A stretch of 64,000 bases of DNA, from the NCBI RefSeq assembly GCF_001440345.1, contig NZ_LJYX01000002.1, positions 186,001-250,000 of the forward strand, in the 5' to 3' direction. This DNA comes from Colwellia sp. TT2012 (GTDB lineage Bacteria; Pseudomonadota; Gammaproteobacteria; Enterobacterales; Alteromonadaceae). This document shows, in pieces, positions 1 through 64,000 of this stretch; positions within the stretch are counted from its first letter, which is position 1; each line of letters begins with the position of its first letter. The position numbers and the translations under genes were made by a program. A model generated the notes under the pieces. It was not told the origin of the DNA. It saw only the letters and a program-made list of their open reading frames with translations, and did not search any database.

Positions 1-204
1 CCTAGCCATTAAGGAATCTAGAGAAAGTCTTGTTGTCGGTGAAGATTCAGCCACGGCCATTTTTTCAGGCATTAGTAGCATATCTAGCTCAACTTTAAAC
101 ACTAAAATACTGCCGGTAATTGAGATCAGTAATAAGGGGATCATGGCAATCAGTGCACCATAAGAATGCCATTGATGTAGTTTTTTTTTCATATTCTTTT
201 TCAT
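1..204 (-). CDS. PepSY-associated transmembrane protein, N-terminal part (cut by window edge)
   Basis: Only the first 68 codons are in the window. The frame opens with MKKNMKKKLHQWHSYGALIA and continues into one hydrophobic segment (about residues 15-38) ending in the SITGSILVF motif typical of the first helix of PepSY_TM proteins. These inner-membrane proteins accompany siderophore receptors and are thought to help reduce or release imported ferric iron. It lies downstream of a receptor and a DUF4374 lipoprotein on the same strand, an arrangement seen in related genomes, although a hairpin lies between. ATGs at 204 and 192 are both possible starts. The rest of the protein is not visible. Confidence 0.75.
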   Translation of the reverse strand, partial: MKKNMKKKLHQWHSYGALIAMIPLLLISITGSILVFKVELDMLLMPEKMAVAESSPTTRLSLDSLMAR

Positions 205-237
205 AAAAGTAGGACGGTTAAATTACATATATAAATA

Positions 238-271
238 AAAACCTAGCCTTAATTACTTAGGGCTAGGTTTT
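238..271 (-). terminator. Hairpin between DUF4374 gene and PepSY gene
   Basis: An 11-bp perfect stem (AAAACCTAGCC / GGCTAGGTTTT) with a 12-base loop is flanked by A and T runs, so it could stop transcription on either strand. It sits just after the stop of the DUF4374 gene and 34 bases before the PepSY start, so it probably ends or attenuates the receptor-lipoprotein transcript. Confidence 0.6.
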
Positions 272-292
272 ATTACAGAGTAAAGTAATATC

Positions 293-1570
293 TTAATGAT
301 ATAAGTCGTAGAAACCTTTGATGGTTTTACCTTTAATTTCTACACCTTTAGTGGCAGTCGCACTGTTGATATCAACGACATAAACAAAAGTTTCAGCGCC
401 CGTTTCTATACCAAGGTAAACTTTGCCATCCATAATTTCTATCGGTGAACTGTAGCGCTTGCTATGCAGTGGTACATCGGCGACATCGGTAATGGTTTGC
501 GCTACTAAATCAATGATCACTAATTTTTGTGTCATCAATTTTTTGCTGAACGCACCCCATGATGCAGCATCAGTATCATCAGTGATGATATGGGCCAAGG
601 CTTTATTATCGCCAATATAATCAAATATGAAAATTTTTCCGCCATCAGTAGCTTTTTCTATATCAAAAAAGTAGTTAGCATCAAAGACAGTTTCATCTTT
701 ATTAATGCGTAATATGCCAGAGGGTTTAGTAGATGCAGGTGAGAAACCAACGGCAATTGAGCCATTAGATAGGGTATATAAATCGCCACCTTCAGTTTTG
801 ATCATACCGGTGGTACTACCGTTTACGCCAATATTACTGGTTCTGTCATCAGTAATAATACTTTTGGGCGTAGCGCCTTCAGTAAGTGGGTAATCATAAA
901 TGGCGACAAAGGCTTTATTCGCTTCTGGTGTGCCCCAATTGCCGGCATCATCCATTTTATGAAAAGGCATGAATAAACTATCGCCACGGACAACTAAGCC
1001 CATAGGATAAGCAACGGTACCTTCACCGGGTGTGCCAGTATCTAGGTCATGAATACTGTAAGTAACTTTATTGGTCACTAAGCCCGTTTCGGCATCAACA
1101 GTGTATAATGTACGTTTAGTATGATTGCCATCTCTTGGTGCATCGGTGGCGAGTAGTATCTTGTCATCTACTGAGCCAAACATTTCTAGGGCATTAGTAA
1201 ATTCAAATGAAGCGAGCTTGGCGACGACGTTGTCGGCATTAACTTTGTAAGACGTTGCTTGATTATGTAGATAACCAGTGATGAATAAGGTATTGCCAAC
1301 CGGGTAGAAAAAGTTCCAGCCTTGTTGCTCAATGCCTGTGCCATCAGCGGTTAATGCTTCAGTTGTTATTGACTCTTGGGTAACTAAATATTCTGTCTTT
1401 TCATCACCTGTAATTTTAAAGCCAAACGAAAATGGGCCTGGCTCTACAGCAACAGGTTGAACGATTACTTCTTTTTCTTTTTCTTTTTCTTTTTCATTAT
1501 TGTCACTGCTGCCACAGGCGGTTAATGTTAAGGCTGCAATAAGCAAACCTAATGTTTTTAATTTAAACAT
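293..1570 (-). CDS. DUF4374 lipoprotein, partner of TonB-dependent receptor
   Basis: This is a 425-residue exported lipoprotein. The N-terminus has a short charged start, a hydrophobic stretch and an LTAC lipobox with the lipidated Cys at residue 19. A (Glu-Lys)n linker at 26-34 is encoded by a hexanucleotide repeat. The body contains blocks I recognise from DUF4374 proteins of Shewanella and Bacteroidetes, such as QGWNFFYPVGNTLFITGY, DDRTSNIGVNG and FSPASTKPSG, and is probably a beta-propeller. The gene follows the receptor by 16 bases on the same strand, so it is very likely co-transcribed. An iron or siderophore-related surface role is inferred from this neighbour; the molecular function of DUF4374 is not established. 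Confidence 0.8.
   Translation of the reverse strand: MFKLKTLGLLIAALTLTACGSSDNNEKEKEKEKEVIVQPVAVEPGPFSFGFKITGDEKTEYLVTQESITTEALTADGTGIEQQGWNFFYPVGNTLFITGYLHNQATSYKVNADNVVAKLASFEFTNALEMFGSVDDKILLATDAPRDGNHTKRTLYTVDAETGLVTNKVTYSIHDLDTGTPGEGTVAYPMGLVVRGDSLFMPFHKMDDAGNWGTPEANKAFVAIYDYPLTEGATPKSIITDDRTSNIGVNGSTTGMIKTEGGDLYTLSNGSIAVGFSPASTKPSGILRINKDETVFDANYFFDIEKATDGGKIFIFDYIGDNKALAHIITDDTDAASWGAFSKKLMTQKLVIIDLVAQTITDVADVPLHSKRYSSPIEIMDGKVYLGIETGAETFVYVVDINSATATKGVEIKGKTIKGFYDLYH
1470..1496. repeat. Hexanucleotide microsatellite coding for (Glu-Lys)n
   Basis: Four tandem TTTTTC-type hexamers encode the Glu-Lys linker behind the lipobox. The unit is six bases, so slippage would change linker length without shifting the frame. 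Confidence 0.75.
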
Positions 1571-1586
1571 GAGTGTCCTTAAAAAG

Positions 1587-3728
1587 TTAATAAAGGTAAC
1601 GAAATTTGAGGTAGAAGGCTCTACCGGGTTTTTCTATTTTGAAATTATCAAAGGTCTCGGTATTTAAAATATTACGTGCCGAGAGTGATAGGTTGTAACT
1701 GCCATCAGCAAAGCTGTATTCAACATCGAAATCGTGAGTTATTTGTGTTGGGATATATAACTTGTACTCATCATCGCCAGTGCCTTCCCAATTTAAGAAG
1801 AATTTATTGACATAAGCAGTGGTCCAAAAAACAGCTATTTGATCGTTATTAGCCAGATAAAAGCTGGCCGCTAAACGGGCATTGGCAAATAGGTAGGGCT
1901 CATTAGGCATGCGCTTGCCATAATTAAGATCGGTAACACCCTCATAATCCACTGATGATTTGTTGATTATGTCTTGATAAGTGGCATTAACTTGCAACGA
2001 ATAATTGTCATAAAAGCTCAGGTAATAAGAGCCTTCCACGCCTGTGGTTTCGACTTTCTGCAAATTTTTGTAAATGCCATAAATAATACGGTCAGGCACA
2101 TAACGAATGAAATCACTGGAGTCACGGTAAAAAATATTGGCTTCAAAACGATGGGTGGTATTTTGTGAAGTAAAGTCAGTTAATAGCCCTACATTTATAT
2201 TGTGACTTTTTTCCGGCTTTAAATTAGGGTTAGGACGAACGTATTTTCCGGTACCTAATATTTCTTCAGCTTCTGGCAGGCGATAGGCGAGTTCATAAGA
2301 GGTTTTCACTAACCAGTCAGGGTGCAGCTGGTAGCTTATTGTTGAGCCATAACCTATTTCGCTTATATCAACTTCACTTTTGACATTTTGTAAGTTGAAA
2401 TCAATTGACTGCTCTGCGTTAATCTCACCTTGATAACCGTAATGTTTGGCAAATATGTTCCACTTTAATTCTTGTTGTAAGGCACTGGTATCAAAGGCTA
2501 AACCAGTAATGGCTTTTCTGATCCAGTTGGGCAAGCTAAAAACGGTATTGTTTAAATTGACTGGGTCATGGCCAGTTTTTTTTAAGTAATTATTACTATG
2601 GCTAACTTGTATGGAGCTATCAGCGCTAAGTTGATACTGCGCAGAAATATTCGCTCTAAAGATATCATCAGTGACGGTGAACAACGATTTTGTGCCCAGC
2701 TCACCTTGTAATTCATCGGCTTTAACCGTGTATTCACCTAGCCAGTTATAATCTCGATTGTATGTGTCGTTAATAAGCTCTTCGGTTTGACCAGTAAGCA
2801 GATATGCGGATAACGATAAGGCATCGAAGTTCTTCTGGTAAATAGCCGATATTAACTGGGTATCAGTTTCACTATAAAATTTACCAAAAACGCTATTGAT
2901 AGAGGTTGCGGTATGTTGTTCATTGTTTCGATTTTTTGCGCCAGTAATAGCAATAGATAATTCATCGGCGTAGCTTTTGTTGATCACACCAAATTTTACC
3001 TTGATCATGCCGGCGGAATATTCATCGTGAAAACGTTTGGCAGTCATGGTGCCAATAACGTTACCTAGCTCATCGGTGCGATTAACGTTATGCATTTTAT
3101 AATCGTTATCAGCGTGCTCTAGGGTAGTTGATAGCCGAATAAAAACATCATTATCGAAATTTTTCTGGGCAAAGATGCTGGCCTTATGGGTATTAAAAGA
3201 GCCGTAGGTATAAGAAATATCGAGTAAGTCTTGGTCAAGGGCGGGCGTGATAACATTAATAGCGCCGCCTAATGCATCCGCGCCAAGAGATATGGGCACC
3301 ACACCTTTATAAACTTCTATCTGCTCAACTAAATTAGCCGGGAAGGTTAAGGCAGAACCAAAATCTTCCATCGGTATACCATCAAAAAAATAGCGAATTT
3401 GATTGCCGGAAAGGCCATTAAGCGACAAATTAAATTTAGCGCCAACGCCGCCACTTTGTCGAACATTAATACCCGGTGAGCTTTGCAAAATCTGCAACAG
3501 ATTATAATTTGAATTTTTGAACGCTTCGGTGAGTAATACTTCTACGGCAAAACCAGATGAAGTCAGCTCTTCGGTAGAATCACGGCCAATAACTTCAATT
3601 TTTTCTATGGCATTACTCTCTGGCTTTTCATTATCGGCTATAGCATGGTTGGCAAAAAATAGGCTAGTTAGACAGCAAGTCAAATAAATAGTGGTAGGCG
3701 TGAATCTTGTACTGCTTTGGCAAAACAC
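1587..3728 (-). CDS. TonB-dependent outer-membrane receptor (iron/siderophore type)
   Basis: This 713-residue receptor has a signal peptide (cleavage near ANHAIA, residue 31), a TonB-box-like IEKIEVIG at 41-48, and a plug domain at roughly 50-165 with the characteristic INVRQSGG, IRYFFDGIPM, VEVYKG-like and LGADALGGAINVIT blocks. The barrel follows and ends in an aromatic residue (FRYLY). It imports a ligand across the outer membrane using TonB energy. The substrate cannot be read from sequence, but the PepSY and DUF4374 partners and the Fur-like site upstream favour a ferric chelate. It shares an intergenic region with the divergent DUF3649-PepSY-DUF3325 operon. Confidence 0.88.
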   Translation of the reverse strand: MFCQSSTRFTPTTIYLTCCLTSLFFANHAIADNEKPESNAIEKIEVIGRDSTEELTSSGFAVEVLLTEAFKNSNYNLLQILQSSPGINVRQSGGVGAKFNLSLNGLSGNQIRYFFDGIPMEDFGSALTFPANLVEQIEVYKGVVPISLGADALGGAINVITPALDQDLLDISYTYGSFNTHKASIFAQKNFDNDVFIRLSTTLEHADNDYKMHNVNRTDELGNVIGTMTAKRFHDEYSAGMIKVKFGVINKSYADELSIAITGAKNRNNEQHTATSINSVFGKFYSETDTQLISAIYQKNFDALSLSAYLLTGQTEELINDTYNRDYNWLGEYTVKADELQGELGTKSLFTVTDDIFRANISAQYQLSADSSIQVSHSNNYLKKTGHDPVNLNNTVFSLPNWIRKAITGLAFDTSALQQELKWNIFAKHYGYQGEINAEQSIDFNLQNVKSEVDISEIGYGSTISYQLHPDWLVKTSYELAYRLPEAEEILGTGKYVRPNPNLKPEKSHNINVGLLTDFTSQNTTHRFEANIFYRDSSDFIRYVPDRIIYGIYKNLQKVETTGVEGSYYLSFYDNYSLQVNATYQDIINKSSVDYEGVTDLNYGKRMPNEPYLFANARLAASFYLANNDQIAVFWTTAYVNKFFLNWEGTGDDEYKLYIPTQITHDFDVEYSFADGSYNLSLSARNILNTETFDNFKIEKPGRAFYLKFRYLY

Positions 3729-3792
3729 AATATGCTCCGATTACTCAGGAAAGATTTATTTGTTTGGTAAAGACAAATAATACAAATAATAA

Positions 3793-3807
3793 TGAGATGA
3801 ATTATCA
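3793..3807. promoter_or_regulatory. Candidate Fur box
   Basis: The site TGAGATGAATTATCA matches the 7-1-7 Fur consensus TGATAATNATTATCA at 11 of 14 positions, with a perfect right half. It lies 65 bases upstream of the receptor start and could also serve the divergent operon. The call is by eye only. Confidence 0.5.
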
Positions 3808-3858
3808 TTTGTATTGTTATTTGTGTCAATAGGTAAAAAGATGTTTATTAGAGGGATC

Positions 3859-3891
3859 AATAACTAACAACTTAGTGAGTTGTTAGTTATT
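3859..3891. other. Perfect 13-bp stem-loop between divergent iron genes
   Basis: AATAACTAACAAC and its exact complement are separated by the 7-base loop TTAGTGA. There is no clear T tract after it on the + strand. It may be an operator or an mRNA leader structure; no gene lies close enough upstream on the + strand for it to be a normal terminator. Confidence 0.5.
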
Positions 3892-3959
3892 TAATTCGGT
3901 AAGAAGTAGCAATATATTGCGCAAAAATAAACTTAGTACTTATAGGTAATTAAACGATA

Positions 3960-4229
3960 ATGGTTTTTATTAACATTACTGTTATCATGGCAATATTATT
4001 GTTGCGCCATGCACAGGGTTATAGCGGCAACCTTGAACTTGGCGTATTAAATACGCTCACTAAGCGAAAACATGGAATAACAGTGCCTTACCTTATCAAT
4101 AAACTAAATCTAACGAGCTCTCGTTGGTCAGTATTCTTTCGCGTATTAGCCGCCCTTTTTGGCGGCTATGTCTTAGCTATATCTACTTCCCTGTTTATTA
4201 GTCAGTTATTGCAGCAACGTGGTTATTGA
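3960..4229 (+). CDS. DUF3649-type small membrane protein
   Basis: An 89-residue protein whose C-terminal half (RWSVFFRVLAALFGGYVLAIS followed by a hydrophobic tail) matches the DUF3649 core that accompanies PepSY iron-uptake proteins. It is the first gene of a + strand set with a PepSY protein 25 bases downstream and a DUF3325 protein after that. The N-terminal 45 residues are less typical, so the real start is uncertain; the ATG at 3987 is an alternative. Its role in iron handling is inferred from the neighbourhood only. Confidence 0.65.
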   Translation: MVFINITVIMAILLLRHAQGYSGNLELGVLNTLTKRKHGITVPYLINKLNLTSSRWSVFFRVLAALFGGYVLAISTSLFISQLLQQRGY

Positions 4230-4254
4230 AATCGCTTACCGGTGTGATTAGCTA

Positions 4255-5919
4255 ATGAAAGATAACTTTAGACAATCAATGAAGTGGTTGCATACTTGGG
4301 TTGGTCTTATTGTCGGCTGGATGCTGTTTTTCATGTTTTTAACCGGTTCTCTGGGTTATTTCTACCAGGAAATAACCCGATGGATGGAACCAGAAAGACC
4401 ATTTGTTGTACATAATATTAGCAATGAAAAGTTAATTGATACCGCGCAGAGTTACCTCAACAAGCACGCTCAAGGCATTGATGAATGGAGTATTTATTTA
4501 CCCAATATTCGCGATCAAAATTTACGTGTCGGTTGGCGACATTCAGCAGAGCCGGGTAAAAAAAGAGGCCGATACCAGATAAAAGTGTTGGATATCAATA
4601 CGGGCAATAAAATCGAAAGTAGAGCAACCGGTGGCGGTAAATTACTGTATCGAATGCACTATCGCTTGCACTATTTATCAACCGATATCAGCTATTGGCT
4701 AGTTGGTTTTTGTTCTATGTTGATGCTGCTTGCTGTTATTACCGGCGTGGTTATTCATAAAAAAATATTCAGCGACTTTTTTACTTTCAGAGCGAAAAAA
4801 TATTTGCCCGGCTGGTTAGATATTCACAATGTCTTAAGTGTTATTGCCCTGCCATTTCACTTTATGATCACCTATAGCGGTTTACTGTTCTTCCTCTTTA
4901 TTTATATGGTGTTAAGTAGCAACTTACAAACCAATGAAGATGAATACAAGGAAATGCGTAAAGAGATATACCCACGTACCGTCCATTTAGAAAAAGCCAA
5001 CCAAGCTGCGGATATGTTAGATATTTCAACACTATATCAGCAGGCAAAAAATGCTTGGCAAGGGAATGAATTAAGTTACGTAGAAATGTTTGCTGCTAAC
5101 GATGTTAATGCTCAGGTATTGTTTGTTCGTCATGAAACCGACATTACTTATAATCCAGCCGATGAAGTGATGATAAGCGCTGTTACCGGCGAAGTTATAG
5201 CTCAGCAAGCTAAAGAGTATACTGCCGCAGGTATGATTCATAATGGCTTTATTTCTCTACATGAAGGCCAGTTTGCTGGACCATTAGCCCGCTGGATATA
5301 TTTCTTCACCGGCCTTATCGGCGCAGCGATGATTGCTTCGGGTTTAATCTTGTGGACCACCAAGCGTAAACCTCAACAAATGAAAAAGCCTAATGGCCCT
5401 GATTTTGGCTATCGTCTGGTTGAGCAATTAAATATCGGCACCATTGTTGCTTTACCGATTGCCATCGCCTTATATTTTTATGCCAATCGCTTATTACCCC
5501 TTGATATGGTTGGACGTGCAGCTTGGGAAGCACATGTGATGTTTTTTAGCTGGGCAATATTATTTAGTTATCCAGCGTTTCGCCCAGCGGTTAAAGCTTG
5601 GTCTGAGCAATTACAATTGGCGGCCCTAGTTTATTTGGCGCTACCGTTAGTGAATGCACTAACCACAGATAAGCACTTATTTAATAGCCTTAGTAAGCAA
5701 GACTGGAATCTAGCCGGCTTTGACTTAACCTTACTATTGGTTGGTAGCTGTTTTGCCTTTGCCGCTTATAAAGTTAAAGCCTTACAAGTAAGTAAAAATT
5801 CAAGTAAACGACCAAGTACACAGTCAAGTAAACAAAGCGTAAAACAGGGTAAACCGCCATTATCTGCAACTAGTAGTAGTTTATTGCCAGTGCAGCAAGC
5901 GCATAAGGAACAGTGCTAA
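4255..5919 (+). CDS. PepSY-associated transmembrane protein (iron uptake)
   Basis: This 554-residue inner-membrane protein begins with HTWVGLIVGWMLFFMFLTGS, the usual PepSY_TM first helix. Further helices lie near 143-167, 190-222 and 340-365, followed by about four helices in the C-terminal third. Histidines near helix ends (for example HYRLHYLS, DIHNVLSV, PFHFM) resemble those proposed to bind haem or metal in this family. The C-terminus is a Ser/Lys/Gln-rich tail. It overlaps the next gene by 7 bases, which indicates translational coupling. A role in reductive iron release is a family-level expectation. Confidence 0.82.
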   Translation: MKDNFRQSMKWLHTWVGLIVGWMLFFMFLTGSLGYFYQEITRWMEPERPFVVHNISNEKLIDTAQSYLNKHAQGIDEWSIYLPNIRDQNLRVGWRHSAEPGKKRGRYQIKVLDINTGNKIESRATGGGKLLYRMHYRLHYLSTDISYWLVGFCSMLMLLAVITGVVIHKKIFSDFFTFRAKKYLPGWLDIHNVLSVIALPFHFMITYSGLLFFLFIYMVLSSNLQTNEDEYKEMRKEIYPRTVHLEKANQAADMLDISTLYQQAKNAWQGNELSYVEMFAANDVNAQVLFVRHETDITYNPADEVMISAVTGEVIAQQAKEYTAAGMIHNGFISLHEGQFAGPLARWIYFFTGLIGAAMIASGLILWTTKRKPQQMKKPNGPDFGYRLVEQLNIGTIVALPIAIALYFYANRLLPLDMVGRAAWEAHVMFFSWAILFSYPAFRPAVKAWSEQLQLAALVYLALPLVNALTTDKHLFNSLSKQDWNLAGFDLTLLLVGSCFAFAAYKVKALQVSKNSSKRPSTQSSKQSVKQGKPPLSATSSSLLPVQQAHKEQC

Positions 5920-6242
5920 TGTTAGTGTTAACCAGCTTAAGTTCTTCTGCCATGGTGCTTTTTTGTTTAGCCATGAGCAAACATAGAGAGCAGGTATTAG
6001 CGTATCAGGTTTCTAGCCTAGTGGTGCGATTTTTACGACCATTGGCTTGGCTATTATTGTCGTTCACGGCCTATTTAAGTGTCGAACTTTTTGGTTGGTC
6101 TATTGGCCCAGCATTGTTATTTGGCGCACTGACCATAGCGACTTTATTACTGATATTGTTATTAACCTACCGAGCGAAAATAGTGCCGCCATTAGCCATT
6201 GTTATCTCGTTACTCGCGAGCATTAGTATTTTCATCGGCTAG
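5913..6242 (+). CDS. DUF3325 family small membrane protein
   Basis: A 109-residue, four-helix protein. It shows the DUF3325 pattern: a first helix ending in MSKHREQV, then an R-x-LRPLAWLLLS helix, a GWSIGPALLFGALT helix and a LLTYRAK loop before the last helix. It is the last gene of the DUF3649-PepSY-DUF3325 operon and overlaps the PepSY stop. These three genes recur together beside siderophore receptors; the biochemical role of DUF3325 is unknown. Confidence 0.75.
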   Translation: MLMLVLTSLSSSAMVLFCLAMSKHREQVLAYQVSSLVVRFLRPLAWLLLSFTAYLSVELFGWSIGPALLFGALTIATLLLILLLTYRAKIVPPLAIVISLLASISIFIG

Positions 6243-6280
6243 CCGTAATGCTTTTTATTAAGCTTGGACTTTGCCAGTGA

Positions 6281-6390
6281 CTATGCCATTAACTTAAAGC
6301 GTTTTAACATCTCTTGTAATTGTTTTGCCTGATGGGATAACTCTTCTGCAGCAGCAGCGGCGCCCCCTTGTGTTAGGCTGCTTGGATGTA
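6281..6390 (-). pseudogene. Remnant of a methyl-accepting chemotaxis protein C-terminus
   Basis: Read on the minus strand this stretch gives QGGAAAAAEELSHQAKQLQE followed by MLKRFKLMA and a stop. That is the alanine-rich end of chemotaxis receptors (compare the common VEEAAAAAESL...FKL tail). Nothing recognisable as the rest of the receptor precedes it, so this is a 3' fragment left by a deletion or rearrangement. Confidence 0.65.
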
Positions 6391-6497
6391 ATTGAGGGCA
6401 GGGGGCTTTATCGTATAAATCTGCTCTTGGCATTTAATCTCCTTGGTGATTGTTAATCTCAAACATTAGGCTAGTCACACTTCATTGGTTAAGTCTT

Positions 6498-6656
6498 ATA
6501 CCAGTTTCATTAAATGATTGCTCACTTGTGCTGGTTAAAATAATCCAGCCCTTCGTTGCTTTCAATCCCAATAGCCAGCTATTGCTCAATCAAGCGCCTT
6601 GTCCTGAAGTATTTTTACTACGCACAACAAGATCACAAACTTAATGAAAATGGTAT
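6498..6656. mobile_element. MITE-like element of about 159 bp
   Basis: The ends ATACCAGTTTCATTAA and TTAATGAAAATGGTAT form 16-bp terminal inverted repeats with 14 matches. The element encodes nothing convincing. A TTA on each side (TTA-TACC and GGTA-TTA) could be a target duplication if the true end is one base further in. Confidence 0.65.
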
Positions 6657-6888
6657 TAGTTCATCATCATTCATCCTAGTTAAGCTAAAACCGGCACTTT
6701 ATTTTCATCGTTGATATCGATTATTGTCCCTAGTGTGTTGCTAATTGTTGATCACTTTCTTAAAATATGCGGCTATTTGTTGATGTATTGCCAAGCTGAT
6801 GGAAAATGTGTCCTCGTTGGGCAGGTTTAGAAACCAATATCTTTAGGTGGTTTGGCTCGAGACTTAGTTGAAATTTAGAGGACCTGTT
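6657..6888. other. Non-coding stretch before the TSUP gene
   Basis: No gene, hairpin or repeat was recognised here. It presumably carries the promoter of the TSUP gene, whose ribosome binding site AGAGGA is at 6877-6882. Confidence 0.4.
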
Positions 6889-7647
6889 GTGGATTTTGTA
6901 AGCTTAACTATTGAAATTTATTGCTTTTTATTTACCATCGCCATTGTTGCCGGTTTTCTTGATACCTTGGCAGGTGGCGGTGGTTTATTAACCCTGCCGG
7001 CGTTAATGATGACTGGCATGCCGCCTTTAGCTGCATTGGCAACGAATAAATTGCAATCAAGTATGGGCGCAGCTACGGCCAGCGTGATGATGTTACGTGG
7101 TAGACGAGTGCGCTGGCATCAGGTGAAATACTTAATGCTATCTGCTTTCATTGGCTCGGTGATAGGTACTGTCATTCTTCAGTTTGTTGATGCACAAATG
7201 CTGACGGTTATTATTCCCGTGGTGATTACTTGTATCGGTATATATTTTTTAATCACACCAATGGTTGATGAAGCGAATAAGCCAGTGAGAGTATCATCAG
7301 CAGGTTATAAGAAGTTTGTTGTACCGCTCATTGGTTTTTATGACGGGATTTTGGGTCCTGGTACTGGCTCGTTTTTTACCTTGGCAGGTCGAGCTTTACG
7401 TGGTCAGAAATTTCTTGAAGCAACGGCTATCGCAAAAACCTTGAATTTTGCCAGCAATATTGCCTCACTGCTGGTGTTTTTGTTTGCTGGTCATGTAGTC
7501 TGGTTACTGGGCATACTCATGATGGTGGGGCAATTTATAGGTGCTTGGTTAGGTTCTCATTGCTTATTCAAAATACCAGTGAGCTATTTACGTTATTTAG
7601 TGGTATTTATGTGTTTTGCCATGCTAATTAAGTATGTTGCTACTTAA
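6889..7647 (+). CDS. TSUP (TauE/SafE) family membrane permease
   Basis: A 252-residue protein with about eight hydrophobic segments. It has the family hallmarks AGFLDTLAGGGGLLTLPALM near the N-terminus, LAATNK-type LAALATNKLQSSMGA, and GFYDGILGPGTGSFF in the second half-repeat. The family exports or imports sulfur-containing anions such as sulfite or sulfoacetate; the substrate here is unknown. GTG at 6889 is preferred over TTG at 6868 because AGAGGA lies 6 bases before it. The gene converges on the antiporter with only 17 bases between stops. A broken second copy of its 3' part lies at 20.9-21.6 kb. Confidence 0.82.
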   Translation: MDFVSLTIEIYCFLFTIAIVAGFLDTLAGGGGLLTLPALMMTGMPPLAALATNKLQSSMGAATASVMMLRGRRVRWHQVKYLMLSAFIGSVIGTVILQFVDAQMLTVIIPVVITCIGIYFLITPMVDEANKPVRVSSAGYKKFVVPLIGFYDGILGPGTGSFFTLAGRALRGQKFLEATAIAKTLNFASNIASLLVFLFAGHVVWLLGILMMVGQFIGAWLGSHCLFKIPVSYLRYLVVFMCFAMLIKYVAT

Positions 7648-7664
7648 TTATTTTGTGGGGTAAT

Positions 7665-10115
7665 TTATTGCATCATTTTACCAATAGCTTGTGATAATTC
7701 AGGCTCAGTGGCTAAGATAGGTTTGATTTTTTCACCAGGCAACCAAATAATATCCACCAAGGAAGTCGCTTTAATAGTATCAGCAGAAAAGCCAGAGAGT
7801 AACGATATCGCACTCACTGTTTCGCCCATACCTAAGACACTGGTAATTGTTTTGCCATCTTGTTCTCGTACTAGTTCCACTGTACCTCGCGTGATAATGC
7901 CTAAGGCACAAAAGGCTTTACCAGCCTTGGTTATTTCTTCATTGGTGTTATAAATACTGTGCTGCATTATGGCGTTAACTTTATCTTGGGTGCTTTTGGG
8001 CAGTTTTTGTAACCAAGCGAGCTGTTTGATTAACTGCTCGCCAGAAATTGAGCTTTCAATATTGGTCGCTTTATTGAGTGCCGCCATGCGTTTTTCCACC
8101 GCCATTATCATGCGCTCTGCTTCGGGTTTATCAAGTACCGCTTGTTTTAGTTGCTGCGTTATAACCGCTCGCTCGCGATACAATAGCAATCGACAAGCAG
8201 AGTAAGTTTCTAAGCTATGGATGATCTCTGGAAAGGCTTCGCGCAAACTGGTGATATAACACATTGTCGTTTTTTTGTTATCTTCGACCATAACATGTAC
8301 ATCTTCAGCGGCTATATCGTTGGGCGCTAACTCATCAATATGTGATTTAAGTTCACTTTGAGCCTGAATAAAGCCCCGGGCAACCTCATAACTTAATGAC
8401 AAACGATTAAAGCTAAGTTTTAGGGCGAATTTTTTCATTGTTTTAATATTTTTTAAAGCATTTAACAGTGGCGGTGTTTGCCATAAACTTTCTAGTTCAG
8501 TACGTGGTGCTATGGTGGGTGTGCCATCAAGGGCATGTTCAACCGAGGCTACGAGTTTGTTGGTCGCCCCTTCCCCCAAGGTGCCTTGTTCAAACTGAGT
8601 CCAATAATGTTTACGTTCAGTTTCGAGCAAACGTCGCCGGTAGGCAGTGATTAACTCTTTATCACTGATTTTATCTACTTGGGTTTGGATGCTGACCGCA
8701 TGAATACCGGAAATTTTTTTAACTTGTGGCCAATTGGCACCTTTTAAAAACTCATTGGCCATCATCTCGGGTAAGATAGCCGATAGGGTTTTATTTATTT
8801 CGCCACTGGCTTTATCTACTGTGGCTTGTTTTGCTTCGGGTAAACGATTAAGGGCTAACTTTTTAAGTAGCCAACCCATGCTGCCACCATTAATTAACAT
8901 GGTTAGTACGACAATGCCGGCGCATAAAAACAGGATCTGATCACCTATTTCTCTAGGTATGAGTTCATTTTGTGCCACGGTTAGTGCCAAAGCTAATGAT
9001 ACCGCACCGCGTAACCCGCCCCAAACTAACACAATAGCTTTTTCTCGGGTGATACCTATGCCAATACGTTTAAGTAATGGCATAAATAGCGCCACCGAAA
9101 GACTACGAATAACTTGTACACTAATATATAAAATCAGCAAAGCAAACCACATTTGGCTATTATCTAATTGCACTCTACCGGCGATGAGGGTGCCCACCAG
9201 TAAGAAGATAATAGTATTGGCAATATGAGCCATCATCTCCCAAAAATGATGTAAAAAACCACTGACCTCAGGAGAAATTTTAGTGCGGCCTAAGCTGGCA
9301 AACATTAACGCCAATACCACCACAGCGACTACACCGGAAACATGTAACGCTTCGGCGACCATAAAGGCCAGGTAAGAAACCACGATAGATAGCGTGATTT
9401 CAATCATGGGGTCGTTGAATATTCGACCAATCCAATGAATGACAATAAGACCAAAGAAAACGCCGATAAAGCCGCCAATAAATACTACCCGTAAAAAATC
9501 CCAAGCAATGAATAGTGGATTTATGTTTACTTCACTCGGGCTGACCACCATAGACAGAAATAGCATAAAAAAAACTATCGCGGTGCCATCGTTAAATAAT
9601 GACTCACCTTCAATCAAGGTCTCCAGTCGTTTACGCGAGCTTAATTCTCTCAGTAACGCCACCACGGCAACGGGATCGGTAGCACTAATGAGGGCGCCAA
9701 ACATAAAACATAAGGGCCAACTCCAATCCCAAGGAAAAGCATATTTTGCCAGTACGGCGGTTAACAGGGTTGCTACCATCAAACCTGGCACAGCTAGTAG
9801 TGCTATTTGGGAAAAAATACGGCGAAATAAATGCACCTCCATGGCGAAGGCACTTTCAAAAATTAGGATAGGTAGGAACAACCACAGGATTAAATGAGGA
9901 TCGACTTCGGCGATCATCAGTACAGTTTGCTCCATTAACGGTATATATTGCGCAAAGATGCCACTACGTTGGAGCAAACCGAGCGCTAAGCCAATAACCA
10001 ATAGCGCCACTGAATAGGGAATGGGAGTGTTTTTTAGGACATCACGGGTGATAGCACCAATTATTAGCGATAGCACCACAAATACCAGTACTAAAATGCC
10101 GGTATCAAAATGCAT
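7665..10115 (-). CDS. CPA1-type Na+/H+ antiporter with C-terminal cyclic-nucleotide-binding-like domain
   Basis: An 816-residue protein. Residues 1 to about 420 form the membrane domain, with CPA1 motifs FGALISATDPVAVVALL, LIEGESLFNDGTAIV and WGGLRGAVSLALAL. A long cytosolic region follows. The last ~120 residues (from about 690) resemble a Crp-type cNMP-binding fold, ending in GIITRGTVELVREQDGK, VLGMGETVSAISLLSG and ATSLVDIIWLPG. The layout resembles plant SOS1 and sperm NHE exchangers. It should exchange cytoplasmic Na+ (or K+) for protons. Whether the tail binds a nucleotide is unknown; I do not see a clear phosphate-binding-cassette arginine. Confidence 0.85.
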   Translation of the reverse strand: MHFDTGILVLVFVVLSLIIGAITRDVLKNTPIPYSVALLVIGLALGLLQRSGIFAQYIPLMEQTVLMIAEVDPHLILWLFLPILIFESAFAMEVHLFRRIFSQIALLAVPGLMVATLLTAVLAKYAFPWDWSWPLCFMFGALISATDPVAVVALLRELSSRKRLETLIEGESLFNDGTAIVFFMLFLSMVVSPSEVNINPLFIAWDFLRVVFIGGFIGVFFGLIVIHWIGRIFNDPMIEITLSIVVSYLAFMVAEALHVSGVVAVVVLALMFASLGRTKISPEVSGFLHHFWEMMAHIANTIIFLLVGTLIAGRVQLDNSQMWFALLILYISVQVIRSLSVALFMPLLKRIGIGITREKAIVLVWGGLRGAVSLALALTVAQNELIPREIGDQILFLCAGIVVLTMLINGGSMGWLLKKLALNRLPEAKQATVDKASGEINKTLSAILPEMMANEFLKGANWPQVKKISGIHAVSIQTQVDKISDKELITAYRRRLLETERKHYWTQFEQGTLGEGATNKLVASVEHALDGTPTIAPRTELESLWQTPPLLNALKNIKTMKKFALKLSFNRLSLSYEVARGFIQAQSELKSHIDELAPNDIAAEDVHVMVEDNKKTTMCYITSLREAFPEIIHSLETYSACRLLLYRERAVITQQLKQAVLDKPEAERMIMAVEKRMAALNKATNIESSISGEQLIKQLAWLQKLPKSTQDKVNAIMQHSIYNTNEEITKAGKAFCALGIITRGTVELVREQDGKTITSVLGMGETVSAISLLSGFSADTIKATSLVDIIWLPGEKIKPILATEPELSQAIGKMMQ

Positions 10116-10211
10116 AATCCTTACCTAGTTGTTACGGGCGGATTCACTAAGTATAGTAAAATTTATAGTAAACCGGATTGAGCGACTTACTAAGTGATGT
10201 TAATTTAATAT

Positions 10212-10243
10212 AACACTATGTTAATAATATTTGACATAGTGTT
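10212..10243. promoter_or_regulatory. Inverted repeat overlapping a TTGACA -35 element
   Basis: AACACTATGT and its exact complement ACATAGTGTT are separated by 12 bases. The consensus -35 hexamer TTGACA (10231-10236) overlaps the right arm. This is a likely operator in the control region of the membrane protein/XRE operon; the matching -10 is not clear. Confidence 0.5.
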
Positions 10244-10260
10244 TGTTTGGTATTACCTTG

Positions 10261-10278
10261 TGTTAAGTTTACTTAACA
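10261..10278. promoter_or_regulatory. Perfect 18-bp palindrome, candidate operator
   Basis: TGTTAAGTTTACTTAACA reads the same on both strands and lies 24 bases before the membrane-protein start, near the expected transcription start. It is a good candidate binding site for the dimeric XRE regulator encoded second in the operon. Confidence 0.55.
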
Positions 10279-10301
10279 TTGTAAAGGTAGGAAGGTTAGC
10301 T

Positions 10302-10787
10302 ATGATTTTTAAAAATAGTAATTTTAGTGAGCAAACCGCATGGATTAGTGTGATTTTCACCCTAGTCATCGCCTGGTATTATGCCAATGGTATCACTCAG
10401 CTTGAGGGCACATTCGCTAGCCATGCAGAGCAAATAGTTGCCTTATGGGCGAGCACAATAATCGCCAGTATCATTTTTGTTATCATTGCTTTTACCATTT
10501 TAGCTGTTATTAGAAAGGTGAATGGTGACGGTGAAGACATCTCTTTGATTGATGAAAGAGATGAACTTATTGAAGCTAGAGCGACTAGATGGGCTTACTA
10601 TAACTTGAGTACTTGCATCATTATTTTGTTTGTCCATATATTTTGCCAAGGCGTTATTACTAATTACCCCTTTTTCACTAACGTCCCTCCCATCGACTTT
10701 CTCATTCACGGCTTAATGTTTTCAGGCCTATTGGTTGAGTTTGTTTTACGGGCGACACAAATTTATCGGTACCGCAAAGCTGCTTAG
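10302..10787 (+). CDS. Four-helix membrane protein paired with XRE regulator
   Basis: A 161-residue inner-membrane protein with four hydrophobic segments and a central charged loop DERDELIEARATRWAYY, resembling the DERDE motif of DUF2178-like proteins. ATG at 10302 is chosen because AGGAAGG ends 7 bases upstream; a longer frame opens at 10218 but would run through the promoter/operator region. The next gene encodes an 81-residue HTH protein, a common pairing in which the regulator controls the membrane protein. Function unknown. Confidence 0.65.
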   Translation: MIFKNSNFSEQTAWISVIFTLVIAWYYANGITQLEGTFASHAEQIVALWASTIIASIIFVIIAFTILAVIRKVNGDGEDISLIDERDELIEARATRWAYYNLSTCIIILFVHIFCQGVITNYPFFTNVPPIDFLIHGLMFSGLLVEFVLRATQIYRYRKAA

Positions 10788-10848
10788 CAGGAGAGTTAAT
10801 GTGCCTAGTACAGGTAAACAATAAAGGTAAATAGTTAAGGTGAAAAAC

Positions 10849-11094
10849 ATGAGTAAAAAAGCGAAAGGCGTTATTAGTAATCAGTTAAGAAAAAAGCGTT
10901 TTGAAAAAGATGAGATGACTCAACAAGAATTAGCTAAAGCCATAGGGGTAACCCGTCAAACGATTGCGGCTATCGAGGCTGGCAAGTACTCACCGTCATT
11001 AGAGGTGGCCTTTTGTTTAAGCGATATATTTTCCAGCCCTCTTGATGAGTTATTTCAGTGGCAAGCCAATGACAGTGACACTAGCAAAGTGTAA
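10849..11094 (+). CDS. Short XRE-family transcriptional regulator
   Basis: An 81-residue protein that is nearly all helix-turn-helix: [20 protein letters not shown], then [20 protein letters not shown], then [11 protein letters not shown] and PLDELFQ. This is the compact YgzD-like form of Cro/C1 regulators. ATG at 10849 has AAGG 8 bases upstream; GTG at 10840 would add three residues and overlap that site. It follows the membrane protein by about 60 bases and probably represses the shared promoter through the palindromes at 10212 and 10261 (inference). Confidence 0.8.
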
Positions 11095-11188
11095 GTGAAT
11101 GAAATTAGCCTATCATCTTAAATTAATGTAATCAATTCTCATTTGCTTTGGTAAAGCTATTGCTTAAAACCCTGCCTCGCTTTATTAT

Positions 11189-11221
11189 AATTGCAAATAA
11201 TAATTGTTATTATTTGCAATT
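11189..11221. promoter_or_regulatory. Perfect 15-bp palindrome resembling a Fur box
   Basis: AATTGCAAATAATAA and its exact complement flank TTG. The core TAATAATTGTTATTA matches the Fur 7-1-7 consensus at 11 of 14 positions. It ends 17 bases before the first gene of a PepSY operon, where a bound iron repressor would block transcription or ribosome loading. Confidence 0.6.
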
Positions 11222-11238
11222 GAGGTGTAGAGAGTGTT

Positions 11239-11574
11239 ATGTTTTTAAGTTTTATTCCTGCCTGGTTTGCCTGTTGTATTTTATACGGCTCAAGTTCAAA
11301 GCAAAAAGTCTTCAAAAAATCGCTACCAATATTAGTCAGTAGAGTCACTGTGGTCATACTACTGGCGTTGATGTTAATCATTTTATTACAGCATCTACCA
11401 ACAGTTTCTGCTTTGATAACAGCTTTGTCATTACTCTGTTGCTTTTTACCCTTAGTCACCTTGATCAGTGCTTATAAAAAATATTACTTGCAGCTCAGCA
11501 GTGCCTTAATTTGTTTGTTGGCGCTTTCTTCGCCTTTTGTCAGCTGGCTAGCTGTTATGGGAGTTAATGCCTGA
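11239..11574 (+). CDS. Small membrane protein of PepSY operon (DUF3325-like)
   Basis: A 111-residue protein with four predicted membrane helices. I do not recognise it with certainty. The order of features (first helix, a short basic SSKQKVF loop, two helices, a SAYKKYY loop, last helix) parallels DUF3325 proteins such as the one ending at 6242. Its stop overlaps the next start by one base (TGATG), so the two are coupled. A role in iron uptake follows from the PepSY gene downstream and the Fur-like palindrome upstream. Confidence 0.6.
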   Translation: MFLSFIPAWFACCILYGSSSKQKVFKKSLPILVSRVTVVILLALMLIILLQHLPTVSALITALSLLCCFLPLVTLISAYKKYYLQLSSALICLLALSSPFVSWLAVMGVNA

Positions 11575-11828
11575 TGTGGTCACGTACTTTTGCGGGCCTG
11601 TTATTAGGCTTATTGATCTCTATTTCTGTGGTGTTAAATCTTAACCTGCTGGTACCAATAAAAGAAGATACCATGTTGCTCATCGGACTGTTGTGCGCCT
11701 TCCCTATATGGGCAGGTATGCAAGTCTGGGCTTATTCTTTTACTAGTGCAAAAAAGGCTTGGTTAAAGTTAACCTTAGTCCTTACTCCGTCTGTTGTACT
11801 TAACCTTCTACTACTTGTCCTGCGGTAA
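11574..11828 (+). CDS. Small membrane protein of PepSY operon (DUF3649-like)
   Basis: An 84-residue protein with two to three hydrophobic helices. The opening RTFAGLLLGLLISISVVLNL resembles the RVLAALxGGYxLA helix of DUF3649, and the second half contains FPIWAGMQVWAYSF. It sits between the preceding small protein (one-base overlap) and the PepSY protein (three bases away), so this operon carries the same three kinds of parts as the 3960-6242 operon in a different order. The family assignment is tentative. Confidence 0.55.
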   Translation: MWSRTFAGLLLGLLISISVVLNLNLLVPIKEDTMLLIGLLCAFPIWAGMQVWAYSFTSAKKAWLKLTLVLTPSVVLNLLLLVLR

Positions 11829-11831
11829 TTA

Positions 11832-13487
11832 ATGATGAAACGTGATGCACTCAAAGCGCTAACCAATGCTCATGCTTGGGTTGGCCTAATTATTTCCACC
11901 ATATTATTTATTATCTTTTTTGCCGGTTCGTTAAGCTTGTTCCGTGAAGATATCATTTCTTGGGAACGCGACCCTTACTTTGTCAGCAGTGAAAGTGGTG
12001 CAAGTTTTTCCATTGATGCGGTAATTAGCCAAGTAGTAAATGATTATCAGGTCAATACCCATGGCTACTTTATCTTGCAGATGCCAACAGACGAGCAGCC
12101 AAGCACTAATATTTATTTTGAAGAAAAAATACCAGCAGAAGAGCAGCAAGAGCATGCTCTAGATAAGCAGCTAGACGATCACATAGATAGGCACCTAATC
12201 ATTTCACCGGATGGTAAAGTACTGGGTGATGGCAATGCTTTTGATTGGGGCAATTTTTTATATCAACTGCATTACAATTTACATATTCCTGAAGTGGGTT
12301 TGTATTTTGTCGGCGTAGTGACCTTATTCTTTTTTGTCGCGCTGTTAAGCGGTGTCGTCATTCATTGGCGTAAAATAATAGCTAAGTTCTTTCAATACCG
12401 TAAAGACGGTAAAAAAGATAAATTACTCGATGCCCATAACTTGATAGGCGTCATGGGTTTACCTTTTCATCTTATGTACGCATTTTCAGGTTTGGTATTT
12501 AATCTATTAATTGTTTACCAAATATCTTATGCGGTTGTCCTGTATGGCGGTGATCAAGGTAAGTTATTTAAAGCCGCAGGTGTGGTTGATGTTCACCTTG
12601 ATGAAAGCAATGTTGCCATACCTGTACAAGGTTTAGATAAGTTATTGCTAACAGCAAAGTTATCCCTAGGGCAGGTAACTATAATACGTATGTCTATCGA
12701 CCATTTTGGCGATGAAAGTGCCTCGGTCACTTTTCGTGGCGATGATAAAAGTCAATTTTCAACGCGTAAAGAAGTGACTTACCATATCGCCTCGGGTCGT
12801 GAGCTTTATCTGACCAAAAATAATTATGATAATGATATCCGCGGTGGTTTAGCGGTTATTGCCAGCTTACACTTTGGTGATTTTGCTGGCTATTCACTAC
12901 GCATGTTGTTTTTTGTCTTGGGCATAGGTACCTGTTATATCATTTTAACCGGCAACTTAATGTGGTTACAAAAAAGAGCTAACTTGCGCAGTGAAAAACA
13001 AAATAAACTTGGCTTACAGCTGGTTAAGGCCATGACCACAGGTGGTTTTATTGGCACTATCTTTGCCACTGCGGTAGGTTTTATTTGCGCTAGGTTATTG
13101 CCGATAGACTTACTAGACCGTAGTGATTTAATTGGCCAAATTTTCTTTGCTTGTTTAGCAGCTAGCTTGATTGTCTCATTGCTTATTAAAGCGCAACAGC
13201 AATTCGCGGCAATCTTCTTAAAAATTACCGCACTGGCGTTAGCGTTAATACCTGTTTTAGATTGGCTAATGTTGTCACAAGGTATTGTGGTTATGTTTAA
13301 AGCAGGGCATTTTGATGTGCTTATTGTCGAAGTAATGCTGTTAAGTTTAGCGTTATGTTGTTGGTTAGTTTCGTCTAGGTTATTTAGTAGCGCAGAAGCT
13401 GTTGTTAATGAGCAGCCAATAAGCCTGAATGACCTTGCTGAAAATTTAATAGCTGAAGGTATACCATCAATTAAAGTCACTAGTTAA
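11832..13487 (+). CDS. PepSY-associated transmembrane protein (iron uptake)
   Basis: A 551-residue inner-membrane protein starting NAHAWVGLIISTILFIIFFA, the PepSY_TM first helix. Other helices lie near 153-177, 206-232 and 355-377, with four more in the C-terminal third. Conserved histidines occur in QLHYNLHIPE, DAHNLIGVMGLPFHLMY and ASLHFGDFAG. It is a distant paralogue of the protein at 4255-5919, with a similar length and helix plan. It is the last gene of its operon and converges on a TonB-dependent receptor, sharing a two-way terminator. It probably supports the iron chelate imported by that receptor. Confidence 0.82.
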   Translation: MMKRDALKALTNAHAWVGLIISTILFIIFFAGSLSLFREDIISWERDPYFVSSESGASFSIDAVISQVVNDYQVNTHGYFILQMPTDEQPSTNIYFEEKIPAEEQQEHALDKQLDDHIDRHLIISPDGKVLGDGNAFDWGNFLYQLHYNLHIPEVGLYFVGVVTLFFFVALLSGVVIHWRKIIAKFFQYRKDGKKDKLLDAHNLIGVMGLPFHLMYAFSGLVFNLLIVYQISYAVVLYGGDQGKLFKAAGVVDVHLDESNVAIPVQGLDKLLLTAKLSLGQVTIIRMSIDHFGDESASVTFRGDDKSQFSTRKEVTYHIASGRELYLTKNNYDNDIRGGLAVIASLHFGDFAGYSLRMLFFVLGIGTCYIILTGNLMWLQKRANLRSEKQNKLGLQLVKAMTTGGFIGTIFATAVGFICARLLPIDLLDRSDLIGQIFFACLAASLIVSLLIKAQQQFAAIFLKITALALALIPVLDWLMLSQGIVVMFKAGHFDVLIVEVMLLSLALCCWLVSSRLFSSAEAVVNEQPISLNDLAENLIAEGIPSIKVTS

Positions 13488-13553
13488 AGTTATTCGTTAA
13501 GTTCAGCCGCTAAGGTAAATCTTTAATATTTTTTAGTAGCTAGCGTAATGAAT

Positions 13554-13586
13554 AATAAAAAAGGAGCCACTGACTCCTTTTTTATT
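13554..13586. terminator. Two-way rho-independent terminator
   Basis: A 13-bp perfect stem (AATAAAAAAGGAG / CTCCTTTTTTATT) encloses a 7-base loop. A and T runs on either side make it active in both directions, ending the PepSY operon (+) and the receptor gene (-). Confidence 0.88.
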
Positions 13587-13619
13587 GGTTATTTCTAGTA
13601 CATATAAAAGCTTATTTAA

Positions 13620-15941
13620 TTAAAAACTGCCTCGAACACTGACGCTAATTTGTCGAGGTTTACCTAGGGTAATATAATGGCTTTGTCTGGTGGCAATGTA
13701 TTCATCATCAAAAATGTTTTTGCCAATTAAATAGACTCCGACACTTTGCCATTCATAACCTAGTTGCATATTTACCAGAGTACGGCTGTCATTATGCAAG
13801 TCAAAGTTTGGATCTTCTTCTGTCAGACCTCGAGCGTATGGGTTAACGTCTGCTAGTGAGTCACTGGCATAATTGGCATTAACATCAGCAAAGAAGCCAT
13901 TATCAGCTACATAGGTACCGCCTAGTGTGGCAGTCCATTCAGGTGAGTTAGCAAAGCTACGACCCGATAGGTCAATGCTTCCTTCACCTGGTATCTCCAA
14001 GATGTAGTCAGTAAATTCACTCTTCGCCTGACCGAGTGCTGAATAGAATTTCAACTGATTATTAAGCTGATAATTTACTTCCACTTCAAAACCTTTTACC
14101 GTTGATTTAGCGGCATTACTGGTTTCGGTATCAAAAGTATTTTCAGATAACTGTGCCACCACTTGTTGATCTTGCCAATCAAGATAAAAAATATTGGCAT
14201 TCGCTATTAAAGCACCCTCTAACCAACTAGAACGTAAAGATAGCTCATAGTTATCGGTATACTCAGCATCGTATTGGAATGACTCTGCTCGCGCATCATT
14301 GGTGCCTACGCCACCTGAACGGTAGCCTTTTTGAAAAGTAAAACTGGTGGTTAAGTCTTCGCTCCAGTGATAGCTGGCGCCTATTTTAGGTAATAGCGTA
14401 TTAAAGTCAGCATCAACCAGCGGGCTAGTATTGCTCGCTTGTTGCACTGTGCCGAGAATGTATGCATTTAATCCGGTAACTAAAGGAATGAGGCCTTGAT
14501 AGGGCGTGCCTTGATAACTAGCGGGATCAGGCATTAATTGGCTATTTAGCAAGCTTAAATTTGTGCTGCCAGCATTTTGTTGTTGCTCATGATCCCAACG
14601 TAAACCGGCATAAATATCCCACTGTTCACTTACTTGATAGACAAAGTCAGTGAAAAAAGCATAGCTAGTTACTTCACTTTCTGTGGTTGAAGTATTTAAA
14701 TAACTTACTGGGTCAAAAGCACTGTACTGACTGATAACTAAATCAGCGGTACCAGCATCTAAGCCATAGTTTCTTTGCAAGAAGCCGCTATCTAAACCAA
14801 TACTCGCTAAGCGGGTATAAGAAGTACCAGAAAGATCGGTGTGTATTTCTTCATTGGAGTAAAAAGCACCGATAATGCCCTGCAAGTTTTCATAATCAAA
14901 ATTAAAGCGCAGTTCCTGACTGAGGCTATCAACATCGGCCTGATAAAGTCGGGTACCCAAATCTTCCGGGGTATTGTCACCATCCCAGTCATAACCTGAA
15001 TTGACAGCAGAATAGGCGGTAACGCCGGTGAAACTCCATTCATCGTTGAGCTGATAGTCAACGGCTAGGGTGATCAAGTCGGCATCATAAAACTGTTCTT
15101 GTTTATCATTGTTATTGGTATAACGTTGTTCATAGGTGCTGCCAGTTTCTGCTTGATAAACACCGGAGGTGCCACGGGTGTTTTTAGCATGGGTGTAGCT
15201 TAGTTGTACTTCAAGATCTGGTATGGCATCGGGAGTCAGTAGAACTTTCAATCGATAGAGATCATCTTGATTAAAGTCGCTGGTCTCGTTACGGGTAATA
15301 TTGGTATTAAAGCCGTCTATTTCCTTATGCTCGCCGCTAAAGCGGAAGGCGAGTTGGTCTTCGATAATACCGCCACCAAAAGCGATCGCAGCTTCTTTTT
15401 CACCGTATGCACCGCCCTGTAAGCGATAAATACCTTGCCATTCATCGGTGGGCTTTTTGGTGTTTAAAATTACCGCACCCGCTAAAGCATTACGACCTTG
15501 TAGTGTTGATTGGGGGCCTCGTAAAATTTCTACTTGTTGTGCGTCCCAAGTAGAGAAACCACCGCCGATTATCATCTGCCTTGGTAGCGCCGCGCCATCA
15601 ACATAAACACTGGCTAAATAGCTATTACCGCCACCAGAAACATTTTGACCGTTTATGCCTCGAATGCTAAAGCCATTTGAAGGCGTTGCATAAGCATTGG
15701 CGGTAAAGCTAAGAGCATCATTAAAATTAGTTATATTTTGTTGTTCAAATTGCTTACTGGTGATAACAGCGACACTGGTGGTGGTTTCTTGCAGAGTCCG
15801 AGCAATTTTCTGACCAGTGACAATAATTCTTTCAATTTGTTGTTCTTGCACAACGGCTTGCTCAGTATCAGTATTTGCGTTGACTGTGGCAGAAAATAGC
15901 AAACCAGTACTGATTGCGCTGGCCACGAGAGATAATTTCAT
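13620..15941 (-). CDS. TonB-dependent outer-membrane receptor
   Basis: A 773-residue receptor with a signal peptide (cleavage near VNA, residue 23), TonB-box-like IERIIVTG at 36-43, a plug domain at about 50-165 (VITSKQFEQQNITNFNDALS, FSIRGING, VYVDGA, QVEILRGPQSTLQGRNALAG), and a barrel ending VRGSF with the classic terminal Phe. It imports a TonB-dependent substrate. The Fur-like site just upstream and the convergent PepSY operon make a ferric siderophore the likely ligand, although the plug motifs also occur in receptors for other nutrients. The start is well supported by the signal peptide. Confidence 0.88.
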   Translation of the reverse strand: MKLSLVASAISTGLLFSATVNANTDTEQAVVQEQQIERIIVTGQKIARTLQETTTSVAVITSKQFEQQNITNFNDALSFTANAYATPSNGFSIRGINGQNVSGGGNSYLASVYVDGAALPRQMIIGGGFSTWDAQQVEILRGPQSTLQGRNALAGAVILNTKKPTDEWQGIYRLQGGAYGEKEAAIAFGGGIIEDQLAFRFSGEHKEIDGFNTNITRNETSDFNQDDLYRLKVLLTPDAIPDLEVQLSYTHAKNTRGTSGVYQAETGSTYEQRYTNNNDKQEQFYDADLITLAVDYQLNDEWSFTGVTAYSAVNSGYDWDGDNTPEDLGTRLYQADVDSLSQELRFNFDYENLQGIIGAFYSNEEIHTDLSGTSYTRLASIGLDSGFLQRNYGLDAGTADLVISQYSAFDPVSYLNTSTTESEVTSYAFFTDFVYQVSEQWDIYAGLRWDHEQQQNAGSTNLSLLNSQLMPDPASYQGTPYQGLIPLVTGLNAYILGTVQQASNTSPLVDADFNTLLPKIGASYHWSEDLTTSFTFQKGYRSGGVGTNDARAESFQYDAEYTDNYELSLRSSWLEGALIANANIFYLDWQDQQVVAQLSENTFDTETSNAAKSTVKGFEVEVNYQLNNQLKFYSALGQAKSEFTDYILEIPGEGSIDLSGRSFANSPEWTATLGGTYVADNGFFADVNANYASDSLADVNPYARGLTEEDPNFDLHNDSRTLVNMQLGYEWQSVGVYLIGKNIFDDEYIATRQSHYITLGKPRQISVSVRGSF

Positions 15942-15954
15942 TACTACACCTTGT

Positions 15955-15973
15955 GTTAATGATAATCGGAATG
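15955..15973. promoter_or_regulatory. Candidate Fur box upstream of receptor
   Basis: GTTAATGATAATCGGAATG matches the 19-base Fur consensus GATAATGATAATCATTATC at 14 positions, including an exact central GATAATC. It lies 14 bases before the receptor ATG. Confidence 0.55.
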
Positions 15974-15994
15974 ATATCTATTAGTATTAAGTGG

Positions 15995-16276
15995 TCGGAT
16001 GTTATCAGTAACAGCCGTTGGCATCAATTATTTAAAGGCACATTAATCACGCAACAATACTTACGCGGCGAAAAACTGATTAAACCTCTGCAACAAATAG
16101 TGGAAGAAACCGCAGAGGTGTATCGAGCAAGGTTAATTGATATCAGCTGGTTTATGCGCATTCTAAATGAAAGCATTGCCGTACAAGCCAACAAAGAAGA
16201 TAAATGCACAGGCAGATTCTGGGAAGGTCGTTTTAAATCCCAAGCCTTATTAGATGAAGCCGCTGTTATCACTTAA
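15995..16276 (+). pseudogene. N-terminal fragment of REP-type (Y1/IS200-like) transposase
   Basis: The + strand encodes SRWHQLFKGTLITQQYLRGE, later YRARLIDISWFMRILNESIA and NKEDKCTGRFWEGRFKSQAL, which is the central block of RAYT-type transposases. The frame ends four codons after ALLDEAA, where intact members continue CMxYVDLNPIRA. The catalytic N-terminus with the HUH motif is also missing. The C-terminal counterpart of this family appears twice on the other strand (16707 and 19126), so the gene has been split and inverted. Confidence 0.7.
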
Positions 16277-16392
16277 GTACGACAGGCGTTATTCACAGTC
16301 AATATTTTTCTTGGTATGGTATTCGCTAGGCCTCAAGAATTTTCATTGCCAAAAGTAACGCACACCACTTATTTCTTGGTCCAGCTTTAACT
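16277..16392. other. Non-coding stretch
   Basis: No gene or structure was recognised between the transposase N-terminal fragment and the VOC fragment. Confidence 0.4.
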
Positions 16393-16512
16393 TCAGGGGT
16401 ATTTCATTGAACTGAGACCAAACAAATTACCTTCTGTATCCATACATACGCTTACCCAACCAAATTTTCCAATCGACATCTTAGGTCTAATCACATCCCC
16501 TTGAAAAACACC
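16393..16512 (-). pseudogene. C-terminal fragment of a VOC/glyoxalase-like protein
   Basis: Minus-strand reading gives VPGVFQGDVIRPKMSIGKFG then WVSVCMDTEGNLFGLSSMKYP and a stop. The pattern GKFG..xxxxDTEGNxFGLxSMK is the end of glyoxalase-like VOC proteins. The fragment begins right where the repeated transposase tail ends, so the upstream part of the gene was lost at the element border. Confidence 0.6.
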
Positions 16513-16835
16513 AGGCACCCACTCAAAATAAATAATACATAATATCAATAAATCTGCGTTATTGATTTATATTGAGCAGAGTTTTCTTTGATTTTCATTG
16601 TATCGAATAGAATATTAATAGTAATGCACAAAAACAGAAATTTCGTCCAATTTAAGGCACAACTAGCCTAAAGTGAGAAATTTATCTAGATGAGTTGTAT
16701 TGATTATTAAGCAACTAACTTTTGGGGAATTGACACTGTTGCTCGATTTTTTAAGTGCTGATGTTCGCAAAAATCCGTGAGTGCTTGCACTCTACCTACC
16801 GGACCATGAAAATATTGCCTAAACTGGCTGGTTCA
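16506..16835. repeat. Direct repeat, copy 1 (transposase 3' end plus downstream sequence)
   Basis: This segment matches 18932-19253 along its length, with roughly three quarters of bases identical by eye. It covers the last ~42 codons of the transposase (to stop) and about 200 bases beyond, including the shared blocks AATATCAATAAATC and ATGCACAAAAACAGA. Both copies stop at the same border, TTATTTTGAGT on the minus strand. Confidence 0.75.
16707..16832 (-). pseudogene. C-terminal fragment of REP-type transposase (copy 1)
   Basis: The minus strand encodes FRQYFHGPVGRVQALTDFCE then HQHLKNRATVSIPQKLVA and a stop, nearly the same as the end of the longer fragment at 19126. There is no open frame further upstream, so only the last ~42 codons survive. 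Confidence 0.7.
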
Positions 16836-17041
16836 TTAAAGCAGTCCTTGCTAGTGCTGAACTCTGGGCACACAATAAGGTGTATCAATTAAGCTTATTT
16901 GTTGTTTTCTTGCCGTTGCCAGAATAACTCTCAATGGAAAATTATTGATGATTATTCAAGCGTAGTGGATAGCACTCCTTATTTCCGTTTAAGTGGGTGT
17001 CTGCTATATTATTCGCTAAATACTTGTTCGGTAAATAGTGA
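16836..17041. other. Non-coding stretch downstream of the parA operon
   Basis: No gene or clear terminator was recognised between the small DNA-binding-like protein and the transposase fragment. Confidence 0.35.
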
Positions 17042-17434
17042 TTAATCAACCCCTGATTTGAGTAATCGGCTTAATTTTTTCTGTTGTTCCTCGTTACAAA
17101 GCTCATGAATCATAATTCTAAGGATATGAGATTTAGCTAAATGAGTCTCTTTGGCTAATAAATCTAACTGGGCAATAGCATCTTCACTTAAGGTAAATGT
17201 GGCATGACGCTTTGCTGGCTTAGATTTTTTTGATTGGTGTTCTGGCCTATTACTTTCTGCTGCCCGCGGCTGCTTAGCAAGAATAACGGCTTGTTCTAAG
17301 TTAAGATTTTCGCCACTGACCACTTTAGGCTTACCTATTGCGTAGTCTTCGGCATCAGAGATAAACTCATCAATCGTAAAGTTTTTCTTCTTAACTTTAC
17401 GATTATTAGATTTTTTTAAATCAATTAAACTCAT
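17042..17434 (-). CDS. Small partner protein of ParA, probable ribbon-helix-helix DNA-binding protein
   Basis: A 130-residue basic protein. The N-terminus carries SNNRKVKKKNFTIDEFISDA, the middle is a Lys/Gln-rich linker, and the last 55 residues (RHATFTLSEDAIAQLDLLAK, then ETHLAKSHILRIMIHEL) have the strand-helix-helix pattern of MetJ/Arc/CopG proteins. It overlaps the 3' end of the ParA gene by 14 bases, so the two are translationally coupled as in plasmid partition operons, where such a protein binds the centromere and stimulates ParA. No direct homologue is named here; the role is inferred from fold pattern and position. Confidence 0.6.
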   Translation of the reverse strand: MSLIDLKKSNNRKVKKKNFTIDEFISDAEDYAIGKPKVVSGENLNLEQAVILAKQPRAAESNRPEHQSKKSKPAKRHATFTLSEDAIAQLDLLAKETHLAKSHILRIMIHELCNEEQQKKLSRLLKSGVD

Positions 17435-18089
17435 GTGAGTCGTCCGGTTTCATCGCCATCAACTCCTCAGCAATGGCGATCATTTCAAGTGCTGCTTTGC
17501 CCTCAGGATCAAGTTCTATTACCGATGAACCTTGCTCTTCACTGTCATCATAAATATTACGGTTATAAGTGACTGCGTTAAGCACATTAATACCGTAAGA
17601 GCGACAAACTTCTTTCGCTTCTTCAATACGTTTTGCTTGGCTTGGCAGAGCTGGACATTGAGCAATAAGAAAGGAGGCTAACATCTTAGGATTAACCATT
17701 TTACAGGTACTGAGCATATCTTCCATGTGGGGCACAGTTTTTAAATCACGTCTTTTAGGTCTGAGTGGAATAACCACATGATCGGCTACTGACATTGACG
17801 CCCTTAGTGCTAAATTATCTTGACCACCACAATCAATGATCACGTAATCATAATGTTGATTTAAACTCAGTAAGTCATTGCGAATTTTACCATACAGTTG
17901 GATACAATTGATCGAAGGTAAGCTTGGATCCGTATTACGGACTTGAATCCAATCAGAAGTAGTTCGTTGTGGATCACAATCAACCATTAACACAATGGCT
18001 TTTTTATTACGGGCAAAATACACCGCTAAGTTTTGAGCAAGACAGCTTTTACCACTACCACCCTTTTCCCCACCCACTAATATCATCAT
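17421..18089 (-). CDS. ParA/MinD-family ATPase
   Basis: A 222-residue P-loop ATPase. Its deviant Walker A motif GGEKGGSGKSCLAQNLAVYF at 6-25 has the signature lysine, followed by switch I-like VDCDPQRTTSDW and Walker B YDYVIIDCGGQDN. Short ParA proteins without an N-terminal HTH segregate low-copy plasmids or position protein cargo by forming ATP-dependent patterns on DNA. AAAGGA precedes the ATG. The upstream 100 bases are very A/T-rich with AACAAC/GTTGTT inverted motifs that could hold the partition site. Flanking fragments and direct repeats suggest it came with a plasmid or island. A cellulose-type BcsQ role is less likely because no bcs genes are present. Confidence 0.78.
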   Translation of the reverse strand: MMILVGGEKGGSGKSCLAQNLAVYFARNKKAIVLMVDCDPQRTTSDWIQVRNTDPSLPSINCIQLYGKIRNDLLSLNQHYDYVIIDCGGQDNLALRASMSVADHVVIPLRPKRRDLKTVPHMEDMLSTCKMVNPKMLASFLIAQCPALPSQAKRIEEAKEVCRSYGINVLNAVTYNRNIYDDSEEQGSSVIELDPEGKAALEMIAIAEELMAMKPDDSHEFN

Positions 18090-18194
18090 TTACTATTTTC
18101 CTTTTCACCCTATGTGAACAACAACATATTAATTATAGTTCAAACAATTTAAGTTGTTAATATTTATTACATTACTACAATGCCATGATTTACC

Positions 18195-18500
18195 TTAGAT
18201 TTCTAATATTAAAGCAATCTCAAACCAGTCGTTTTCCTGCTTAATACAGCGTAATACTTTACCTTCTAGTTTTTGACTATTAGGATTAGCGGCTTTAAAT
18301 AACACCGTGATCGCAGTTGACACCGCAATAGCTTCATCACAATCAAGTTTTAAACCGCCTCGAGAGAAATCTAAACAAACAATTTTTTTCTTTTTATGAA
18401 GTCCATTCTCGTCTTGCCAAGTGATATCAACTAACTCTTTTTCCATGTCGAGACGAAATGACTTTCGGCGCTCTACTTCGTTATTACTGCTTTCGGTCAT
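18195..18500 (-). CDS. PilZ domain protein (putative c-di-GMP receptor)
   Basis: A 101-residue single-domain protein with both c-di-GMP-binding motifs: RRKSFR (RRxxxR) at 11-16 and DFSRGG (DxSxxG) at 44-49, followed by the LKLDCDE strand of the PilZ barrel. ATG at 18500 is preferred over 18524 because AAGGAA lies about 6 bases upstream of it. It is about 100 bases upstream of parA on the same strand, so the ParA operon and this gene may share transcription. Six other regulators of c-di-GMP type are not needed to explain it, but two diguanylate cyclases lie elsewhere in the window. The target is unknown. Confidence 0.82.
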   Translation of the reverse strand: MTESSNNEVERRKSFRLDMEKELVDITWQDENGLHKKKKIVCLDFSRGGLKLDCDEAIAVSTAITVLFKAANPNSQKLEGKVLRCIKQENDWFEIALILEI

Positions 18501-18612
18501 GAGATGTTCCTTATTAACTGTCATTAAGAGGCACTCAAATTAACTGGCATTTCGCTTTGTTGCAACATTTTATTTGTGCAATTTCTAAAGTTATCATTAA
18601 TCCCTTGCAAAT

Positions 18613-18927
18613 CTATTTACTCATCGCTGATAGATAACCGTGTTCCGCAAAAGAATAACACCGAGGATCAGCAACAATCATATGATCCAAAACTCGGACA
18701 TCAATTAAATCAAGTGCTTGTTCAAGCCTAGTGGTTATTTGTTTATCGGCAATACTCAGCAATTCATGATGGAGATTGTGAGTTAAAATGACTGTGGCTG
18801 CGCGATGTTTTAGTGCTTGCTCGACCACAATTCGAGGATAAACGGCGGCAGCATCTATAGTGCCAAAAACTAAAGCCTTAAATTTTAATACTTGTTGTTG
18901 GTTATCTATAAACATCACCGCAAACAA
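18613..18927 (-). pseudogene. C-terminal fragment of a RadC/YeeS-like JAB-domain protein
   Basis: The 104-residue frame matches the second half of RadC-family proteins: FAVMFIDNQQQVLKFKALVF, GTIDAAAVYPRIVVEQAL, and the end VRVLDHMIVADPRCYSFAEHG. The conserved metal motif HNHPSGxxxPSxxD has become HNLHHELLSIAD, losing the PSG block, and the N-terminal part is missing. It is cut at the same border sequence as the VOC fragment. It is unlikely to be functional. Such short RadC relatives are typical cargo of islands and plasmids. Confidence 0.7.
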
Positions 18928-18931
18928 AACA

Positions 18932-19253
18932 CCTACTCAAAATAATTAATACCTAATATCAATAAATCATCGTACTGATTTACATTGGCCCGAATTTTAC
19001 TTTGATTATTATGGTGACGAATAGGGTATGTATACAAATGCACAAAAACAGAGATTTCATCCAATTTAAGGCATAACTAGCCTTAAATGAGTCATTTATC
19101 TATAGGGATCATATTCATATAATGATTAAGCAAGTAACTTTTGGCAAATTGACACCGTTGCCCGTTTTTTTAAGTGTTGATGTTCACAAAAATCCGTAAG
19201 TGCTTGCGCTCTGCCCACTGCGCCATGGAAACATTGTCTAAACTGGGTGGTTA
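18932..19253. repeat. Direct repeat, copy 2 (transposase 3' end plus downstream sequence)
   Basis: Partner of the repeat at 16506-16835 in the same orientation. The two copies bracket the ParA/partner/PilZ/RadC group, giving a unit of about 2.4 kb between repeats. Confidence 0.75.
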
Positions 19254-19598
19254 ATACTAACCAGTTTTGGGTACTAATGACTAAGCGGGTTAATATTTCA
19301 GGTTGGGCTTTGTCTATATAACTGCGTTTATCGGCTCGAATACAACGGCCGGTTAAATCAAGCAATTGGATATAGTCACTTAATTCAAACGGTAAACCTG
19401 TAGGCATGTTCTTTCTTGGGTTACCGATAAAGGGCAGTAGTTGTTGGGCTTGTTGCCCTTTAACTGCGGCTTTTATCCGTCGTTGAATACTGGTGTACTT
19501 GGATGTTTCTGGGGTTTTAGCTACCTTAGCTCTAATCGGGTTTAAATCGACATAAGCCATACAGGCTATTAACGCGGCTTCATCAAGCAAGGCTTTAA
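19126..19598 (-). pseudogene. C-terminal part of REP-type transposase fused to IS66 remnant
   Basis: From KALLDEAALIACMAYVDLNP onward the frame is the C-terminal half of a RAYT-type transposase, ending HQHLKKRATVSICQKLLA. The first 18 codons of the same open frame (ANDINPYNYFLHLF) instead belong to the end of an IS66 transposase, so the frame is a chimera joined at a short shared stretch (FK-ALL). The transposase N-terminus is absent; a matching N-terminal fragment ending at ALLDEAA lies at 15995-16276 on the other strand. Confidence 0.7.
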
Positions 19599-20985
19599 AC
19601 AAATGTAGGAAGTAATTATAAGGGTTGATGTCATTGGCTCGACACGTCATTACGATGCTATAAAGTGTGGCACTTGCTTATGCACCATTAAGCGATTTTG
19701 AGAATAACCAATTTTTTCTACCCGTAGTAAAAGGCCTAATATCTCGCTCGGTGATATTATTATCAATCCCTAAGTGACCATCATCAACATACCGAATTAG
19801 CTTATGCCACTGATTGAGGTTGTATTTTATCGCTTTGCCAATATAGCTTCTCGCAAGGACTTTATCACTTGCTTCATCAAGCCATGCCTTGAATTTAATT
19901 AAAATTGGCAACGCTTTTTCTTGTCGTAACTGATACCGCTCTTGTGGGGATAATTGTTTATTTCTGGCTTGGGTTTCCAGTTTGTATAATTTGCCCATAA
20001 AGCTAATAGCTTTATGGGCACGGCCTTTATTTTTCGATTCTGTTTTTAGTGCCTCATCATATTTACGTCTGGCATGTGCCCAACACCCGACAGGAATAAC
20101 CCCTTCAATACCGTTATACACACTGTACATCACACTGTAAATACCCTTGATATCCTGCTAGTAATTCTTCAGCACAAGCACGACTACGCCTCGCTTGATA
20201 ATCATAAATAACCACAACTTGTTCGCTTACTTCATTACTGCGATATACCCACATTTGTGAGTTGCTGCTTGGATTGTACCTTCATCTAAGACTTGTACAC
20301 GCGTTTCGTCCGCGCATAAACTGTACTCGTTAAGTGAGTGTCGTTGCATCGCTTTTACTAATGGCTTGATGAGAATGCCGGCTTTAATGCACCAGTTCGC
20401 TAATGTTCCTCGTGATAAACTTAAACCGCCACGTCCAAAGATATCAACGAGACGATAAAGCGGTAGTGCATCATAGTATTTGGCGGTAACAACCGCGGCA
20501 AGTGCTTCTGGACTAGCGATGCTACCCGGAATAGGTTGCTGGGGTTTAGGGGCGGTAATTATTTTACTGGTCAGTTGCTCGTGCTCACAACATCTACAAG
20601 CATACTTGAATTACTTATGCTTGATCACAGTAATTTTGGCCGGAATGATTTTAACTTGCTCGCTGTCTTCGCTGCCACATTGATGCATTTGTTCACCGCA
20701 GCATGGACAATCTAGCTCAGTTAATCTGTGCTCAATCACTTCTCGTTCAAAATGCTCTGCCAGTGTTTGTTTACCTTTCTTATGGTGCTTAGCTGGCTCT
20801 GTCGTTTTATGCTGCTTGGCTTCATTGAATGTGCCCCGTGGCGTTTTTTACTTTTTCGTCCGTATTTTTGTGATTGTCTTAATTTTAATTCGGCAAGTAA
20901 ATGGTCAATCCGCGCTTGCATTTCAACTTTATCTTCTTGCCATGCCGCCTTTAGCTGCACTGGCAACGAATAAATTGCAATCAAG
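19599..20985 (-). pseudogene. IS66-family transposase (TnpC-type), degenerate
   Basis: Pieces of an IS66 transposase occur in order in different frames: N-terminal QEDKVEMQARIDHLLAELKL near 20900, a Cys-rich zinc-finger-like block near 20600-20700 and the DDE-region piece VGCWAHARRKYDEALKTES to DNNITERDIRPFTTGRKNWL (20133-19678). The last piece ends in a TAA where relatives have Lys, after which ASATLYSIVMTCRANDINPY continues in the same frame. Frameshifts at about 20135-20735 also break it. No tnpA/tnpB partners or IS ends were recognised. Confidence 0.8.
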
Positions 20986-21136
20986 TATGGGTACTAGCTA
21001 CGACCAGTGTGATGATGTTACGTGGTAGACGAGTGCGCTGGCATCAGGTGAAACACTTAATGTTCTCTGCCTTTTATTGGTTCAGCTATGTGCGCTATCT
21101 AGTGGTATTTATGTGCTTTGCCATGTTAATTAAGTA
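20941..21136 (+). pseudogene. Broken second copy of TSUP permease gene
   Basis: This stretch repeats 7019-7165 of the TSUP gene (PPLAALATNKLQSSMG and MMLRGRRVRWHQVK) and then jumps to its last codons (YLVVFMCFAMLIKY, matching 7584-7632), so about 420 bases are deleted. Small changes also break the frame. Its left border coincides with the start of the IS66 remnant. Confidence 0.8.
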
Positions 21137-21496
21137 TATACCCGTAACCATTCAATATGCATGTTTCAGAGTGCTTGAGCAATTTCAATGCAAGGCGCTG
21201 TGATGAAATAATGGTTGTTCAGGAGAATATGCTCAGGATAATTGCTCCTGCATTATCCGTATAAGGTACTTCCTGTACCGTCTGCATTCTCTAATAAGGC
21301 TACATCCATGTCGCGTCATTATGAGTTACAGCAACGATGAAGTGATGTTGCTCAAACGCTTCTTTGATGGGTTTAAAATGACTTTATACCGCGTTAACTA
21401 ATTAAACCATAGAATGACTATGCTTCCATTATTTCCCTTGCCTAAAGCCCTTTTAATTCCCACTGAAATCGAGCACTTTGAATGGTGACGGGTATA
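21137..21496. mobile_element. MITE-like element, 360 bp, with 19-bp inverted ends
   Basis: TATACCCGTAACCATTCAA at the left and TTGAATGGTGACGGGTATA at the right are inverted repeats with 18 of 19 matches. The element splits the duplicated TSUP 3' end from its downstream sequence, so it was inserted after the duplication. A TA is duplicated at the edges. No protein is encoded. A partial copy of its left end is at 22901-22978. Confidence 0.75.
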
Positions 21497-21575
21497 TAAC
21501 TGCTTAATTATTTTGTGGTGTGATTTATTGCATCATTTTACCGATAGCTTGTGACAATTCAGGCTCAGTGGCTAA
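21497..21575. repeat. Duplicate of the TSUP/antiporter intergenic region and antiporter 3' end
   Basis: This matches 7640-7713, which spans the end of the TSUP gene, the 17-base gap and the last ~50 bases of the antiporter, with few differences. It shows that the segment copied here contained both convergent gene ends. Confidence 0.8.
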
Positions 21576-21648
21576 TAAAAAAACACCAGACATATATGGA
21601 CGCTATATTTCTTATCGCTGAGGCTCTTAAGGACAATGAATAGCTTAA

Positions 21649-21673
21649 ATAACTCATCATAACGATGAGTTAT
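21649..21673 (-). terminator. Hairpin downstream of MetF-like gene
   Basis: ATAACTCATC and GATGAGTTAT form a 10-bp perfect stem with a 5-base loop, 22 bases after the stop of the MetF-like gene on the minus strand. The T tract is weak. Confidence 0.5.
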
Positions 21674-21694
21674 GCTGGTAAATATTTGGGGGTG

Positions 21695-22669
21695 TTATGT
21701 ATTTAAAGCCGCCAATTCTTTTTTCGCTAAAAAATTATCCATTTTTGAACGTAATAACTTATATAACAAAATTGAGCCGTCTATTTCTTCTTTACGATTA
21801 GTTAAGCTCTCAATATTTAAACCTAAAGGTAAATCATAAGGGATGACGGCATCTAAAATTTGCTGCAAGCTATTGACGCAAATGCGAATTGATTCATACA
21901 AAGGGTTTTTGGCATTAAGAATACGTAAACTGGTCGCCTCGGGAACATTGACGCCTAACCAGTCAATAAATTCTAAGGTTTTTTCACTACCACAGGGGGA
22001 GAATGTTAAGATCAAGCGTTGTGGTTTTAAGCCTTGTTTTTGGCATTCAATGGCATAACGGGTAAGCAAGTCTATGGTTGCTTGTGGATTGTATATGGCT
22101 TGAGAAATAAAGAAACTACAGCCTTGTTGGTGTTTGGAAATTAAGCGCTCATGTTCATTTTTTTTATTAGCATGGCGCTCGGCAATAGTAACACCACCAA
22201 TGAAAAAATCATGGGGGTTATCAACTAAAGTTTGATATGCCCTAGCCAAAGATAAGGAAACTTTATTCTCCCTCGACGGACTACCAACCAGCACTACATC
22301 TCTGACGCCATATTTTTGCCACGCTTCGTTTGCCCATTCATTAAAGTCATCACTATTGGATTGAGTAACGCTTTTATAAGTAATGACTGGACGATTAGAT
22401 TTTTTATTCAATATAGAAGAATAAAGCCTAGTGTCATGGGTTGATTTGAATGGGAAAGGTCTGGGTTTACTAATACGCGAATTTTCATCTTGAATGTCAT
22501 AAACAATTAGGCCATCAAAGTCGATATCACTGACACGTTCAAGTAGCTTATCGGCAATTTCAGCCACTTTATCAAGTGGGGTATCACTTTTTGGCGGTGT
22601 GGTGCCGATAAAGTAGACACCGCGATTAATATCATTATATCTGGCTTGTAGCTCTGAGTGCGTAGTCAA
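21695..22669 (-). CDS. MetF-like methylenetetrahydrofolate reductase family protein
   Basis: A 324-residue soluble protein. GVYFIGTTPPKSDTP at 18-32 and the block DFDGLIVYDIQDENSRISKP, followed by PRPFPF, match the divergent MTHFR-like family rather than classical MetF. A TIM-barrel layout is expected, with FIGGVTIAERH and FFISQAIYNPQATIDLL equivalent to MetF barrel strands. The family is linked to reduction of 5,10-methylene-THF, but this divergent branch may lack that exact activity. It is a single gene bordered by degenerate sequence on both sides and shows no operon partner. Confidence 0.65.
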   Translation of the reverse strand: MTTHSELQARYNDINRGVYFIGTTPPKSDTPLDKVAEIADKLLERVSDIDFDGLIVYDIQDENSRISKPRPFPFKSTHDTRLYSSILNKKSNRPVITYKSVTQSNSDDFNEWANEAWQKYGVRDVVLVGSPSRENKVSLSLARAYQTLVDNPHDFFIGGVTIAERHANKKNEHERLISKHQQGCSFFISQAIYNPQATIDLLTRYAIECQKQGLKPQRLILTFSPCGSEKTLEFIDWLGVNVPEATSLRILNAKNPLYESIRICVNSLQQILDAVIPYDLPLGLNIESLTNRKEEIDGSILLYKLLRSKMDNFLAKKELAALNT

Positions 22670-22841
22670 AATGTTACTTCTTTGTTTGTTTTTGGATGTT
22701 TAGGTGTTTAGATGGCTATATACTCATTCAAATAGCCGCTTTTGTCAACTATTAAAGTAATACCATTCAGCATAAAGAAGTGATCACTTAGAACGGCATG
22801 GACGACATTAGAACAATCAAAATAGGTGTAGTTATCGAAGC

Positions 22842-23144
22842 CTATTTTGTGACGTTATCATGTTGTTCCATGTGTTCCCAAAGGACGAGTTTTAAAGGCT
22901 TATACCCGTTACCATTCAAGATGCATGTTTCAGAGTGCTTGAGCAATTTCAATTCAAGGCGCTGTGATGAAATAATGATTGGTATAACAGTGCCTCGGAT
23001 ACGACCCACCCAAGACCAATTTTTTCGATGGTTTAAATCATGGGGTTTTAAAAATCGCGTCAGATAAAATAATAGGTTGGCAATTAGCAGGCAAACACCG
23101 CTTAATAAACCATAGCTTTTGCCTTGGCTATTAATAAGCATCAT
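22842..23144 (-). pseudogene. Hypothetical membrane-protein remnant overlapping a repeat element
   Basis: An open 100-codon frame starts with one hydrophobic segment (SYGLLSGVCLLIANLLFYLT). From about codon 53 it reads through the partial MITE at 22901-22978, and similar translations arise wherever such elements lie. I do not recognise the N-terminal part. It is either a small gene truncated by the element or not a gene. Confidence 0.3.
22901..22978. mobile_element. Partial copy of the TATACCCGT MITE (left end)
   Basis: About 78 bases match 21137-21214 with only a few differences, from TATACCCGT through CTGTGATGAAATAATG. The right end is not present nearby. Confidence 0.75.
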
Positions 23145-23236
23145 GGCACCAGCTTTACGATAAGAAGATCGTTGTGTGGCTATAATGCTAGCCAGTTAGC
23201 TAATAATGCGGTAAGGCGATTACTCCTTTTGAGTTT

Positions 23237-23274
23237 ATTTCGCTTAACTTAACAGGAGTTAAGTTAAGCGAAAT
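23237..23274. other. Perfect 16-bp stem-loop downstream of the MCE operon
   Basis: ATTTCGCTTAACTTAA and its exact complement enclose the loop CAGGAG. It lies 62 bases after the stop of the MCE gene, but no T tract follows on the minus strand. It may stabilise the 3' end of the transcript or act with rho. Confidence 0.5.
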
Positions 23275-23335
23275 GAGAAAGTCGCCAAATTACACCGTTG
23301 TCGGCAATAAAAATGTAAGCAATTAATTAATGCTT

Positions 23336-26300
23336 TTACTCAACTTTTACCGCTTGTTGGTTAAGGGCTATTTTAGGCTGCCATTCCAGCCAATCCTGAT
23401 CAAGATCTTGATGCAAAATAAAGCTTAGTGGTAACTTGCTACTTTCATCCTCAAACTCCGGTGTTGCAAAGGCGATACCACCAGCAATCAGGGTTTCTAT
23501 TGATTCAGAATCAATAGAAATGCCAGAGAAAATTCCGGCTTCAATCTTGATACCACTGGTGTTCCAAAATTGACTTTTACCGTTGACCAGCGATGTGTAA
23601 CGTTTGGCAATATTAATAAAAACATTTACCTCATCCGCGCTAGGTGATAAATCAATACCAATCACTTTGCCGACTTTAATTTGACGATACAAAACAGGAT
23701 TACCGACACGTACTGAGCCAAGACGAGTAGCGGTTAATTTTATATTTAAACCGTAAGCTAATTGCTCAACGGTAGGTGCGAGTTCAAGTGCGGAAAACTC
23801 AAGTTGTTTAGCCTGAGAAGAATGAGCAGGTAATAAACCAATAAAAGCACCGTCAAGTAAGGCGGCAACATTTTTTGAACCGACTAAGCCAATTACCGGC
23901 TCTATTTTCCAAAACTTTGTGCCTTGTCTCGCATATTGGCTACCTAGATCATTTAATAACACCAGTGCGGTAACCCCGACCTTATCTTCACTAAAAATAA
24001 AACGCTCAATTATGCCCATGGTTTGTTCTTGATAAACCACCTTGGTATTTACTTTTAAGCCGGAAAAATCGTTAAAATGTATGCTTATGCTTTGGCCGGC
24101 ATCTTTTGCCTGTTCTTCATGTTTAAACAAGGTGAAGCTGGTCAACTCTGCAACGGGCGCACTGGTTGTTATCGAGCTAGTAAGCGCATTTTCAGGAGTA
24201 TAAAAACTGATAGCGCCACGTAAAATAGCATCAAGAGATTCAGTTTTAACCACGAAGTCGCTCATGCCGCCAGAGATAGTAATACCGCTGGCATTATAAA
24301 AACGGCTGGTGCTTTGCACTAGGTCTTTATGCTCTTCATCTATGGTGATACTGACTTTAATATTATCGGCCGCTTTATCTAGGCTGACATTGTCTACTTG
24401 ACCAATGGTTATGCCGCGATAACTAATAGCACTACCCGGTGTCGCCACATTGGCGTGGTCAGTGGTTAAGGTAAGCTGTAAACCTGGGGCGCTGGCCAAT
24501 TTTACCGGTGGTTTGTTAAACAAGGTGAACTGCGTTTGTCTTGCACCTTGGCCAAGGTTAAAAGTGATGTAGCTACCGCCGAATAATGCATCGGTATCGC
24601 TAGCACCAGAAAGGCTTAAGCTGGGTTTAACTAAATAAAACTGGGTATCTGCTGTTAATATATGCTGATATTTAGCTAATAAGCCCACTTGCAGTTGCTG
24701 GTATTCACCGAGGATATTCACTTGATGAATTGCGCCAATTTCAACACCACGATATAAAATCCGGGTATTGAGCGTTATTTTTTCACTTATCGCGATATTT
24801 AGTGTGAAAGCAATATTTTGTGCCGCCAGTTTGTCATTGGCATAGAGGGTAAAACTATCACCATTATCAACTGCATTTTTCTGCTTAACCTGACTACCAT
24901 CCATATTAGTAAAGGCAATACCACCGGTTAAGATAGTTTGTAATGACTGCGCTTGAATATCAATCCCCAGTAAACTTGCCGAGATTTTAATACCGGAATT
25001 ATTGTAAAAACGACTGCTGTTATTCACATAATGACTAAATTCTTTTTGCAGATGTATATGTATTAAATGCTGTTCAGGGGCCGTAGTTTCAATGGCTTGT
25101 ATGTTACCAACTACTTGTTGCTTGTAATAAACATTGCTACCGACCTGTAAAGAACGGCGATCATTGCTTTTTAGTATTAAGTGCAAACCCGGTTCACTAT
25201 ATTTATAAGGCGGTTTACTATTAAAGACTTTAAATTTATTACTGGCTTTACCTGCTAATGAGGGCCTGATACTAATGTAGCTACCTGTTAATAAGGTTTT
25301 AGCATTAGATAAGCCGGTAAGACTAATTTGTGGTGAAACAATATAAAATTGTGACTGCTCCGTTAAGTAAGGCACCACACGGGGATTCACTTTAGCGATG
25401 GCAGTAATTTTTCTCCTGACAGGGTCTATTTTACTGAATGACTCTATCACGCCTATGGTTAATCCTTGAAATAAAATGGCCGCATTGTGATCTATGCCGG
25501 AATTCCAATCTAGGGTTAACTCGACTTCATGACCCATTTCTGCTGATTGAAAGTCAGCATGTAAGGGGTATTCTTGGCCATTCTTTGCGGGCGATAATTC
25601 TTCTTGGTAACTTAGGGTATCTACCGCAATGCCGCCGGCCATAATGGATGCTAAAGAATCGGTATTAATCTTAACGCCACCAGAGAGTGAGGCCGTCACT
25701 TGTATGCCACTGGTGTTATAAAATAACGAGTTCTCTTTTACTAAGTGAGCAAATTCAGGCTTGATAAAAATATTGATGGCAATTTTTTTACTACTTTCAA
25801 TATAGTGATAACCCGTAACATAGCCAATAGGGATCTGTTTAAAGCTTATCGGTGAATTTTCACTAATAGAACCTAAAACGTCGGTATACAAGGTCAGGTG
25901 TAAGCCTGGGGTCGACATATCTAATGTCGGCGCTTCTGCTAAGGCAATAAAATGATGCTGACTTTCCATACCTTTCTTGGTATCCGGCAATATAGTGATA
26001 TAGCTACCAGAAATGAGCGTATCTAAGCCAGAGACACCTTGCAGGGAAATATCGGCACTGACTAACCAAAAACGAGTGTTTTTGGTTAGATACTCGGCGA
26101 AGTCTTTAGAGATTTCAACTTCGGCGATAACATGTTGTAAGTCTGGCGAAGGCACAACTTTTTTCACCAAGCCAGTGATTAAACCTTTATAACGTACTTC
26201 GGTTTTATTGGGCACTATACCTGAGCCGTTATCGAATTCTATGGTGATATAGGTGCCTTGTTCCGCAAACACCTTTACCGTAAGCCATATGCCAAAAATT

Positions 26301-26419
26301 AACGCGATAAAAGGTACAAACCAAATAATTGAAATACCCTGACGTGGAACAACTTCTGCAAGGTTGTTCTTTGGGGGGGGATTATGCGTCGAGGCAGCAA
26401 TATTCTTGTTCTGGGTCAT
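23336..26419 (-). CDS. letB: LetB/PqiB-type intermembrane lipid transport protein with eight MCE domains
   Basis: A 1027-residue protein anchored by one N-terminal helix at about 30-50. Eight MCE domains start near residues 54, 171, 298, 410, 536, 645, 776 and 889, each with a G-x-x-I/V-G-x-V core such as VRYKGLITGLVKKV or ISYRGITIGQVDNV. E. coli LetB has seven MCE domains in 877 residues, stacked as rings that form a lipid tunnel across the periplasm. This version would add one ring. It overlaps the PqiA-like gene upstream by four bases (ATGA), so it belongs to a LetA-LetB operon for phospholipid movement between membranes. Confidence 0.88.
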   Translation of the reverse strand: MTQNKNIAASTHNPPPKNNLAEVVPRQGISIIWFVPFIALIFGIWLTVKVFAEQGTYITIEFDNGSGIVPNKTEVRYKGLITGLVKKVVPSPDLQHVIAEVEISKDFAEYLTKNTRFWLVSADISLQGVSGLDTLISGSYITILPDTKKGMESQHHFIALAEAPTLDMSTPGLHLTLYTDVLGSISENSPISFKQIPIGYVTGYHYIESSKKIAINIFIKPEFAHLVKENSLFYNTSGIQVTASLSGGVKINTDSLASIMAGGIAVDTLSYQEELSPAKNGQEYPLHADFQSAEMGHEVELTLDWNSGIDHNAAILFQGLTIGVIESFSKIDPVRRKITAIAKVNPRVVPYLTEQSQFYIVSPQISLTGLSNAKTLLTGSYISIRPSLAGKASNKFKVFNSKPPYKYSEPGLHLILKSNDRRSLQVGSNVYYKQQVVGNIQAIETTAPEQHLIHIHLQKEFSHYVNNSSRFYNNSGIKISASLLGIDIQAQSLQTILTGGIAFTNMDGSQVKQKNAVDNGDSFTLYANDKLAAQNIAFTLNIAISEKITLNTRILYRGVEIGAIHQVNILGEYQQLQVGLLAKYQHILTADTQFYLVKPSLSLSGASDTDALFGGSYITFNLGQGARQTQFTLFNKPPVKLASAPGLQLTLTTDHANVATPGSAISYRGITIGQVDNVSLDKAADNIKVSITIDEEHKDLVQSTSRFYNASGITISGGMSDFVVKTESLDAILRGAISFYTPENALTSSITTSAPVAELTSFTLFKHEEQAKDAGQSISIHFNDFSGLKVNTKVVYQEQTMGIIERFIFSEDKVGVTALVLLNDLGSQYARQGTKFWKIEPVIGLVGSKNVAALLDGAFIGLLPAHSSQAKQLEFSALELAPTVEQLAYGLNIKLTATRLGSVRVGNPVLYRQIKVGKVIGIDLSPSADEVNVFINIAKRYTSLVNGKSQFWNTSGIKIEAGIFSGISIDSESIETLIAGGIAFATPEFEDESSKLPLSFILHQDLDQDWLEWQPKIALNQQAVKVE

Positions 26420-27102
26420 TTCTGTCCTTTTTCTTCTGGTAAAGTGGCGGGCAAGTTTACTGACGGTAACTGTGCTTGTTTTACTGTGTTCTTATCCGCT
26501 GCTTTATCCCATAATAAGCGTGGGTCAAAACTGTTGGCTGCAAACATGGTAAAAATCACCGTAATGGTAAAGTAATTTATCGCAGGACCTGCGGCTACCG
26601 AGGTAACAAAGCCAAGCTCTACCACGGTAACCATTAAAGCAACAACGAAGACATCAAGCATTGACCAAGGGCCTAAAAGCTCAAGTATATGGTAAATCTT
26701 ACTATGTTTATTTGGTTTTAAACGGATCCCTGTATGTGCTTTATAAACTAACACAAATAAACCAATGATTTTTATTAGCGGCACTATGATACTGGCGGTA
26801 AATATTATAATCGCTATCGGGTATAAACCAAGATCAATAAATTCGCCTATGCCTGACAAGATAGTGGCATCACTAGGAATACCTAATTGATAGACAATCA
26901 TTATCGGATAAAGGTTCGCCGGGATAAAAGCTAATAGGGCGGCGACATTCCAAGCCAGAGTGTATTGTAAGCTGTTGCGCTTACGTTGGTAAAAAACACC
27001 ATGACAGCGACTACACTGTTGAGGTTCGGCTTGTAAACTATTCAGCTTATGGCATTTAGGACATAAGGATAGACCATTGCTTTTAGCTGTGTTCATTAGC
27101 AC
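26416..27102 (-). CDS. PqiA/LetA-like membrane protein (second half)
   Basis: A 228-residue inner-membrane protein. It opens with a zinc-ribbon-like CPKCHKLNSLQAEPQQCSRCHG, followed by four helices with PqiA motifs PANLYPIMIVYQLG, PLIKIIGLFVLVY and LGPWSMLDVFVVALMV. In E. coli LetA two such modules are fused in one protein; here they are separate, with this gene the second. It overlaps the preceding gene by 20 bases and the MCE gene by four. It should form the membrane part that feeds lipids to or from the MCE tunnel. Confidence 0.85.
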   Translation of the reverse strand: MLMNTAKSNGLSLCPKCHKLNSLQAEPQQCSRCHGVFYQRKRNSLQYTLAWNVAALLAFIPANLYPIMIVYQLGIPSDATILSGIGEFIDLGLYPIAIIIFTASIIVPLIKIIGLFVLVYKAHTGIRLKPNKHSKIYHILELLGPWSMLDVFVVALMVTVVELGFVTSVAAGPAINYFTITVIFTMFAANSFDPRLLWDKAADKNTVKQAQLPSVNLPATLPEEKGQK

Positions 27103-27730
27103 AGCTCCTTGAAAAAGCCCGCTCTAACTTATCCCAGATATAGTCTTGGTCGAGTGCTGCCGCAGACATAGTGGAGCAAATTAACCAGAAGACAAAAGCA
27201 AATAAGCCCAGATTTATCGATAGTTCAGTATCATCAATTAATTTATACATAGAAACGACAATAGCTAGCAGAAAAACATTGAGCATAGCCCAGTTATCAA
27301 GATGATGATAAGCGCGGAAAAAATTCAATAACGATGGTTTTAGTTTATTAAATTTAAAGCAGTAGGAAATATAAAGTGCACCCGCTAGACGGACAATGGG
27401 CACGGCAATAGCAAAGAGAAATACTAAGCAGGCAATCATAAAAAAGCCACGATCAATCAACACCAAAATACAATCAAATAATGACGCCTGATGAAATTGC
27501 CCAGCAAAGGTAATACCCATGAGCGGTAATAAAATGGCCGGAAACATTAACATTAAACCTGCAAGAGACCAGTGAAAGCTACGTTCAATGGAATCAACCT
27601 TGCGTTCTATCAAGGTACTGCCACAATGATTACATTTGGCTAGTTGTCCTTGTTTTAAGTGCGGCTTGTCATAAAGTGCATCACACTGCGGGCAAGCGAC
27701 AAAGAAACTTGGGTTTATTTTGTGGTCCAT
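27083..27730 (-). CDS. PqiA/LetA-like membrane protein (first half)
   Basis: A 215-residue inner-membrane protein with an N-terminal zinc-ribbon-like CPQCDALYDKPHLKQGQLAK-CNHCGS and four helices. PqiA motifs include FPAILLPLMGITFAGQ, PIVRLAGALYISYCF and LDNWAMLNVFLLAIVV. It is the first gene of the three-gene LetA-LetA-LetB operon. The two PqiA-type proteins together correspond to the two halves of a LetA chain. No promoter was recognised in the 130 bases between it and the cytochrome gene's terminator. Confidence 0.85.
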   Translation of the reverse strand: MDHKINPSFFVACPQCDALYDKPHLKQGQLAKCNHCGSTLIERKVDSIERSFHWSLAGLMLMFPAILLPLMGITFAGQFHQASLFDCILVLIDRGFFMIACLVFLFAIAVPIVRLAGALYISYCFKFNKLKPSLLNFFRAYHHLDNWAMLNVFLLAIVVSMYKLIDDTELSINLGLFAFVFWLICSTMSAAALDQDYIWDKLERAFSRSCANEHS

Positions 27731-27799
27731 TTAATTGCTAGTTGTCCATTCACTTGGTCGCTGGCGGTTTAATTATTAGTTATGTAAAAGTACCATGAA

Positions 27800-27830
27800 A
27801 AAAAAAGCAGCGATAAACGCTGCTTTTTTT
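27800..27830. terminator. Two-way rho-independent terminator
   Basis: A 13-bp perfect stem (AAAAAAAGCAGCG / CGCTGCTTTTTTT) has a 5-base loop with A and T runs on both sides. It lies 32 bases after the cytochrome c stop on the minus strand. Confidence 0.88.
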
Positions 27831-27862
27831 AGAAACTGGCTAATGAAGCAAGCAAGCCATTA

Positions 27863-28819
27863 TTATTTTAATGACGTGATGTATTGTGCAACGGCTTCAA
27901 TATCAGCATCTGATAATTTAATGGCGATGTTACGCATAATGCCATTGTTGTCATTACTACGGCTGGCGTCACGGAAGCTAGCAAGCTGCTTTTTCAAGTA
28001 ATCTTTACTTTGGCCGGTAAGGCTTGGAAAACCAGCTTGTTTCATACCTTTACCTGCTACACCATGACAAGCAATACAAGCGGTCACACCTTTTTTAGTA
28101 TCGCCACCCAAGTATAATTTATGGCCGGCTTCATTTGACTCACCAGTACCAGTATTCGTGCTTTGCACAGCGAAAAATGCGGCTAAGTCGTTGATGTCTT
28201 CTTTCGATAACGCGGCAACCATACCCGCCATTACAGGGTCTTTACGATCCCCTGATTTGAAATCAGCTAATTGTTTGGCAAGATAGTTAGCACTTTGACC
28301 AGCAAGGCTTGGGTACATAGGGGCTAAGCTGTTACCGTCGGCGCCGTGACAGGCGGCACATGCTACCGCTTTGTTTTTACCTGCTGCTACATTACCTGCG
28401 TAAATTGCTGCTGCTGGAGTAGAAGAAAGAACTTCAACATTACCGGCAACGGGTGCACTGCTTGGTGCTGTTTCTGCGCTAGAGCCTGTACTTGCTGATG
28501 CTGCAGCTTGTTCGTTGGCACTAGGTAAACCGGAGAAGTGAGCCGCTAAATCAGCCATATCTGCATCAGATAGGTTAGCCGCCATAGGCGCCATCATGGC
28601 ATCGGTACGAGCGCCTGATTTGAAATCTTTTAATTGCTTAATGATATAAGCGTCATTTTGACCGGCAAGGTTAGGAAACATAGGACTTGCACTAACGCCT
28701 GTAGGGCCATGACAGGCGCTACAAACAGCTGCTTTTTCTTTACCTGCGTTAGCATCTGCGGCTTGCGCAGCACTGACGGAACTTAAGGCTACAAGTAGCG
28801 AAAAGATAATTTTTTTCAT
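27863..28819 (-). CDS. Three-haem cytochrome c (cytochrome c4-like, extended)
   Basis: A 318-residue periplasmic protein with a signal peptide cleaved near AQA (residue 20). Three CXXCH haem sites lie at 33-37 (CSACH), 154-158 (CAACH) and 248-252 (CIACH). Each domain repeats the pattern PxLAGQxxxYxxKQLxxFKSG and has candidate distal Met ligands (MAPM, VMAGM, GIM). Cytochrome c4 has two such domains in about 190-200 residues; this protein adds a third and an Ala/Ser-rich linker at about 100-135. It probably carries electrons to a terminal oxidase. It is divergent from engB, a neighbourhood usual for c4 in this class. Confidence 0.88.
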   Translation of the reverse strand: MKKIIFSLLVALSSVSAAQAADANAGKEKAAVCSACHGPTGVSASPMFPNLAGQNDAYIIKQLKDFKSGARTDAMMAPMAANLSDADMADLAAHFSGLPSANEQAAASASTGSSAETAPSSAPVAGNVEVLSSTPAAAIYAGNVAAGKNKAVACAACHGADGNSLAPMYPSLAGQSANYLAKQLADFKSGDRKDPVMAGMVAALSKEDINDLAAFFAVQSTNTGTGESNEAGHKLYLGGDTKKGVTACIACHGVAGKGMKQAGFPSLTGQSKDYLKKQLASFRDASRSNDNNGIMRNIAIKLSDADIEAVAQYITSLK

Positions 28820-29030
28820 TGAGTTGCTCTCTGCTTGTCATTAACTACCTAGCTGCTTGAATAATATAATCGCTATGTAATTAAAAAATGATAAAAAAGT
28901 ATGATGGATGTGTCGTCATTTTACACGAATATTAGCGCCTTGTAATAGTGGTGAGGCGAAATCCAGCAAAAAAACAGCTGATTTCACTGATTTGTGCATT
29001 TTTTTGATAATAAAAGCGGTAAAAAAACGC

Positions 29031-29036
29031 TATAAT
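29031..29036 (+). promoter_or_regulatory. -10 element (TATAAT) before engB
   Basis: A consensus TATAAT lies 27 bases upstream of the proposed TTG start. TTGATA at 29004 is 21 bases away, too far for a standard pair, so the -35 is uncertain. Its presence argues against starts further upstream. Confidence 0.5.
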
Positions 29037-29063
29037 GGCGAAAATTTTAAACGAGTTAAGCCC

Positions 29064-29750
29064 TTGTCTTCTACAAAGATACATTTAAGTAAAGCCACCT
29101 TTACCATTAGCGCTCCAGATATTCGTCGTTTACCAGCTGATTCTGGTATCGAAGTCGCCTTTGCGGGTCGCTCTAATGCCGGTAAATCAAGCGCTTTGAA
29201 TACGCTAACCAATCAACGAGGTTTAGCGCGCATAAGTAAAACCCCAGGTCGAACTCAGCTGATTAACGTATTTGAAGTGGCAGAGAATCGACGCCTTATT
29301 GATTTACCCGGTTATGGCTTTGCCAAAGTGCCATTAGAAATGAAGAAAAAATGGCAAAAAGCATTAGGTGAATATCTAGAAAAACGTCAATGCTTAAAAG
29401 GCCTAGTTATTTTAATGGATATACGTCATCCGCTAAAAGACTTAGATATGGATTTAATCCATTGGGCGGCAGATAGTGAATTAGCCGTGTTAGTCTTGTT
29501 AACTAAGTGTGACAAGTTATCACAAGGTAAACGTAGCGCTGAGGTGCTTAGCGTTAAAAAAGCATTAGCGCCATTAAATGCCGATATTAGAGTACAAGCT
29601 TTCTCCTCACTAAAATATACTGGCAAAGAAGAAGCTGATGTCGTTATTTGTGATTGGCTTGAACAAGAAGCCCAAGAATATGACTTGCCTGAAGCAAGTG
29701 ATTTAGACGATGAAGATGAAAATATCTTACCCGAAGATTTTCAGAATTAA
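29064..29750 (+). CDS. engB: Ribosome biogenesis GTPase EngB (YihA/YsxC)
   Basis: A GTPase needed for assembly of the 50S ribosomal subunit. Motifs are G1 [10 protein letters not shown]2 SKTPGRT, G3 DLPGYG, G4 LTKCDKL and G5 SSLK, with the family sequence [20 protein letters not shown] ahead of G1. No ATG lies in frame near the homologous N-terminus. TTG at 29064 gives 228 residues, in line with the family, and sits 27 bases after a TATAAT. An open frame reaching back to 28908 would start inside the promoter. The acidic C-terminal tail ([13 protein letters not shown]) is longer than in E. coli. Confidence 0.9.
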
Positions 29751-29772
29751 TTAAATCGACTAATCAAAAATG

Positions 29773-29807
29773 AAAAAAGGAGAATACTTTAGCGGTTCTC
29801 CTTTTTT
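29773..29807 (+). terminator. Rho-independent terminator after engB
   Basis: A 12-bp perfect stem (AAAAAAGGAGAA / TTCTCCTTTTTT) with an 11-base loop is followed by T residues. It could also work for the convergent ABC transporter gene. Confidence 0.88.
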
Positions 29808-29877
29808 TGTATCGATAAATAGAGCTTAATCCTTATTTTAACCCGCAGCAGAGGGCAATAATTTAATGGAATTGCTA

Positions 29878-31683
29878 TTAACTTACTTGCTTAAACTGTA
29901 GCTCTACTAATCGCTGATATAAGTCACAGGTTTGCAATAATGATTGGTGATCACCGATATCAACTAACTGGCCTTGATCTAATACCGCAATTTTATCAGC
30001 GTGTTGTATGGTTGAAAAACGATGAGCAATAATAATGGTAGTACGGCCACGCATTAATTCCTCTAAGGCTTGTTGCACATGATGTTCACTCTCACTATCA
30101 AGGGCACTGGTTGCTTCATCTAATAATAAAATATCTGGGTCTTTTAATATTGCACGAGCGATAGCTATACGCTGACGTTGCCCTCCAGACAGACGTACAC
30201 CGCGCTCACCTAAAAAGCTATTATAGCCTTGTGGTAATTGACTTATAAATTCATGAGCATGGGCTTTTTTAGCCGCTGAGATCACTTCTTCATCGCTAGC
30301 ATCAGGTTTGCCGTAGCGTATATTATGAAAAACATCACTGCTAAATAATGCGGGTTGTTGCGGCACTAGCGCCATTTTCTGGCGAAGATCTTTTGGATCC
30401 AGTTGACGTATATCAATCCCGCCCAAGGTAATACGGCCAGCTTGTGGATCATAAAAGCGCTGCAGCAGTTCGAATAATGTGGTTTTTCCTGCACCAGAGG
30501 GGCCAACTAAGGCTAATACTTTTCCCTGCTCAGCAATTAAATTTAGCCCTCGGGTAGCTGATTGATCTGGCCTTGAAGGGTAATTAAAGCTTACTTCCTC
30601 AAAGGCTATTTCTGCGGAGAGTTCTTTTGCTGAGATAACATTTTCAACAGGGGGAAGAATATGGCTTTCAACCTGTAGAATCTCAATTAACCTTTCGGTC
30701 GCGCCAGCGGCACGTTGCAATTCTCCCAAAACTTCTGAAATAGTTGCTAAAGAAGATGCAACTAAAATGGCATAAAATACAAAAGCGCCTAAATCACCAC
30801 CACTCATCTTACCTTGAATAACATCGCTGCCACCGACCCATAACATGCCGGTAATAGCGCCAAAAACAATAATAATAACACCGGCTATTAACGTGGCTCT
30901 TTGCTGTATGCGGCTACGGCCAATATCAAAGGACTTTTCAACTTCCACAGCAAACGCGTGTCTTTCATGCTGTTCATGGGTATAACTTTGCACCGTTTTA
31001 ATATGTTCAATGGCTTCACCAGCATAGCTGCCAACATCGGCCATGGAATCTTGGCTTTTACGTGATAATTTTCTTACTTTACGGCCATAAAATAAAATAG
31101 GCACCAAAATAAACGGCACTGCTATTAAAACAATAACGGTTAATTTAATATTGGTGGCAAATAGCATTGCCAAGGCGCCAATAAGCATTAATACACTGCG
31201 AATCGCCATGGAAAATGAAGAACCAATAATACTTTGTAATAAAGTGGTGTCAGTGGTGATACGCGACATGATATCGCCGCTGCCATGGGTCTCAAAGTAG
31301 CTGGGGTGCAAGGTAATGACATGATTAAACACCGCTAAACGCATATCAGCACTCACTCGCTCACCTATCCATGAAACTAGATAAAAACGGGCAAAGGTAC
31401 CGCCGGCAATTAATACGGTGATGGCTAAGATAAAGAGCACCGCGTGCTCTAATTGTTCAATTGACTGTTGAGCAAAGCCCTCATCAATAAGCATTCTAAC
31501 GCCTTGCCCAACGGACAACATTACCCCAGCAGTAAAAATAAGGGCGATAAAGGCCGCTAACACCTGACCATTATAGGGACGAATAAATTGCCAAAGTTCA
31601 AAGAGTATGGCTATTTTTTTATCTTGATGCTTTGGTCTTGAGTCTGTGTCTGTTAGTGAGGTAGTTGAGGAGTGTTCAGACAT
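29878..31683 (-). CDS. ABC exporter, MsbA-like half-transporter
   Basis: A 601-residue fusion of a six-helix membrane domain (about 30-330) and an ATPase domain (about 355-595). ATPase motifs are Walker A GPSGAGKTT, Q-loop VPQQPALF, signature LSGGQRQR, Walker B ILLLDEATSALD and the H-loop IAHRFST. The homodimer exports lipids, drugs or peptides from the inner membrane; the substrate cannot be read. It is the common second MsbA-type exporter of this class rather than MsbA itself, as no lpxK follows. A candidate small RNA lies upstream on the same strand and ends about 280 bases before this start. Confidence 0.85.
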   Translation of the reverse strand: MSEHSSTTSLTDTDSRPKHQDKKIAILFELWQFIRPYNGQVLAAFIALIFTAGVMLSVGQGVRMLIDEGFAQQSIEQLEHAVLFILAITVLIAGGTFARFYLVSWIGERVSADMRLAVFNHVITLHPSYFETHGSGDIMSRITTDTTLLQSIIGSSFSMAIRSVLMLIGALAMLFATNIKLTVIVLIAVPFILVPILFYGRKVRKLSRKSQDSMADVGSYAGEAIEHIKTVQSYTHEQHERHAFAVEVEKSFDIGRSRIQQRATLIAGVIIIVFGAITGMLWVGGSDVIQGKMSGGDLGAFVFYAILVASSLATISEVLGELQRAAGATERLIEILQVESHILPPVENVISAKELSAEIAFEEVSFNYPSRPDQSATRGLNLIAEQGKVLALVGPSGAGKTTLFELLQRFYDPQAGRITLGGIDIRQLDPKDLRQKMALVPQQPALFSSDVFHNIRYGKPDASDEEVISAAKKAHAHEFISQLPQGYNSFLGERGVRLSGGQRQRIAIARAILKDPDILLLDEATSALDSESEHHVQQALEELMRGRTTIIIAHRFSTIQHADKIAVLDQGQLVDIGDHQSLLQTCDLYQRLVELQFKQVS

Positions 31684-31960
31684 AAGGTCCCTTAGTTTAT
31701 GCTAGTTAGGTGTAAGTAACATGACTAGCTGATGAATATATTGGTAATAGTTTACGCGGTTACCTAACGCTGAACTAGGCAGTTGTATTTTAATATGGGG
31801 CATTAGCGAAAAATAACGCTAACTTACCATTAAGGCTGTAAGAGCAAGTTACCTCATTAAGGTGACTTTACCCGTGGTGTCGGGGAAGTTATCTATTACA
31901 GGGCTCACCTTAGCAGGGCTTAAAAGAGCAAACAGTACTATTTGCTAATTTTAAGACATA
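31684..31960. other. Upstream region of ABC exporter
   Basis: This holds the 5' control region of the exporter. No clear promoter, repeat or gene was recognised. Confidence 0.35.
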
Positions 31961-32070
31961 AAAAAGCCGATGATAATATCTCCACTAATAAATAGTTAAG
32001 AATTACATCGGCATAGTTAGCTTATGGGGAAGCTACAAAAAATTATTACAATAAGTGTTCGCTTAAGAAC
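31961..32070 (-). ncRNA. Candidate small RNA, copy A
   Basis: A minus-strand unit homologous to the one at 53172-53264. It has a possible promoter (TTTACT at 32106-32101, 18-base spacer, TATAGT at 32082-32077), then the conserved block CTTATTGTAATAATT. Next is a hairpin TAGCTT/AAGCTA at 32018-32035 whose loop reads CCCCAT in the RNA, and finally a GCCGATG/CATCGGC stem followed by six T, a terminator with a long 33-base loop. No open frame is conserved between the two copies. Function unknown. Confidence 0.5.
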
Positions 32071-32099
32071 AAGTGTACTATAGAGCAAGAGCTCTATAT

Positions 32100-32171
32100 A
32101 AGTAAAGCTATTTCTAAAGTATAAACTCTATTTTTTGTTCTTGAGCATTATTCGTGCGTTTGTGCCATGTG
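32100..32171. repeat. Flank repeat shared with 34616-34688
   Basis: About 72 bases, from TAAAGCTATTTCTAAAG to GTGCGTTTGTGCCATGTG, recur at 34616-34688 with one indel and several substitutions. It is the region just upstream of candidate small RNA A. Confidence 0.75.
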
Positions 32172-32490
32172 AATAGACATTATTAATGCCACGATCAAGC
32201 ATGACCGCATTTACCACACAACGGACTATATCTATTAGCTGAAATCACTCAAAATTAGGTGCGCTATTGATACATAAGCGGCCATAAATATTTGAAGTAA
32301 TATTCGCAATGCTGACTTTGCATAGTTGATTACTTACATTAAGCTAACCGTTTGAAAAGAATAAGGTAATGTAAAACTATAAGCAAAAATAAGCTACTGC
32401 TGGAAATTAAATATTTAAATAAACATGATTGAACTATATTGTTAGTGGTAATACATTATCTCCGCTAGTAAATATTATGAGGGCATAAAC
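32172..32490. other. Non-coding region before diguanylate cyclase
   Basis: A/T-rich sequence with no gene recognised. It must include the promoter of the cyclase gene, whose GAGGG ribosome site is at 32479-32483. Confidence 0.4.
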
Positions 32491-33627
32491 TTGATAGATG
32501 GTTTCACAATAAGAATTGTATTCGCGGTTGTCACTAGCCAAATTTTAATCTCTGCAATATATTTTCAAGTAAAAAACCCTGAAATTAAGGGTGTGCAACA
32601 ATACTCGTTTCATGCATTATTTTTATGTTTAATGTTCACATTGACTGCAATATTTACCAATTCATTACCTCACTTAGGGGCAATATTAAATAATATATTT
32701 TTTGTTTTTGTATCTTATTATTATTGTCGGTCATTCCTTGAATTATTAGAAATACGATCCTATCTAAAATTCGAACGTATATGGTTTTATATAGCAATAA
32801 TTATATCAACTGTAATTACGGTAATAGATATTTCAAGGACTATAAGAGTTCCATTTATTGAGCTAATTGTCGCACTAATACCTTATTCATATTTACTTTA
32901 TATGATTCGAAAAAAAGTTAGACTTTCAAATTTACCTAAAGAAATAAACTTTTTTACTTATTCATTATTTATTTTAATCATTGCACATTTTGCATATATG
33001 AATTCATTAACCTTTTCATCATATCCATCAAGTTATTTAAATAACCAAATACGAAATATTTCGCTCATTTGCATTATGTTTGCTCATTTATCATCAACCA
33101 TTGCATTTCTAATGCTAGTATCAGGATTAAAAGAAAGTAAACTTGTCAATTTATCAAACACTGATAGCTTAACTGGATTATTAAATAGGAGAGCTTTTTT
33201 TGAAATAGTTGAATCTTTACCGAGTAATACAAGCCATTATTTTATTATGTTTGATGCCGATTTTTTCAAAAAAATAAATGATAAATTTGGTCATATTGTT
33301 GGTGATAAAGCCCTCCAACATATTTCTCAAACGTTAAAGTCATGCTTAAGTGAAAATGATGTAGTTGCACGTTATGGTGGAGAGGAATTTATAGCCGTTA
33401 TTTCAAATTGCACTGTAGAAAACGTAGATTCAATTGCAGAAAGAATCAGGCTAGAGATAATTAAAAATAAATTCTATATTGACAATATCCATGTCCCAAT
33501 TACATTAAGTATTGGTGTAGCAAAATACCAAGATTCTGATCCTTTAATTGATATTGATAAAGCTGACCAGATGTTATATAAAGCGAAGAAAAATGGTCGA
33601 AATATGGTTTGTATCTATAGCCATTAA
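32491..33627 (+). CDS. Membrane diguanylate cyclase (7TM-like sensor, GGDEF)
   Basis: A 378-residue protein. About seven hydrophobic segments occupy residues 6-211, followed by a GGDEF domain from about 222 (NTDSLTGLLNRRAFFEI) with the active-site loop GGEEF at 296-300 and DADFFKKINDKFGH upstream. It should make c-di-GMP from two GTP. The RxxD inhibitory site five residues before GGEEF is absent (SEND instead), so product inhibition by that route is not expected. TTG is taken as start because GAGGG lies 7 bases before it. The coding sequence is visibly more A/T-rich than its neighbours, which hints at transfer. Confidence 0.85.
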   Translation: MIDGFTIRIVFAVVTSQILISAIYFQVKNPEIKGVQQYSFHALFLCLMFTLTAIFTNSLPHLGAILNNIFFVFVSYYYCRSFLELLEIRSYLKFERIWFYIAIIISTVITVIDISRTIRVPFIELIVALIPYSYLLYMIRKKVRLSNLPKEINFFTYSLFILIIAHFAYMNSLTFSSYPSSYLNNQIRNISLICIMFAHLSSTIAFLMLVSGLKESKLVNLSNTDSLTGLLNRRAFFEIVESLPSNTSHYFIMFDADFFKKINDKFGHIVGDKALQHISQTLKSCLSENDVVARYGGEEFIAVISNCTVENVDSIAERIRLEIIKNKFYIDNIHVPITLSIGVAKYQDSDPLIDIDKADQMLYKAKKNGRNMVCIYSH

Positions 33628-34016
33628 ACTTCAATAAAGCTCCATATAATTATGAATAGAGTAGATGATATTGTTTAATGGAATAAGACACTTTATTGCA
33701 TCGGTTAATTTATTGACAAAATATCAATTGACCGCTTTATCCTCACAAGTAGACGTTTGGATATGGAAGTGACTTACTTCCGCAATGCGCACCAAGAAGT
33801 CATTAGCGGTGAACTATTTTTCACTATTCATTGGCTAAATAGTTATGGCTCACTAATACCACAGAGTGAGCGTTAATATTGTTCTGTCTCGAAAATTCTC
33901 AAAGGCTCTGAACCTGATGGCTTGAACTTAGATTTAGTTCAAGCCATCACCTCTGAAACAGTTAGTTTCGCTTAATTTTTTTGTTGGTCACTAAACTTGT
34001 TAGGGATGCATGTGGA
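33628..34016. other. Intergenic region with one large stem-loop
   Basis: No gene is recognised. GATGGCTTGAACT and its exact complement at 33916-33948 enclose a 7-base loop (13-bp stem). There is no T tract, so it is not a typical terminator. Confidence 0.5.
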
Positions 34017-34346
34017 TTAATGGATTGTGCGCTCTTGCTTGTCCCACAGGCTTCCTTGCCAATTTGAGATCGTTCCAGAGGCTTCACAGGTATCGCAATG
34101 CCACTCAATTATACCCATGGCAATACCTGTTGCCGCAATGCCTCCTAGACAAAAAAGTTCGTCAGCTCGGCTGTTGCATTTCAAATCAACATCAATGAGT
34201 GGTTGCTCTATATTTTCAGAAACCGATGACACTATTTTGATCAGAAATTTGAAAACCGTTTTTGCTTGTTCCGTAAGTTCTAGTACGTTACCTTCTTCGT
34301 CAAGGAAATGTCTTAAATCTGCTTTTAACGCCATACGTTTTATCAA
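34017..34346 (-). CDS. Conserved small protein with WHC-x2-C and WQGSLWD motif
   Basis: A 109-residue protein. The N-terminal LRHFLDEEGNVLELTEQAKT and the C-terminal IIEWHCDTCEASGTISNWQG followed by SLWD match a widespread short family of unknown function, whose members share HCPxCGxxGxISxWQGTxWD and often occur near mobile elements. The two Cys and the His could bind a metal. ATG at 34334 (MALKADL) is an alternative start. It stands alone on the minus strand. I cannot assign a function. Confidence 0.65.
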   Translation of the reverse strand: MIKRMALKADLRHFLDEEGNVLELTEQAKTVFKFLIKIVSSVSENIEQPLIDVDLKCNSRADELFCLGGIAATGIAMGIIEWHCDTCEASGTISNWQGSLWDKQERTIH

Positions 34347-34615
34347 TTATAAAAGGTTAAGCTAGCTAACATATAGCAGTTAAAGCTCTTGGTACATTAA
34401 TTCTAATTTAATATTATCAAGTTGACAGTACAGTTGGAGAGTTACATCTGTTTGACTAGGTAATAACAATAACCAATTCAACTTATTAGATACGAAAGCA
34501 GAGGTTTTCTTGAATAGTTGTAAAGACTTATCTATGAAGGTTTATTGATCATCAGCGTTATAATCTAAGTCTTGATGATATTATATTTGTCACGGATGTC
34601 GACAAAGCCCACCAT
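34347..34615. other. Non-coding region
   Basis: No gene, repeat or hairpin was recognised here; it leads into the flank repeat. Confidence 0.35.
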
Positions 34616-34688
34616 AAATAAAGCTATTTCTAAAGTATAAACTCTATTTCGTTGCTCTGGATCATTATTAGTGCGTTTGTACCATGTG
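34616..34688. repeat. Flank repeat, second copy
   Basis: Matches 32100-32171 (upstream of candidate small RNA A). The small RNA body itself is not present here, so only the upstream part was copied or retained. Confidence 0.75.
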
Positions 34689-34760
34689 TGGTTTGTTATA
34701 AATAATGAGATATACGATCGAAAATGAGCTTTTTATAATGTTTGAGATAGCCAATAAATA

Positions 34761-35042
34761 CTATTTTCGTATATGAATACTTACTTGAGTATTAATAGTC
34801 CCTTCCTCATCAATGGCAATGACCGCCTCATTAAGCAACATGACTACCTGAGTTATTTCATCTTGGGTGCGAATAAAACTTAGTTCATAGCCATAATTAT
34901 ACATTGAACTGACAGACGCTTGCTGGGCAACACTCAGTTGCGTCCACAATGCATGTGTACTCGGGCAAACATGCCTGCGTTCGTCTCGATCTATTTCAAT
35001 TTTACCGGTTAAATTTTTGGTGTTTTTAATAGCAGAAGACAT
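34761..35042 (-). CDS. Conserved hypothetical small protein
   Basis: A 93-residue soluble protein that I do not recognise by name. The sequence is varied and protein-like (DRDERRHVCPSTHALWTQLS, then YNYGYELSFIRTQDEITQVV), with no membrane segment. It has a plausible ATG and is followed by non-coding sequence on both sides. No operon partner or functional clue is visible. Confidence 0.5.
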   Translation of the reverse strand: MSSAIKNTKNLTGKIEIDRDERRHVCPSTHALWTQLSVAQQASVSSMYNYGYELSFIRTQDEITQVVMLLNEAVIAIDEEGTINTQVSIHIRK

Positions 35043-35300
35043 AGTGAATTGCGTCCTTGTAACACGACAATGGGTAGCTAAGGTATAGCAGTTTTCAATT
35101 TATATTCAATCAGCAGGAAGGTTTTTATAGTTGTTGTTAGCAAGCCAAGTGTTACTTTTTTACCTAGTGCGAGAATTTACCACGGGTATTTTATTAGCAA
35201 AAATGGGGTGGTATGACCGCTTTAACAGGCGAATTGTCATACATCAGCAATAATTCAACCATTATGCCTATGCACAGATGACAGAACTATTGCTGGTTAA

Positions 35301-35684
35301 TCATTTCCCTAAGCCACTAATCCCAAGATACAGACCAGAAATATAGGAAATCATCCAGAAAGCCCAAACAAGGATGCTAAAGCGGTGGAAAGTTTTTTGC
35401 AGCTCAAGATCATTATTCCGGATAGCGATGAATGCCCAACAAAAATGGAAAATCATCAAGAAAAGCCCTAAGAAGCCCGAAATTGAATGGGCAGTAAAGA
35501 TAAGGTGGCCGACATGCAGGTACATCATGATAGTGCCAATAGTATCGGTAATGACTCCCAGTCCAAACATGGTTAAATGCCACATCTTTAATTTTTTATG
35601 GTAATAGTCATTCCAGATACCAATAGAATAAAAGATCAGGGCGAGGGTGAAAAAAATGGCTCCCGATAAAATTAACGGTGTCAC
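35301..35684 (-). CDS. HsmA-family (TIGR03987) small membrane protein
   Basis: A 127-residue protein with four hydrophobic helices. The motifs LALIFYSIGIWNDYYHKKLK, WHLTMFGLGVITDTIGT, GFLGLFLMIFHFCWAF and FHRFSILVWAFWMISYISG match the TIGR03987/HsmA family, whose members carry these His-rich helix ends. The function is not established. It is a single gene in front of an MBL-fold hydrolase on the same strand, with about 90 bases between. Confidence 0.7.
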   Translation of the reverse strand: MTPLILSGAIFFTLALIFYSIGIWNDYYHKKLKMWHLTMFGLGVITDTIGTIMMYLHVGHLIFTAHSISGFLGLFLMIFHFCWAFIAIRNNDLELQKTFHRFSILVWAFWMISYISGLYLGISGLGK

Positions 35685-35772
35685 AGCTTTATCCTTTAGA
35701 TAGTTTCAAAGGCTGATTTTAATCTAATTGATAATTAATTGCATTAGTGAGTTGTTAACGTAACTTAATCGT

Positions 35773-36543
35773 TTACTTATGAGCGTTATTTTTAGGCATA
35801 AACTTTATTAAACTCTTGAACTTTGCCTTAACAGAGCGCCAATGGGTTCTAGGAATTTTAGGCGCTAGCGCTAATAAATGTTGAAAATCATGCTCAGATA
35901 GGTGTACTTCCCCACCATGCGCAAGAATAATGCTGTCGGCCTGTAGCGCGATTATTTTGTGCAGTGATGCTCGATATCTATTTGGGTAAAAAAGAGGGAA
36001 GGGCGGAATAAATTTATTTTTAACTTTAACCATTAAATCGGCAACATAGACTTTATTGCTGGGCAGGTGATGTAAAGATAAATCTCTATCAGTATGCCCT
36101 TGAGTGGCTAAGGCAACCCAATCAGAAAATCCTGGTAACGCCTCGCCATCATCTAATTTATAGTCAGCTTTGAGTTGGCTTGAATACCAAATGTTCTTGC
36201 TGGGTCTTTTCATGCGTTTGGCTACCCATTTAGCCAGCAGCATGTCGGTAAGATGCATAAGCCGACCATCTAAGCCTGAATACCACTGGCCACTGACATT
36301 GGCGGTGGCAATTTTACAGCCGGTTATTTTTCGTAGCATATTAGCGGCGCCAGCGTGATCGGGATGCATATGAGTTACCACCACTAAGGTTATATCACTA
36401 AAGGAACGCTGTAATGTTTGTGTGATAAAGTGCTTTAGTACCGAGATGTCTGAGCGACAGCAACCATCAAGCAGCAGTAACTTATCGGGATATTCAGCTA
36501 GTAAAATTGTTTGAATATGTCCGTCAAGGTGATGTAGTTTCAT
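35773..36543 (-). CDS. MBL-fold metallo-hydrolase
   Basis: A 256-residue protein with the metallo-beta-lactamase fold. It has the metal-binding THMHPDHAG motif near 58-66, a later His in ATQGHTDRDLSL, an Asp in KVYVADLMVKV and a His in IILAHGGEVH. Such hydrolases act on thioesters, lactones or phosphodiesters; the substrate is not apparent. There is no signal peptide, so it is cytoplasmic. A basic C-terminus (RSVKAKFKSLIKFM) is present. It may be co-transcribed with the HsmA-type gene downstream on the same strand. Confidence 0.8.
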   Translation of the reverse strand: MKLHHLDGHIQTILLAEYPDKLLLLDGCCRSDISVLKHFITQTLQRSFSDITLVVVTHMHPDHAGAANMLRKITGCKIATANVSGQWYSGLDGRLMHLTDMLLAKWVAKRMKRPSKNIWYSSQLKADYKLDDGEALPGFSDWVALATQGHTDRDLSLHHLPSNKVYVADLMVKVKNKFIPPFPLFYPNRYRASLHKIIALQADSIILAHGGEVHLSEHDFQHLLALAPKIPRTHWRSVKAKFKSLIKFMPKNNAHK

Positions 36544-36675
36544 AGCGATAAAACAGCTCAGTAAATAGGTGGATATCTCAAGGTTACAGTATAAGAAACG
36601 GCTTAAGAGCGCACTGTTTTTTTGAATTAAGTGAATAAAAAATCACAGTGTTAGTCTTGAACATATACTAGCTTG

Positions 36676-36706
36676 AAACCACCCACAGGATCTTGGTGGG
36701 TGGTTT
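36676..36706 (-). terminator. Hairpin after the RND operon
   Basis: An 11-bp perfect stem (AAACCACCCAC / GTGGGTGGTTT) with a 9-base loop lies 21 bases after the RND gene stop. The T run on the minus strand is only three bases, so termination may be partial. Confidence 0.65.
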
Positions 36707-36726
36707 TATCCACTAGCTACAATACT

Positions 36727-39700
36727 TTAATTAAGTACTTTTTCTAGGGCTTCTTCAGATACGTCAAATTCGTGTTCGTCCAACTTGTGCCTTGTTTCCG
36801 CCAGTAATAAATAAAAGCTAGGTAGAATAAACAAGGTAAAGATAGTGCCAATAAACATACCTGCCACTAAAATTATGCCAATGCTGTTACGCGCTTCTGC
36901 GCCTGCACCAGTAACCAATACTAAGGGAAAATGCCCGAGTATTGTTGCTGCTGTGGTCATTAAAATAGGCCGTAACCGTGTCGTTGCCGCTTCAGTGACC
37001 GCCGTGAGTTTATTGGCGCCAAGCTCTTGGGCATGGTTGGCAAATTCAACAATTAAAATACCATTCTTAGCAATTAAGCCAATCAAGGTAATCAAACCTA
37101 TTTGCGAATAAATATTAATGGTGGTTAATTCCATATAAGGGATTAATAACGCACCCGATAGCGCTAACGGTACACAACCTAGCAGCACCACTAAGGGATC
37201 TCTAAAGCTATTAAATTGTATGGCTAATACCAAGAAAACAATCAATAAAGAAACAGCCAATACCATAATTAAGGTATTACCTTCTTGGCGTAACTGTCTA
37301 GATTCACCAGCGTAGTCAATTGAGTAGCCTAAAGGTAATATTTCTTTGGCTGCCTTTTCAAGGGCTGATAACGCTGCTTCTTTGTTTGATCCCGGTGCGA
37401 CACCACCGTAAATTCTAAACGAAGCTTGTTGAGCAAAGGTACCGAGTTGTCTCGGCACCGTTTTCCATTTTAAGTCAGCCACCGCTGAGACAGGTAATAG
37501 CTCGCCGGTAGGTAATTTAATATTCAATGATAAAATTGCTTCGGTTTTACTGCGTACTTCATCATTAACGATGGGAATAACGCGATAAGCTTTACCGTTA
37601 GCATCAAAGCGATTAACAAAGTTACTCGATAATAAAACACTCAGTTGCTCACTAATTTGCCCGACAGTCATACCTAAATCAGCAATTTTTTCTCGATTTA
37701 ATTGCAGTTCCACTTGTGGGAGGTCTATTTTTAAGTCGGTATCAGCGAAAAGAAATTGCCCACTGGCAAAGGCTGCTCCGACAAGTTGATCGGCATATTG
37801 TTTCATTTCACTATAGGGGGCAGAGGCTTTAACAATCATGTCAATTTCAAACTGACCTGAACTCGGTAAAGAGGAGGGGAGAATTGGAAACATATTCAAC
37901 CCAGGTATTTGTGCTAATTTGCCGTAAATACGCGGCACTAATGACTGGGCGCTGTAGTCGCGTTCATCGGCACTGACTAACTCTAAACCGCCAAAACCAC
38001 CACCGCCAAAGATGATCTGCCAAACTTTCTTACCGCCTTCTATTTCTTGCAAGCTTTCTACTACTGGATTCATTTGTGCGACGTTATAAGCGAGTGAAGC
38101 ATCAGGAGGTGATTGAATAACAAACATGACCATCGATTGATCTTCTATGGGCGCGAGTTCTTTTTTCGAGTGTAGATAAAAAGGCACAGCAAGTAGCGAT
38201 ACCACTAGAGCAATAAGAAATACTTGTCCTTGCCACTTAAAAATCTTATGTAACAGCTTGGCGTAGCTGCTCTGCAACTTTTCAAAAAGGTGATTTACTT
38301 TACGGGTGAACCAACCTTCTTCACCGCTTTGAGGAGCAACATATGCGCTCATAATGGGTGACAAGGTAACGGCAACAATCCCTGAAATGATAACGGCAAT
38401 CGCTAAGGTAAAAGCAAACTCTTTGAATAATACCCCAGTCAGACCAGACAAAAATCCGATAGGTGCATAAACGGCTGCCAGTGTTAAGGTCATTGAGATA
38501 ATGGGCACCAAGAGCTGGCGTGAACTAATCAAGGCAGCATCAAATTTTGACATGCCTTGACGCATTAGTCGGGCAACATTTTCTACTACAACAATGGAAT
38601 CATCAACCACTAAACCCACCGAGAGTACGATAGCTAACACGGTTAATAGGTTTAACGAAAAGCCCATCATAGTCATAGCGGCAATAGCGCCTAAAATAGA
38701 AATAGGTATGGTGATTAATGGCACTATAGCGCTTCTAAAAGAGCCCATAAGTAGTACTACTACTAAGCCAACTAAAAAGATTGTTTCAGCTAAGGTGGTA
38801 AAAATCTCAGTTAAGGCATCGCGCATATACAAGGTGCCGTCGTAAGCATAACCAATGGAAATACCGTTGGGTAGAGTTTTGTTTAGCTCAGCTACTGTTT
38901 CATATAACCTATCACCAATGGCAATTTCATTAGCGCCAGGCAATGGCCAAATGGAAATATAAACGGCATCTTGATCATTTAATCTAGCGGTGACACTGCT
39001 ATCTTCTGCTGCTAGCTCAATTTTTGCGACATCTCTTAAATAGATATTCGCGCCATCTAGCTCACTGACCACCAATTGTTCAAACTCTTCAACACTGCTG
39101 AGTTGGGTATTAGCAACGATATCAATTTTTTGCCGACTATTTTCGACATAACCCAAAGTGGCTATGGTGTTGTTTGCTGCTAAGGCTTGATAAACATCAC
39201 TGGCGCTTAAGTTAAATATTTGTAGTGCCTCTGGATCTAACCAGACACGCATTGCCGGTGTTCGAGCGCCCTCAATACCAACTCTTTGTACACCTTCAAT
39301 AGCATTTAAAATCGGATTAACTTGGCGAATTAAATAATCGGTAATGCGTGATAAGTCATTACCGTTGGCATGAACATTTAAATAAAACACCGCAAAAGGT
39401 CTATCGGCACGACTCACTGATACCATGGGGTCTTGCGCGCCAGCAGGTAACTCAAAACGAATTTGACTTAAGCGAGCGGTTAATTCAGCTAGCGCCAAGG
39501 TCGAATTTTCATTGAGTTTTAGCCAAGCGGTAACTTTCGAACTGCCAGATGTGCTGGTCGATTCGACATATTCAACCCCTGGCACGGTAGCGGCAACACG
39601 CTCAATTGGCTCGGTAACAAAACCTTGCACTACATCAGCGGCAGCGCCGATGTAATAGGTCTCAATTACTAATGAGGCACTTTCAATTTTCGGAAATTGC

Positions 39701-39822
39701 AGTACCGGAATTTTACTTGCTGACCATAGGCCGGCAATACAAATAATAATAGACAAAACAATGGCGACCACAGGTCGCTTGACAAAAACGTCCATAATCG
39801 ATGGTTTATTTTCTTGCATCAT
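36727..39822 (-). CDS. RND efflux pump inner-membrane transporter (HAE1 type)
   Basis: A 1031-residue AcrB-like transporter with 12 helices in two repeats and two large periplasmic loops. It starts with DVFVKRPVVAIVLSIIICIA. The proton-relay aspartates are in helix 4, VLSVGLVVDDSIVVVENVAR, and the second repeat has GLITLIGLIAKNGILIVEFA. It exports drugs, detergents or signalling molecules across both membranes, driven by protons, with the membrane fusion protein encoded 9 bases upstream and a TolC channel encoded elsewhere. Substrate range cannot be read. Confidence 0.92.
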   Translation of the reverse strand: MMQENKPSIMDVFVKRPVVAIVLSIIICIAGLWSASKIPVLQFPKIESASLVIETYYIGAAADVVQGFVTEPIERVAATVPGVEYVESTSTSGSSKVTAWLKLNENSTLALAELTARLSQIRFELPAGAQDPMVSVSRADRPFAVFYLNVHANGNDLSRITDYLIRQVNPILNAIEGVQRVGIEGARTPAMRVWLDPEALQIFNLSASDVYQALAANNTIATLGYVENSRQKIDIVANTQLSSVEEFEQLVVSELDGANIYLRDVAKIELAAEDSSVTARLNDQDAVYISIWPLPGANEIAIGDRLYETVAELNKTLPNGISIGYAYDGTLYMRDALTEIFTTLAETIFLVGLVVVLLMGSFRSAIVPLITIPISILGAIAAMTMMGFSLNLLTVLAIVLSVGLVVDDSIVVVENVARLMRQGMSKFDAALISSRQLLVPIISMTLTLAAVYAPIGFLSGLTGVLFKEFAFTLAIAVIISGIVAVTLSPIMSAYVAPQSGEEGWFTRKVNHLFEKLQSSYAKLLHKIFKWQGQVFLIALVVSLLAVPFYLHSKKELAPIEDQSMVMFVIQSPPDASLAYNVAQMNPVVESLQEIEGGKKVWQIIFGGGGFGGLELVSADERDYSAQSLVPRIYGKLAQIPGLNMFPILPSSLPSSGQFEIDMIVKASAPYSEMKQYADQLVGAAFASGQFLFADTDLKIDLPQVELQLNREKIADLGMTVGQISEQLSVLLSSNFVNRFDANGKAYRVIPIVNDEVRSKTEAILSLNIKLPTGELLPVSAVADLKWKTVPRQLGTFAQQASFRIYGGVAPGSNKEAALSALEKAAKEILPLGYSIDYAGESRQLRQEGNTLIMVLAVSLLIVFLVLAIQFNSFRDPLVVLLGCVPLALSGALLIPYMELTTINIYSQIGLITLIGLIAKNGILIVEFANHAQELGANKLTAVTEAATTRLRPILMTTAATILGHFPLVLVTGAGAEARNSIGIILVAGMFIGTIFTLFILPSFYLLLAETRHKLDEHEFDVSEEALEKVLN

Positions 39823-39831
39823 AAGCCCTTA

Positions 39832-40965
39832 TTATTGTGCACTTGCATCGAGAGCAGGCGCTTTAGCGGCTACTTTGGCAGTTTCATCAGCCGCTTCATG
39901 GGCAAGGTATACTTTCATACCAGGATATAATTTGAACGCGCCTTTATTGGCAACCAGCTGGCCTGCTGTTATGCCGGCAAGTATCATTACCCGTTCACCT
40001 TGTCGCTGGCCAAGTTTAACGGCTACTTGTTTCGCGCGATAGCTACCCTTACCGGCAGCTTCTAAGACAAAAACATAGTCACCTAAGGCATCGCGTTTTA
40101 TCGCTAAATCAGGTACTGATGCGAGTATAACTTGCTTAGCAATGGGCACTATCACAGAGACCAAGGTATTTGGTTTTAATGCTAGGATTGCTGAGGGTAA
40201 TTGTGCGCGGTATTTTAAATGACGTGAGATGCGTGATAACTGAGGGTCGATAGCTATAATTTTTGCTGCAAACTCAGCATCTTGATTCATTGGGCTAATT
40301 TTTACCGTCGAGCCTAAACTTAGCTCTTGATAGCGTTGCGGCAAATGAAAATCAATCCAAGTAAGGTCATTGATACCAATAAGATCAAGCACTTGGCTGT
40401 TTTTGTCTAAATACTGGCCAACTTCTAAGCTATGAATACCAACCTTAGCGGTAAAGGGCGCAGTTAAGGTTTTTTTATCTATTGCCGTAGTAATCACCGC
40501 AATATCTGCTTGTGCTATTTGTACTGCGGCGCGAGCTTGGTCAACTCGTTCTTCACTAATGCCGCGATTTTTACGCAACGCAATATTACGCGTTAGGGTC
40601 TGCTGCTGTAGCGTCAATGTTGCTTGAGCTGCCATTAAACGGGCATCTTCGTCCCTATGGTCTAATACCAACAACACTTGGCCTTTTTTAACGACACTGC
40701 CAGAGCTGGCATTTAACTGGGTAATTTCACCGGCAAGTTCGTTAATAAGCAGTAAAAACTTGAACGCTTGTACTTCGCCACTTATCTGAATATGCTGCTG
40801 ATAACTAATATTGCTGACGGTTACCGCAGTAACGGTTGCTGCTGGCTCAGGCATGCTGGCAGCATGGGCATTGGCCGCTTGTTGTAGTGATGATTTATAG
40901 CTATATAAGCCAAAAATAGTGCCGGCTAATAATATAATCACCACAAGCCATTTAGTTAGATTCAT
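39832..40965 (-). CDS. RND efflux periplasmic adaptor (membrane fusion protein)
   Basis: A 377-residue adaptor anchored by an N-terminal helix (WLVVIILLAGTIFGLYSY). It contains a lipoyl/biotinyl-like half (ELAGEITQLNASSGSVVKKG, QVLLVLDHRDEDARL), a helical hairpin near 115-170 (QQQTLTRNIALRKNRGISEE), and beta-barrel and proximal domains (GIHSLEVGQYLDKNSQV and later). There is no lipobox. It links the RND transporter, encoded 9 bases downstream, to an outer-membrane channel. The two genes form an operon behind the TetR regulator. Confidence 0.9.
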   Translation of the reverse strand: MNLTKWLVVIILLAGTIFGLYSYKSSLQQAANAHAASMPEPAATVTAVTVSNISYQQHIQISGEVQAFKFLLLINELAGEITQLNASSGSVVKKGQVLLVLDHRDEDARLMAAQATLTLQQQTLTRNIALRKNRGISEERVDQARAAVQIAQADIAVITTAIDKKTLTAPFTAKVGIHSLEVGQYLDKNSQVLDLIGINDLTWIDFHLPQRYQELSLGSTVKISPMNQDAEFAAKIIAIDPQLSRISRHLKYRAQLPSAILALKPNTLVSVIVPIAKQVILASVPDLAIKRDALGDYVFVLEAAGKGSYRAKQVAVKLGQRQGERVMILAGITAGQLVANKGAFKLYPGMKVYLAHEAADETAKVAAKAPALDASAQ

Positions 40966-41081
40966 GATTGTTCCTTTATCCTTATTTTTTAAAACGCTTA
41001 ATTAATGCCTTGAGCGTATTTACTGTATTGCGGCTTAGTTGTTTAATGATAGTTAATCTGTGCAGGTATTGGCCTTTAAAC

Positions 41082-41804
41082 TTACCTAAGCCCAGCCTCT
41101 GTTAGGCGTAGGCATACTTCTTTTATGCCATCATCTGTTATTTTTTGCTGCCAATCATAGGTATTGACTAAGCGCTGCATGGTGCGAATATGTAAATTAT
41201 CAGGTGCAAGCGCTAACATTTCTTCTGCTAGATTTTCAGCTAGATCGTTGCGCCAGCATTGGTGTACACGTACCGTTTGAAAATAACCCAAGGATAACGA
41301 CCAGCTGCCTATGTTTATCTCTTCAATATCTCGGCTACCTGAGGTTAATTCACCGGAATCAGCGGCGGCTTGTAAAAATTGTTGAAACATAGCTTGGCAG
41401 CGCTCACCGCAGGCTATCATCTGTGTTAACCAACGCTGTGAGCAGCGCTTCATCATGGCTTGGGTGTTGACAATGCTTTCGAGCTGACTATCAAAGCTAT
41501 ACATTTGCACCTTGGAAAAATCTAACAAGCTAGTGGCAATAATGCGCTCTGGTGTGGTCAGGGGTAAAGCGAGAACTTTTTTAAAAACACTTTGTCGTTC
41601 TTGATACATGCGAGTGGCTAAGGCAATCAGTACATCTTCTTTGCATTGGACGAATTTATAAACAGAGCCCATAGACAGACCCGCTAATTTGGCAATAGCG
41701 GACATTGAAAAATCTAATAAACTACTGTTTTCAATAGCCTTGATTGCTGCGTAAATAATTAATTTTTCTTGTTCTGCTGCGCTAAATCTTGGAGCTGGAG
41801 CCAT
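41082..41804 (-). CDS. TetR-family regulator of the RND pump
   Basis: A 240-residue regulator. The N-terminal HTH spans about 10-56 (SAAEQEKLIIYAAIKAIENS, then FSMSAIAKLAGLSMGSVYKF) and the rest is a helical ligand-binding domain. It precedes the adaptor and pump genes on the same strand by 116 bases, so it probably controls them and itself. A direct repeat of TTCRAATGTC upstream of its own start is a candidate operator. The inducer is unknown. Confidence 0.85.
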   Translation of the reverse strand: MAPAPRFSAAEQEKLIIYAAIKAIENSSLLDFSMSAIAKLAGLSMGSVYKFVQCKEDVLIALATRMYQERQSVFKKVLALPLTTPERIIATSLLDFSKVQMYSFDSQLESIVNTQAMMKRCSQRWLTQMIACGERCQAMFQQFLQAAADSGELTSGSRDIEEINIGSWSLSLGYFQTVRVHQCWRNDLAENLAEEMLALAPDNLHIRTMQRLVNTYDWQQKITDDGIKEVCLRLTEAGLR

Positions 41805-41829
41805 ATATAAATCTTATTTTGTAATTGTA

Positions 41830-41850
41830 TTCGAATGTCGTTCAAATGTC
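41830..41850. promoter_or_regulatory. Direct repeat upstream of tetR gene
   Basis: TTCGAATGTC and TTCAAATGTC occur 11 bases apart, about one helical turn, 26 bases before the TetR start. TetR operators are more often palindromic, so this is tentative. Confidence 0.4.
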
Positions 41851-42017
41851 AGTTTAACTGAATTTATCTTAAGTTCAAGGACAAATATCTTATATTAATA
41901 ACATTTATCGATAGCGGGCTGAATAGATAGCTACATCAACAGATCTTTCATCGCTGTACTGTATTCACGGGGGAGTATGGCCATTCTTGTTAGAGATGAG
42001 TTTTAGTGGGGTGGAAA

Positions 42018-42341
42018 TTAACTAAGCTGTGCTTGTTCTAATTGCAACCAGTTCAGTGCTACATCACGATCTGAATAAATTCGTAAATTCAACCTATCAG
42101 TTCTTGGGATGGTATGAGCTAAATACTCTGTGTTTAATTGACTGGCGATTTTGTAGACAATAACCGCTATCGCGTGAATTTCGCTTAGATTACCAATATT
42201 AATTTGTGCTTCAAAATCATAAGAATAAGCGTTCACTTTATTGATTAGTAACGAAAAAGGGCTATGAAGATGAGCCAGAAAAAAATTATGCAACTGATTG
42301 ACCATAATAAGATTAATTTCCACACCCTCGTTGACTATCAC
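42018..42341 (-). CDS. Hypothetical protein, possibly SpoIIAA/STAS-like fold
   Basis: A 107-residue soluble protein. I do not recognise it firmly. The ending RLNLRIYSDRDVALNWLQLE resembles the xxFxDxxxAxxWL tail of short SpoIIAA-like proteins, and the hydrophobic strands (FSLLINKVNAYSYDFE) would fit. It sits alone between the TetR gene and the lysR region with no visible partner. Function unknown. Confidence 0.5.
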   Translation of the reverse strand: MIVNEGVEINLIMVNQLHNFFLAHLHSPFSLLINKVNAYSYDFEAQINIGNLSEIHAIAVIVYKIASQLNTEYLAHTIPRTDRLNLRIYSDRDVALNWLQLEQAQLS

Positions 42342-42491
42342 CTCGGCAATACAATCGCTAAGTAATATTATTCTGGCGAACGGTAGTTCATATAGTTTGA
42401 TATCTTACTCCCACCCTTGGAAACTACTAACCATAAAGCTGCTTACCTCTCTAGTATAGTGGAAGGTCTAGCATTAAGGTTTGCTCGTTAA

Positions 42492-42594
42492 GCTAAGTGC
42501 TCAGCAAGGTAATCGACTAACAATCTAATTTTGACGGACAGTTGTCTATTATGAGGATAAACAGCCCAAATACCCTCATCGGGCTCACGGTTAT
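42492..42594 (-). pseudogene. Tandem duplicate of the 3' end of the lysR gene
   Basis: This stretch encodes REPDEGIWAVYPHNRQLSVK then IRLLVDYLAEHLA and a stop, almost exactly the last 33 codons of the intact gene that begins 109 bases further on. About six of roughly 99 bases differ, clustered near the ends. It is a leftover tail, not a gene. Confidence 0.85.
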
Positions 42595-42596
42595 CG

Positions 42597-43463
42597 CTAA
42601 GCTAGGTGCACAGCAAGGTAATCGACTAACAATCTAATTTTGACGGACAGTTGTCTATTATGAGGATAAACAGCCCAAATACCTTCATCAGGCTCGCGAT
42701 AATGGTCAAGTAAGGTGATTAAACGGCCCTGTTCTATATAGTCTTTTACATAGTAATCGGGTAGTTGCACTATACCAATACCTTTTAATGCGGCATCAAC
42801 TAAGCCATAACCCGAGTTGAAACGGATACTGCCACTGACACGGATATTTTTATCCTTGTTATTATCTCGAAAGCGCCAGTAATCTAAGGTGCCTAAGAGA
42901 CAATTATGTTGCTTTAATTCAGATAGAGCATGAGGAGTACCGTGCTTACTGATATAAGCAGGTGCCGCACAGACATAATTAGTACGTTGGGCTAGTTTTT
43001 TTGCCATCAAGGTAGAATCATGTAACTTGCCTAGTCGAATGGCGAGGTCATAACCTTCATCGACTAAATCAATTTTTTGATTACTTAAGTGTGCCAGTAC
43101 CTGAATATCTGGATGTTGCAAAATAAAATCATTGATTAGCGGTAGTACTTGTTGCTCTCCGTAAGTAACTGAGGCAGTCAGTTTAATCTTGCCTTGTGGC
43201 GTGGATTGTAAGTTAGTTATTGCCGTTTCAGCTTGCTCTAGTCCGTCAAGAACGACTCGACAATGTTGATAAAATAACTTGCCTTCTTGGCTAAGTGATA
43301 CTTTTCGGGTGGTGCGATATAACAACTTCACCTTTAAACGATTTTCTAAAGCGGTGATCTGACGACTCACTTGTGCGGTTGATATGGCTAATTTTTTAGC
43401 CGCCAAGGTAAAGCTCTCTGCTTCTGCGACATAAACGAATTCACTGATACCTTGCCAATTCAT
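42597..43463 (-). CDS. LysR-family transcriptional regulator
   Basis: A 288-residue regulator with an N-terminal HTH (FVYVAEAESFTLAAKKLAIS, then TAQVSRQITALENRLKVKLL at 8-48) and a substrate-binding effector domain. It is divergent from the glutathione-dependent formaldehyde genes, with 218 bases between starts, a classic LysR arrangement, so it probably regulates frmA-frmB and itself. The sequence belongs to the large group related to YafC/DsdC-like regulators. The last 33 codons occur again just downstream as a broken tandem copy. Confidence 0.85.
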   Translation of the reverse strand: MNWQGISEFVYVAEAESFTLAAKKLAISTAQVSRQITALENRLKVKLLYRTTRKVSLSQEGKLFYQHCRVVLDGLEQAETAITNLQSTPQGKIKLTASVTYGEQQVLPLINDFILQHPDIQVLAHLSNQKIDLVDEGYDLAIRLGKLHDSTLMAKKLAQRTNYVCAAPAYISKHGTPHALSELKQHNCLLGTLDYWRFRDNNKDKNIRVSGSIRFNSGYGLVDAALKGIGIVQLPDYYVKDYIEQGRLITLLDHYREPDEGIWAVYPHNRQLSVKIRLLVDYLAVHLA

Positions 43464-43612
43464 GATTGTTACCTATATGTAAAAGTGTTTTACTAAAATA
43501 GGATATTATCATTTGAGCGGAAATAAATATAATAGCCCTCATACTTTACTTGGCTAGAGTTATTTAGCGTTAGTTAAACCTGATTAGTAGATAAGCTTGT
43601 TGATAGGTTTAG

Positions 43613-44836
<1,224 letters not shown>

Positions 44837-44923
44837 CACTTGGATAAATAGCCTTTATTCACTACGTTATTTTATCGCTGGTGTTTTGTTTGATAAAGCA
44901 CTAGCCAAAGCTAAGGATTTACT

Positions 44924-45763
44924 ATGACCATAGAATGTTTAACCAGTAATAAAATGTTTGGCGGTTGGCATAAACAATATAGCCATCAAGCCAGTAGCTT
45001 AAATTGTAGTATGCGTTTTGCTATTTTTTTACCACCCCAAGCATCGAGTAGCAATAAAGTTCCTGTGCTTTATTGGTTATCAGGGCTTACCTGTACCGAT
45101 GAAAATGTTATGCAAAAATCAGGCATACAGCGTATTGCTGCTGAGTTAGGTATGGCCATTGTTGCCCCTGACACAAGCCCAAGAGGTGAAGGTGTTGCTG
45201 ATGATGACGATTATGATTTAGGCCAAGGAGCAGGGTTTTATCTTAATGCTAGCCAAGCGCCGTGGAATCGCCATTATCAAATGTATGATTATATTGTTGA
45301 TGAATTACCGGCACTGATTGAAGCAACTTTTCCGGTCAGTAATAAGCGCGCTATCGCCGGTCATTCTATGGGTGGACATGGCGCGTTAACCATAGCCTTG
45401 AAAAATCCAGAGCTTTATTGCTCAGTTTCTGCCTTTAGTCCTATCAGTAACCCCATCAATTGTCCTTGGGGGCAAAAAGCCTTTAGTGCCTACTTAGGTG
45501 ATGATAAGGATTTATGGCGAGATCATGATGCCAGCGAATTGATGCGACGGGTTAAACAATTTGTCCCTGCTCGGGTTGATCAAGGCGAAGCGGATAACTT
45601 TCTTGAGGAGCAGTTAAAACCTGATGCTTTGCTGTCGGCGGCAAAGAGCAATGGCTACCCGCTTGAGTTAAATCGTCATGAGGGTTATGACCATAGCTAT
45701 TATTTTATCAGTAGTTTTATTGAAGAGCAGTTACGTTTTCATGCACAATATCTCAGTCGATAG
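44924..45763 (+). CDS. frmB: S-formylglutathione hydrolase
   Basis: A 279-residue esterase D-type hydrolase that splits S-formylglutathione into formate and glutathione, completing formaldehyde detoxification started by frmA. The nucleophile serine is in GHSMGGHGAL, with family blocks YWLSGLTCTDENVMQKSG, DTSPRGEGV and the catalytic His in GYDHSYYFISSFIEEQLRFH. It follows frmA in the same direction, so the two are likely co-transcribed. A terminator lies 18 bases after its stop. Confidence 0.93.
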   Translation: MTIECLTSNKMFGGWHKQYSHQASSLNCSMRFAIFLPPQASSSNKVPVLYWLSGLTCTDENVMQKSGIQRIAAELGMAIVAPDTSPRGEGVADDDDYDLGQGAGFYLNASQAPWNRHYQMYDYIVDELPALIEATFPVSNKRAIAGHSMGGHGALTIALKNPELYCSVSAFSPISNPINCPWGQKAFSAYLGDDKDLWRDHDASELMRRVKQFVPARVDQGEADNFLEEQLKPDALLSAAKSNGYPLELNRHEGYDHSYYFISSFIEEQLRFHAQYLSR

Positions 45764-45781
45764 CTAGACTTTTAGTCGCAA

Positions 45782-45820
45782 AAAAAAGCCACCTAGTCAT
45801 AGTAATTAAGTGGCTTTTTT
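45782..45820. terminator. Two-way rho-independent terminator
   Basis: AAAAAAGCCAC and GTGGCTTTTTT form an 11-bp stem with a 17-base loop between the convergent frmB and GNAT genes. Confidence 0.82.
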
Positions 45821-45858
45821 ATTGTTCATATTTAAGTGGGTGCAGTGTACAGGTTAGG

Positions 45859-46317
45859 TTAGCTAATCTTCTTCGACATAAAGGTGCTGTAGGGATCTGC
45901 CTGATAATCAGCAAAGGGCGGACAAGTGGCAAAACCAAGTTGTTGATAGAGCTTTTGTGCCGGAAGAAACACCGCCATGGAGCCTGTTTCTAAACTTAGT
46001 ATGTGATAACCGCGAGTGCTTGCTTGGTCGATCATATGGGTCAATAGCAACTTAGCTACACCTTGGCGTAAAAAGTTCTTGGAGGTGCGCATGGATTTAA
46101 TTTCGCCATGAAACCTATCTAACTCTTTTAAAGCGCCACAGCCAGCTAATTCATTATCTTTCCAGACACTCCAAAAACTGATGTCTGCATGGGATAATGC
46201 GGATAAATCTAAGGCATGTACACTTTCTGGCGGCGAATGCAGCAACATATCTTGATGGTGCTCGGCTAACAATGTTATGACAGCGGGATGTGTTAGTTCG
46301 CCGATGTGGATTTCCAT
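45859..46317 (-). CDS. GNAT-family N-acetyltransferase
   Basis: A 152-residue acetyltransferase. It contains the acetyl-CoA-binding block LRQGVAKLLLTHMIDQASTR (R/Q-x-x-G-x-G/A-like), preceded by the IKSMRTSKNF strand, and ends with the typical KLYQQLGFATCPPFADYQAD motif of YafP/ElaA-like enzymes. The acceptor substrate is unknown. It lies 50 bases downstream of a DUF2750 gene on the same strand. Confidence 0.82.
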   Translation of the reverse strand: MEIHIGELTHPAVITLLAEHHQDMLLHSPPESVHALDLSALSHADISFWSVWKDNELAGCGALKELDRFHGEIKSMRTSKNFLRQGVAKLLLTHMIDQASTRGYHILSLETGSMAVFLPAQKLYQQLGFATCPPFADYQADPYSTFMSKKIS

Positions 46318-46366
46318 GCTGTTGCTACCTTTATATAAAGTTACTTTAGAAAGCTACTGTAGAGAG

Positions 46367-46792
46367 CTATTTTCGATTTTGCTTTTTAGTTTCTTTTAGC
46401 AGCAACTCTTCAAATTCTTCAGGAAATAGTATCAAGCCCTTATTATCTTGATTGGGAAAAACCACCAAAGCCAAGTCATCATCGGCCAGGCCCATGCTCC
46501 ATCGACTGTACCATTTAGCCAAAGAAATTTCCTGAGGCTGGCATGCTTGCCACTCACCTGTTGCCCAACCCTGAGCAAATTCTTTATTGGGCCATACCGG
46601 CACACAATCCTCATCGTCAGTATTGAGCATCATACAGCCATGCTCATCAGTCAATAGCCAAATTTCTTTATTGCTAACGACTTGCTGAAGTAGATAGTTT
46701 AAACGTTTTTCATCATCATAATTTTCTATGGTATTAAGCTGTTCAGTTGATATAGGCATGGGCAAGAAGGGCTGTTTGGAATAATAGTTCAT
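46367..46792 (-). CDS. DUF2750 family protein
   Basis: A 141-residue soluble protein. The blocks EIWLLTDEHGCMMLNTDDED, CVPVWPNKEFAQGWATGEWQ and LALVVFPNQDNKGLILFPEE match the DUF2750 family, small cytoplasmic proteins of unknown function in gammaproteobacteria. The family usually starts close to MPISTEQL, so an internal ATG may be the true start. It is adjacent to a GNAT gene, possibly in one transcript. Confidence 0.75.
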   Translation of the reverse strand: MNYYSKQPFLPMPISTEQLNTIENYDDEKRLNYLLQQVVSNKEIWLLTDEHGCMMLNTDDEDCVPVWPNKEFAQGWATGEWQACQPQEISLAKWYSRWSMGLADDDLALVVFPNQDNKGLILFPEEFEELLLKETKKQNRK

Positions 46793-46870
46793 TATTTTAT
46801 CGTGTTACCTACACACTAACAACCGCTGTTTTGTTCTAATCCTAGTGCTTAACTACTGCCGGGGTTGAGC

Positions 46871-48067
46871 TTACTTATTACTATAACCCGTCATTTCAAC
46901 AAAACCTTGGCCTTGATGACTGCCACTAAAAGTCACCATACCTTCAAAGTATTCAATACCAAAGCGCATAATTTGTTGCTCATTAACTACCGTCACCTTG
47001 ATGTCGATATTTTCTTTCGCGATAAGTAATGAAAATGATTGTGGGTAGGGGGAGTTACTGGTGAGGTTATGGTAGTGGCTGATAAGAGTGATATCGTTCG
47101 AGGCAATACTACGAATGTCACCATTGCGCATCATTATGCTGGCATACAAATAATCTTCTTGCTTTGAGCGAGCACGAAAAACCATCAAGGCAGTATTGTC
47201 ATTAAGGCGCAGTGCAAACCAGTCCCAACCTTGTTGATCTGGCCCTAGCGGTTGTGAAGACCATTCACGTTCGAACCAGGCTTGACCTGTCACTTTTTGC
47301 CATTTCCCTTGCCAATAGACCTTACCCGTGACTTCTATAAAAGGCTGAGAATAATAGTGGCTGGCGATATTTAAACTCGGGTGTTTAATGCTAAAGCCCT
47401 TTTCGCCCTGCAGAAAGAACTCTGCTGTTGTAGTTAGATTCAGTTCTACTTGCCAATGCTTTTCTCTCGTCGTTGTAGCGATCTTTTCCTTTATTGGACC
47501 ATTTACTTTTGAAATATCTACGGCACTCTCTATCTCGGCAACATCCACTGCACTCGTTATTGAGCCAACCGCTGAGCCATAAACCAGGCTGGCGGGTAGC
47601 AAGGACGATGTGGACTGCCATTGCCAGTCATCTATTGTGGCATTAAAGGGCTCAGAAGATATGTTGACGTTGCCTAGCTCTTCGCGACCATGTCTATAGG
47701 CGGTGTTATGGCTTTGTGCATCCGCTAAAGCGGCATGAGCGAAGTACCAATGTTTATCGCCAACCGCTCGGCGAAAAAGGGTCCATTGACTTGCCAATGA
47801 CTGGCCATGTTCAGTCGTTAACGTTGCGGTTAAATACCACCACTCTTGGCGATACGCTTTTTTCGGCGCATGGGCTTGTGGAAAAAGTATCAGATTATGC
47901 ATTGATGGACTAGCAAATTTACCGTCCGCATCGGTAAGGTATTTTAGTGGCTGGCGTTTTTTTTCCGCTTCTTCACTGCAGCCAGTAATAAGTAGACCAC
48001 TGGCTAGCAAGATTAATAGCGGTTTTAAACAATATTTTAAGCAATGCCTTAAGTAAAAAATCATCAT
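46871..48067 (-). CDS. AttH/CrtC-like lipocalin-fold lipoprotein
   Basis: A 398-residue lipoprotein with a long hydrophobic signal ending in the lipobox LLITGC (Cys near residue 30). The body contains the motif AYRQEWWYLTATLTTEHGQS and later GQAWFEREWSSQPLGPDQQG followed by WDWFALRL, the signature of CrtC/AttH lipocalin-like domains. CrtC hydrates carotenoids, but AttH-type members occur with ABC exporters and are of unknown biochemistry. Its start overlaps the stop of the FtsX-type permease gene (ATGA), so it is the third gene of an ATPase-permease-lipoprotein operon. Confidence 0.85.
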   Translation of the reverse strand: MMIFYLRHCLKYCLKPLLILLASGLLITGCSEEAEKKRQPLKYLTDADGKFASPSMHNLILFPQAHAPKKAYRQEWWYLTATLTTEHGQSLASQWTLFRRAVGDKHWYFAHAALADAQSHNTAYRHGREELGNVNISSEPFNATIDDWQWQSTSSLLPASLVYGSAVGSITSAVDVAEIESAVDISKVNGPIKEKIATTTREKHWQVELNLTTTAEFFLQGEKGFSIKHPSLNIASHYYSQPFIEVTGKVYWQGKWQKVTGQAWFEREWSSQPLGPDQQGWDWFALRLNDNTALMVFRARSKQEDYLYASIMMRNGDIRSIASNDITLISHYHNLTSNSPYPQSFSLLIAKENIDIKVTVVNEQQIMRFGIEYFEGMVTFSGSHQGQGFVEMTGYSNK

Positions 48068-50502
48068 GACAAACTGGCCCTCACATTGAGCTTATATAAG
48101 GGAATGGCTAATGCAGGTAATAATATCAATAGCCCGGTAACACTAGTGATAGCAAATGGCGCGATATCTAATACTAGCGGCATTGACCAGCCAAATGATG
48201 CGGGTAGCACTTTTGCTACCAAGGCTTTAGCCAGTAAGCCAGCTATCGGCCAGCTAAGTAAAAGCACACCAAAAGCTAACAATAGCCACTGCATTAACAT
48301 ATGACTAAAGAGCTCAATACGGCTATAACCCAAACTACTTAATATGTGTAAATCTGGTTTGCGCGCCAATTCTAAATTGTTGGCTGATAAAAACAGGCCA
48401 AAGCAGGCGATAATGAGTAAAACAAAAGCGATTGCCTGAGTCAGTACAAAAGTTTGCTTAAATATTGCTAGTGCCATTGTTTTGATTTCTTCAGGTAAAA
48501 ATATCTGCTCGTTATCAAGACCTAACTGCTCAGCTAACGCGGCTGTACTTAGATTATTACGGCCCTTAAAGTAGACAGCAAAGCCATGTTCACGCCAGCC
48601 TGAAAGAGGAATTTCCTGGGCCTTTAACGGAATTTTGACCGAATAGCCTTGATTGCCATAGTCATAAAAAATGGCTGTTATGGTACAGGTGAGCTGTTGC
48701 AGGCCTTGCTCGACGGTGAACTGTTCATTTAAGGCTAAGCCTTTTTTAAGCGATAGCTGTTCGTTGATATAACAACTGAATTGCCCTGGTGATTGCTGCT
48801 TGGACGACCGTGCTTTAAACAATAAACTATTTTTTTGTTTAACCGACATAAGCGCATGAACCGCTAGGGTATCATTACCGTATTTGGCGATAGTCTGGTT
48901 AAATACCACATATTCATCAATATACTCTTGCTGTTTAAGCCAGGCCTCAACCTTGTTTTTTTGCTTGGGGTTATAACTGATAAAGAGGTCTGCACTCAAC
49001 AACTGCTCTAAATAGGCAGTGAAAGCTTTTTCAAAACTGTTGACCATAAGCGCCGCGGAAATACTGGCGGTGAGTGCTAGGTAAAATGCTGCTAAGGGTA
49101 AATAGCGTCTACCCACTTGTTGGCGGGCATCTTTAACCACAAATTTGAGCCGAAAAGAGCGAGTGAAATAACTCATGCCCTTAAGTAAGTAACTCAATAT
49201 ATTAGGTAATAAGGCGACACTGGCGATTAACAGTAGGCCATATTTTATCATTAATAGATGCCAGGAATTTTGTCCATAAACCTCAGGCCAAAGTAGGAAA
49301 ATAGCCAGTAAGATTAGGCCAATGGCAGCGCTTGCTCGGTAGTTAAATGATTGAGGAACAATGCGGGCTGTTAGGGCGATTTTTGCTGAGCTAATAATTC
49401 TAAACTGTTTAAATAGTGCCAACAAAACGGCCACGGCAGAAATAGCGAATGCCCATAAGCTATATAACCAATGCCATTGAAAATGTCCGCTTTGTCTTAG
49501 CTGATATAGCTGCTCTAAGGTAATTCCTAATATAGGCAGTAAGATTGAAACCAAGGCAAAAGCGATGGCAATACCAATAATACTGGCGAGCAAGGTTAAT
49601 AGCAAAGCTTCACATAGCATAACTTTTAGAATGCTGGTTAATTCTACGCCAAGTAAGCGTAACTTTGCCGCTAACTCGCCGCGTTTTTGCCATGCTTGAT
49701 CAGCGGCTTGAAAAGCGATAAATAAACTGACGATAAAGCCTAAAATGGCCAGTGCCGATAAATTTAAATGCAAAGCATCGGCAAAACCTTCTCGTTCTTC
49801 AAGTGACCAGGCCTCTTGAATGGATAAATGCTCGGGTAAAGCTGCGGCTAACCGTGCCTTTTCATCGGTGCTAATGGCGGTCACCATTAAATGACTAAAG
49901 CCTTTGATATCGGGAAATAGTTGCCAAGCAAGGGGTAAGTCAATTAAGGCGACTTTGCCCCAGTCATTGATTTGATTGTAGTTAACTTTAAATGATTGGT
50001 CACCAGCTAAGGTGATTTGCTTGGTATCATTTTTATCTGTCGTTGAATTAAGCGTCAAGCCAAGGGCTTTGGCGTATTTGCTGCTTAGATTAATATGATG
50101 AGTGGTAAAAATTTTTGGCAGGGTCAAAACCAGTGGCAGCATGTCCATGGCTCGGAATGATATTTGCTTACCGGAAGCAAGTGTTTTACCAAAAAGATGT
50201 ATTGGCGCAAGCTGATAAAAACCTTGGGCCTTTAACTTGCTAAAGTCATGGCGTGAAATAGTGTGCCCTTCATTGGCAACAATATAAAAACTTACGGGAG
50301 ATTTTAACCCCCTATTGGCTGCTTGGTACTGCTGTTCGCTGGCATGATTTAATACCAGAATACTGAGTAGAGTGCTGGTGGCTATGGCTAAACTTAAAAT
50401 AAAGCCAAGGTTTAATAGTGGTTTATGTAAGTATTCAGCAAGGTGTGCTTTAACAACCAATAAAAACTCACTATTTTTTTCTGTATTAGCTGTTTCTTTC
50501 AT
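48064..50502 (-). CDS. FtsX-like ABC transporter permease (large, two-half)
   Basis: An 812-residue permease with about ten membrane helices. It has one N-terminal helix, a periplasmic domain, three or more helices near 250-370, then a second set with the C-terminal FtsX/MacB-type block (about 690-812). It resembles AttF/AttG-type permeases fused into one chain, or YbbP. It works with the LolD-type ATPase encoded four bases upstream. Such ATPase/FtsX systems act as mechanotransducers or lipoprotein extractors rather than simple importers. The coupled CrtC/AttH lipoprotein is the probable periplasmic partner. Confidence 0.85.
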   Translation of the reverse strand: MKETANTEKNSEFLLVVKAHLAEYLHKPLLNLGFILSLAIATSTLLSILVLNHASEQQYQAANRGLKSPVSFYIVANEGHTISRHDFSKLKAQGFYQLAPIHLFGKTLASGKQISFRAMDMLPLVLTLPKIFTTHHINLSSKYAKALGLTLNSTTDKNDTKQITLAGDQSFKVNYNQINDWGKVALIDLPLAWQLFPDIKGFSHLMVTAISTDEKARLAAALPEHLSIQEAWSLEEREGFADALHLNLSALAILGFIVSLFIAFQAADQAWQKRGELAAKLRLLGVELTSILKVMLCEALLLTLLASIIGIAIAFALVSILLPILGITLEQLYQLRQSGHFQWHWLYSLWAFAISAVAVLLALFKQFRIISSAKIALTARIVPQSFNYRASAAIGLILLAIFLLWPEVYGQNSWHLLMIKYGLLLIASVALLPNILSYLLKGMSYFTRSFRLKFVVKDARQQVGRRYLPLAAFYLALTASISAALMVNSFEKAFTAYLEQLLSADLFISYNPKQKNKVEAWLKQQEYIDEYVVFNQTIAKYGNDTLAVHALMSVKQKNSLLFKARSSKQQSPGQFSCYINEQLSLKKGLALNEQFTVEQGLQQLTCTITAIFYDYGNQGYSVKIPLKAQEIPLSGWREHGFAVYFKGRNNLSTAALAEQLGLDNEQIFLPEEIKTMALAIFKQTFVLTQAIAFVLLIIACFGLFLSANNLELARKPDLHILSSLGYSRIELFSHMLMQWLLLAFGVLLLSWPIAGLLAKALVAKVLPASFGWSMPLVLDIAPFAITSVTGLLILLPALAIPLYKLNVRASLS

Positions 50503-50506
50503 CAGT

Positions 50507-51175
50507 TCAACCGGTAACTAAGCTGACAGTAGATTCTTGTAAACGATAGATTTTATCCATACTAGCAGCCACATCGGCGCTATGAGTCACCATAAGTAAG
50601 GCGGTGTTGTTGGACTTAGCTAGCTGGACTAACTGTGCTACTACCTGGCTACTATTCTGCTGGTCTAAATTTCCGGTTGGTTCATCAGCAAGCAACAATT
50701 TTGGCTTACTGTTTAGCGCGCGAGCAATGGCTACTCGCTGCATTTCACCCCCTGATAAGGTTGCCGGATATTTTTTTAATAAGCTGCTAATACCAAGTTG
50801 CTCTGCTAGTGCTAAACCATGCATAACATCATAGCGACCAGCGAGTTTGGCACTGAACTCAATATTATCTTGCACCGATAAGCTAGTAAGTAAATTAAAG
50901 TGTTGGAAAATAATACCAATATGCTGTTTGCGTAACTGGCTAAGTTGTCCATCACTGGCTTGTGCTAAGGAAATACCAGCTACTTCAACTCTACCTTGCT
51001 GAATTGGCTCTAAACCTGCAATCAAGTTGAGTAGGGTGGTTTTGCCACTGCCGCTATCGCCCATCAAAGCCACACATTCACCCGGGGCAACGGATAAATT
51101 TAAATCGACTAATAATTGGCGATGAGTATCACCATCGATGATTTGATGATTGAGTGACTGGATAAGTAAGGACAA
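50507..51175 (-). CDS. LolD/MacB-type ABC transporter ATPase
   Basis: A 222-residue ATPase with Walker [10 protein letters not shown] near 38, Q-loop IFQHFNLL, signature [15 protein letters not shown], Walker [13 protein letters not shown] and a switch His in [10 protein letters not shown]. This is the LolD/FtsE/MacB class that powers FtsX-type permeases. It heads the operon with the 812-residue permease and the AttH-like lipoprotein. CACCTCCT-type sequence upstream (GGAGG on the coding strand at 51179-51183) is a strong ribosome site close to the ATG. Confidence 0.9.
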
Positions 51176-51183
51176 AACACCTC

Positions 51184-51529
51184 CTGTTATTATGACGAAC
51201 TAATGCGAGTTATTAGCATTATAGCGAAGCTAGCGTTAATCTCACCCCGCAAGAAGCGGTGAATATAAAAGTGATGCTGATTTTAACCTTGTAATATATT
51301 ACGACACTTTAAAAAAAATGTTTTAACCGCACTAGCTTATGCTTTTATATTGTACTCCTTTGGCAGATAGCTCTTGTACTAATCACATTATGTTATTAAT
51401 ATCCTTCATGAATATCCCTTCATACTTATAATTAGCCTAAACAGCACAACCACTTTTAGGCTTGAAAAACACTGGCTGCTGAGCCTTGATAATAATAGTG
51501 CTAGGGAAGCAGTTGCTTAAGGATTTCAA
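51184..51529. other. Intergenic region between ABC operon and CHASE-GGDEF gene
   Basis: Divergent promoters for the two genes must lie here. I saw no repeat, palindrome or gene. The stretch around 51301-51340 is strongly A/T-rich. Confidence 0.35.
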
Positions 51530-53137
51530 ATGGCTTTAAAAACCAACAATGCAGTAATGCAAATTTTTGTCATGATTGTCGGCATCTTACTATCTACATT
51601 AAGTGGCTGGTTTCTTTTTGATGTTGAAAAAAAAGCCATCATTAGTGAATTTCACAAGGATATTGACGAACGCGCTGCCTCATTATCTCGTGAGATAGAA
51701 ATAAATATTGAAGCACTATATACCTTAGCAACGTTATTTAGCCAAGCATCAACCCCTGATTTTCAAGCTTTTACCACGCAAGCAAGAAAGACCTTAAATC
51801 GTCATAATGATATCCAAGCTTTGGAATGGATACCCCGTGTGCCACACGATCAAAGACAAGCTTATGAGGCAGAGTTAAGAAAAAGTTTCCCTGACTTTGA
51901 GTTTACTGAACGTAAGGCGCAAGGCTATATGGCAGTGGCGCAGCAAAGAGCCGAGTATTTTCCTGTTTATTATGTTGAGCCTTTAGTTGGCAACGAAGCC
52001 GCATTTGGTTTTGACTTGGCGTCAAATGCCACACGTCGTGAGACGCTAGAAAAATCACGAGATAGCGCTACGGCGCGAGCTACGGCGAGTATCACCCTGG
52101 TGCAAGATAATGATAAGGAAAAAGCTTTTTTAGCCTTTTTACCAATATATAAAGGGCAACCAAGCACCTTAGCTAAGCGTAAAAAAAACTTACAAGGTTT
52201 TATTCTTGGGGTTTATCGTATCGCCGATATTTTTGTCAGCTCAACCCTAAATGATGAATTACTGGGCTTAGAAATTGACCTTGTTGATGAGACTGATCCC
52301 AATAATATTGATTTGCTCTATACCCATAGTTCATCAACAGGTTTTATGGTTGATAGAAATATTATTTATAAAAAAGTACTACCTGAAATATTAGGACGTA
52401 AGTGGAGTTTAATTGGTTCACCAACACAGAGCTATATTTCGGTAAGAAGAAGTGTACTGCCTCTGTTCGTCTTTGGTGCGGGTATTATTTTTACCCTATT
52501 TATTACTGCTTATATTCGTAGCATTACCAAGCGCGCCAATGTGGTACAAAGGATTGTTATCGAAAAAACCAATGAACTGAATGAAGCCAATAAAAGGTTA
52601 AAAAAGCTATCGAGGATTGATGGTTTGACCGGTATTGCCAATAGACGTTTTATGGATGAATTTTTAGATAGGGAATGGTTACGGGCTATCAGACAAGAAT
52701 CATCAGTCTCCTTTTTGTTAATTGATATCGATTTCTTTAAAGCCTATAACGATAACTATGGCCATTTAGCCGGTGATGAGTGTTTGAAAAAGGTTGGTGC
52801 TTGTCTGAAACAGCAGGTGAATCGTGCTGTAGATATGGTTGCTCGATACGGTGGTGAAGAGTTTGCTTTTGTTTTACTTGATACTCACGATGTTCAATTG
52901 ATTGCCCAACGCTGCTTAAAATCTATTGAAGCGCTAAACATTAAACATGAGTTTTCTCAAGTTGAGGCGGTGATTACCATTAGTATTGGTTATAGTACTA
53001 TAGTGCCGCAAAAGGGCAGTGATCCCAGTAGTCTTATTGCTGCCGCGGATGAAGCATTATATAAAGCTAAAGAAAGCGGCAGGAATAACGCGCTTGCTAG
53101 TTTAACGGCTAATTCACCGCCAACCTTCAGCATATAA
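51530..53137 (+). CDS. CHASE-GGDEF diguanylate cyclase
   Basis: A 535-residue membrane protein with one helix at about 10-30 and one at about 308-328 around a periplasmic CHASE domain (conserved IQALEWIPRVPHDQRQAYEA and PVYYVEPLVGNEAAFGFDLA). A coiled linker is followed by a GGDEF domain (RIDGLTGIANRRFMDEF, active site GGEEF at 441-445). The inhibitory I-site RxxD is present as RAVD, five residues before GGEEF, so product inhibition is expected, unlike the cyclase at 32491. It should make c-di-GMP in response to an extracellular small molecule sensed by CHASE. Confidence 0.9.
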   Translation: MALKTNNAVMQIFVMIVGILLSTLSGWFLFDVEKKAIISEFHKDIDERAASLSREIEINIEALYTLATLFSQASTPDFQAFTTQARKTLNRHNDIQALEWIPRVPHDQRQAYEAELRKSFPDFEFTERKAQGYMAVAQQRAEYFPVYYVEPLVGNEAAFGFDLASNATRRETLEKSRDSATARATASITLVQDNDKEKAFLAFLPIYKGQPSTLAKRKKNLQGFILGVYRIADIFVSSTLNDELLGLEIDLVDETDPNNIDLLYTHSSSTGFMVDRNIIYKKVLPEILGRKWSLIGSPTQSYISVRRSVLPLFVFGAGIIFTLFITAYIRSITKRANVVQRIVIEKTNELNEANKRLKKLSRIDGLTGIANRRFMDEFLDREWLRAIRQESSVSFLLIDIDFFKAYNDNYGHLAGDECLKKVGACLKQQVNRAVDMVARYGGEEFAFVLLDTHDVQLIAQRCLKSIEALNIKHEFSQVEAVITISIGYSTIVPQKGSDPSSLIAAADEALYKAKESGRNNALASLTANSPPTFSI

Positions 53138-53171
53138 CTATGCTTTCTCCGGCTATTTACTTTATTTTAGG
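53138..53171. other. Gap between cyclase stop and small RNA terminator
   Basis: Only 34 bases separate the cyclase stop from the T tract of the minus-strand candidate small RNA; the two-way hairpin at 53180-53201 probably also ends the cyclase transcript. Confidence 0.4.
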
Positions 53172-53264
53172 AAAAAAAAACCGATAGCAAAGGCTATCGG
53201 TGAGTTAGCTATGAGGAAAGCTAGAATATTCAATTATTACAACAAGCGTCCGTATAAGGGAACG
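53172..53264 (-). ncRNA. Candidate small RNA, copy B
   Basis: A minus-strand unit of about 93 bases. It starts about 7 bases after a strong promoter and contains the conserved block CTTGTTGTAATAATT. A TAGCT/AGCTA hairpin (53206-53223) has an RNA loop of UUCCUCAU. The unit ends in a 9-bp stem ACCGATAGC/GCTATCGGT (53180-53201) followed by nine T, a textbook intrinsic terminator. The same order of blocks appears at 31961-32070. No conserved open frame exists. The UCCUC loop is complementary to Shine-Dalgarno sequences, as in many antisense-type small RNAs. Confidence 0.6.
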
Positions 53265-53270
53265 AAGAGA

Positions 53271-53299
53271 AGTATAGAGTAGACACTCTATTTTTTCAA
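53271..53299 (-). promoter_or_regulatory. Sigma-70 promoter of candidate small RNA B
   Basis: On the minus strand TTGAAA (53299-53294) is followed after exactly 17 bases by TATACT (53276-53271). Both hexamers are close to consensus and the spacing is ideal. Confidence 0.65.
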
Positions 53300-53493
53300 G
53301 TTAAAAATGTAATTTTATTTCATATTTGTTGTTTAATTACATTATTTCATGGCAAGTAAGAACTTATTATTCAGTTAGGTCAGCAAAGCTTTAGTTAAAT
53401 CAATAAAAAACCTGCTGGGTATTTGGTGATTTAGCATGCATACAGTAAACTATCGACAATTATAGTTTTAATATTGCTTTAAGTGAAATTACC
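53300..53493. other. Upstream region of ubiE
   Basis: A/T-rich control region of the ubiEJB operon, with no recognised structure. The ATG of ubiE is preceded by AAGTGAAA. Confidence 0.35.
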
Positions 53494-54333
53494 ATGTCAT
53501 CCTCAGATAAAAATCCTCAAGCCAGTGACTTACCGACAAATCAGCAAACACCAACCGATGGCGACACTTCAGCCGATAACTCAGCCGAAAGTAAAGGTAC
53601 TACGCACTTTGGTTATAAAACCATAGAAAAAGACGACAAAATATCTATGGTAGCAGGCGTGTTTCACTCGGTGGCAAAGCAATATGATGTGATGAATGAT
53701 TTAATGTCCTTTGGTATTCATCGCTTATGGAAACGTTTTACTATTGATGCCAGCGGTGTTCGTCCAGGCAATACCGTTTTGGATCTAGCCGGTGGTACCG
53801 GTGATTTAACCGCTAAGTTTTCGCAACTCGTTGGTCGAGAAGGTAAAGTGATTTTAGCCGATATTAATAGCTCAATGTTAAATGTTGGTCGCGATAAATT
53901 ACGTGATAAAGGTTTAGTGCAAAATATAGAATATGTACAAGCAAATGCTGAATATTTACCTTTTGAAGAGAATACTTTTGATATAGTCACTATCGCTTTC
54001 GGTTTACGTAATGTAACGGATAAAGATAAAGCCTTACGCTCAATTTATTCGGTATTAAAACCGGGTGGCCGTTTACTTATTTTAGAATTTTCCAAGCCAG
54101 AGCATGAGCTATTGAATAAAGCCTATGACTTCTATTCCTTCAATATTTTACCTAAAATAGGGGAGTTGGTGGCGAAAGATGGTGCAAGCTACCAATACTT
54201 AGCCGAATCAATTCGCATGCATCCTGATCAAGAAACCTTGAAAAGCATGATGGATAACGCCGGTTTTGAACAAACCAGTTTCAAAAATTTAACTGGTGGG
54301 GTAGTTGCCTTACATAAAGGCTACAAGTTTTAA
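53494..54333 (+). CDS. ubiE: Ubiquinone/menaquinone methyltransferase UbiE
   Basis: A 279-residue SAM-dependent C-methyltransferase acting on the quinone ring in ubiquinone and menaquinone biosynthesis. It has [20 protein letters not shown] then [14 protein letters not shown], the SAM-binding [30 protein letters not shown], and the C-terminal [15 protein letters not shown] and HKGYKF. The first ~28 residues (Ser/Asp/Thr/Gln-rich) are an extension not present in E. coli UbiE (251 residues) and may be unstructured. It heads the ubiE-ubiJ-ubiB set with two bases to ubiJ. Confidence 0.95.
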
Positions 54334-54335
54334 CT

Positions 54336-55031
54336 ATGCGAGCTTTGAATAACCAGGCATTCACTCAGATCAGTACTCAACTTAATTCGAAATTAAGAGA
54401 TAGCCTATTATTACCACAAGTTGTCACGGCAACGCTTGAATTAATTATGAACAAAGCTTTGGCTTTAAATCATAATAAGGCCATCTCTTTTGCCGAGTTA
54501 AAGCAAAAAACGCTAACCCTTGAATTAGCTGAGCTTTCATTTCCGCTATCTTTTACTGTTAATACTAGCGATAGCTCAGCTGTGGTCATAGTTAGGTCTC
54601 AAACTGACAGTAGTGACTGTACGATAAAGACCAGTATAAAGGCGCTAAAAAAATTAAAAGCTAAGCAATCTCTAACACAATTAATCAAACAAGATGAATT
54701 AGATGTTAGCGGTGATATAAAAATAGCACAGCAATTTACTCACATTACTCAGTCACTGGCAATAGATTGGCAGTCTGAGCTAGCTAGGCACCTTGGTGAT
54801 GTGCCCACCCATAAGTTACTACAGTTTAGTGATAAAATTAGCAAATCCATTTCTGCAACCGCGAAGCAGATTGAAACAGATATTAGCGAATATCTAGTAC
54901 ATGAAAAACGCTTACTGGTCACTATAAGTGAAGTAACTGTTTTTAACCGGCAAGCCAAAGAACTTGCCAATGAAGTTAACGTAATCTCTGCGCGTATAGA
55001 TCAAATTTTTGCTGATTTAGCTGAAAAATAA
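54336..55031 (+). CDS. ubiJ: Ubiquinone biosynthesis accessory factor UbiJ (SCP2 domain)
   Basis: A 231-residue protein with an N-terminal SCP2-type lipid-binding domain (about 10-115) and a C-terminal coiled region (KQIETDISEYLVHEKRLLVT). UbiJ binds the hydrophobic intermediates and scaffolds the soluble Ubi complex. It lies between ubiE and ubiB, as in E. coli, two bases after ubiE, so it is translated from the same message. The sequence is more variable than its neighbours, as usual for this factor. Confidence 0.9.
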   Translation: MRALNNQAFTQISTQLNSKLRDSLLLPQVVTATLELIMNKALALNHNKAISFAELKQKTLTLELAELSFPLSFTVNTSDSSAVVIVRSQTDSSDCTIKTSIKALKKLKAKQSLTQLIKQDELDVSGDIKIAQQFTHITQSLAIDWQSELARHLGDVPTHKLLQFSDKISKSISATAKQIETDISEYLVHEKRLLVTISEVTVFNRQAKELANEVNVISARIDQIFADLAEK

Positions 55032-55085
55032 ATTCAAGCTTAATGAGTAAATACCACTAATAATGTATAGGAAATAGTAACCATC

Positions 55086-56654
55086 GTGAGTAGTAAACGT
55101 CTTTATCAAATCGTTAAAACCTTCTTGAATTTTGGTTTAGATACAATGGTACCCGCAGGCTTGTTGCCTTGGTATGTAAAAGTCGGTCGAGCCAGTTTAT
55201 TTTGGTTGCGAAACCAGCATAAAGATAAAACCCCAGAACGACGATTTCGTTTAGCGATAGAAACTTTAGGACCTGTTTTTATTAAATTCGGTCAAATGCT
55301 ATCGACTAGGCGTGACTTATTAACCCCAGAGTTAGCCGATGAACTTGCCTTATTACAAGACAAAGTAGCACCATTTGATGGCGAACAAGCTAAGCAACTT
55401 ATTATTGATGCCATGGGTATTGAAGTTTTTGAACAGCACTTTAAAGATTTTGACCTTACCCCTCTGGCGTCTGCCTCTATTGCGCAAGTTCATACTGCAA
55501 CCTTAATTTCAGGCGAAGAAGAGCAAAAAATAGTTATAAAAGTTTTACGTCCCAATATAACTGAAACCATCTTAGCGGATATTAAAGTGATGTCACTGTT
55601 TGCCGGCATTGTTGCGCGTTGGTTACCCGATGGTAAGCGTTTACGTCCTAAAGAAGTGGTACAAGAATATCGTAAAACCATTTTAGATGAGTTAGACCTT
55701 AATCGTGAAGCGGGCAATGCTATTCAATTAAGACGCAATTTTGAACAAGGTAGCGAGTACGATAAAGCGCTTTATGTACCGGAAATACATAGTGAATATA
55801 GCTTTAAGAATGTCTTAGTGATGGAGCGTATTTATGGTGTTGGTGTGGGTGATATCGCTAGACTAAACGAGCTTGGTGTCAATATGAAATTACTGGCTGA
55901 GCGTGGTGTTGAAGTCTTCTTCACCCAGGTATTCCGTGATAGTTTCTTTCATGCCGATATGCACCCGGGTAATGTTTTTGTTGATGTCACTAACCCTGAT
56001 GATCCTACTTGGATTGCCATAGATTTTGGCATTGTTGGTACCTTAAACCGTGAAGATAAACGATATTTAGCCGAAAACTTTGTTGCTTTTTTCAATCGCG
56101 ATTATCGAAAAGTAGCACAGCTGCATGTTGATTCTGGTTGGGTACCGGCAAATACCAGTGTTGATGAATTTGAGTTTGCTATCCGTACTGTTTGTGAACC
56201 GATTTTCAATAAACCTTTGTCAGAAATATCATTTGGCCAAGTGCTGGTTAATTTATTTAATACCGCACGACGTTTTAATATGGAAGTACAACCGCAGCTG
56301 GTGTTACTGCAAAAAACCTTATTGTATATAGAGGGCTTAGGTCGTCAATTATATCCACAGTTAGATTTATGGCAAACGGCAAAACCATTCTTAGAAAACT
56401 GGGTTAAACAGCAGATGGGCTTTAAAGCTGTCTTTAGTAAAATTAAAGCTAACTTACCGTTCTGGAATGAAAAACTGCCTGAAATGCCAGATTTAATTTA
56501 CGATTACTTAAAAACCAGTCGTGAAAATCAGCATCAACAAACACAATTAATGCGGACTATGCTGGTTAGCCAGGGTAAACAGAATCAACGAGTTATTTAC
56601 AGTGTTGTTGTTGCCGCTATTATTATTGCCACTGCGATACTATTAAGCCACTAG
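55086..56654 (+). CDS. ubiB: Ubiquinone biosynthesis kinase-like protein UbiB
   Basis: A 522-residue member of the UbiB/ADCK atypical kinase family, needed for ubiquinone synthesis, probably as an ATPase that handles membrane intermediates. It contains the KxGQ motif ([15 protein letters not shown]), an Ala-rich loop ([11 protein letters not shown]), VMERIYGV, the catalytic [11 protein letters not shown] and the DFG-equivalent [10 protein letters not shown]. coli UbiB has 546 residues and two C-terminal helices; here the tail is shorter with one clear helix ([14 protein letters not shown]). The start is GTG, with AGGAAA about 13 bases upstream. It is the last gene of ubiE-ubiJ-ubiB. Confidence 0.95.
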
Positions 56655-56702
56655 AGTTCATCACTAGTGGCTAGTGCTTCAAGTTAAAACTGCCAGTATG
56701 TT

Positions 56703-56841
56703 TTCACTGCCTTAGCTTTAGCAAGCTGGGCAGGTAAACTTGCTTGCATGTTTGATTAAGCTTGCTTGCTCAACGTGCGAGACTGTTTTTTCGTGGTGTT
56801 TTTTTCATAGCTCAAAGTTGCCAATTTAACTCATCTTGTGG
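56703..56841 (-). pseudogene. Decayed duplicate of the rep 3' end
   Basis: On the minus strand this stretch resembles the last ~45 codons of rep, including sequence matching AQLAKA and EQANK regions and a shared TCATCTTGTGGC block (130 bases apart in the two copies). It has indels, no open frame, and noticeably more differences than the lysR tail. It is a non-functional relic directly downstream of the intact gene. Confidence 0.75.
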
Positions 56842-56842
56842 C

Positions 56843-58873
56843 TTATTTTTTTGCTGCATTGGCTTTTGCTAGCTGGGCACGTAAACTTGCCATGCCTTGT
56901 TTATTTGCTTGCTCAACGTGTGCGACTGTTTTTTTCGTGGTACCCAGCTCCCAATTTAAATCATCTTGTGGCAATTCATGTAAAAAGCGACTGGCTTCGG
57001 TGCGAATCAGCTCACCAAATTGGCGGCGCTCTTTGGCGTAAGTAAATATTAACTCACGCTGGGCTCGAGTGATACCAACATAAGCAAGGCGACGCTCTTC
57101 TTCAACACTGCCTTCATCAATACTGGTTTGATGGGGCAAGAGACCTTCTTCCATACCAATAAGAAATACATAAGGAAACTCTAAGCCTTTGGAGGCATGA
57201 AGTGTCATCAATTGCACTTGGTCGTTACTCTCTTCCTCTTCATTTCGTTCCATCATATCGCGTAAGGTTAAACGTGTAACAATTTCAGGCAAGGTCATGG
57301 GCTCTTGGTCATCACTGCCTTCGAGCATTTGTGTAACCCAGCTAAAGAGTTCGGTGACATTCTTCATGCGCATTTCAGCCGCTTTTGCACTCGGTGAAGT
57401 GTCATAGAGGAAGTCTTCGTAATTAATCTCGCGGATCATTGAACGTAATACGGCTGCGGTATCACCACGTTCAGCTTGATCGCCAATATCAACCAACCAT
57501 CGGGTAAATGCTTGCATTTTCAATAAGCCACGACCGGTTAAGGTTTGTTCTAAACCAAGCTCAAAACTGGCGGCAAACATGCTAATTTGACGCATATTGG
57601 CGTAATTACCTAATTTCTCTAATGTGGTCGGGCCTAATTCTCGTTTAGGGATATTAACAATGCGTAAAAAGGCATTATCATCATCTGGATTCACCAAAAC
57701 GCGTAAGTAGGCCATGATATCTTTAATTTCTGCCCGAGAGAAAAATGAGGTGCCACCGCTTATTTTATACGGTATGCGGTTTTTCATCAGAGCCTTTTCT
57801 AATAAACGTGATTGATGATTACCGCGATAAAGCACAGCGTAATCTTTGTATTGGCTACGGTTCATAAAACGATGACCAATTAGCTCGCCAATAACTCGTT
57901 CAATTTCATGATCTTCATTTTTTGCTTGTAGTACACGCAGCTGTACCCCATAGGCGAGTTCACTGAATAAGGTTTTTTCGTATACATGGGGATTATTAGC
58001 AATGAGTACGTTAGCACATTTTAATATCCGACCGCTGGAGCGATAATTTTGTTCTAATTTTATCACTTTTAAATTGGGATAATCTTTACCCAGTTGTACT
58101 AGATTTTCTGGCTTGGCACCACGCCAAGAATAAATGGATTGATCGTCGTCACCCACTACCGTTAAACGAGCTCGTTCACCGGCTAGTTGTCTTACTAATT
58201 CATATTGACTGGCGTTGGTATCTTGATATTCATCGACTAATAAATAGCGAATTTTTTGTTGCCAGCGTTCTTTAACCGCAGGGTAATTTTTCAGTAATAA
58301 GGTCGGAATAAGAATAAGATCATCAAAGTCGAGGGCATTATAGGCTTTCATATGCTGATGATAACGCTGATAAAACTCGGCATATTCAATGCTATTGGCA
58401 TCACTGGCCATTTTCAATGCTGCATCGGGTAAGTACAAATCATTCTTCCAGCTTGAAATCATGCTTTGTAGTTTACTCAGTAAATCTTTATCACCATCAA
58501 GCTCGTCCAGGGTCAATTCTTTGAGCAAGGCTAAACTGTCTTGATCATCAAAGAGAGTGAAACCTGGTTTGTAACCTAAGGTTTTAATTTCCCGACGGAT
58601 AATATCAAGACCGAGTGAGTGGAACGTAGAAACCGTTAAACCACGGGTTAAGTCTTTGCCTAACATTTTTTGGATACGTTCTTTCATTTCACGTGCGGCT
58701 TTATTGGTAAAGGTTACCGCGGCAATATTACGGGCTTTGTAATCACACTTTTGAATTAAGTAAGCAATTTTTTGACAAATAACCCCTGTTTTTCCTGAGC
58801 CAGCGCCCGCTAGCACTAAGCAAGGGCCACTAACATATTTTACTGCTTCATTTTGTTTAGGATTAAGTTTCAT
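56843..58873 (-). CDS. rep: ATP-dependent DNA helicase Rep
   Basis: A 676-residue superfamily 1A helicase (E. coli Rep has 673). Motifs are I GAGSGKT near 24, Ia [67 protein letters not shown] and [12 protein letters not shown]. It moves 3' to 5' on DNA and removes proteins in front of the replication fork. It lies on the opposite strand between ubiB and ubiK. The C-terminus is Ala/Lys-rich, where Rep binds DnaB. The 3' end is duplicated downstream as a decayed tandem copy. Confidence 0.95.
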
Positions 58874-58983
58874 TATTTTTTACTACACTATTGAAAATAA
58901 ACTATCGACCCGTGATTTTACCTGTTTTTAGTCATAGGCAAAACAGTTACAATGCAAGACATGTAAAAAAATAGGAAATTATT

Positions 58984-59238
58984 ATGTTGACTGCAAAAAA
59001 GTTAGAAGAAATTGCCAAACAAGTAACCGAGTCTATTCCAGCAAGTTTAAAAAATATCGCCCATGAATTGGAAGATAAAGCTAAGACGGTTTTGCAAAGC
59101 AAGTTATCACAACTTGATGTGGTAACACGCGAAGAGTTTGATGTACAAACACAAGTATTGCTCAAGACGCGGGCGCAATTAACCGCGCTTGAAACTAAGC
59201 TAGCAGAACTGGAAGAAAAAATAGCAGCAAGCAAATAA
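58984..59238 (+). CDS. ubiK: Ubiquinone biosynthesis accessory factor UbiK (YqiC)
   Basis: An 84-residue protein of the UbiK/BMFP family: helical KKLEEIAKQVTESIPASLKN, the linker region and the C-terminal coiled coil LLKTRAQLTALETKLAELEE. UbiK binds UbiJ and is needed for efficient aerobic ubiquinone synthesis. It is divergent from rep by about 110 bases and only about 2.3 kb from ubiE-ubiJ-ubiB, so four ubiquinone-related genes cluster here. A weak AGGAAA lies before the ATG. Confidence 0.88.
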   Translation: MLTAKKLEEIAKQVTESIPASLKNIAHELEDKAKTVLQSKLSQLDVVTREEFDVQTQVLLKTRAQLTALETKLAELEEKIAASK

Positions 59239-59329
59239 GTTAGTGCTAGCCGTTAAAACGACATCATTCTAGTATTGATAACATCAGCCACACAATTAAC
59301 CTTAATATTAACAAGGACAAAATTATTTC

Positions 59330-60742
59330 ATGTCATCATCTAAAGTAGCCTTAACATCAGGCCCTTCTGCCATTACCTGTTTCAAAGCTTATGATATCCG
59401 CGGAAAATTAGGCAAAGAATTAAATACTGATGTCGCTTATCGCATCGGTCGCGCTTTTTCCCAGTATACCCAAGCAAAAACTGTAGTGGTTGGTGGTGAC
59501 ATACGTTTAACCAGTGATGAGTTGAAAGAGGCTTTGGCACAAGGGCTAATGGCGGGTGGCAGCAACGTTATCGATTTAGGTTTAGCCGGTACTGAACATA
59601 TTTATTTTGCCACCAGTTACTTAGAGTGCGATGGCGGTATTGTCGTTACTGCAAGTCATAATCCGATTGATTACAATGGTATGAAGCTGGTACGCGAAAA
59701 CTCAAAACCTATCAGTGGTGATACTGGCCTGTTCGATATCCAAGCCCTTGCCGAGCAGAATGATTTTATTGAGGTTGCCAGCAAAGGCACATTAAGCACT
59801 GTTGATATTAGCCAGCCTTATACCGAACACTTATTAACTTATATTGATAATAAAAATATCACGCCATTAAAGTTGGTGGTCAATGCCGGTAATGGTACGG
59901 CAGGCCCAGCGCTTGATGCCATAGAAAGTGCTTTTAAAGCCTTAAATGTCCCTATTGAATTTATTAAAGTACATCATCAACCCGATGGTACTTTCCCTAA
60001 CGGTATTCCAAATCCACTATTAATAGAAAATCGTGCCGCGACTCGTGATGCGGTAATCAAACATGGTGCAGATATGGGTATTGCCTGGGATGGTGATTTT
60101 GATCGTTGTTTCTTATTTGATGAAAGCGGTGAATTCATTGAAGGTTATTATATTGTGGGTTTATTAGCAGAAAACTTTTTAAATAAAGTTACCGGTGATA
60201 AAACACAAGCAAAAATCATTCATGATCCACGTTTAACTTGGAATACGATTGATATTGTTGAGCAAGCGGGCGCTCAAGCCATCCAAAGTAAAACGGGTCA
60301 CGCTTTTATTAAAGAGCGCATGCGAAGTGAAGATGCTATTTATGGTGGTGAAATGAGTGCTCATCATTATTTTCGCGACTTCTTTTATTGTGATAGCGGC
60401 ATGATCCCCTGGTTATTAATTGCCGAGTTGGTTTGTTTACGTAAGCAGCCGCTGTCTAGTTTAGTGAAAGAGCGCATAGCGGCTTATCCATCATCGGGTG
60501 AAATTAATAATAAAATTGCCGATCCAAAAGCTGCTATTGCCCGTGTTTTTGATTTTTATCAACCCCAAGCACACGTTATTGATAAAACAGATGGTATTAG
60601 TATGGAATTTGGCAATTGGCGCTTCAATTTACGCAGCAGTAATACTGAGCCAGTGGTACGGTTAAATGTTGAGTCTAAAGGCGATAAAGCCTTGATGCAG
60701 GAAAAAACAGAGCAAGTATTAGCTTTGTTGTTAGCAGAGTAG
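59330..60742 (+). CDS. Phosphomannomutase/phosphoglucomutase
   Basis: A 470-residue alpha-D-phosphohexomutase (ManB/CpsG/AlgC type). The catalytic phosphoserine is in [17 protein letters not shown], the metal loop in [13 protein letters not shown], the sugar-binding motif [12 protein letters not shown], and the phosphate-binding [15 protein letters not shown] at the end. It makes mannose-1-phosphate (or glucose-1-phosphate) for GDP-mannose and polysaccharide synthesis. It is ten bases before the next gene and starts the exosortase-associated polysaccharide locus. Confidence 0.93.
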
Positions 60743-60751
60743 TCTTTTTTT

Positions 60752-61879
60752 ATGGCCGAGAGCTTAATGACTGTGAGTAAACAGTTTTCTTATCGTGAAC
60801 TATCATTTACTGAGTTTGCTCAGCAATATCAAACCAGTATGCCTAAGGCGAGGTTATTTGAATTAACTTTGCCTTGGCTTATTGCGACAGAGCAGTTTAT
60901 GCTGCCCGAAAATAGCCAAGTGCTGGTGCATTGTTTATATCAAACCAGTAAAGGACAAGAGCCAGTATTAAGTATTGCTTGGCCTTTGGTACATAGTACT
61001 ATCCATAATAAGAGTAAATGGTCTCAACCGCAGATTAGCTCACTGAGCAGTTTTTACTCGGCAGTTACCGAACCCATATTTTTTACCACTGCGGATAAAC
61101 AAACATTACAGCAGTTATTATCCTATATAAAACATGACCATCAGTGGCATAGTATGCAACTTGGTGCTTTTGAAGAGGGTATTGTCAGCCAAGCACTGCT
61201 GGAGTATTTCCCTTATCAGCGAGTTTTTGCTAAAGCTGATAATATCTACCAACAAGGGCTTACTGACTATGCTAGTTATTATCAACAAAGACCGAGTCAA
61301 TTACGCAATACCATAAAAAGACGTCAAAAAAAACTGACTAAAGCGCAGCAATACCGAATTGAAATAATTACCGATGTCAGTACTTTTTCCTCGGCATTTT
61401 CTGCTTATAAAGCCATTTACCAACAAAGCTGGAAAGGTGATGAGTTTAGCTTCGATTTTATCGAGCAAGTGTGTCTGGCAGCGTTGCAAGAAAATAAATT
61501 ACGTTTTGGGCTCTTGTTTGTTGATGATGAGCCTGCAGCTGCCCAGCTTTGGTTTGTACAAACTAGTTATAATGATAGTGGACAGGTCCAAGCAACGGCT
61601 TCTATTTTTAAGCTGGCTTATGCCCCCAAGTATCAAATGTACTCGGTTGGTTCTATTTTATCATTAGCTTTATCTGAACATGTTATCAGTCAAGATAAAG
61701 TCACCAGTATTGAATTCGGTATGGGCTCTGAGCCATATAAACAAGATTGGTTAGCAGGCAAAAGAACTCGACAAAGCTATCTAATTTTTAATCAGCATAG
61801 TATCTATGGTAAGTTAGCCATTATTCGGCATCTGCTACTACCCTGGCTAATTAAACCCTTCAAAAGGAAAAGTAAGTAA
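60752..61879 (+). CDS. GNAT (BioF2/FemAB-like) acyltransferase in polysaccharide locus
   Basis: A 375-residue protein. The C-terminal half has the Acetyltransf_6-type pattern: RNTIKRRQKKL near 190, YQQSWKGDEFSFDFIEQ, LRFGLLFVDDEPAAAQLWFV, and IEFGMGSEPYKQDWLAGKR, the family's characteristic ending. Similar proteins occur in exosortase/PEP-CTERM and polysaccharide loci, where they may transfer an acyl or aminoacyl group to a sugar or lipid. It precedes an acyl carrier protein gene by three bases, so a carrier-bound acyl donor is plausible (inference). Confidence 0.75.
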   Translation: MAESLMTVSKQFSYRELSFTEFAQQYQTSMPKARLFELTLPWLIATEQFMLPENSQVLVHCLYQTSKGQEPVLSIAWPLVHSTIHNKSKWSQPQISSLSSFYSAVTEPIFFTTADKQTLQQLLSYIKHDHQWHSMQLGAFEEGIVSQALLEYFPYQRVFAKADNIYQQGLTDYASYYQQRPSQLRNTIKRRQKKLTKAQQYRIEIITDVSTFSSAFSAYKAIYQQSWKGDEFSFDFIEQVCLAALQENKLRFGLLFVDDEPAAAQLWFVQTSYNDSGQVQATASIFKLAYAPKYQMYSVGSILSLALSEHVISQDKVTSIEFGMGSEPYKQDWLAGKRTRQSYLIFNQHSIYGKLAIIRHLLLPWLIKPFKRKSK

Positions 61880-61882
61880 ATA

Positions 61883-62158
61883 ATGACTTCTGTACAATCT
61901 AGCGAGCAAGTTAGCGCACAAACCACAGCGCAACTCATTAAGTTATTAATCGCCATTATTCCCAATTATGATGAAAGTTTTTGGCATGCTGAAACTGAGT
62001 TATTTGGCGCTATTGCTGAGTTTGATTCCATGACGTTAGTCACCTTGATTGGTGAAATGGAAGAATCTTTCGATATAACCCTTGATGATGATGATATCAG
62101 TGCCGAGAATTTTGCTTCGGTGGCTAGTTTAACCGAATTAGTACTAGAACGTAGTTAA
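61883..62158 (+). CDS. Acyl carrier protein (exosortase locus type)
   Basis: A 91-residue carrier protein. The phosphopantetheine serine is in AEFDSMTLVTLIGEMEESFD (DSM in place of the usual DSL), followed by acidic helix II and the ITLDDDDISAENFASVASLT end. It differs from housekeeping AcpP. Carriers of this kind are encoded with exosortase-A-associated hydrolases and ligases. It lies between the GNAT protein and hydrolase 2 with gaps of only a few bases, as part of one operon. Confidence 0.85.
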   Translation: MTSVQSSEQVSAQTTAQLIKLLIAIIPNYDESFWHAETELFGAIAEFDSMTLVTLIGEMEESFDITLDDDDISAENFASVASLTELVLERS

Positions 62159-62169
62159 GCGTTTTGGCT

Positions 62170-62997
62170 ATGGTATCGACTAGAGTAGAATTTTATCCAG
62201 GTGCTAAAGGGCCATTATTTCGGATAATTCGCACCCCAGAGCAAGTACTTGCTCACCTGCTATTTATTGCGCCCTTGTTCGAACAGGCCAATCAAACCCG
62301 ACACCATATTAGCCGTTCAGCCATTAATGGTTATCACCATGGCTGGCAAACTATCATTTTTGATCACTATGGTACTGGGGATAGTGGTGGTGAACTTGTT
62401 GATACTAGCTTAGTCTTGTGGCAGCAAGATATTGTTAAGCAGCTAGGGGAAATTAAAGCCAACTCGGCTCAAGCAATCTACCTGTCATTACCATTATCTG
62501 CGGTGTTATTATTATCGGATGAAATCCTTAGTTATGTTGATGGCGTGCTACTGTTACAACCTGACTTTAACGGTAAACGTTTTGTCCAGCAATTTAAGCG
62601 TCTAGCGTTAGCGGCTGGCTTTACTCAGCGTAAGACGGCAATACCTACGACCATAGCTGCAGCAAAAAAACGACAACAAACCATTGAGATTGCCGGCTAT
62701 ACCATGCAAGAAAATTTGCTCGACCAGTTAGCTGCACAGAATTTAAATCAGCTAACTGACGTTAAGGTCCCTTGTTATTGGTTTGAATGGTTAGCCCAGT
62801 CAGAGGCGTTGAGCCCAGGCAGAGCAAAGCAGCAACAAGCACTCGCCAATAAAAGTAACAAGTTGATTATTCAACAAATAACAGAGATGAAATTTTGGCA
62901 GGCCACTGAATTACAAATATCGCCTGAATTTTTACGGCAAGAGCAGTTGCTTTTTAGCCAGTTAATTGCTGGCGCAGCGGAAATAAGTGGATGTTAG
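62170..62997 (+). CDS. Exosortase A system-associated hydrolase 2 (alpha/beta hydrolase-like)
   Basis: A protein of about 275 residues related to TIGR03101: EFYPGAKGPLFRIIRTPEQV, an IAPLFEQANQTRHHIS lid-side block and IIFDHYGTGDSGGELVDTS. The usual nucleophile elbow is poorly conserved (YLSLPLSAVLLL), so its hydrolase activity is doubtful. ATG at 62170 is taken, with TTG at 62164 as alternative. It overlaps hydrolase 1 by seven bases. The family is known only from exosortase A loci; its substrate is unknown. Confidence 0.78.
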   Translation: MVSTRVEFYPGAKGPLFRIIRTPEQVLAHLLFIAPLFEQANQTRHHISRSAINGYHHGWQTIIFDHYGTGDSGGELVDTSLVLWQQDIVKQLGEIKANSAQAIYLSLPLSAVLLLSDEILSYVDGVLLLQPDFNGKRFVQQFKRLALAAGFTQRKTAIPTTIAAAKKRQQTIEIAGYTMQENLLDQLAAQNLNQLTDVKVPCYWFEWLAQSEALSPGRAKQQQALANKSNKLIIQQITEMKFWQATELQISPEFLRQEQLLFSQLIAGAAEISGC

Positions 62998-63851
62998 AGC
63001 AAGGTGTTATTTTTAATAGCAAGGGTAAACAATTAATTGCCATTGAACATTTACCCATGCCGGTAACCATGACCCGGGGTGAAAATGCCACTAAAAAAGG
63101 TGTGATAATTGTTGTGGGTGGCCCACAAACACGTGTTGGTAGCCACAGACTGTTTGTTTATTTGGCAAGGGCGTTAGCTAAACAGGGCCTTACCGTATTT
63201 CGCTTTGATTATAGCGGTGCTGGCGACAGTGAAGGTGAACTTAGTACTTTTACTGACATTCAAAGTGACATTGATGCCGCTATACAAACCTTTCAACAAC
63301 GCCATAGTGATATTACTGAGTTGGCTTTATGGGGGTTATGTGATGCTGCCTCGGCCATTTTACTGTATCTTAATGATAATCATCAACAAACAAAAATAAA
63401 GCAGGTGTTTTTGGTTAACCCTTGGGTAAGGCAAGTGCAGACACAAGCAAAAACTTACCTGCGCTCTTATTACCTTAAACGATTAAGGAGTAAAGCCTTC
63501 TGGCGGAAACTGCTGAGGGGAAAAGTACAAGCACAAGTCGCGCTTAGTGAGATTAATCAGTTTCATCAGCAAGGCAAAGCAAGTAATAATATTCACCCTG
63601 AGGATAACTTTGTTACGCAAATGCTACAGGGCTTGAGCAAGTTTACTGGCCAAAGTCATATCATCCTTAGTGGTAATGATTTAACCGCGGATGAATTTAG
63701 GTTGTTAGTTAAAAGTAATAAACATTGGCAGCAAGTAATGGCTCAGGCTAGTATAGAGCAGAAAATAATCAACCAAGCTGACCATACTTTTTCTCAACGG
63801 GATAAACAAAATCAACTGATAGAATTTACTGCTAAGGCGTTAGTAAAGTAA
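62991..63851 (+). CDS. Exosortase A system-associated hydrolase 1 (alpha/beta hydrolase)
   Basis: A 286-residue alpha/beta hydrolase of the TIGR03100 type: IIVVGGPQTRVGSHRLFVYL, VFRFDYSGAGDSEGEL and the nucleophile elbow LWGLCDAASAILLYL, where Cys replaces the common Ser. It is paired with hydrolase 2 by a seven-base overlap, the standard order in exosortase A loci. A role in processing an acyl-sugar or lipid precursor of the exopolysaccharide is inferred from context. Confidence 0.82.
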   Translation: MLEQGVIFNSKGKQLIAIEHLPMPVTMTRGENATKKGVIIVVGGPQTRVGSHRLFVYLARALAKQGLTVFRFDYSGAGDSEGELSTFTDIQSDIDAAIQTFQQRHSDITELALWGLCDAASAILLYLNDNHQQTKIKQVFLVNPWVRQVQTQAKTYLRSYYLKRLRSKAFWRKLLRGKVQAQVALSEINQFHQQGKASNNIHPEDNFVTQMLQGLSKFTGQSHIILSGNDLTADEFRLLVKSNKHWQQVMAQASIEQKIINQADHTFSQRDKQNQLIEFTAKALVK

Positions 63852-63968
63852 GTCGTTAACAGAAGATTACAATACTCACCTGAGTTATGTTACTTGTGTG
63901 AGTAAATGCTTTACAATTGCCAAGCAAATGAAAATAGCCGCATAAATCTAGCAACTTAAGGAAGAAAA

Positions 63969-64000
63969 ATGAAAATAGGGATTATCGTTGGCACTCGCCC
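63969..64000 (+). CDS. Start of a UDP-GlcNAc 2-epimerase-like gene (cut by window edge)
   Basis: The last 32 bases read MKIGIIVGTR with a following Pro codon begun, preceded by AAGGAAG 5 bases before the ATG. GTRPE close to the N-terminus is characteristic of non-hydrolysing UDP-N-acetylglucosamine 2-epimerases (WecB). Only ten residues are visible, so the call is tentative; it fits the polysaccharide locus. Confidence 0.5.
   Translation, partial: MKIGIIVGTR

Follow-up and report, generated by a model that had tools for sequence, protein, structure and literature searches.

A doubled small-RNA family of Colwellia and its relatives that appears to have taken over the Spot 42 locus

Spot 42, encoded by spf, is a textbook carbon- and sugar-response RNA. 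In Aliivibrio salmonicida it rises with glucose according to PMC3295665, which also describes VSsrna24, an RNA of about 60 nt published as limited to the Vibrionaceae (A. salmonicida included) and repressed by glucose, apparently independently of cAMP. By position, VSsrna24 of the Vibrionaceae is the closest published relative of the RNAs described here. Neisseria gonorrhoeae has the sibling RNAs NgncR_162 and NgncR_163, which form three stem-loops and act in central metabolism (PMC9973317). No report of HexR as a regulator of Spot 42 was found in the literature searched, where the two papers naming both concern Neisseria; the sole match naming Spot 42 with Colwellia concerns Aliivibrio wodanis as a production host.

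The window, a stretch of 64,000 nucleotides from Colwellia sp. TT2012, encodes two minus-strand units, A and B, which from sequence, folding and homology are predicted to be real small-RNA genes: paralogous, non-coding members of one family with transcripts of about 90-115 nt. Both were found as an earlier sequence-only reading had described them. Copy A is predicted at 31960..32071 (start placed from the promoter; 23 A-type rows in the genus) and copy B at 53172..53264 (sequence, fold, DNA and covariance searches). Their common core, TTGTAATAATT, occurs twice in the window against 0.18 expected, a count reached by 2 of 100 shuffles. The homology claimed for the pair is borne out by a search of the organism's own genome with B, in which A (E 2.8e-4) is the sole match at E <=0.001. 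Each predicted transcript begins with a 5' hairpin (32056..32071 in A, from the fold and helix 1 covariation; 53247..53264 in B, from fold and covariation), and continues with hairpin 2 (32018..32035 in A, loop CCCC; 53206..53223 in B, loop TTCCTCAT; both from fold and covariation) and a terminator identified by sequence and fold (31960..32012 in A; 53172..53201 in B). Copy B does have the TTGAAA-17-TATACT promoter, the 9-bp terminator stem and the nine T attributed to it. For neither copy does any of 200 shuffles fold as well (z -4.1 and -4.6). No conserved ORF was recognized by reading; transcript B has no ATG, and the conserved linker carries TAA TAA. The sequence-only reading had passed over the promoter palindromes, the 5' hairpin, the second operator of A, the HexR-like palindrome of B and engB.

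On present sequence comparisons, A and B belong to a conserved RNA family without a name. As had been supposed, Rfam offers no fitting family: no match within the window attains a gathering score, and at permissive thresholds nothing appears at E <=0.5 in the loci of 12 relatives. A DNA search places the family in 38 of 39 genomes of the genus, and of the 196 genomes in the GTDB family 67 are matched by a covariance model of it (R1), 54 of them at least twice (including G192, whose second match is dubious). One locus, L179, carries three tandem copies. The homologues elsewhere retain promoter, hairpin and terminator, features whose absence the earlier reader had named as grounds for giving up the idea; an own promoter and an intrinsic terminator with a U tail are present, except that the T run is missing from one copy of type A (L058). 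On reading, an R1 match outside the GTDB family (G331/L278) and two weak matches within it (L154, L178) were taken for terminator look-alikes and left aside.

Covariation is strong: 13 of 18 pairs change on both sides, with 82 cells against 16.3 in shuffles, in an alignment (A4) that was fitted to the R1 model, leans towards its structure and includes three weak matches. Pair counts for helix 1 come from A4 because in alignments A2, A3 and A5 the 5' hairpins of the two types are wrongly aligned with each other. Over 42 rows, mean identity is 0.95 in the stem of hairpin 2 and 0.78 in its loop, 0.88 in the unpaired linker, and 0.47-0.54 in the spacer and other loops.

A palindrome, TAGAGY-N4-RCTCTA, sits inside the promoters of both copies. 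The core operator of A, TAGAGCTCTTGCTCTA (32081..32096, minus strand), lies between the -35 (32101-32106) and -10 (32077-32082) elements, and that of B, TAGAGTGTCTACTCTA (53275..53290, minus strand), between TTGAAA (53294-53299) and TATACT (53271-53276). Also identified by sequence is a second operator upstream of A, TAGAGTTTATACTTTA (32115..32130, minus strand), of a type found in at least 19 of the 23 A copies in the genus and in none of the 37 B copies. A minus-strand relic at 34614..34688, a 75-bp copy 89% identical to 32098-32171 upstream of A, keeps A's first operator with no small RNA behind it. Elsewhere in the genus the operator motif occurs at 50 forward sites in 39 genomes, against 9 for a reversed-pattern control. 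The identity of the protein that would bind this TAGAGT/ACTCTA-type operator, here called X, was looked for and not found.

Upstream of B lies a palindrome of a different kind, the HexR-like TGAAATAAAATTACA (53308..53322, minus strand, by sequence). The HexR-like palindrome TGTAATTAAATTACA, at 10 or more of 12 positions, precedes 31 of the 37 B copies in the genus (the other six have no good site) and none of the 23 A copies. Among 42 copies from loci L142-L181 the site follows the neighbouring gene: it is present at 11 or 12 of 12 positions in all 13 copies with polA and without engB in the stretch, and in none of the 11 with engB and without polA. The second-operator box matches at 13-16 of 16 positions in those 11 engB-side copies, which are of A type, against 9-13 in the polA-side copies, which are of B type. 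In place, the HexR-like site of the polA-side copies corresponds to the one at spf. The organism's own genome encodes hexR (NF008451, above cut-off).

That this palindrome, at spf as at B, serves another regulator or is a conserved element of the promoter is a substantial possibility, and one that we take seriously while leaning towards HexR. It would fit the absence of enrichment of HexR-like 15-mers (at most one mismatch) in the own genome, where 15 sites compare with 22 for the reversed-pattern control, and where the other perfect site lies near genes without an evident link to carbon metabolism. It would also fit the often weak match outside the GTDB family (9 of 12 positions in 15 of 30 loci of an order sample, a level that about 8-30% of mononucleotide shuffles also reach) and the description of Enterobacteriales HexR as a local zwf regulator in PMC5343134. 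Against it, the zwf/hexR-pyk gap of the own genome holds a perfect site, a site with one mismatch lies 22 bases ahead of gapA there, and 8 of 30 spf loci of the GTDB family match at 12 of 12 positions. Moreover, the spf loci of E. coli K-12 and of three fetched stretches (L182, L284, L295) carry TGAAAAAAAATTACA, identical to the sequence that PMC11906056 lists as a putative HexR site of pgi in V. parahaemolyticus. The same source reads HexR sites that lie upstream of the promoter as activating. On that reading B would fall with glucose, in contrast to the rise of Spot 42 in A. salmonicida.

In this group of bacteria the A/B family seems to occupy the chromosomal place that once was that of Spot 42, and to have acquired part of its promoter. 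In sister genera, 19 of 30 spf loci that were read have a second small RNA after spf and before engB. A profile of the promoter plus transcript of this post-spf RNA matches A-type copies in place, down to E 7.5e-10, and its 20 best matches are all copies of the A/B family (best match in a shuffled control, E 1.4). The strong score needs the promoter: with transcript alone the likeness of A/B to the post-spf RNA is weak, at best E 0.0032 (control 0.42). A model of the post-spf RNA (R2) cross-matches an R1 copy in one genome, G127, at E 7.6e-4. A profile built on the region upstream of spf has its five best matches in front of HexR-type copies, at E values from 5e-5 to 0.002 (control 0.56). In other genera 8 copies lie between polA and engB, both genes being in the stretch; elsewhere just one of the two is nearby, and in the window only engB.

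Spot 42 itself was not detected with these RNAs. Its Rfam model, RF00021 (threshold 80 bits), has no match in the window and at best 20.9 bits in the own genome, at another place; no Spot 42 above cut-off was found in 26 genomes carrying A/B-type RNAs. The 39 genomes of the GTDB family with RF00021 at E <1e-4 include none of the 67 R1 genomes. The genus g37 is mixed, with one fetched locus (L183) that has Spot 42 and the second RNA and six that have the second RNA without the Spot 42 core; thus Spot 42 has also been lost where the RNA is not doubled.

This near-complementary distribution, the shared locus and the HexR-like site before the polA-side copy could also be expected if A and B were Spot 42 RNAs that have diverged extremely, and not a neighbour that replaced it. 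We consider this improbable: searching the 40 R1 loci with a Spot 42 profile gives no hit at E <=10, the 5' core starting GTAGGGTACAG is absent from A and B, Rfam is blank to E 0.5 in the 12 relatives' loci, the two RNAs occur next to each other in 19 of the 30 sister-genus spf loci, and A-type copies match the post-spf RNA and not Spot 42.

The explanation that we favour for the whole, and hold to be moderately probable, is duplication of the spf neighbour, take-over of a promoter, control by HexR and X, and Hfq-assisted pairing. In sister genera a relative of A/B stands after spf and before engB in many loci; in Colwelliaceae the RNA is as a rule present twice, and no Spot 42 was detected. 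The spf neighbour would have been duplicated and, in the course of the loss of Spot 42, one copy would have seized the upstream portion of the spf promoter. B would then be set by HexR, which responds to KDPG and hence to glucose, together with X, and A by X alone. The unpaired linker TTGTTGTAATAATT and the C/U-rich loop (TTCCTC or CCCC) may pair with ribosome-binding sites of metabolic mRNAs and block translation, probably with Hfq, the gene for which is present. The A/B RNAs are probably glucose-linked, Hfq-assisted base-pairing RNAs, and the suggestion of the sequence-only reading that they pair through their C/U-rich loops is plausible.

Duplication raises dosage in csrB/csrC, and the doubling and several hairpins of A/B might likewise serve to sequester a protein, as a CsrA-like sponge or decoy, in place of base-pairing. 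This seems to us slightly less probable still than extreme divergence from Spot 42, since the alignments, when read, showed no repeated GGA loops, the loop that is conserved is rich in C and U, and among the unpaired parts the A/U-rich linker is kept best.

The sequence-only reading took the pair for homologous small-RNA genes and pointed to diguanylate cyclases beside both; the homology and the small-RNA character are supported, a special link to the cyclases is not. The cyclases lie as stated, that of B convergent and 35 bases away and that of A divergent. In the genus, the cyclase of B recurs beside 6 of the 37 B copies, and that of A lies near a single one of the 23 A copies, the one in the window's own genome; L034 and L059 have a different GGDEF protein (32-34% identity) near the copy. 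On the strength of synteny a functional tie to the cyclases is rejected. By gene order the link is a local one; polA and engB, which mark the Spot 42 (spf) locus, are the more ancient neighbours. In the genus, ubiE (53494..54333, plus strand, by synteny and family match) flanks 35 of the 37 B copies, and engB/yihA (28908..29750, plus strand; TIGR03598 above cut-off, a listed ORF whose true start is probably internal) lies within the fetched stretch of 18 of the 23 A copies. The window is rearranged, with A 2.2 kb from engB and B adjoining ubiE; one genome (L054) has the tandem order ubiE-B-A-engB. Viral contigs searched with UbiE gave no relative. A role of these promoters and terminators in cis only, as a leader or attenuation RNA of neighbours such as the cyclase or ubiE, is very improbable: B does lie within the ubiE upstream region in those 35 copies, but its transcription runs away from ubiE to a strong terminator, and the neighbours vary by genus (polA, engB, ubiE, GGDEF) while the RNA is constant.

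A wider proposal could well be right and yet stops short of what we would call probable: that HexR, besides CRP, controls the Spot 42 locus order-wide, that the duplicated Colwelliaceae neighbour seized that promoter and replaced Spot 42, and that the second copy, under another operator, splits carbon signals between siblings. If true, a regulatory slot was taken over by a different RNA, with siblings dividing carbon signals. A lineage that has lost Spot 42 but carries its neighbour twice at what is left of the locus allows one to ask whether the RNA, its targets or its promoter is selected there. With the HexR-like element that precedes spf, in E. coli K-12 as well, a putative regulator of Spot 42 can be tested simply.

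Among known systems, VSsrna24 resembles these RNAs in being short and in lying in the same intergenic region, 3' of spf and before engB/yihA (PMC3295665). This position is shared by the sister-genus relative and not by A/B, whose genomes have no detected spf. A similar C/U-rich stretch was noticed by eye alone, in loci taken for Vibrio. VSsrna24 as published differs from A/B, which are predicted at 90-115 nt, doubled and found in another bacterial family. Below the Rfam thresholds B comes closest to Hrs13 (RF02631), at E 8.6e-4 when 201 bases are searched; the score is 22.8 bits where 52 would be needed for gathering, and Hrs13 was not found in the 12 relatives' loci. The NgncR_162/163 pair, as PMC9973317 presents it, is likened to A/B as siblings with three stem-loops, an analogue in working mode only, from another bacterial class. 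With Spot 42 (spf, RF00021), the family has in common the polA-engB locus, for part of its copies, and the HexR-like element upstream of the -35, in B-type copies; it differs in lacking the Spot 42 core and any match to the Spot 42 RNA sequence or model.

The two minus-strand units, A (31960-32071) and B (53172-53264), were found as the sequence-only reading had described them. In each, a 5' hairpin is followed by a second hairpin, whose loop is C/U-rich, and by a terminator; none of 200 shuffles folded equally well. When B was used as a query against its own genome, A and B were the sole matches at E values up to 0.001. The earlier statement that no Rfam family fits agrees with our search of the window, in which no family reached its cut-off; the proposed link to diguanylate cyclases was dropped. 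The window also contains a 75 bp relic (34614-34688) that is 89% identical to the region upstream of A and retains the first operator, without a small RNA.

A family match was identified in 38 of the 39 genus genomes, own genome counted. Of the 60 genus copies that we read and whose terminator could be recognised, 37 belong to type B (typically with a HexR-like site) and 23 to type A (typically with a second operator); the L058 copy, which is without a T run, and L017, a duplicate fetch, were left out. With the covariance model of the family (R1), 67 of the 196 GTDB-family genomes gave matches, 54 of them at least two, and 19 of 52 genera were represented; 18 is the safer genus count because the weak matches in L154 and L178 resemble terminators only. 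Six genomes of an order sample (148 genomes, some of the GTDB family included) have R1 matches. The only one outside the GTDB family, L278, looks like a terminator and nothing else, and was rejected. A pattern scan of named genomes returned 40 stretches, all titled Colwellia, Thalassotalea, Thalassomonas, Cognaticolwellia, Litorilituus or Colwelliaceae. Among 45 model-aligned matches (43 distinct, weak matches kept in), two-sided changes occur in 13 of 18 pairs, with 82 such cells versus 16.3 in shuffles. Conservation is highest in the linker TTGTTGTAATAATT and in hairpin 2. We conclude that the small-RNA family to which A and B belong is real and conserved; we found neither an Rfam entry nor an earlier report for it.

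Within the genus, a core promoter palindrome, TAGAGY-N4-RCTCTA, is present at 10 or more of 12 positions in 36/37 B and 23/23 A copies. A HexR-like palindrome upstream of the -35 element, at the same threshold, occurs in 31/37 B and 0/23 A copies. The second operator is found in at least 19/23 A and 0/37 B copies, the former count being a lower bound because in L002 and L051 the script picked the upstream site as best. Exact matches to the operator pattern were present in 33 of the 39 genus genomes (50 forward sites versus 9 for the reversed pattern), and in at least 11 of 20 further fetched stretches the operator lies near lexA-like and coxB-like genes (named by eye, in three stretches). At these sites in several Colwellia (L092-L094, L096, L098-L101, L104, L105 and L108; gene names by eye), the operator TAGAGTNNNNACTCTA is flanked by a TTGACCTAGATCAA- or TTGACCTAGGTTAA-type stretch. 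A TAGAG..CTCTA-like palindrome also directly precedes a putative pheA, assigned by eye, in L095, L102, L109 and L268 (one mismatch in L268), in some cases with an intervening terminator-like hairpin.

The same division of promoter types is seen in other genera, with differing neighbours (42 copies compared, dubious matches excluded). Copies near polA and not engB carry the HexR-like site at 11 or 12 of 12 positions in 13/13 cases, versus 0/11 for those near engB and not polA; the second-operator box scores 13-16 of 16 in the 11 engB-side copies versus 9-13 on the polA side. Both genes are in the stretch for eight copies (L147 and a Thalassotalea-like genus), all type A, and neither for ten, including three tandem copies in the Thalassotalea-like L179 (2023-2636), where the core operators of the second and third are degenerate. 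Two of the eight stand in tandem between polA and engB in L180 (2078-2779), also Thalassotalea-like. In the window, B adjoins ubiE, as do 35 of the 37 genus B copies, and A is still 2.2 kb from engB (identified by TIGR03598); a tandem ubiE-B-A-engB arrangement occurs in one genome. The order in E. coli is polA-spf-yihA, where yihA is engB and spf encodes Spot 42.

In V. parahaemolyticus, the HexR consensus is reported as TGTAATTAAATTACA and a putative pgi site as TGAAAAAAAATTACA, and upstream HexR sites are read as activating (PMC11906056). Two perfect HexR-like sites were located in the own genome, one separating zwf from hexR-pyk and the other beside genes that show no obvious tie to carbon metabolism; gapA is preceded, at a distance of 22 bases, by a site with one mismatch. 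Such sites are not enriched genome-wide (15 versus 22 for the reversed pattern). In 46 of the 60 spf loci scanned (L182-L211 and L283-L312), comprising 19/30 from the family and 27/30 from the order sample, the best upstream HexR-like 15-mer falls at -58 to -60 relative to the Spot 42 start; outside the GTDB family the match is often weak (9 of 12). In E. coli K-12, TGAAAAAAAATTACA is located at -59 to -45 of spf (L313:341-355). The main text of two HexR regulon papers (PMC3223726, PMC5343134) mentions no small RNA, sRNA or spf.

Spot 42 and the new family are largely exclusive. RF00021 matches were found in 50 of 196 family genomes; the gathering score recognises Spot 42 in one, though 39 reach E < 1e-4, and none of the 39 is among the 67 R1 genomes. 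In the five genomes where both models match, the Spot 42 E value is never better than 9.5e-4. When 26 genomes, of which 23 have R1 matches and three the related post-spf RNA described below, were searched more permissively for Spot 42, none scored above the cut-off; weak matches (E up to 1, best 5.9e-4) occurred in 24/26 versus 8/14 control genomes, and the Spot 42 core is absent from all five weak-match loci checked. Among 30 Spot 42 loci fetched from the 39 genomes, polA lies beside the RNA in all 30 and engB is in the stretch in 27. In ten (L197, L202-L205, L207-L211), Spot 42 is reduced to about 71-75 nt, scores far under the Rfam cut-off and is followed by a different transcript-like stretch.

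In 19 of the 30 loci, spf is followed by a second small RNA, preceded by a TTTAGAGYAAATACTTYAAA box at -35 and comprising a 5' hairpin, a TCTCCCC loop and a terminator. The model built for this RNA (R2) has matches in 37 of the 196 family genomes. A profile of its promoter plus transcript matches A-type copies in place (best 7.5e-10, control 1.4), and a transcript-only profile reaches 0.0032 at best (control 0.42). In one genus (g37), an RNA of this type lies between polA and engB at six loci, in a stretch without the Spot 42 core; a seventh locus (L183) has both Spot 42 and the second RNA. When a profile was built from the region upstream of spf, its five top matches all fell upstream of HexR-type copies. 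The simplest reading is that the small RNA neighbouring spf was duplicated and that, as spf itself was lost, one duplicate captured the upstream portion of the spf promoter. The family is ordinary in kind and unusual in history.

The own genome encodes Hfq, and by analogy with two known systems the A and B RNAs may act by Hfq-assisted base-pairing through the linker and C/U-rich loop. VSsrna24 of Vibrionaceae, located at the same place as the spf neighbour, is reported to be repressed by glucose, apparently independently of cAMP, and its deletion to lower RyhB (PMC3295665). The Neisseria sibling RNAs are described as having three stem-loops and as obstructing ribosome-binding sites through the second of these, at times together with the sequence that precedes it (PMC9973317).
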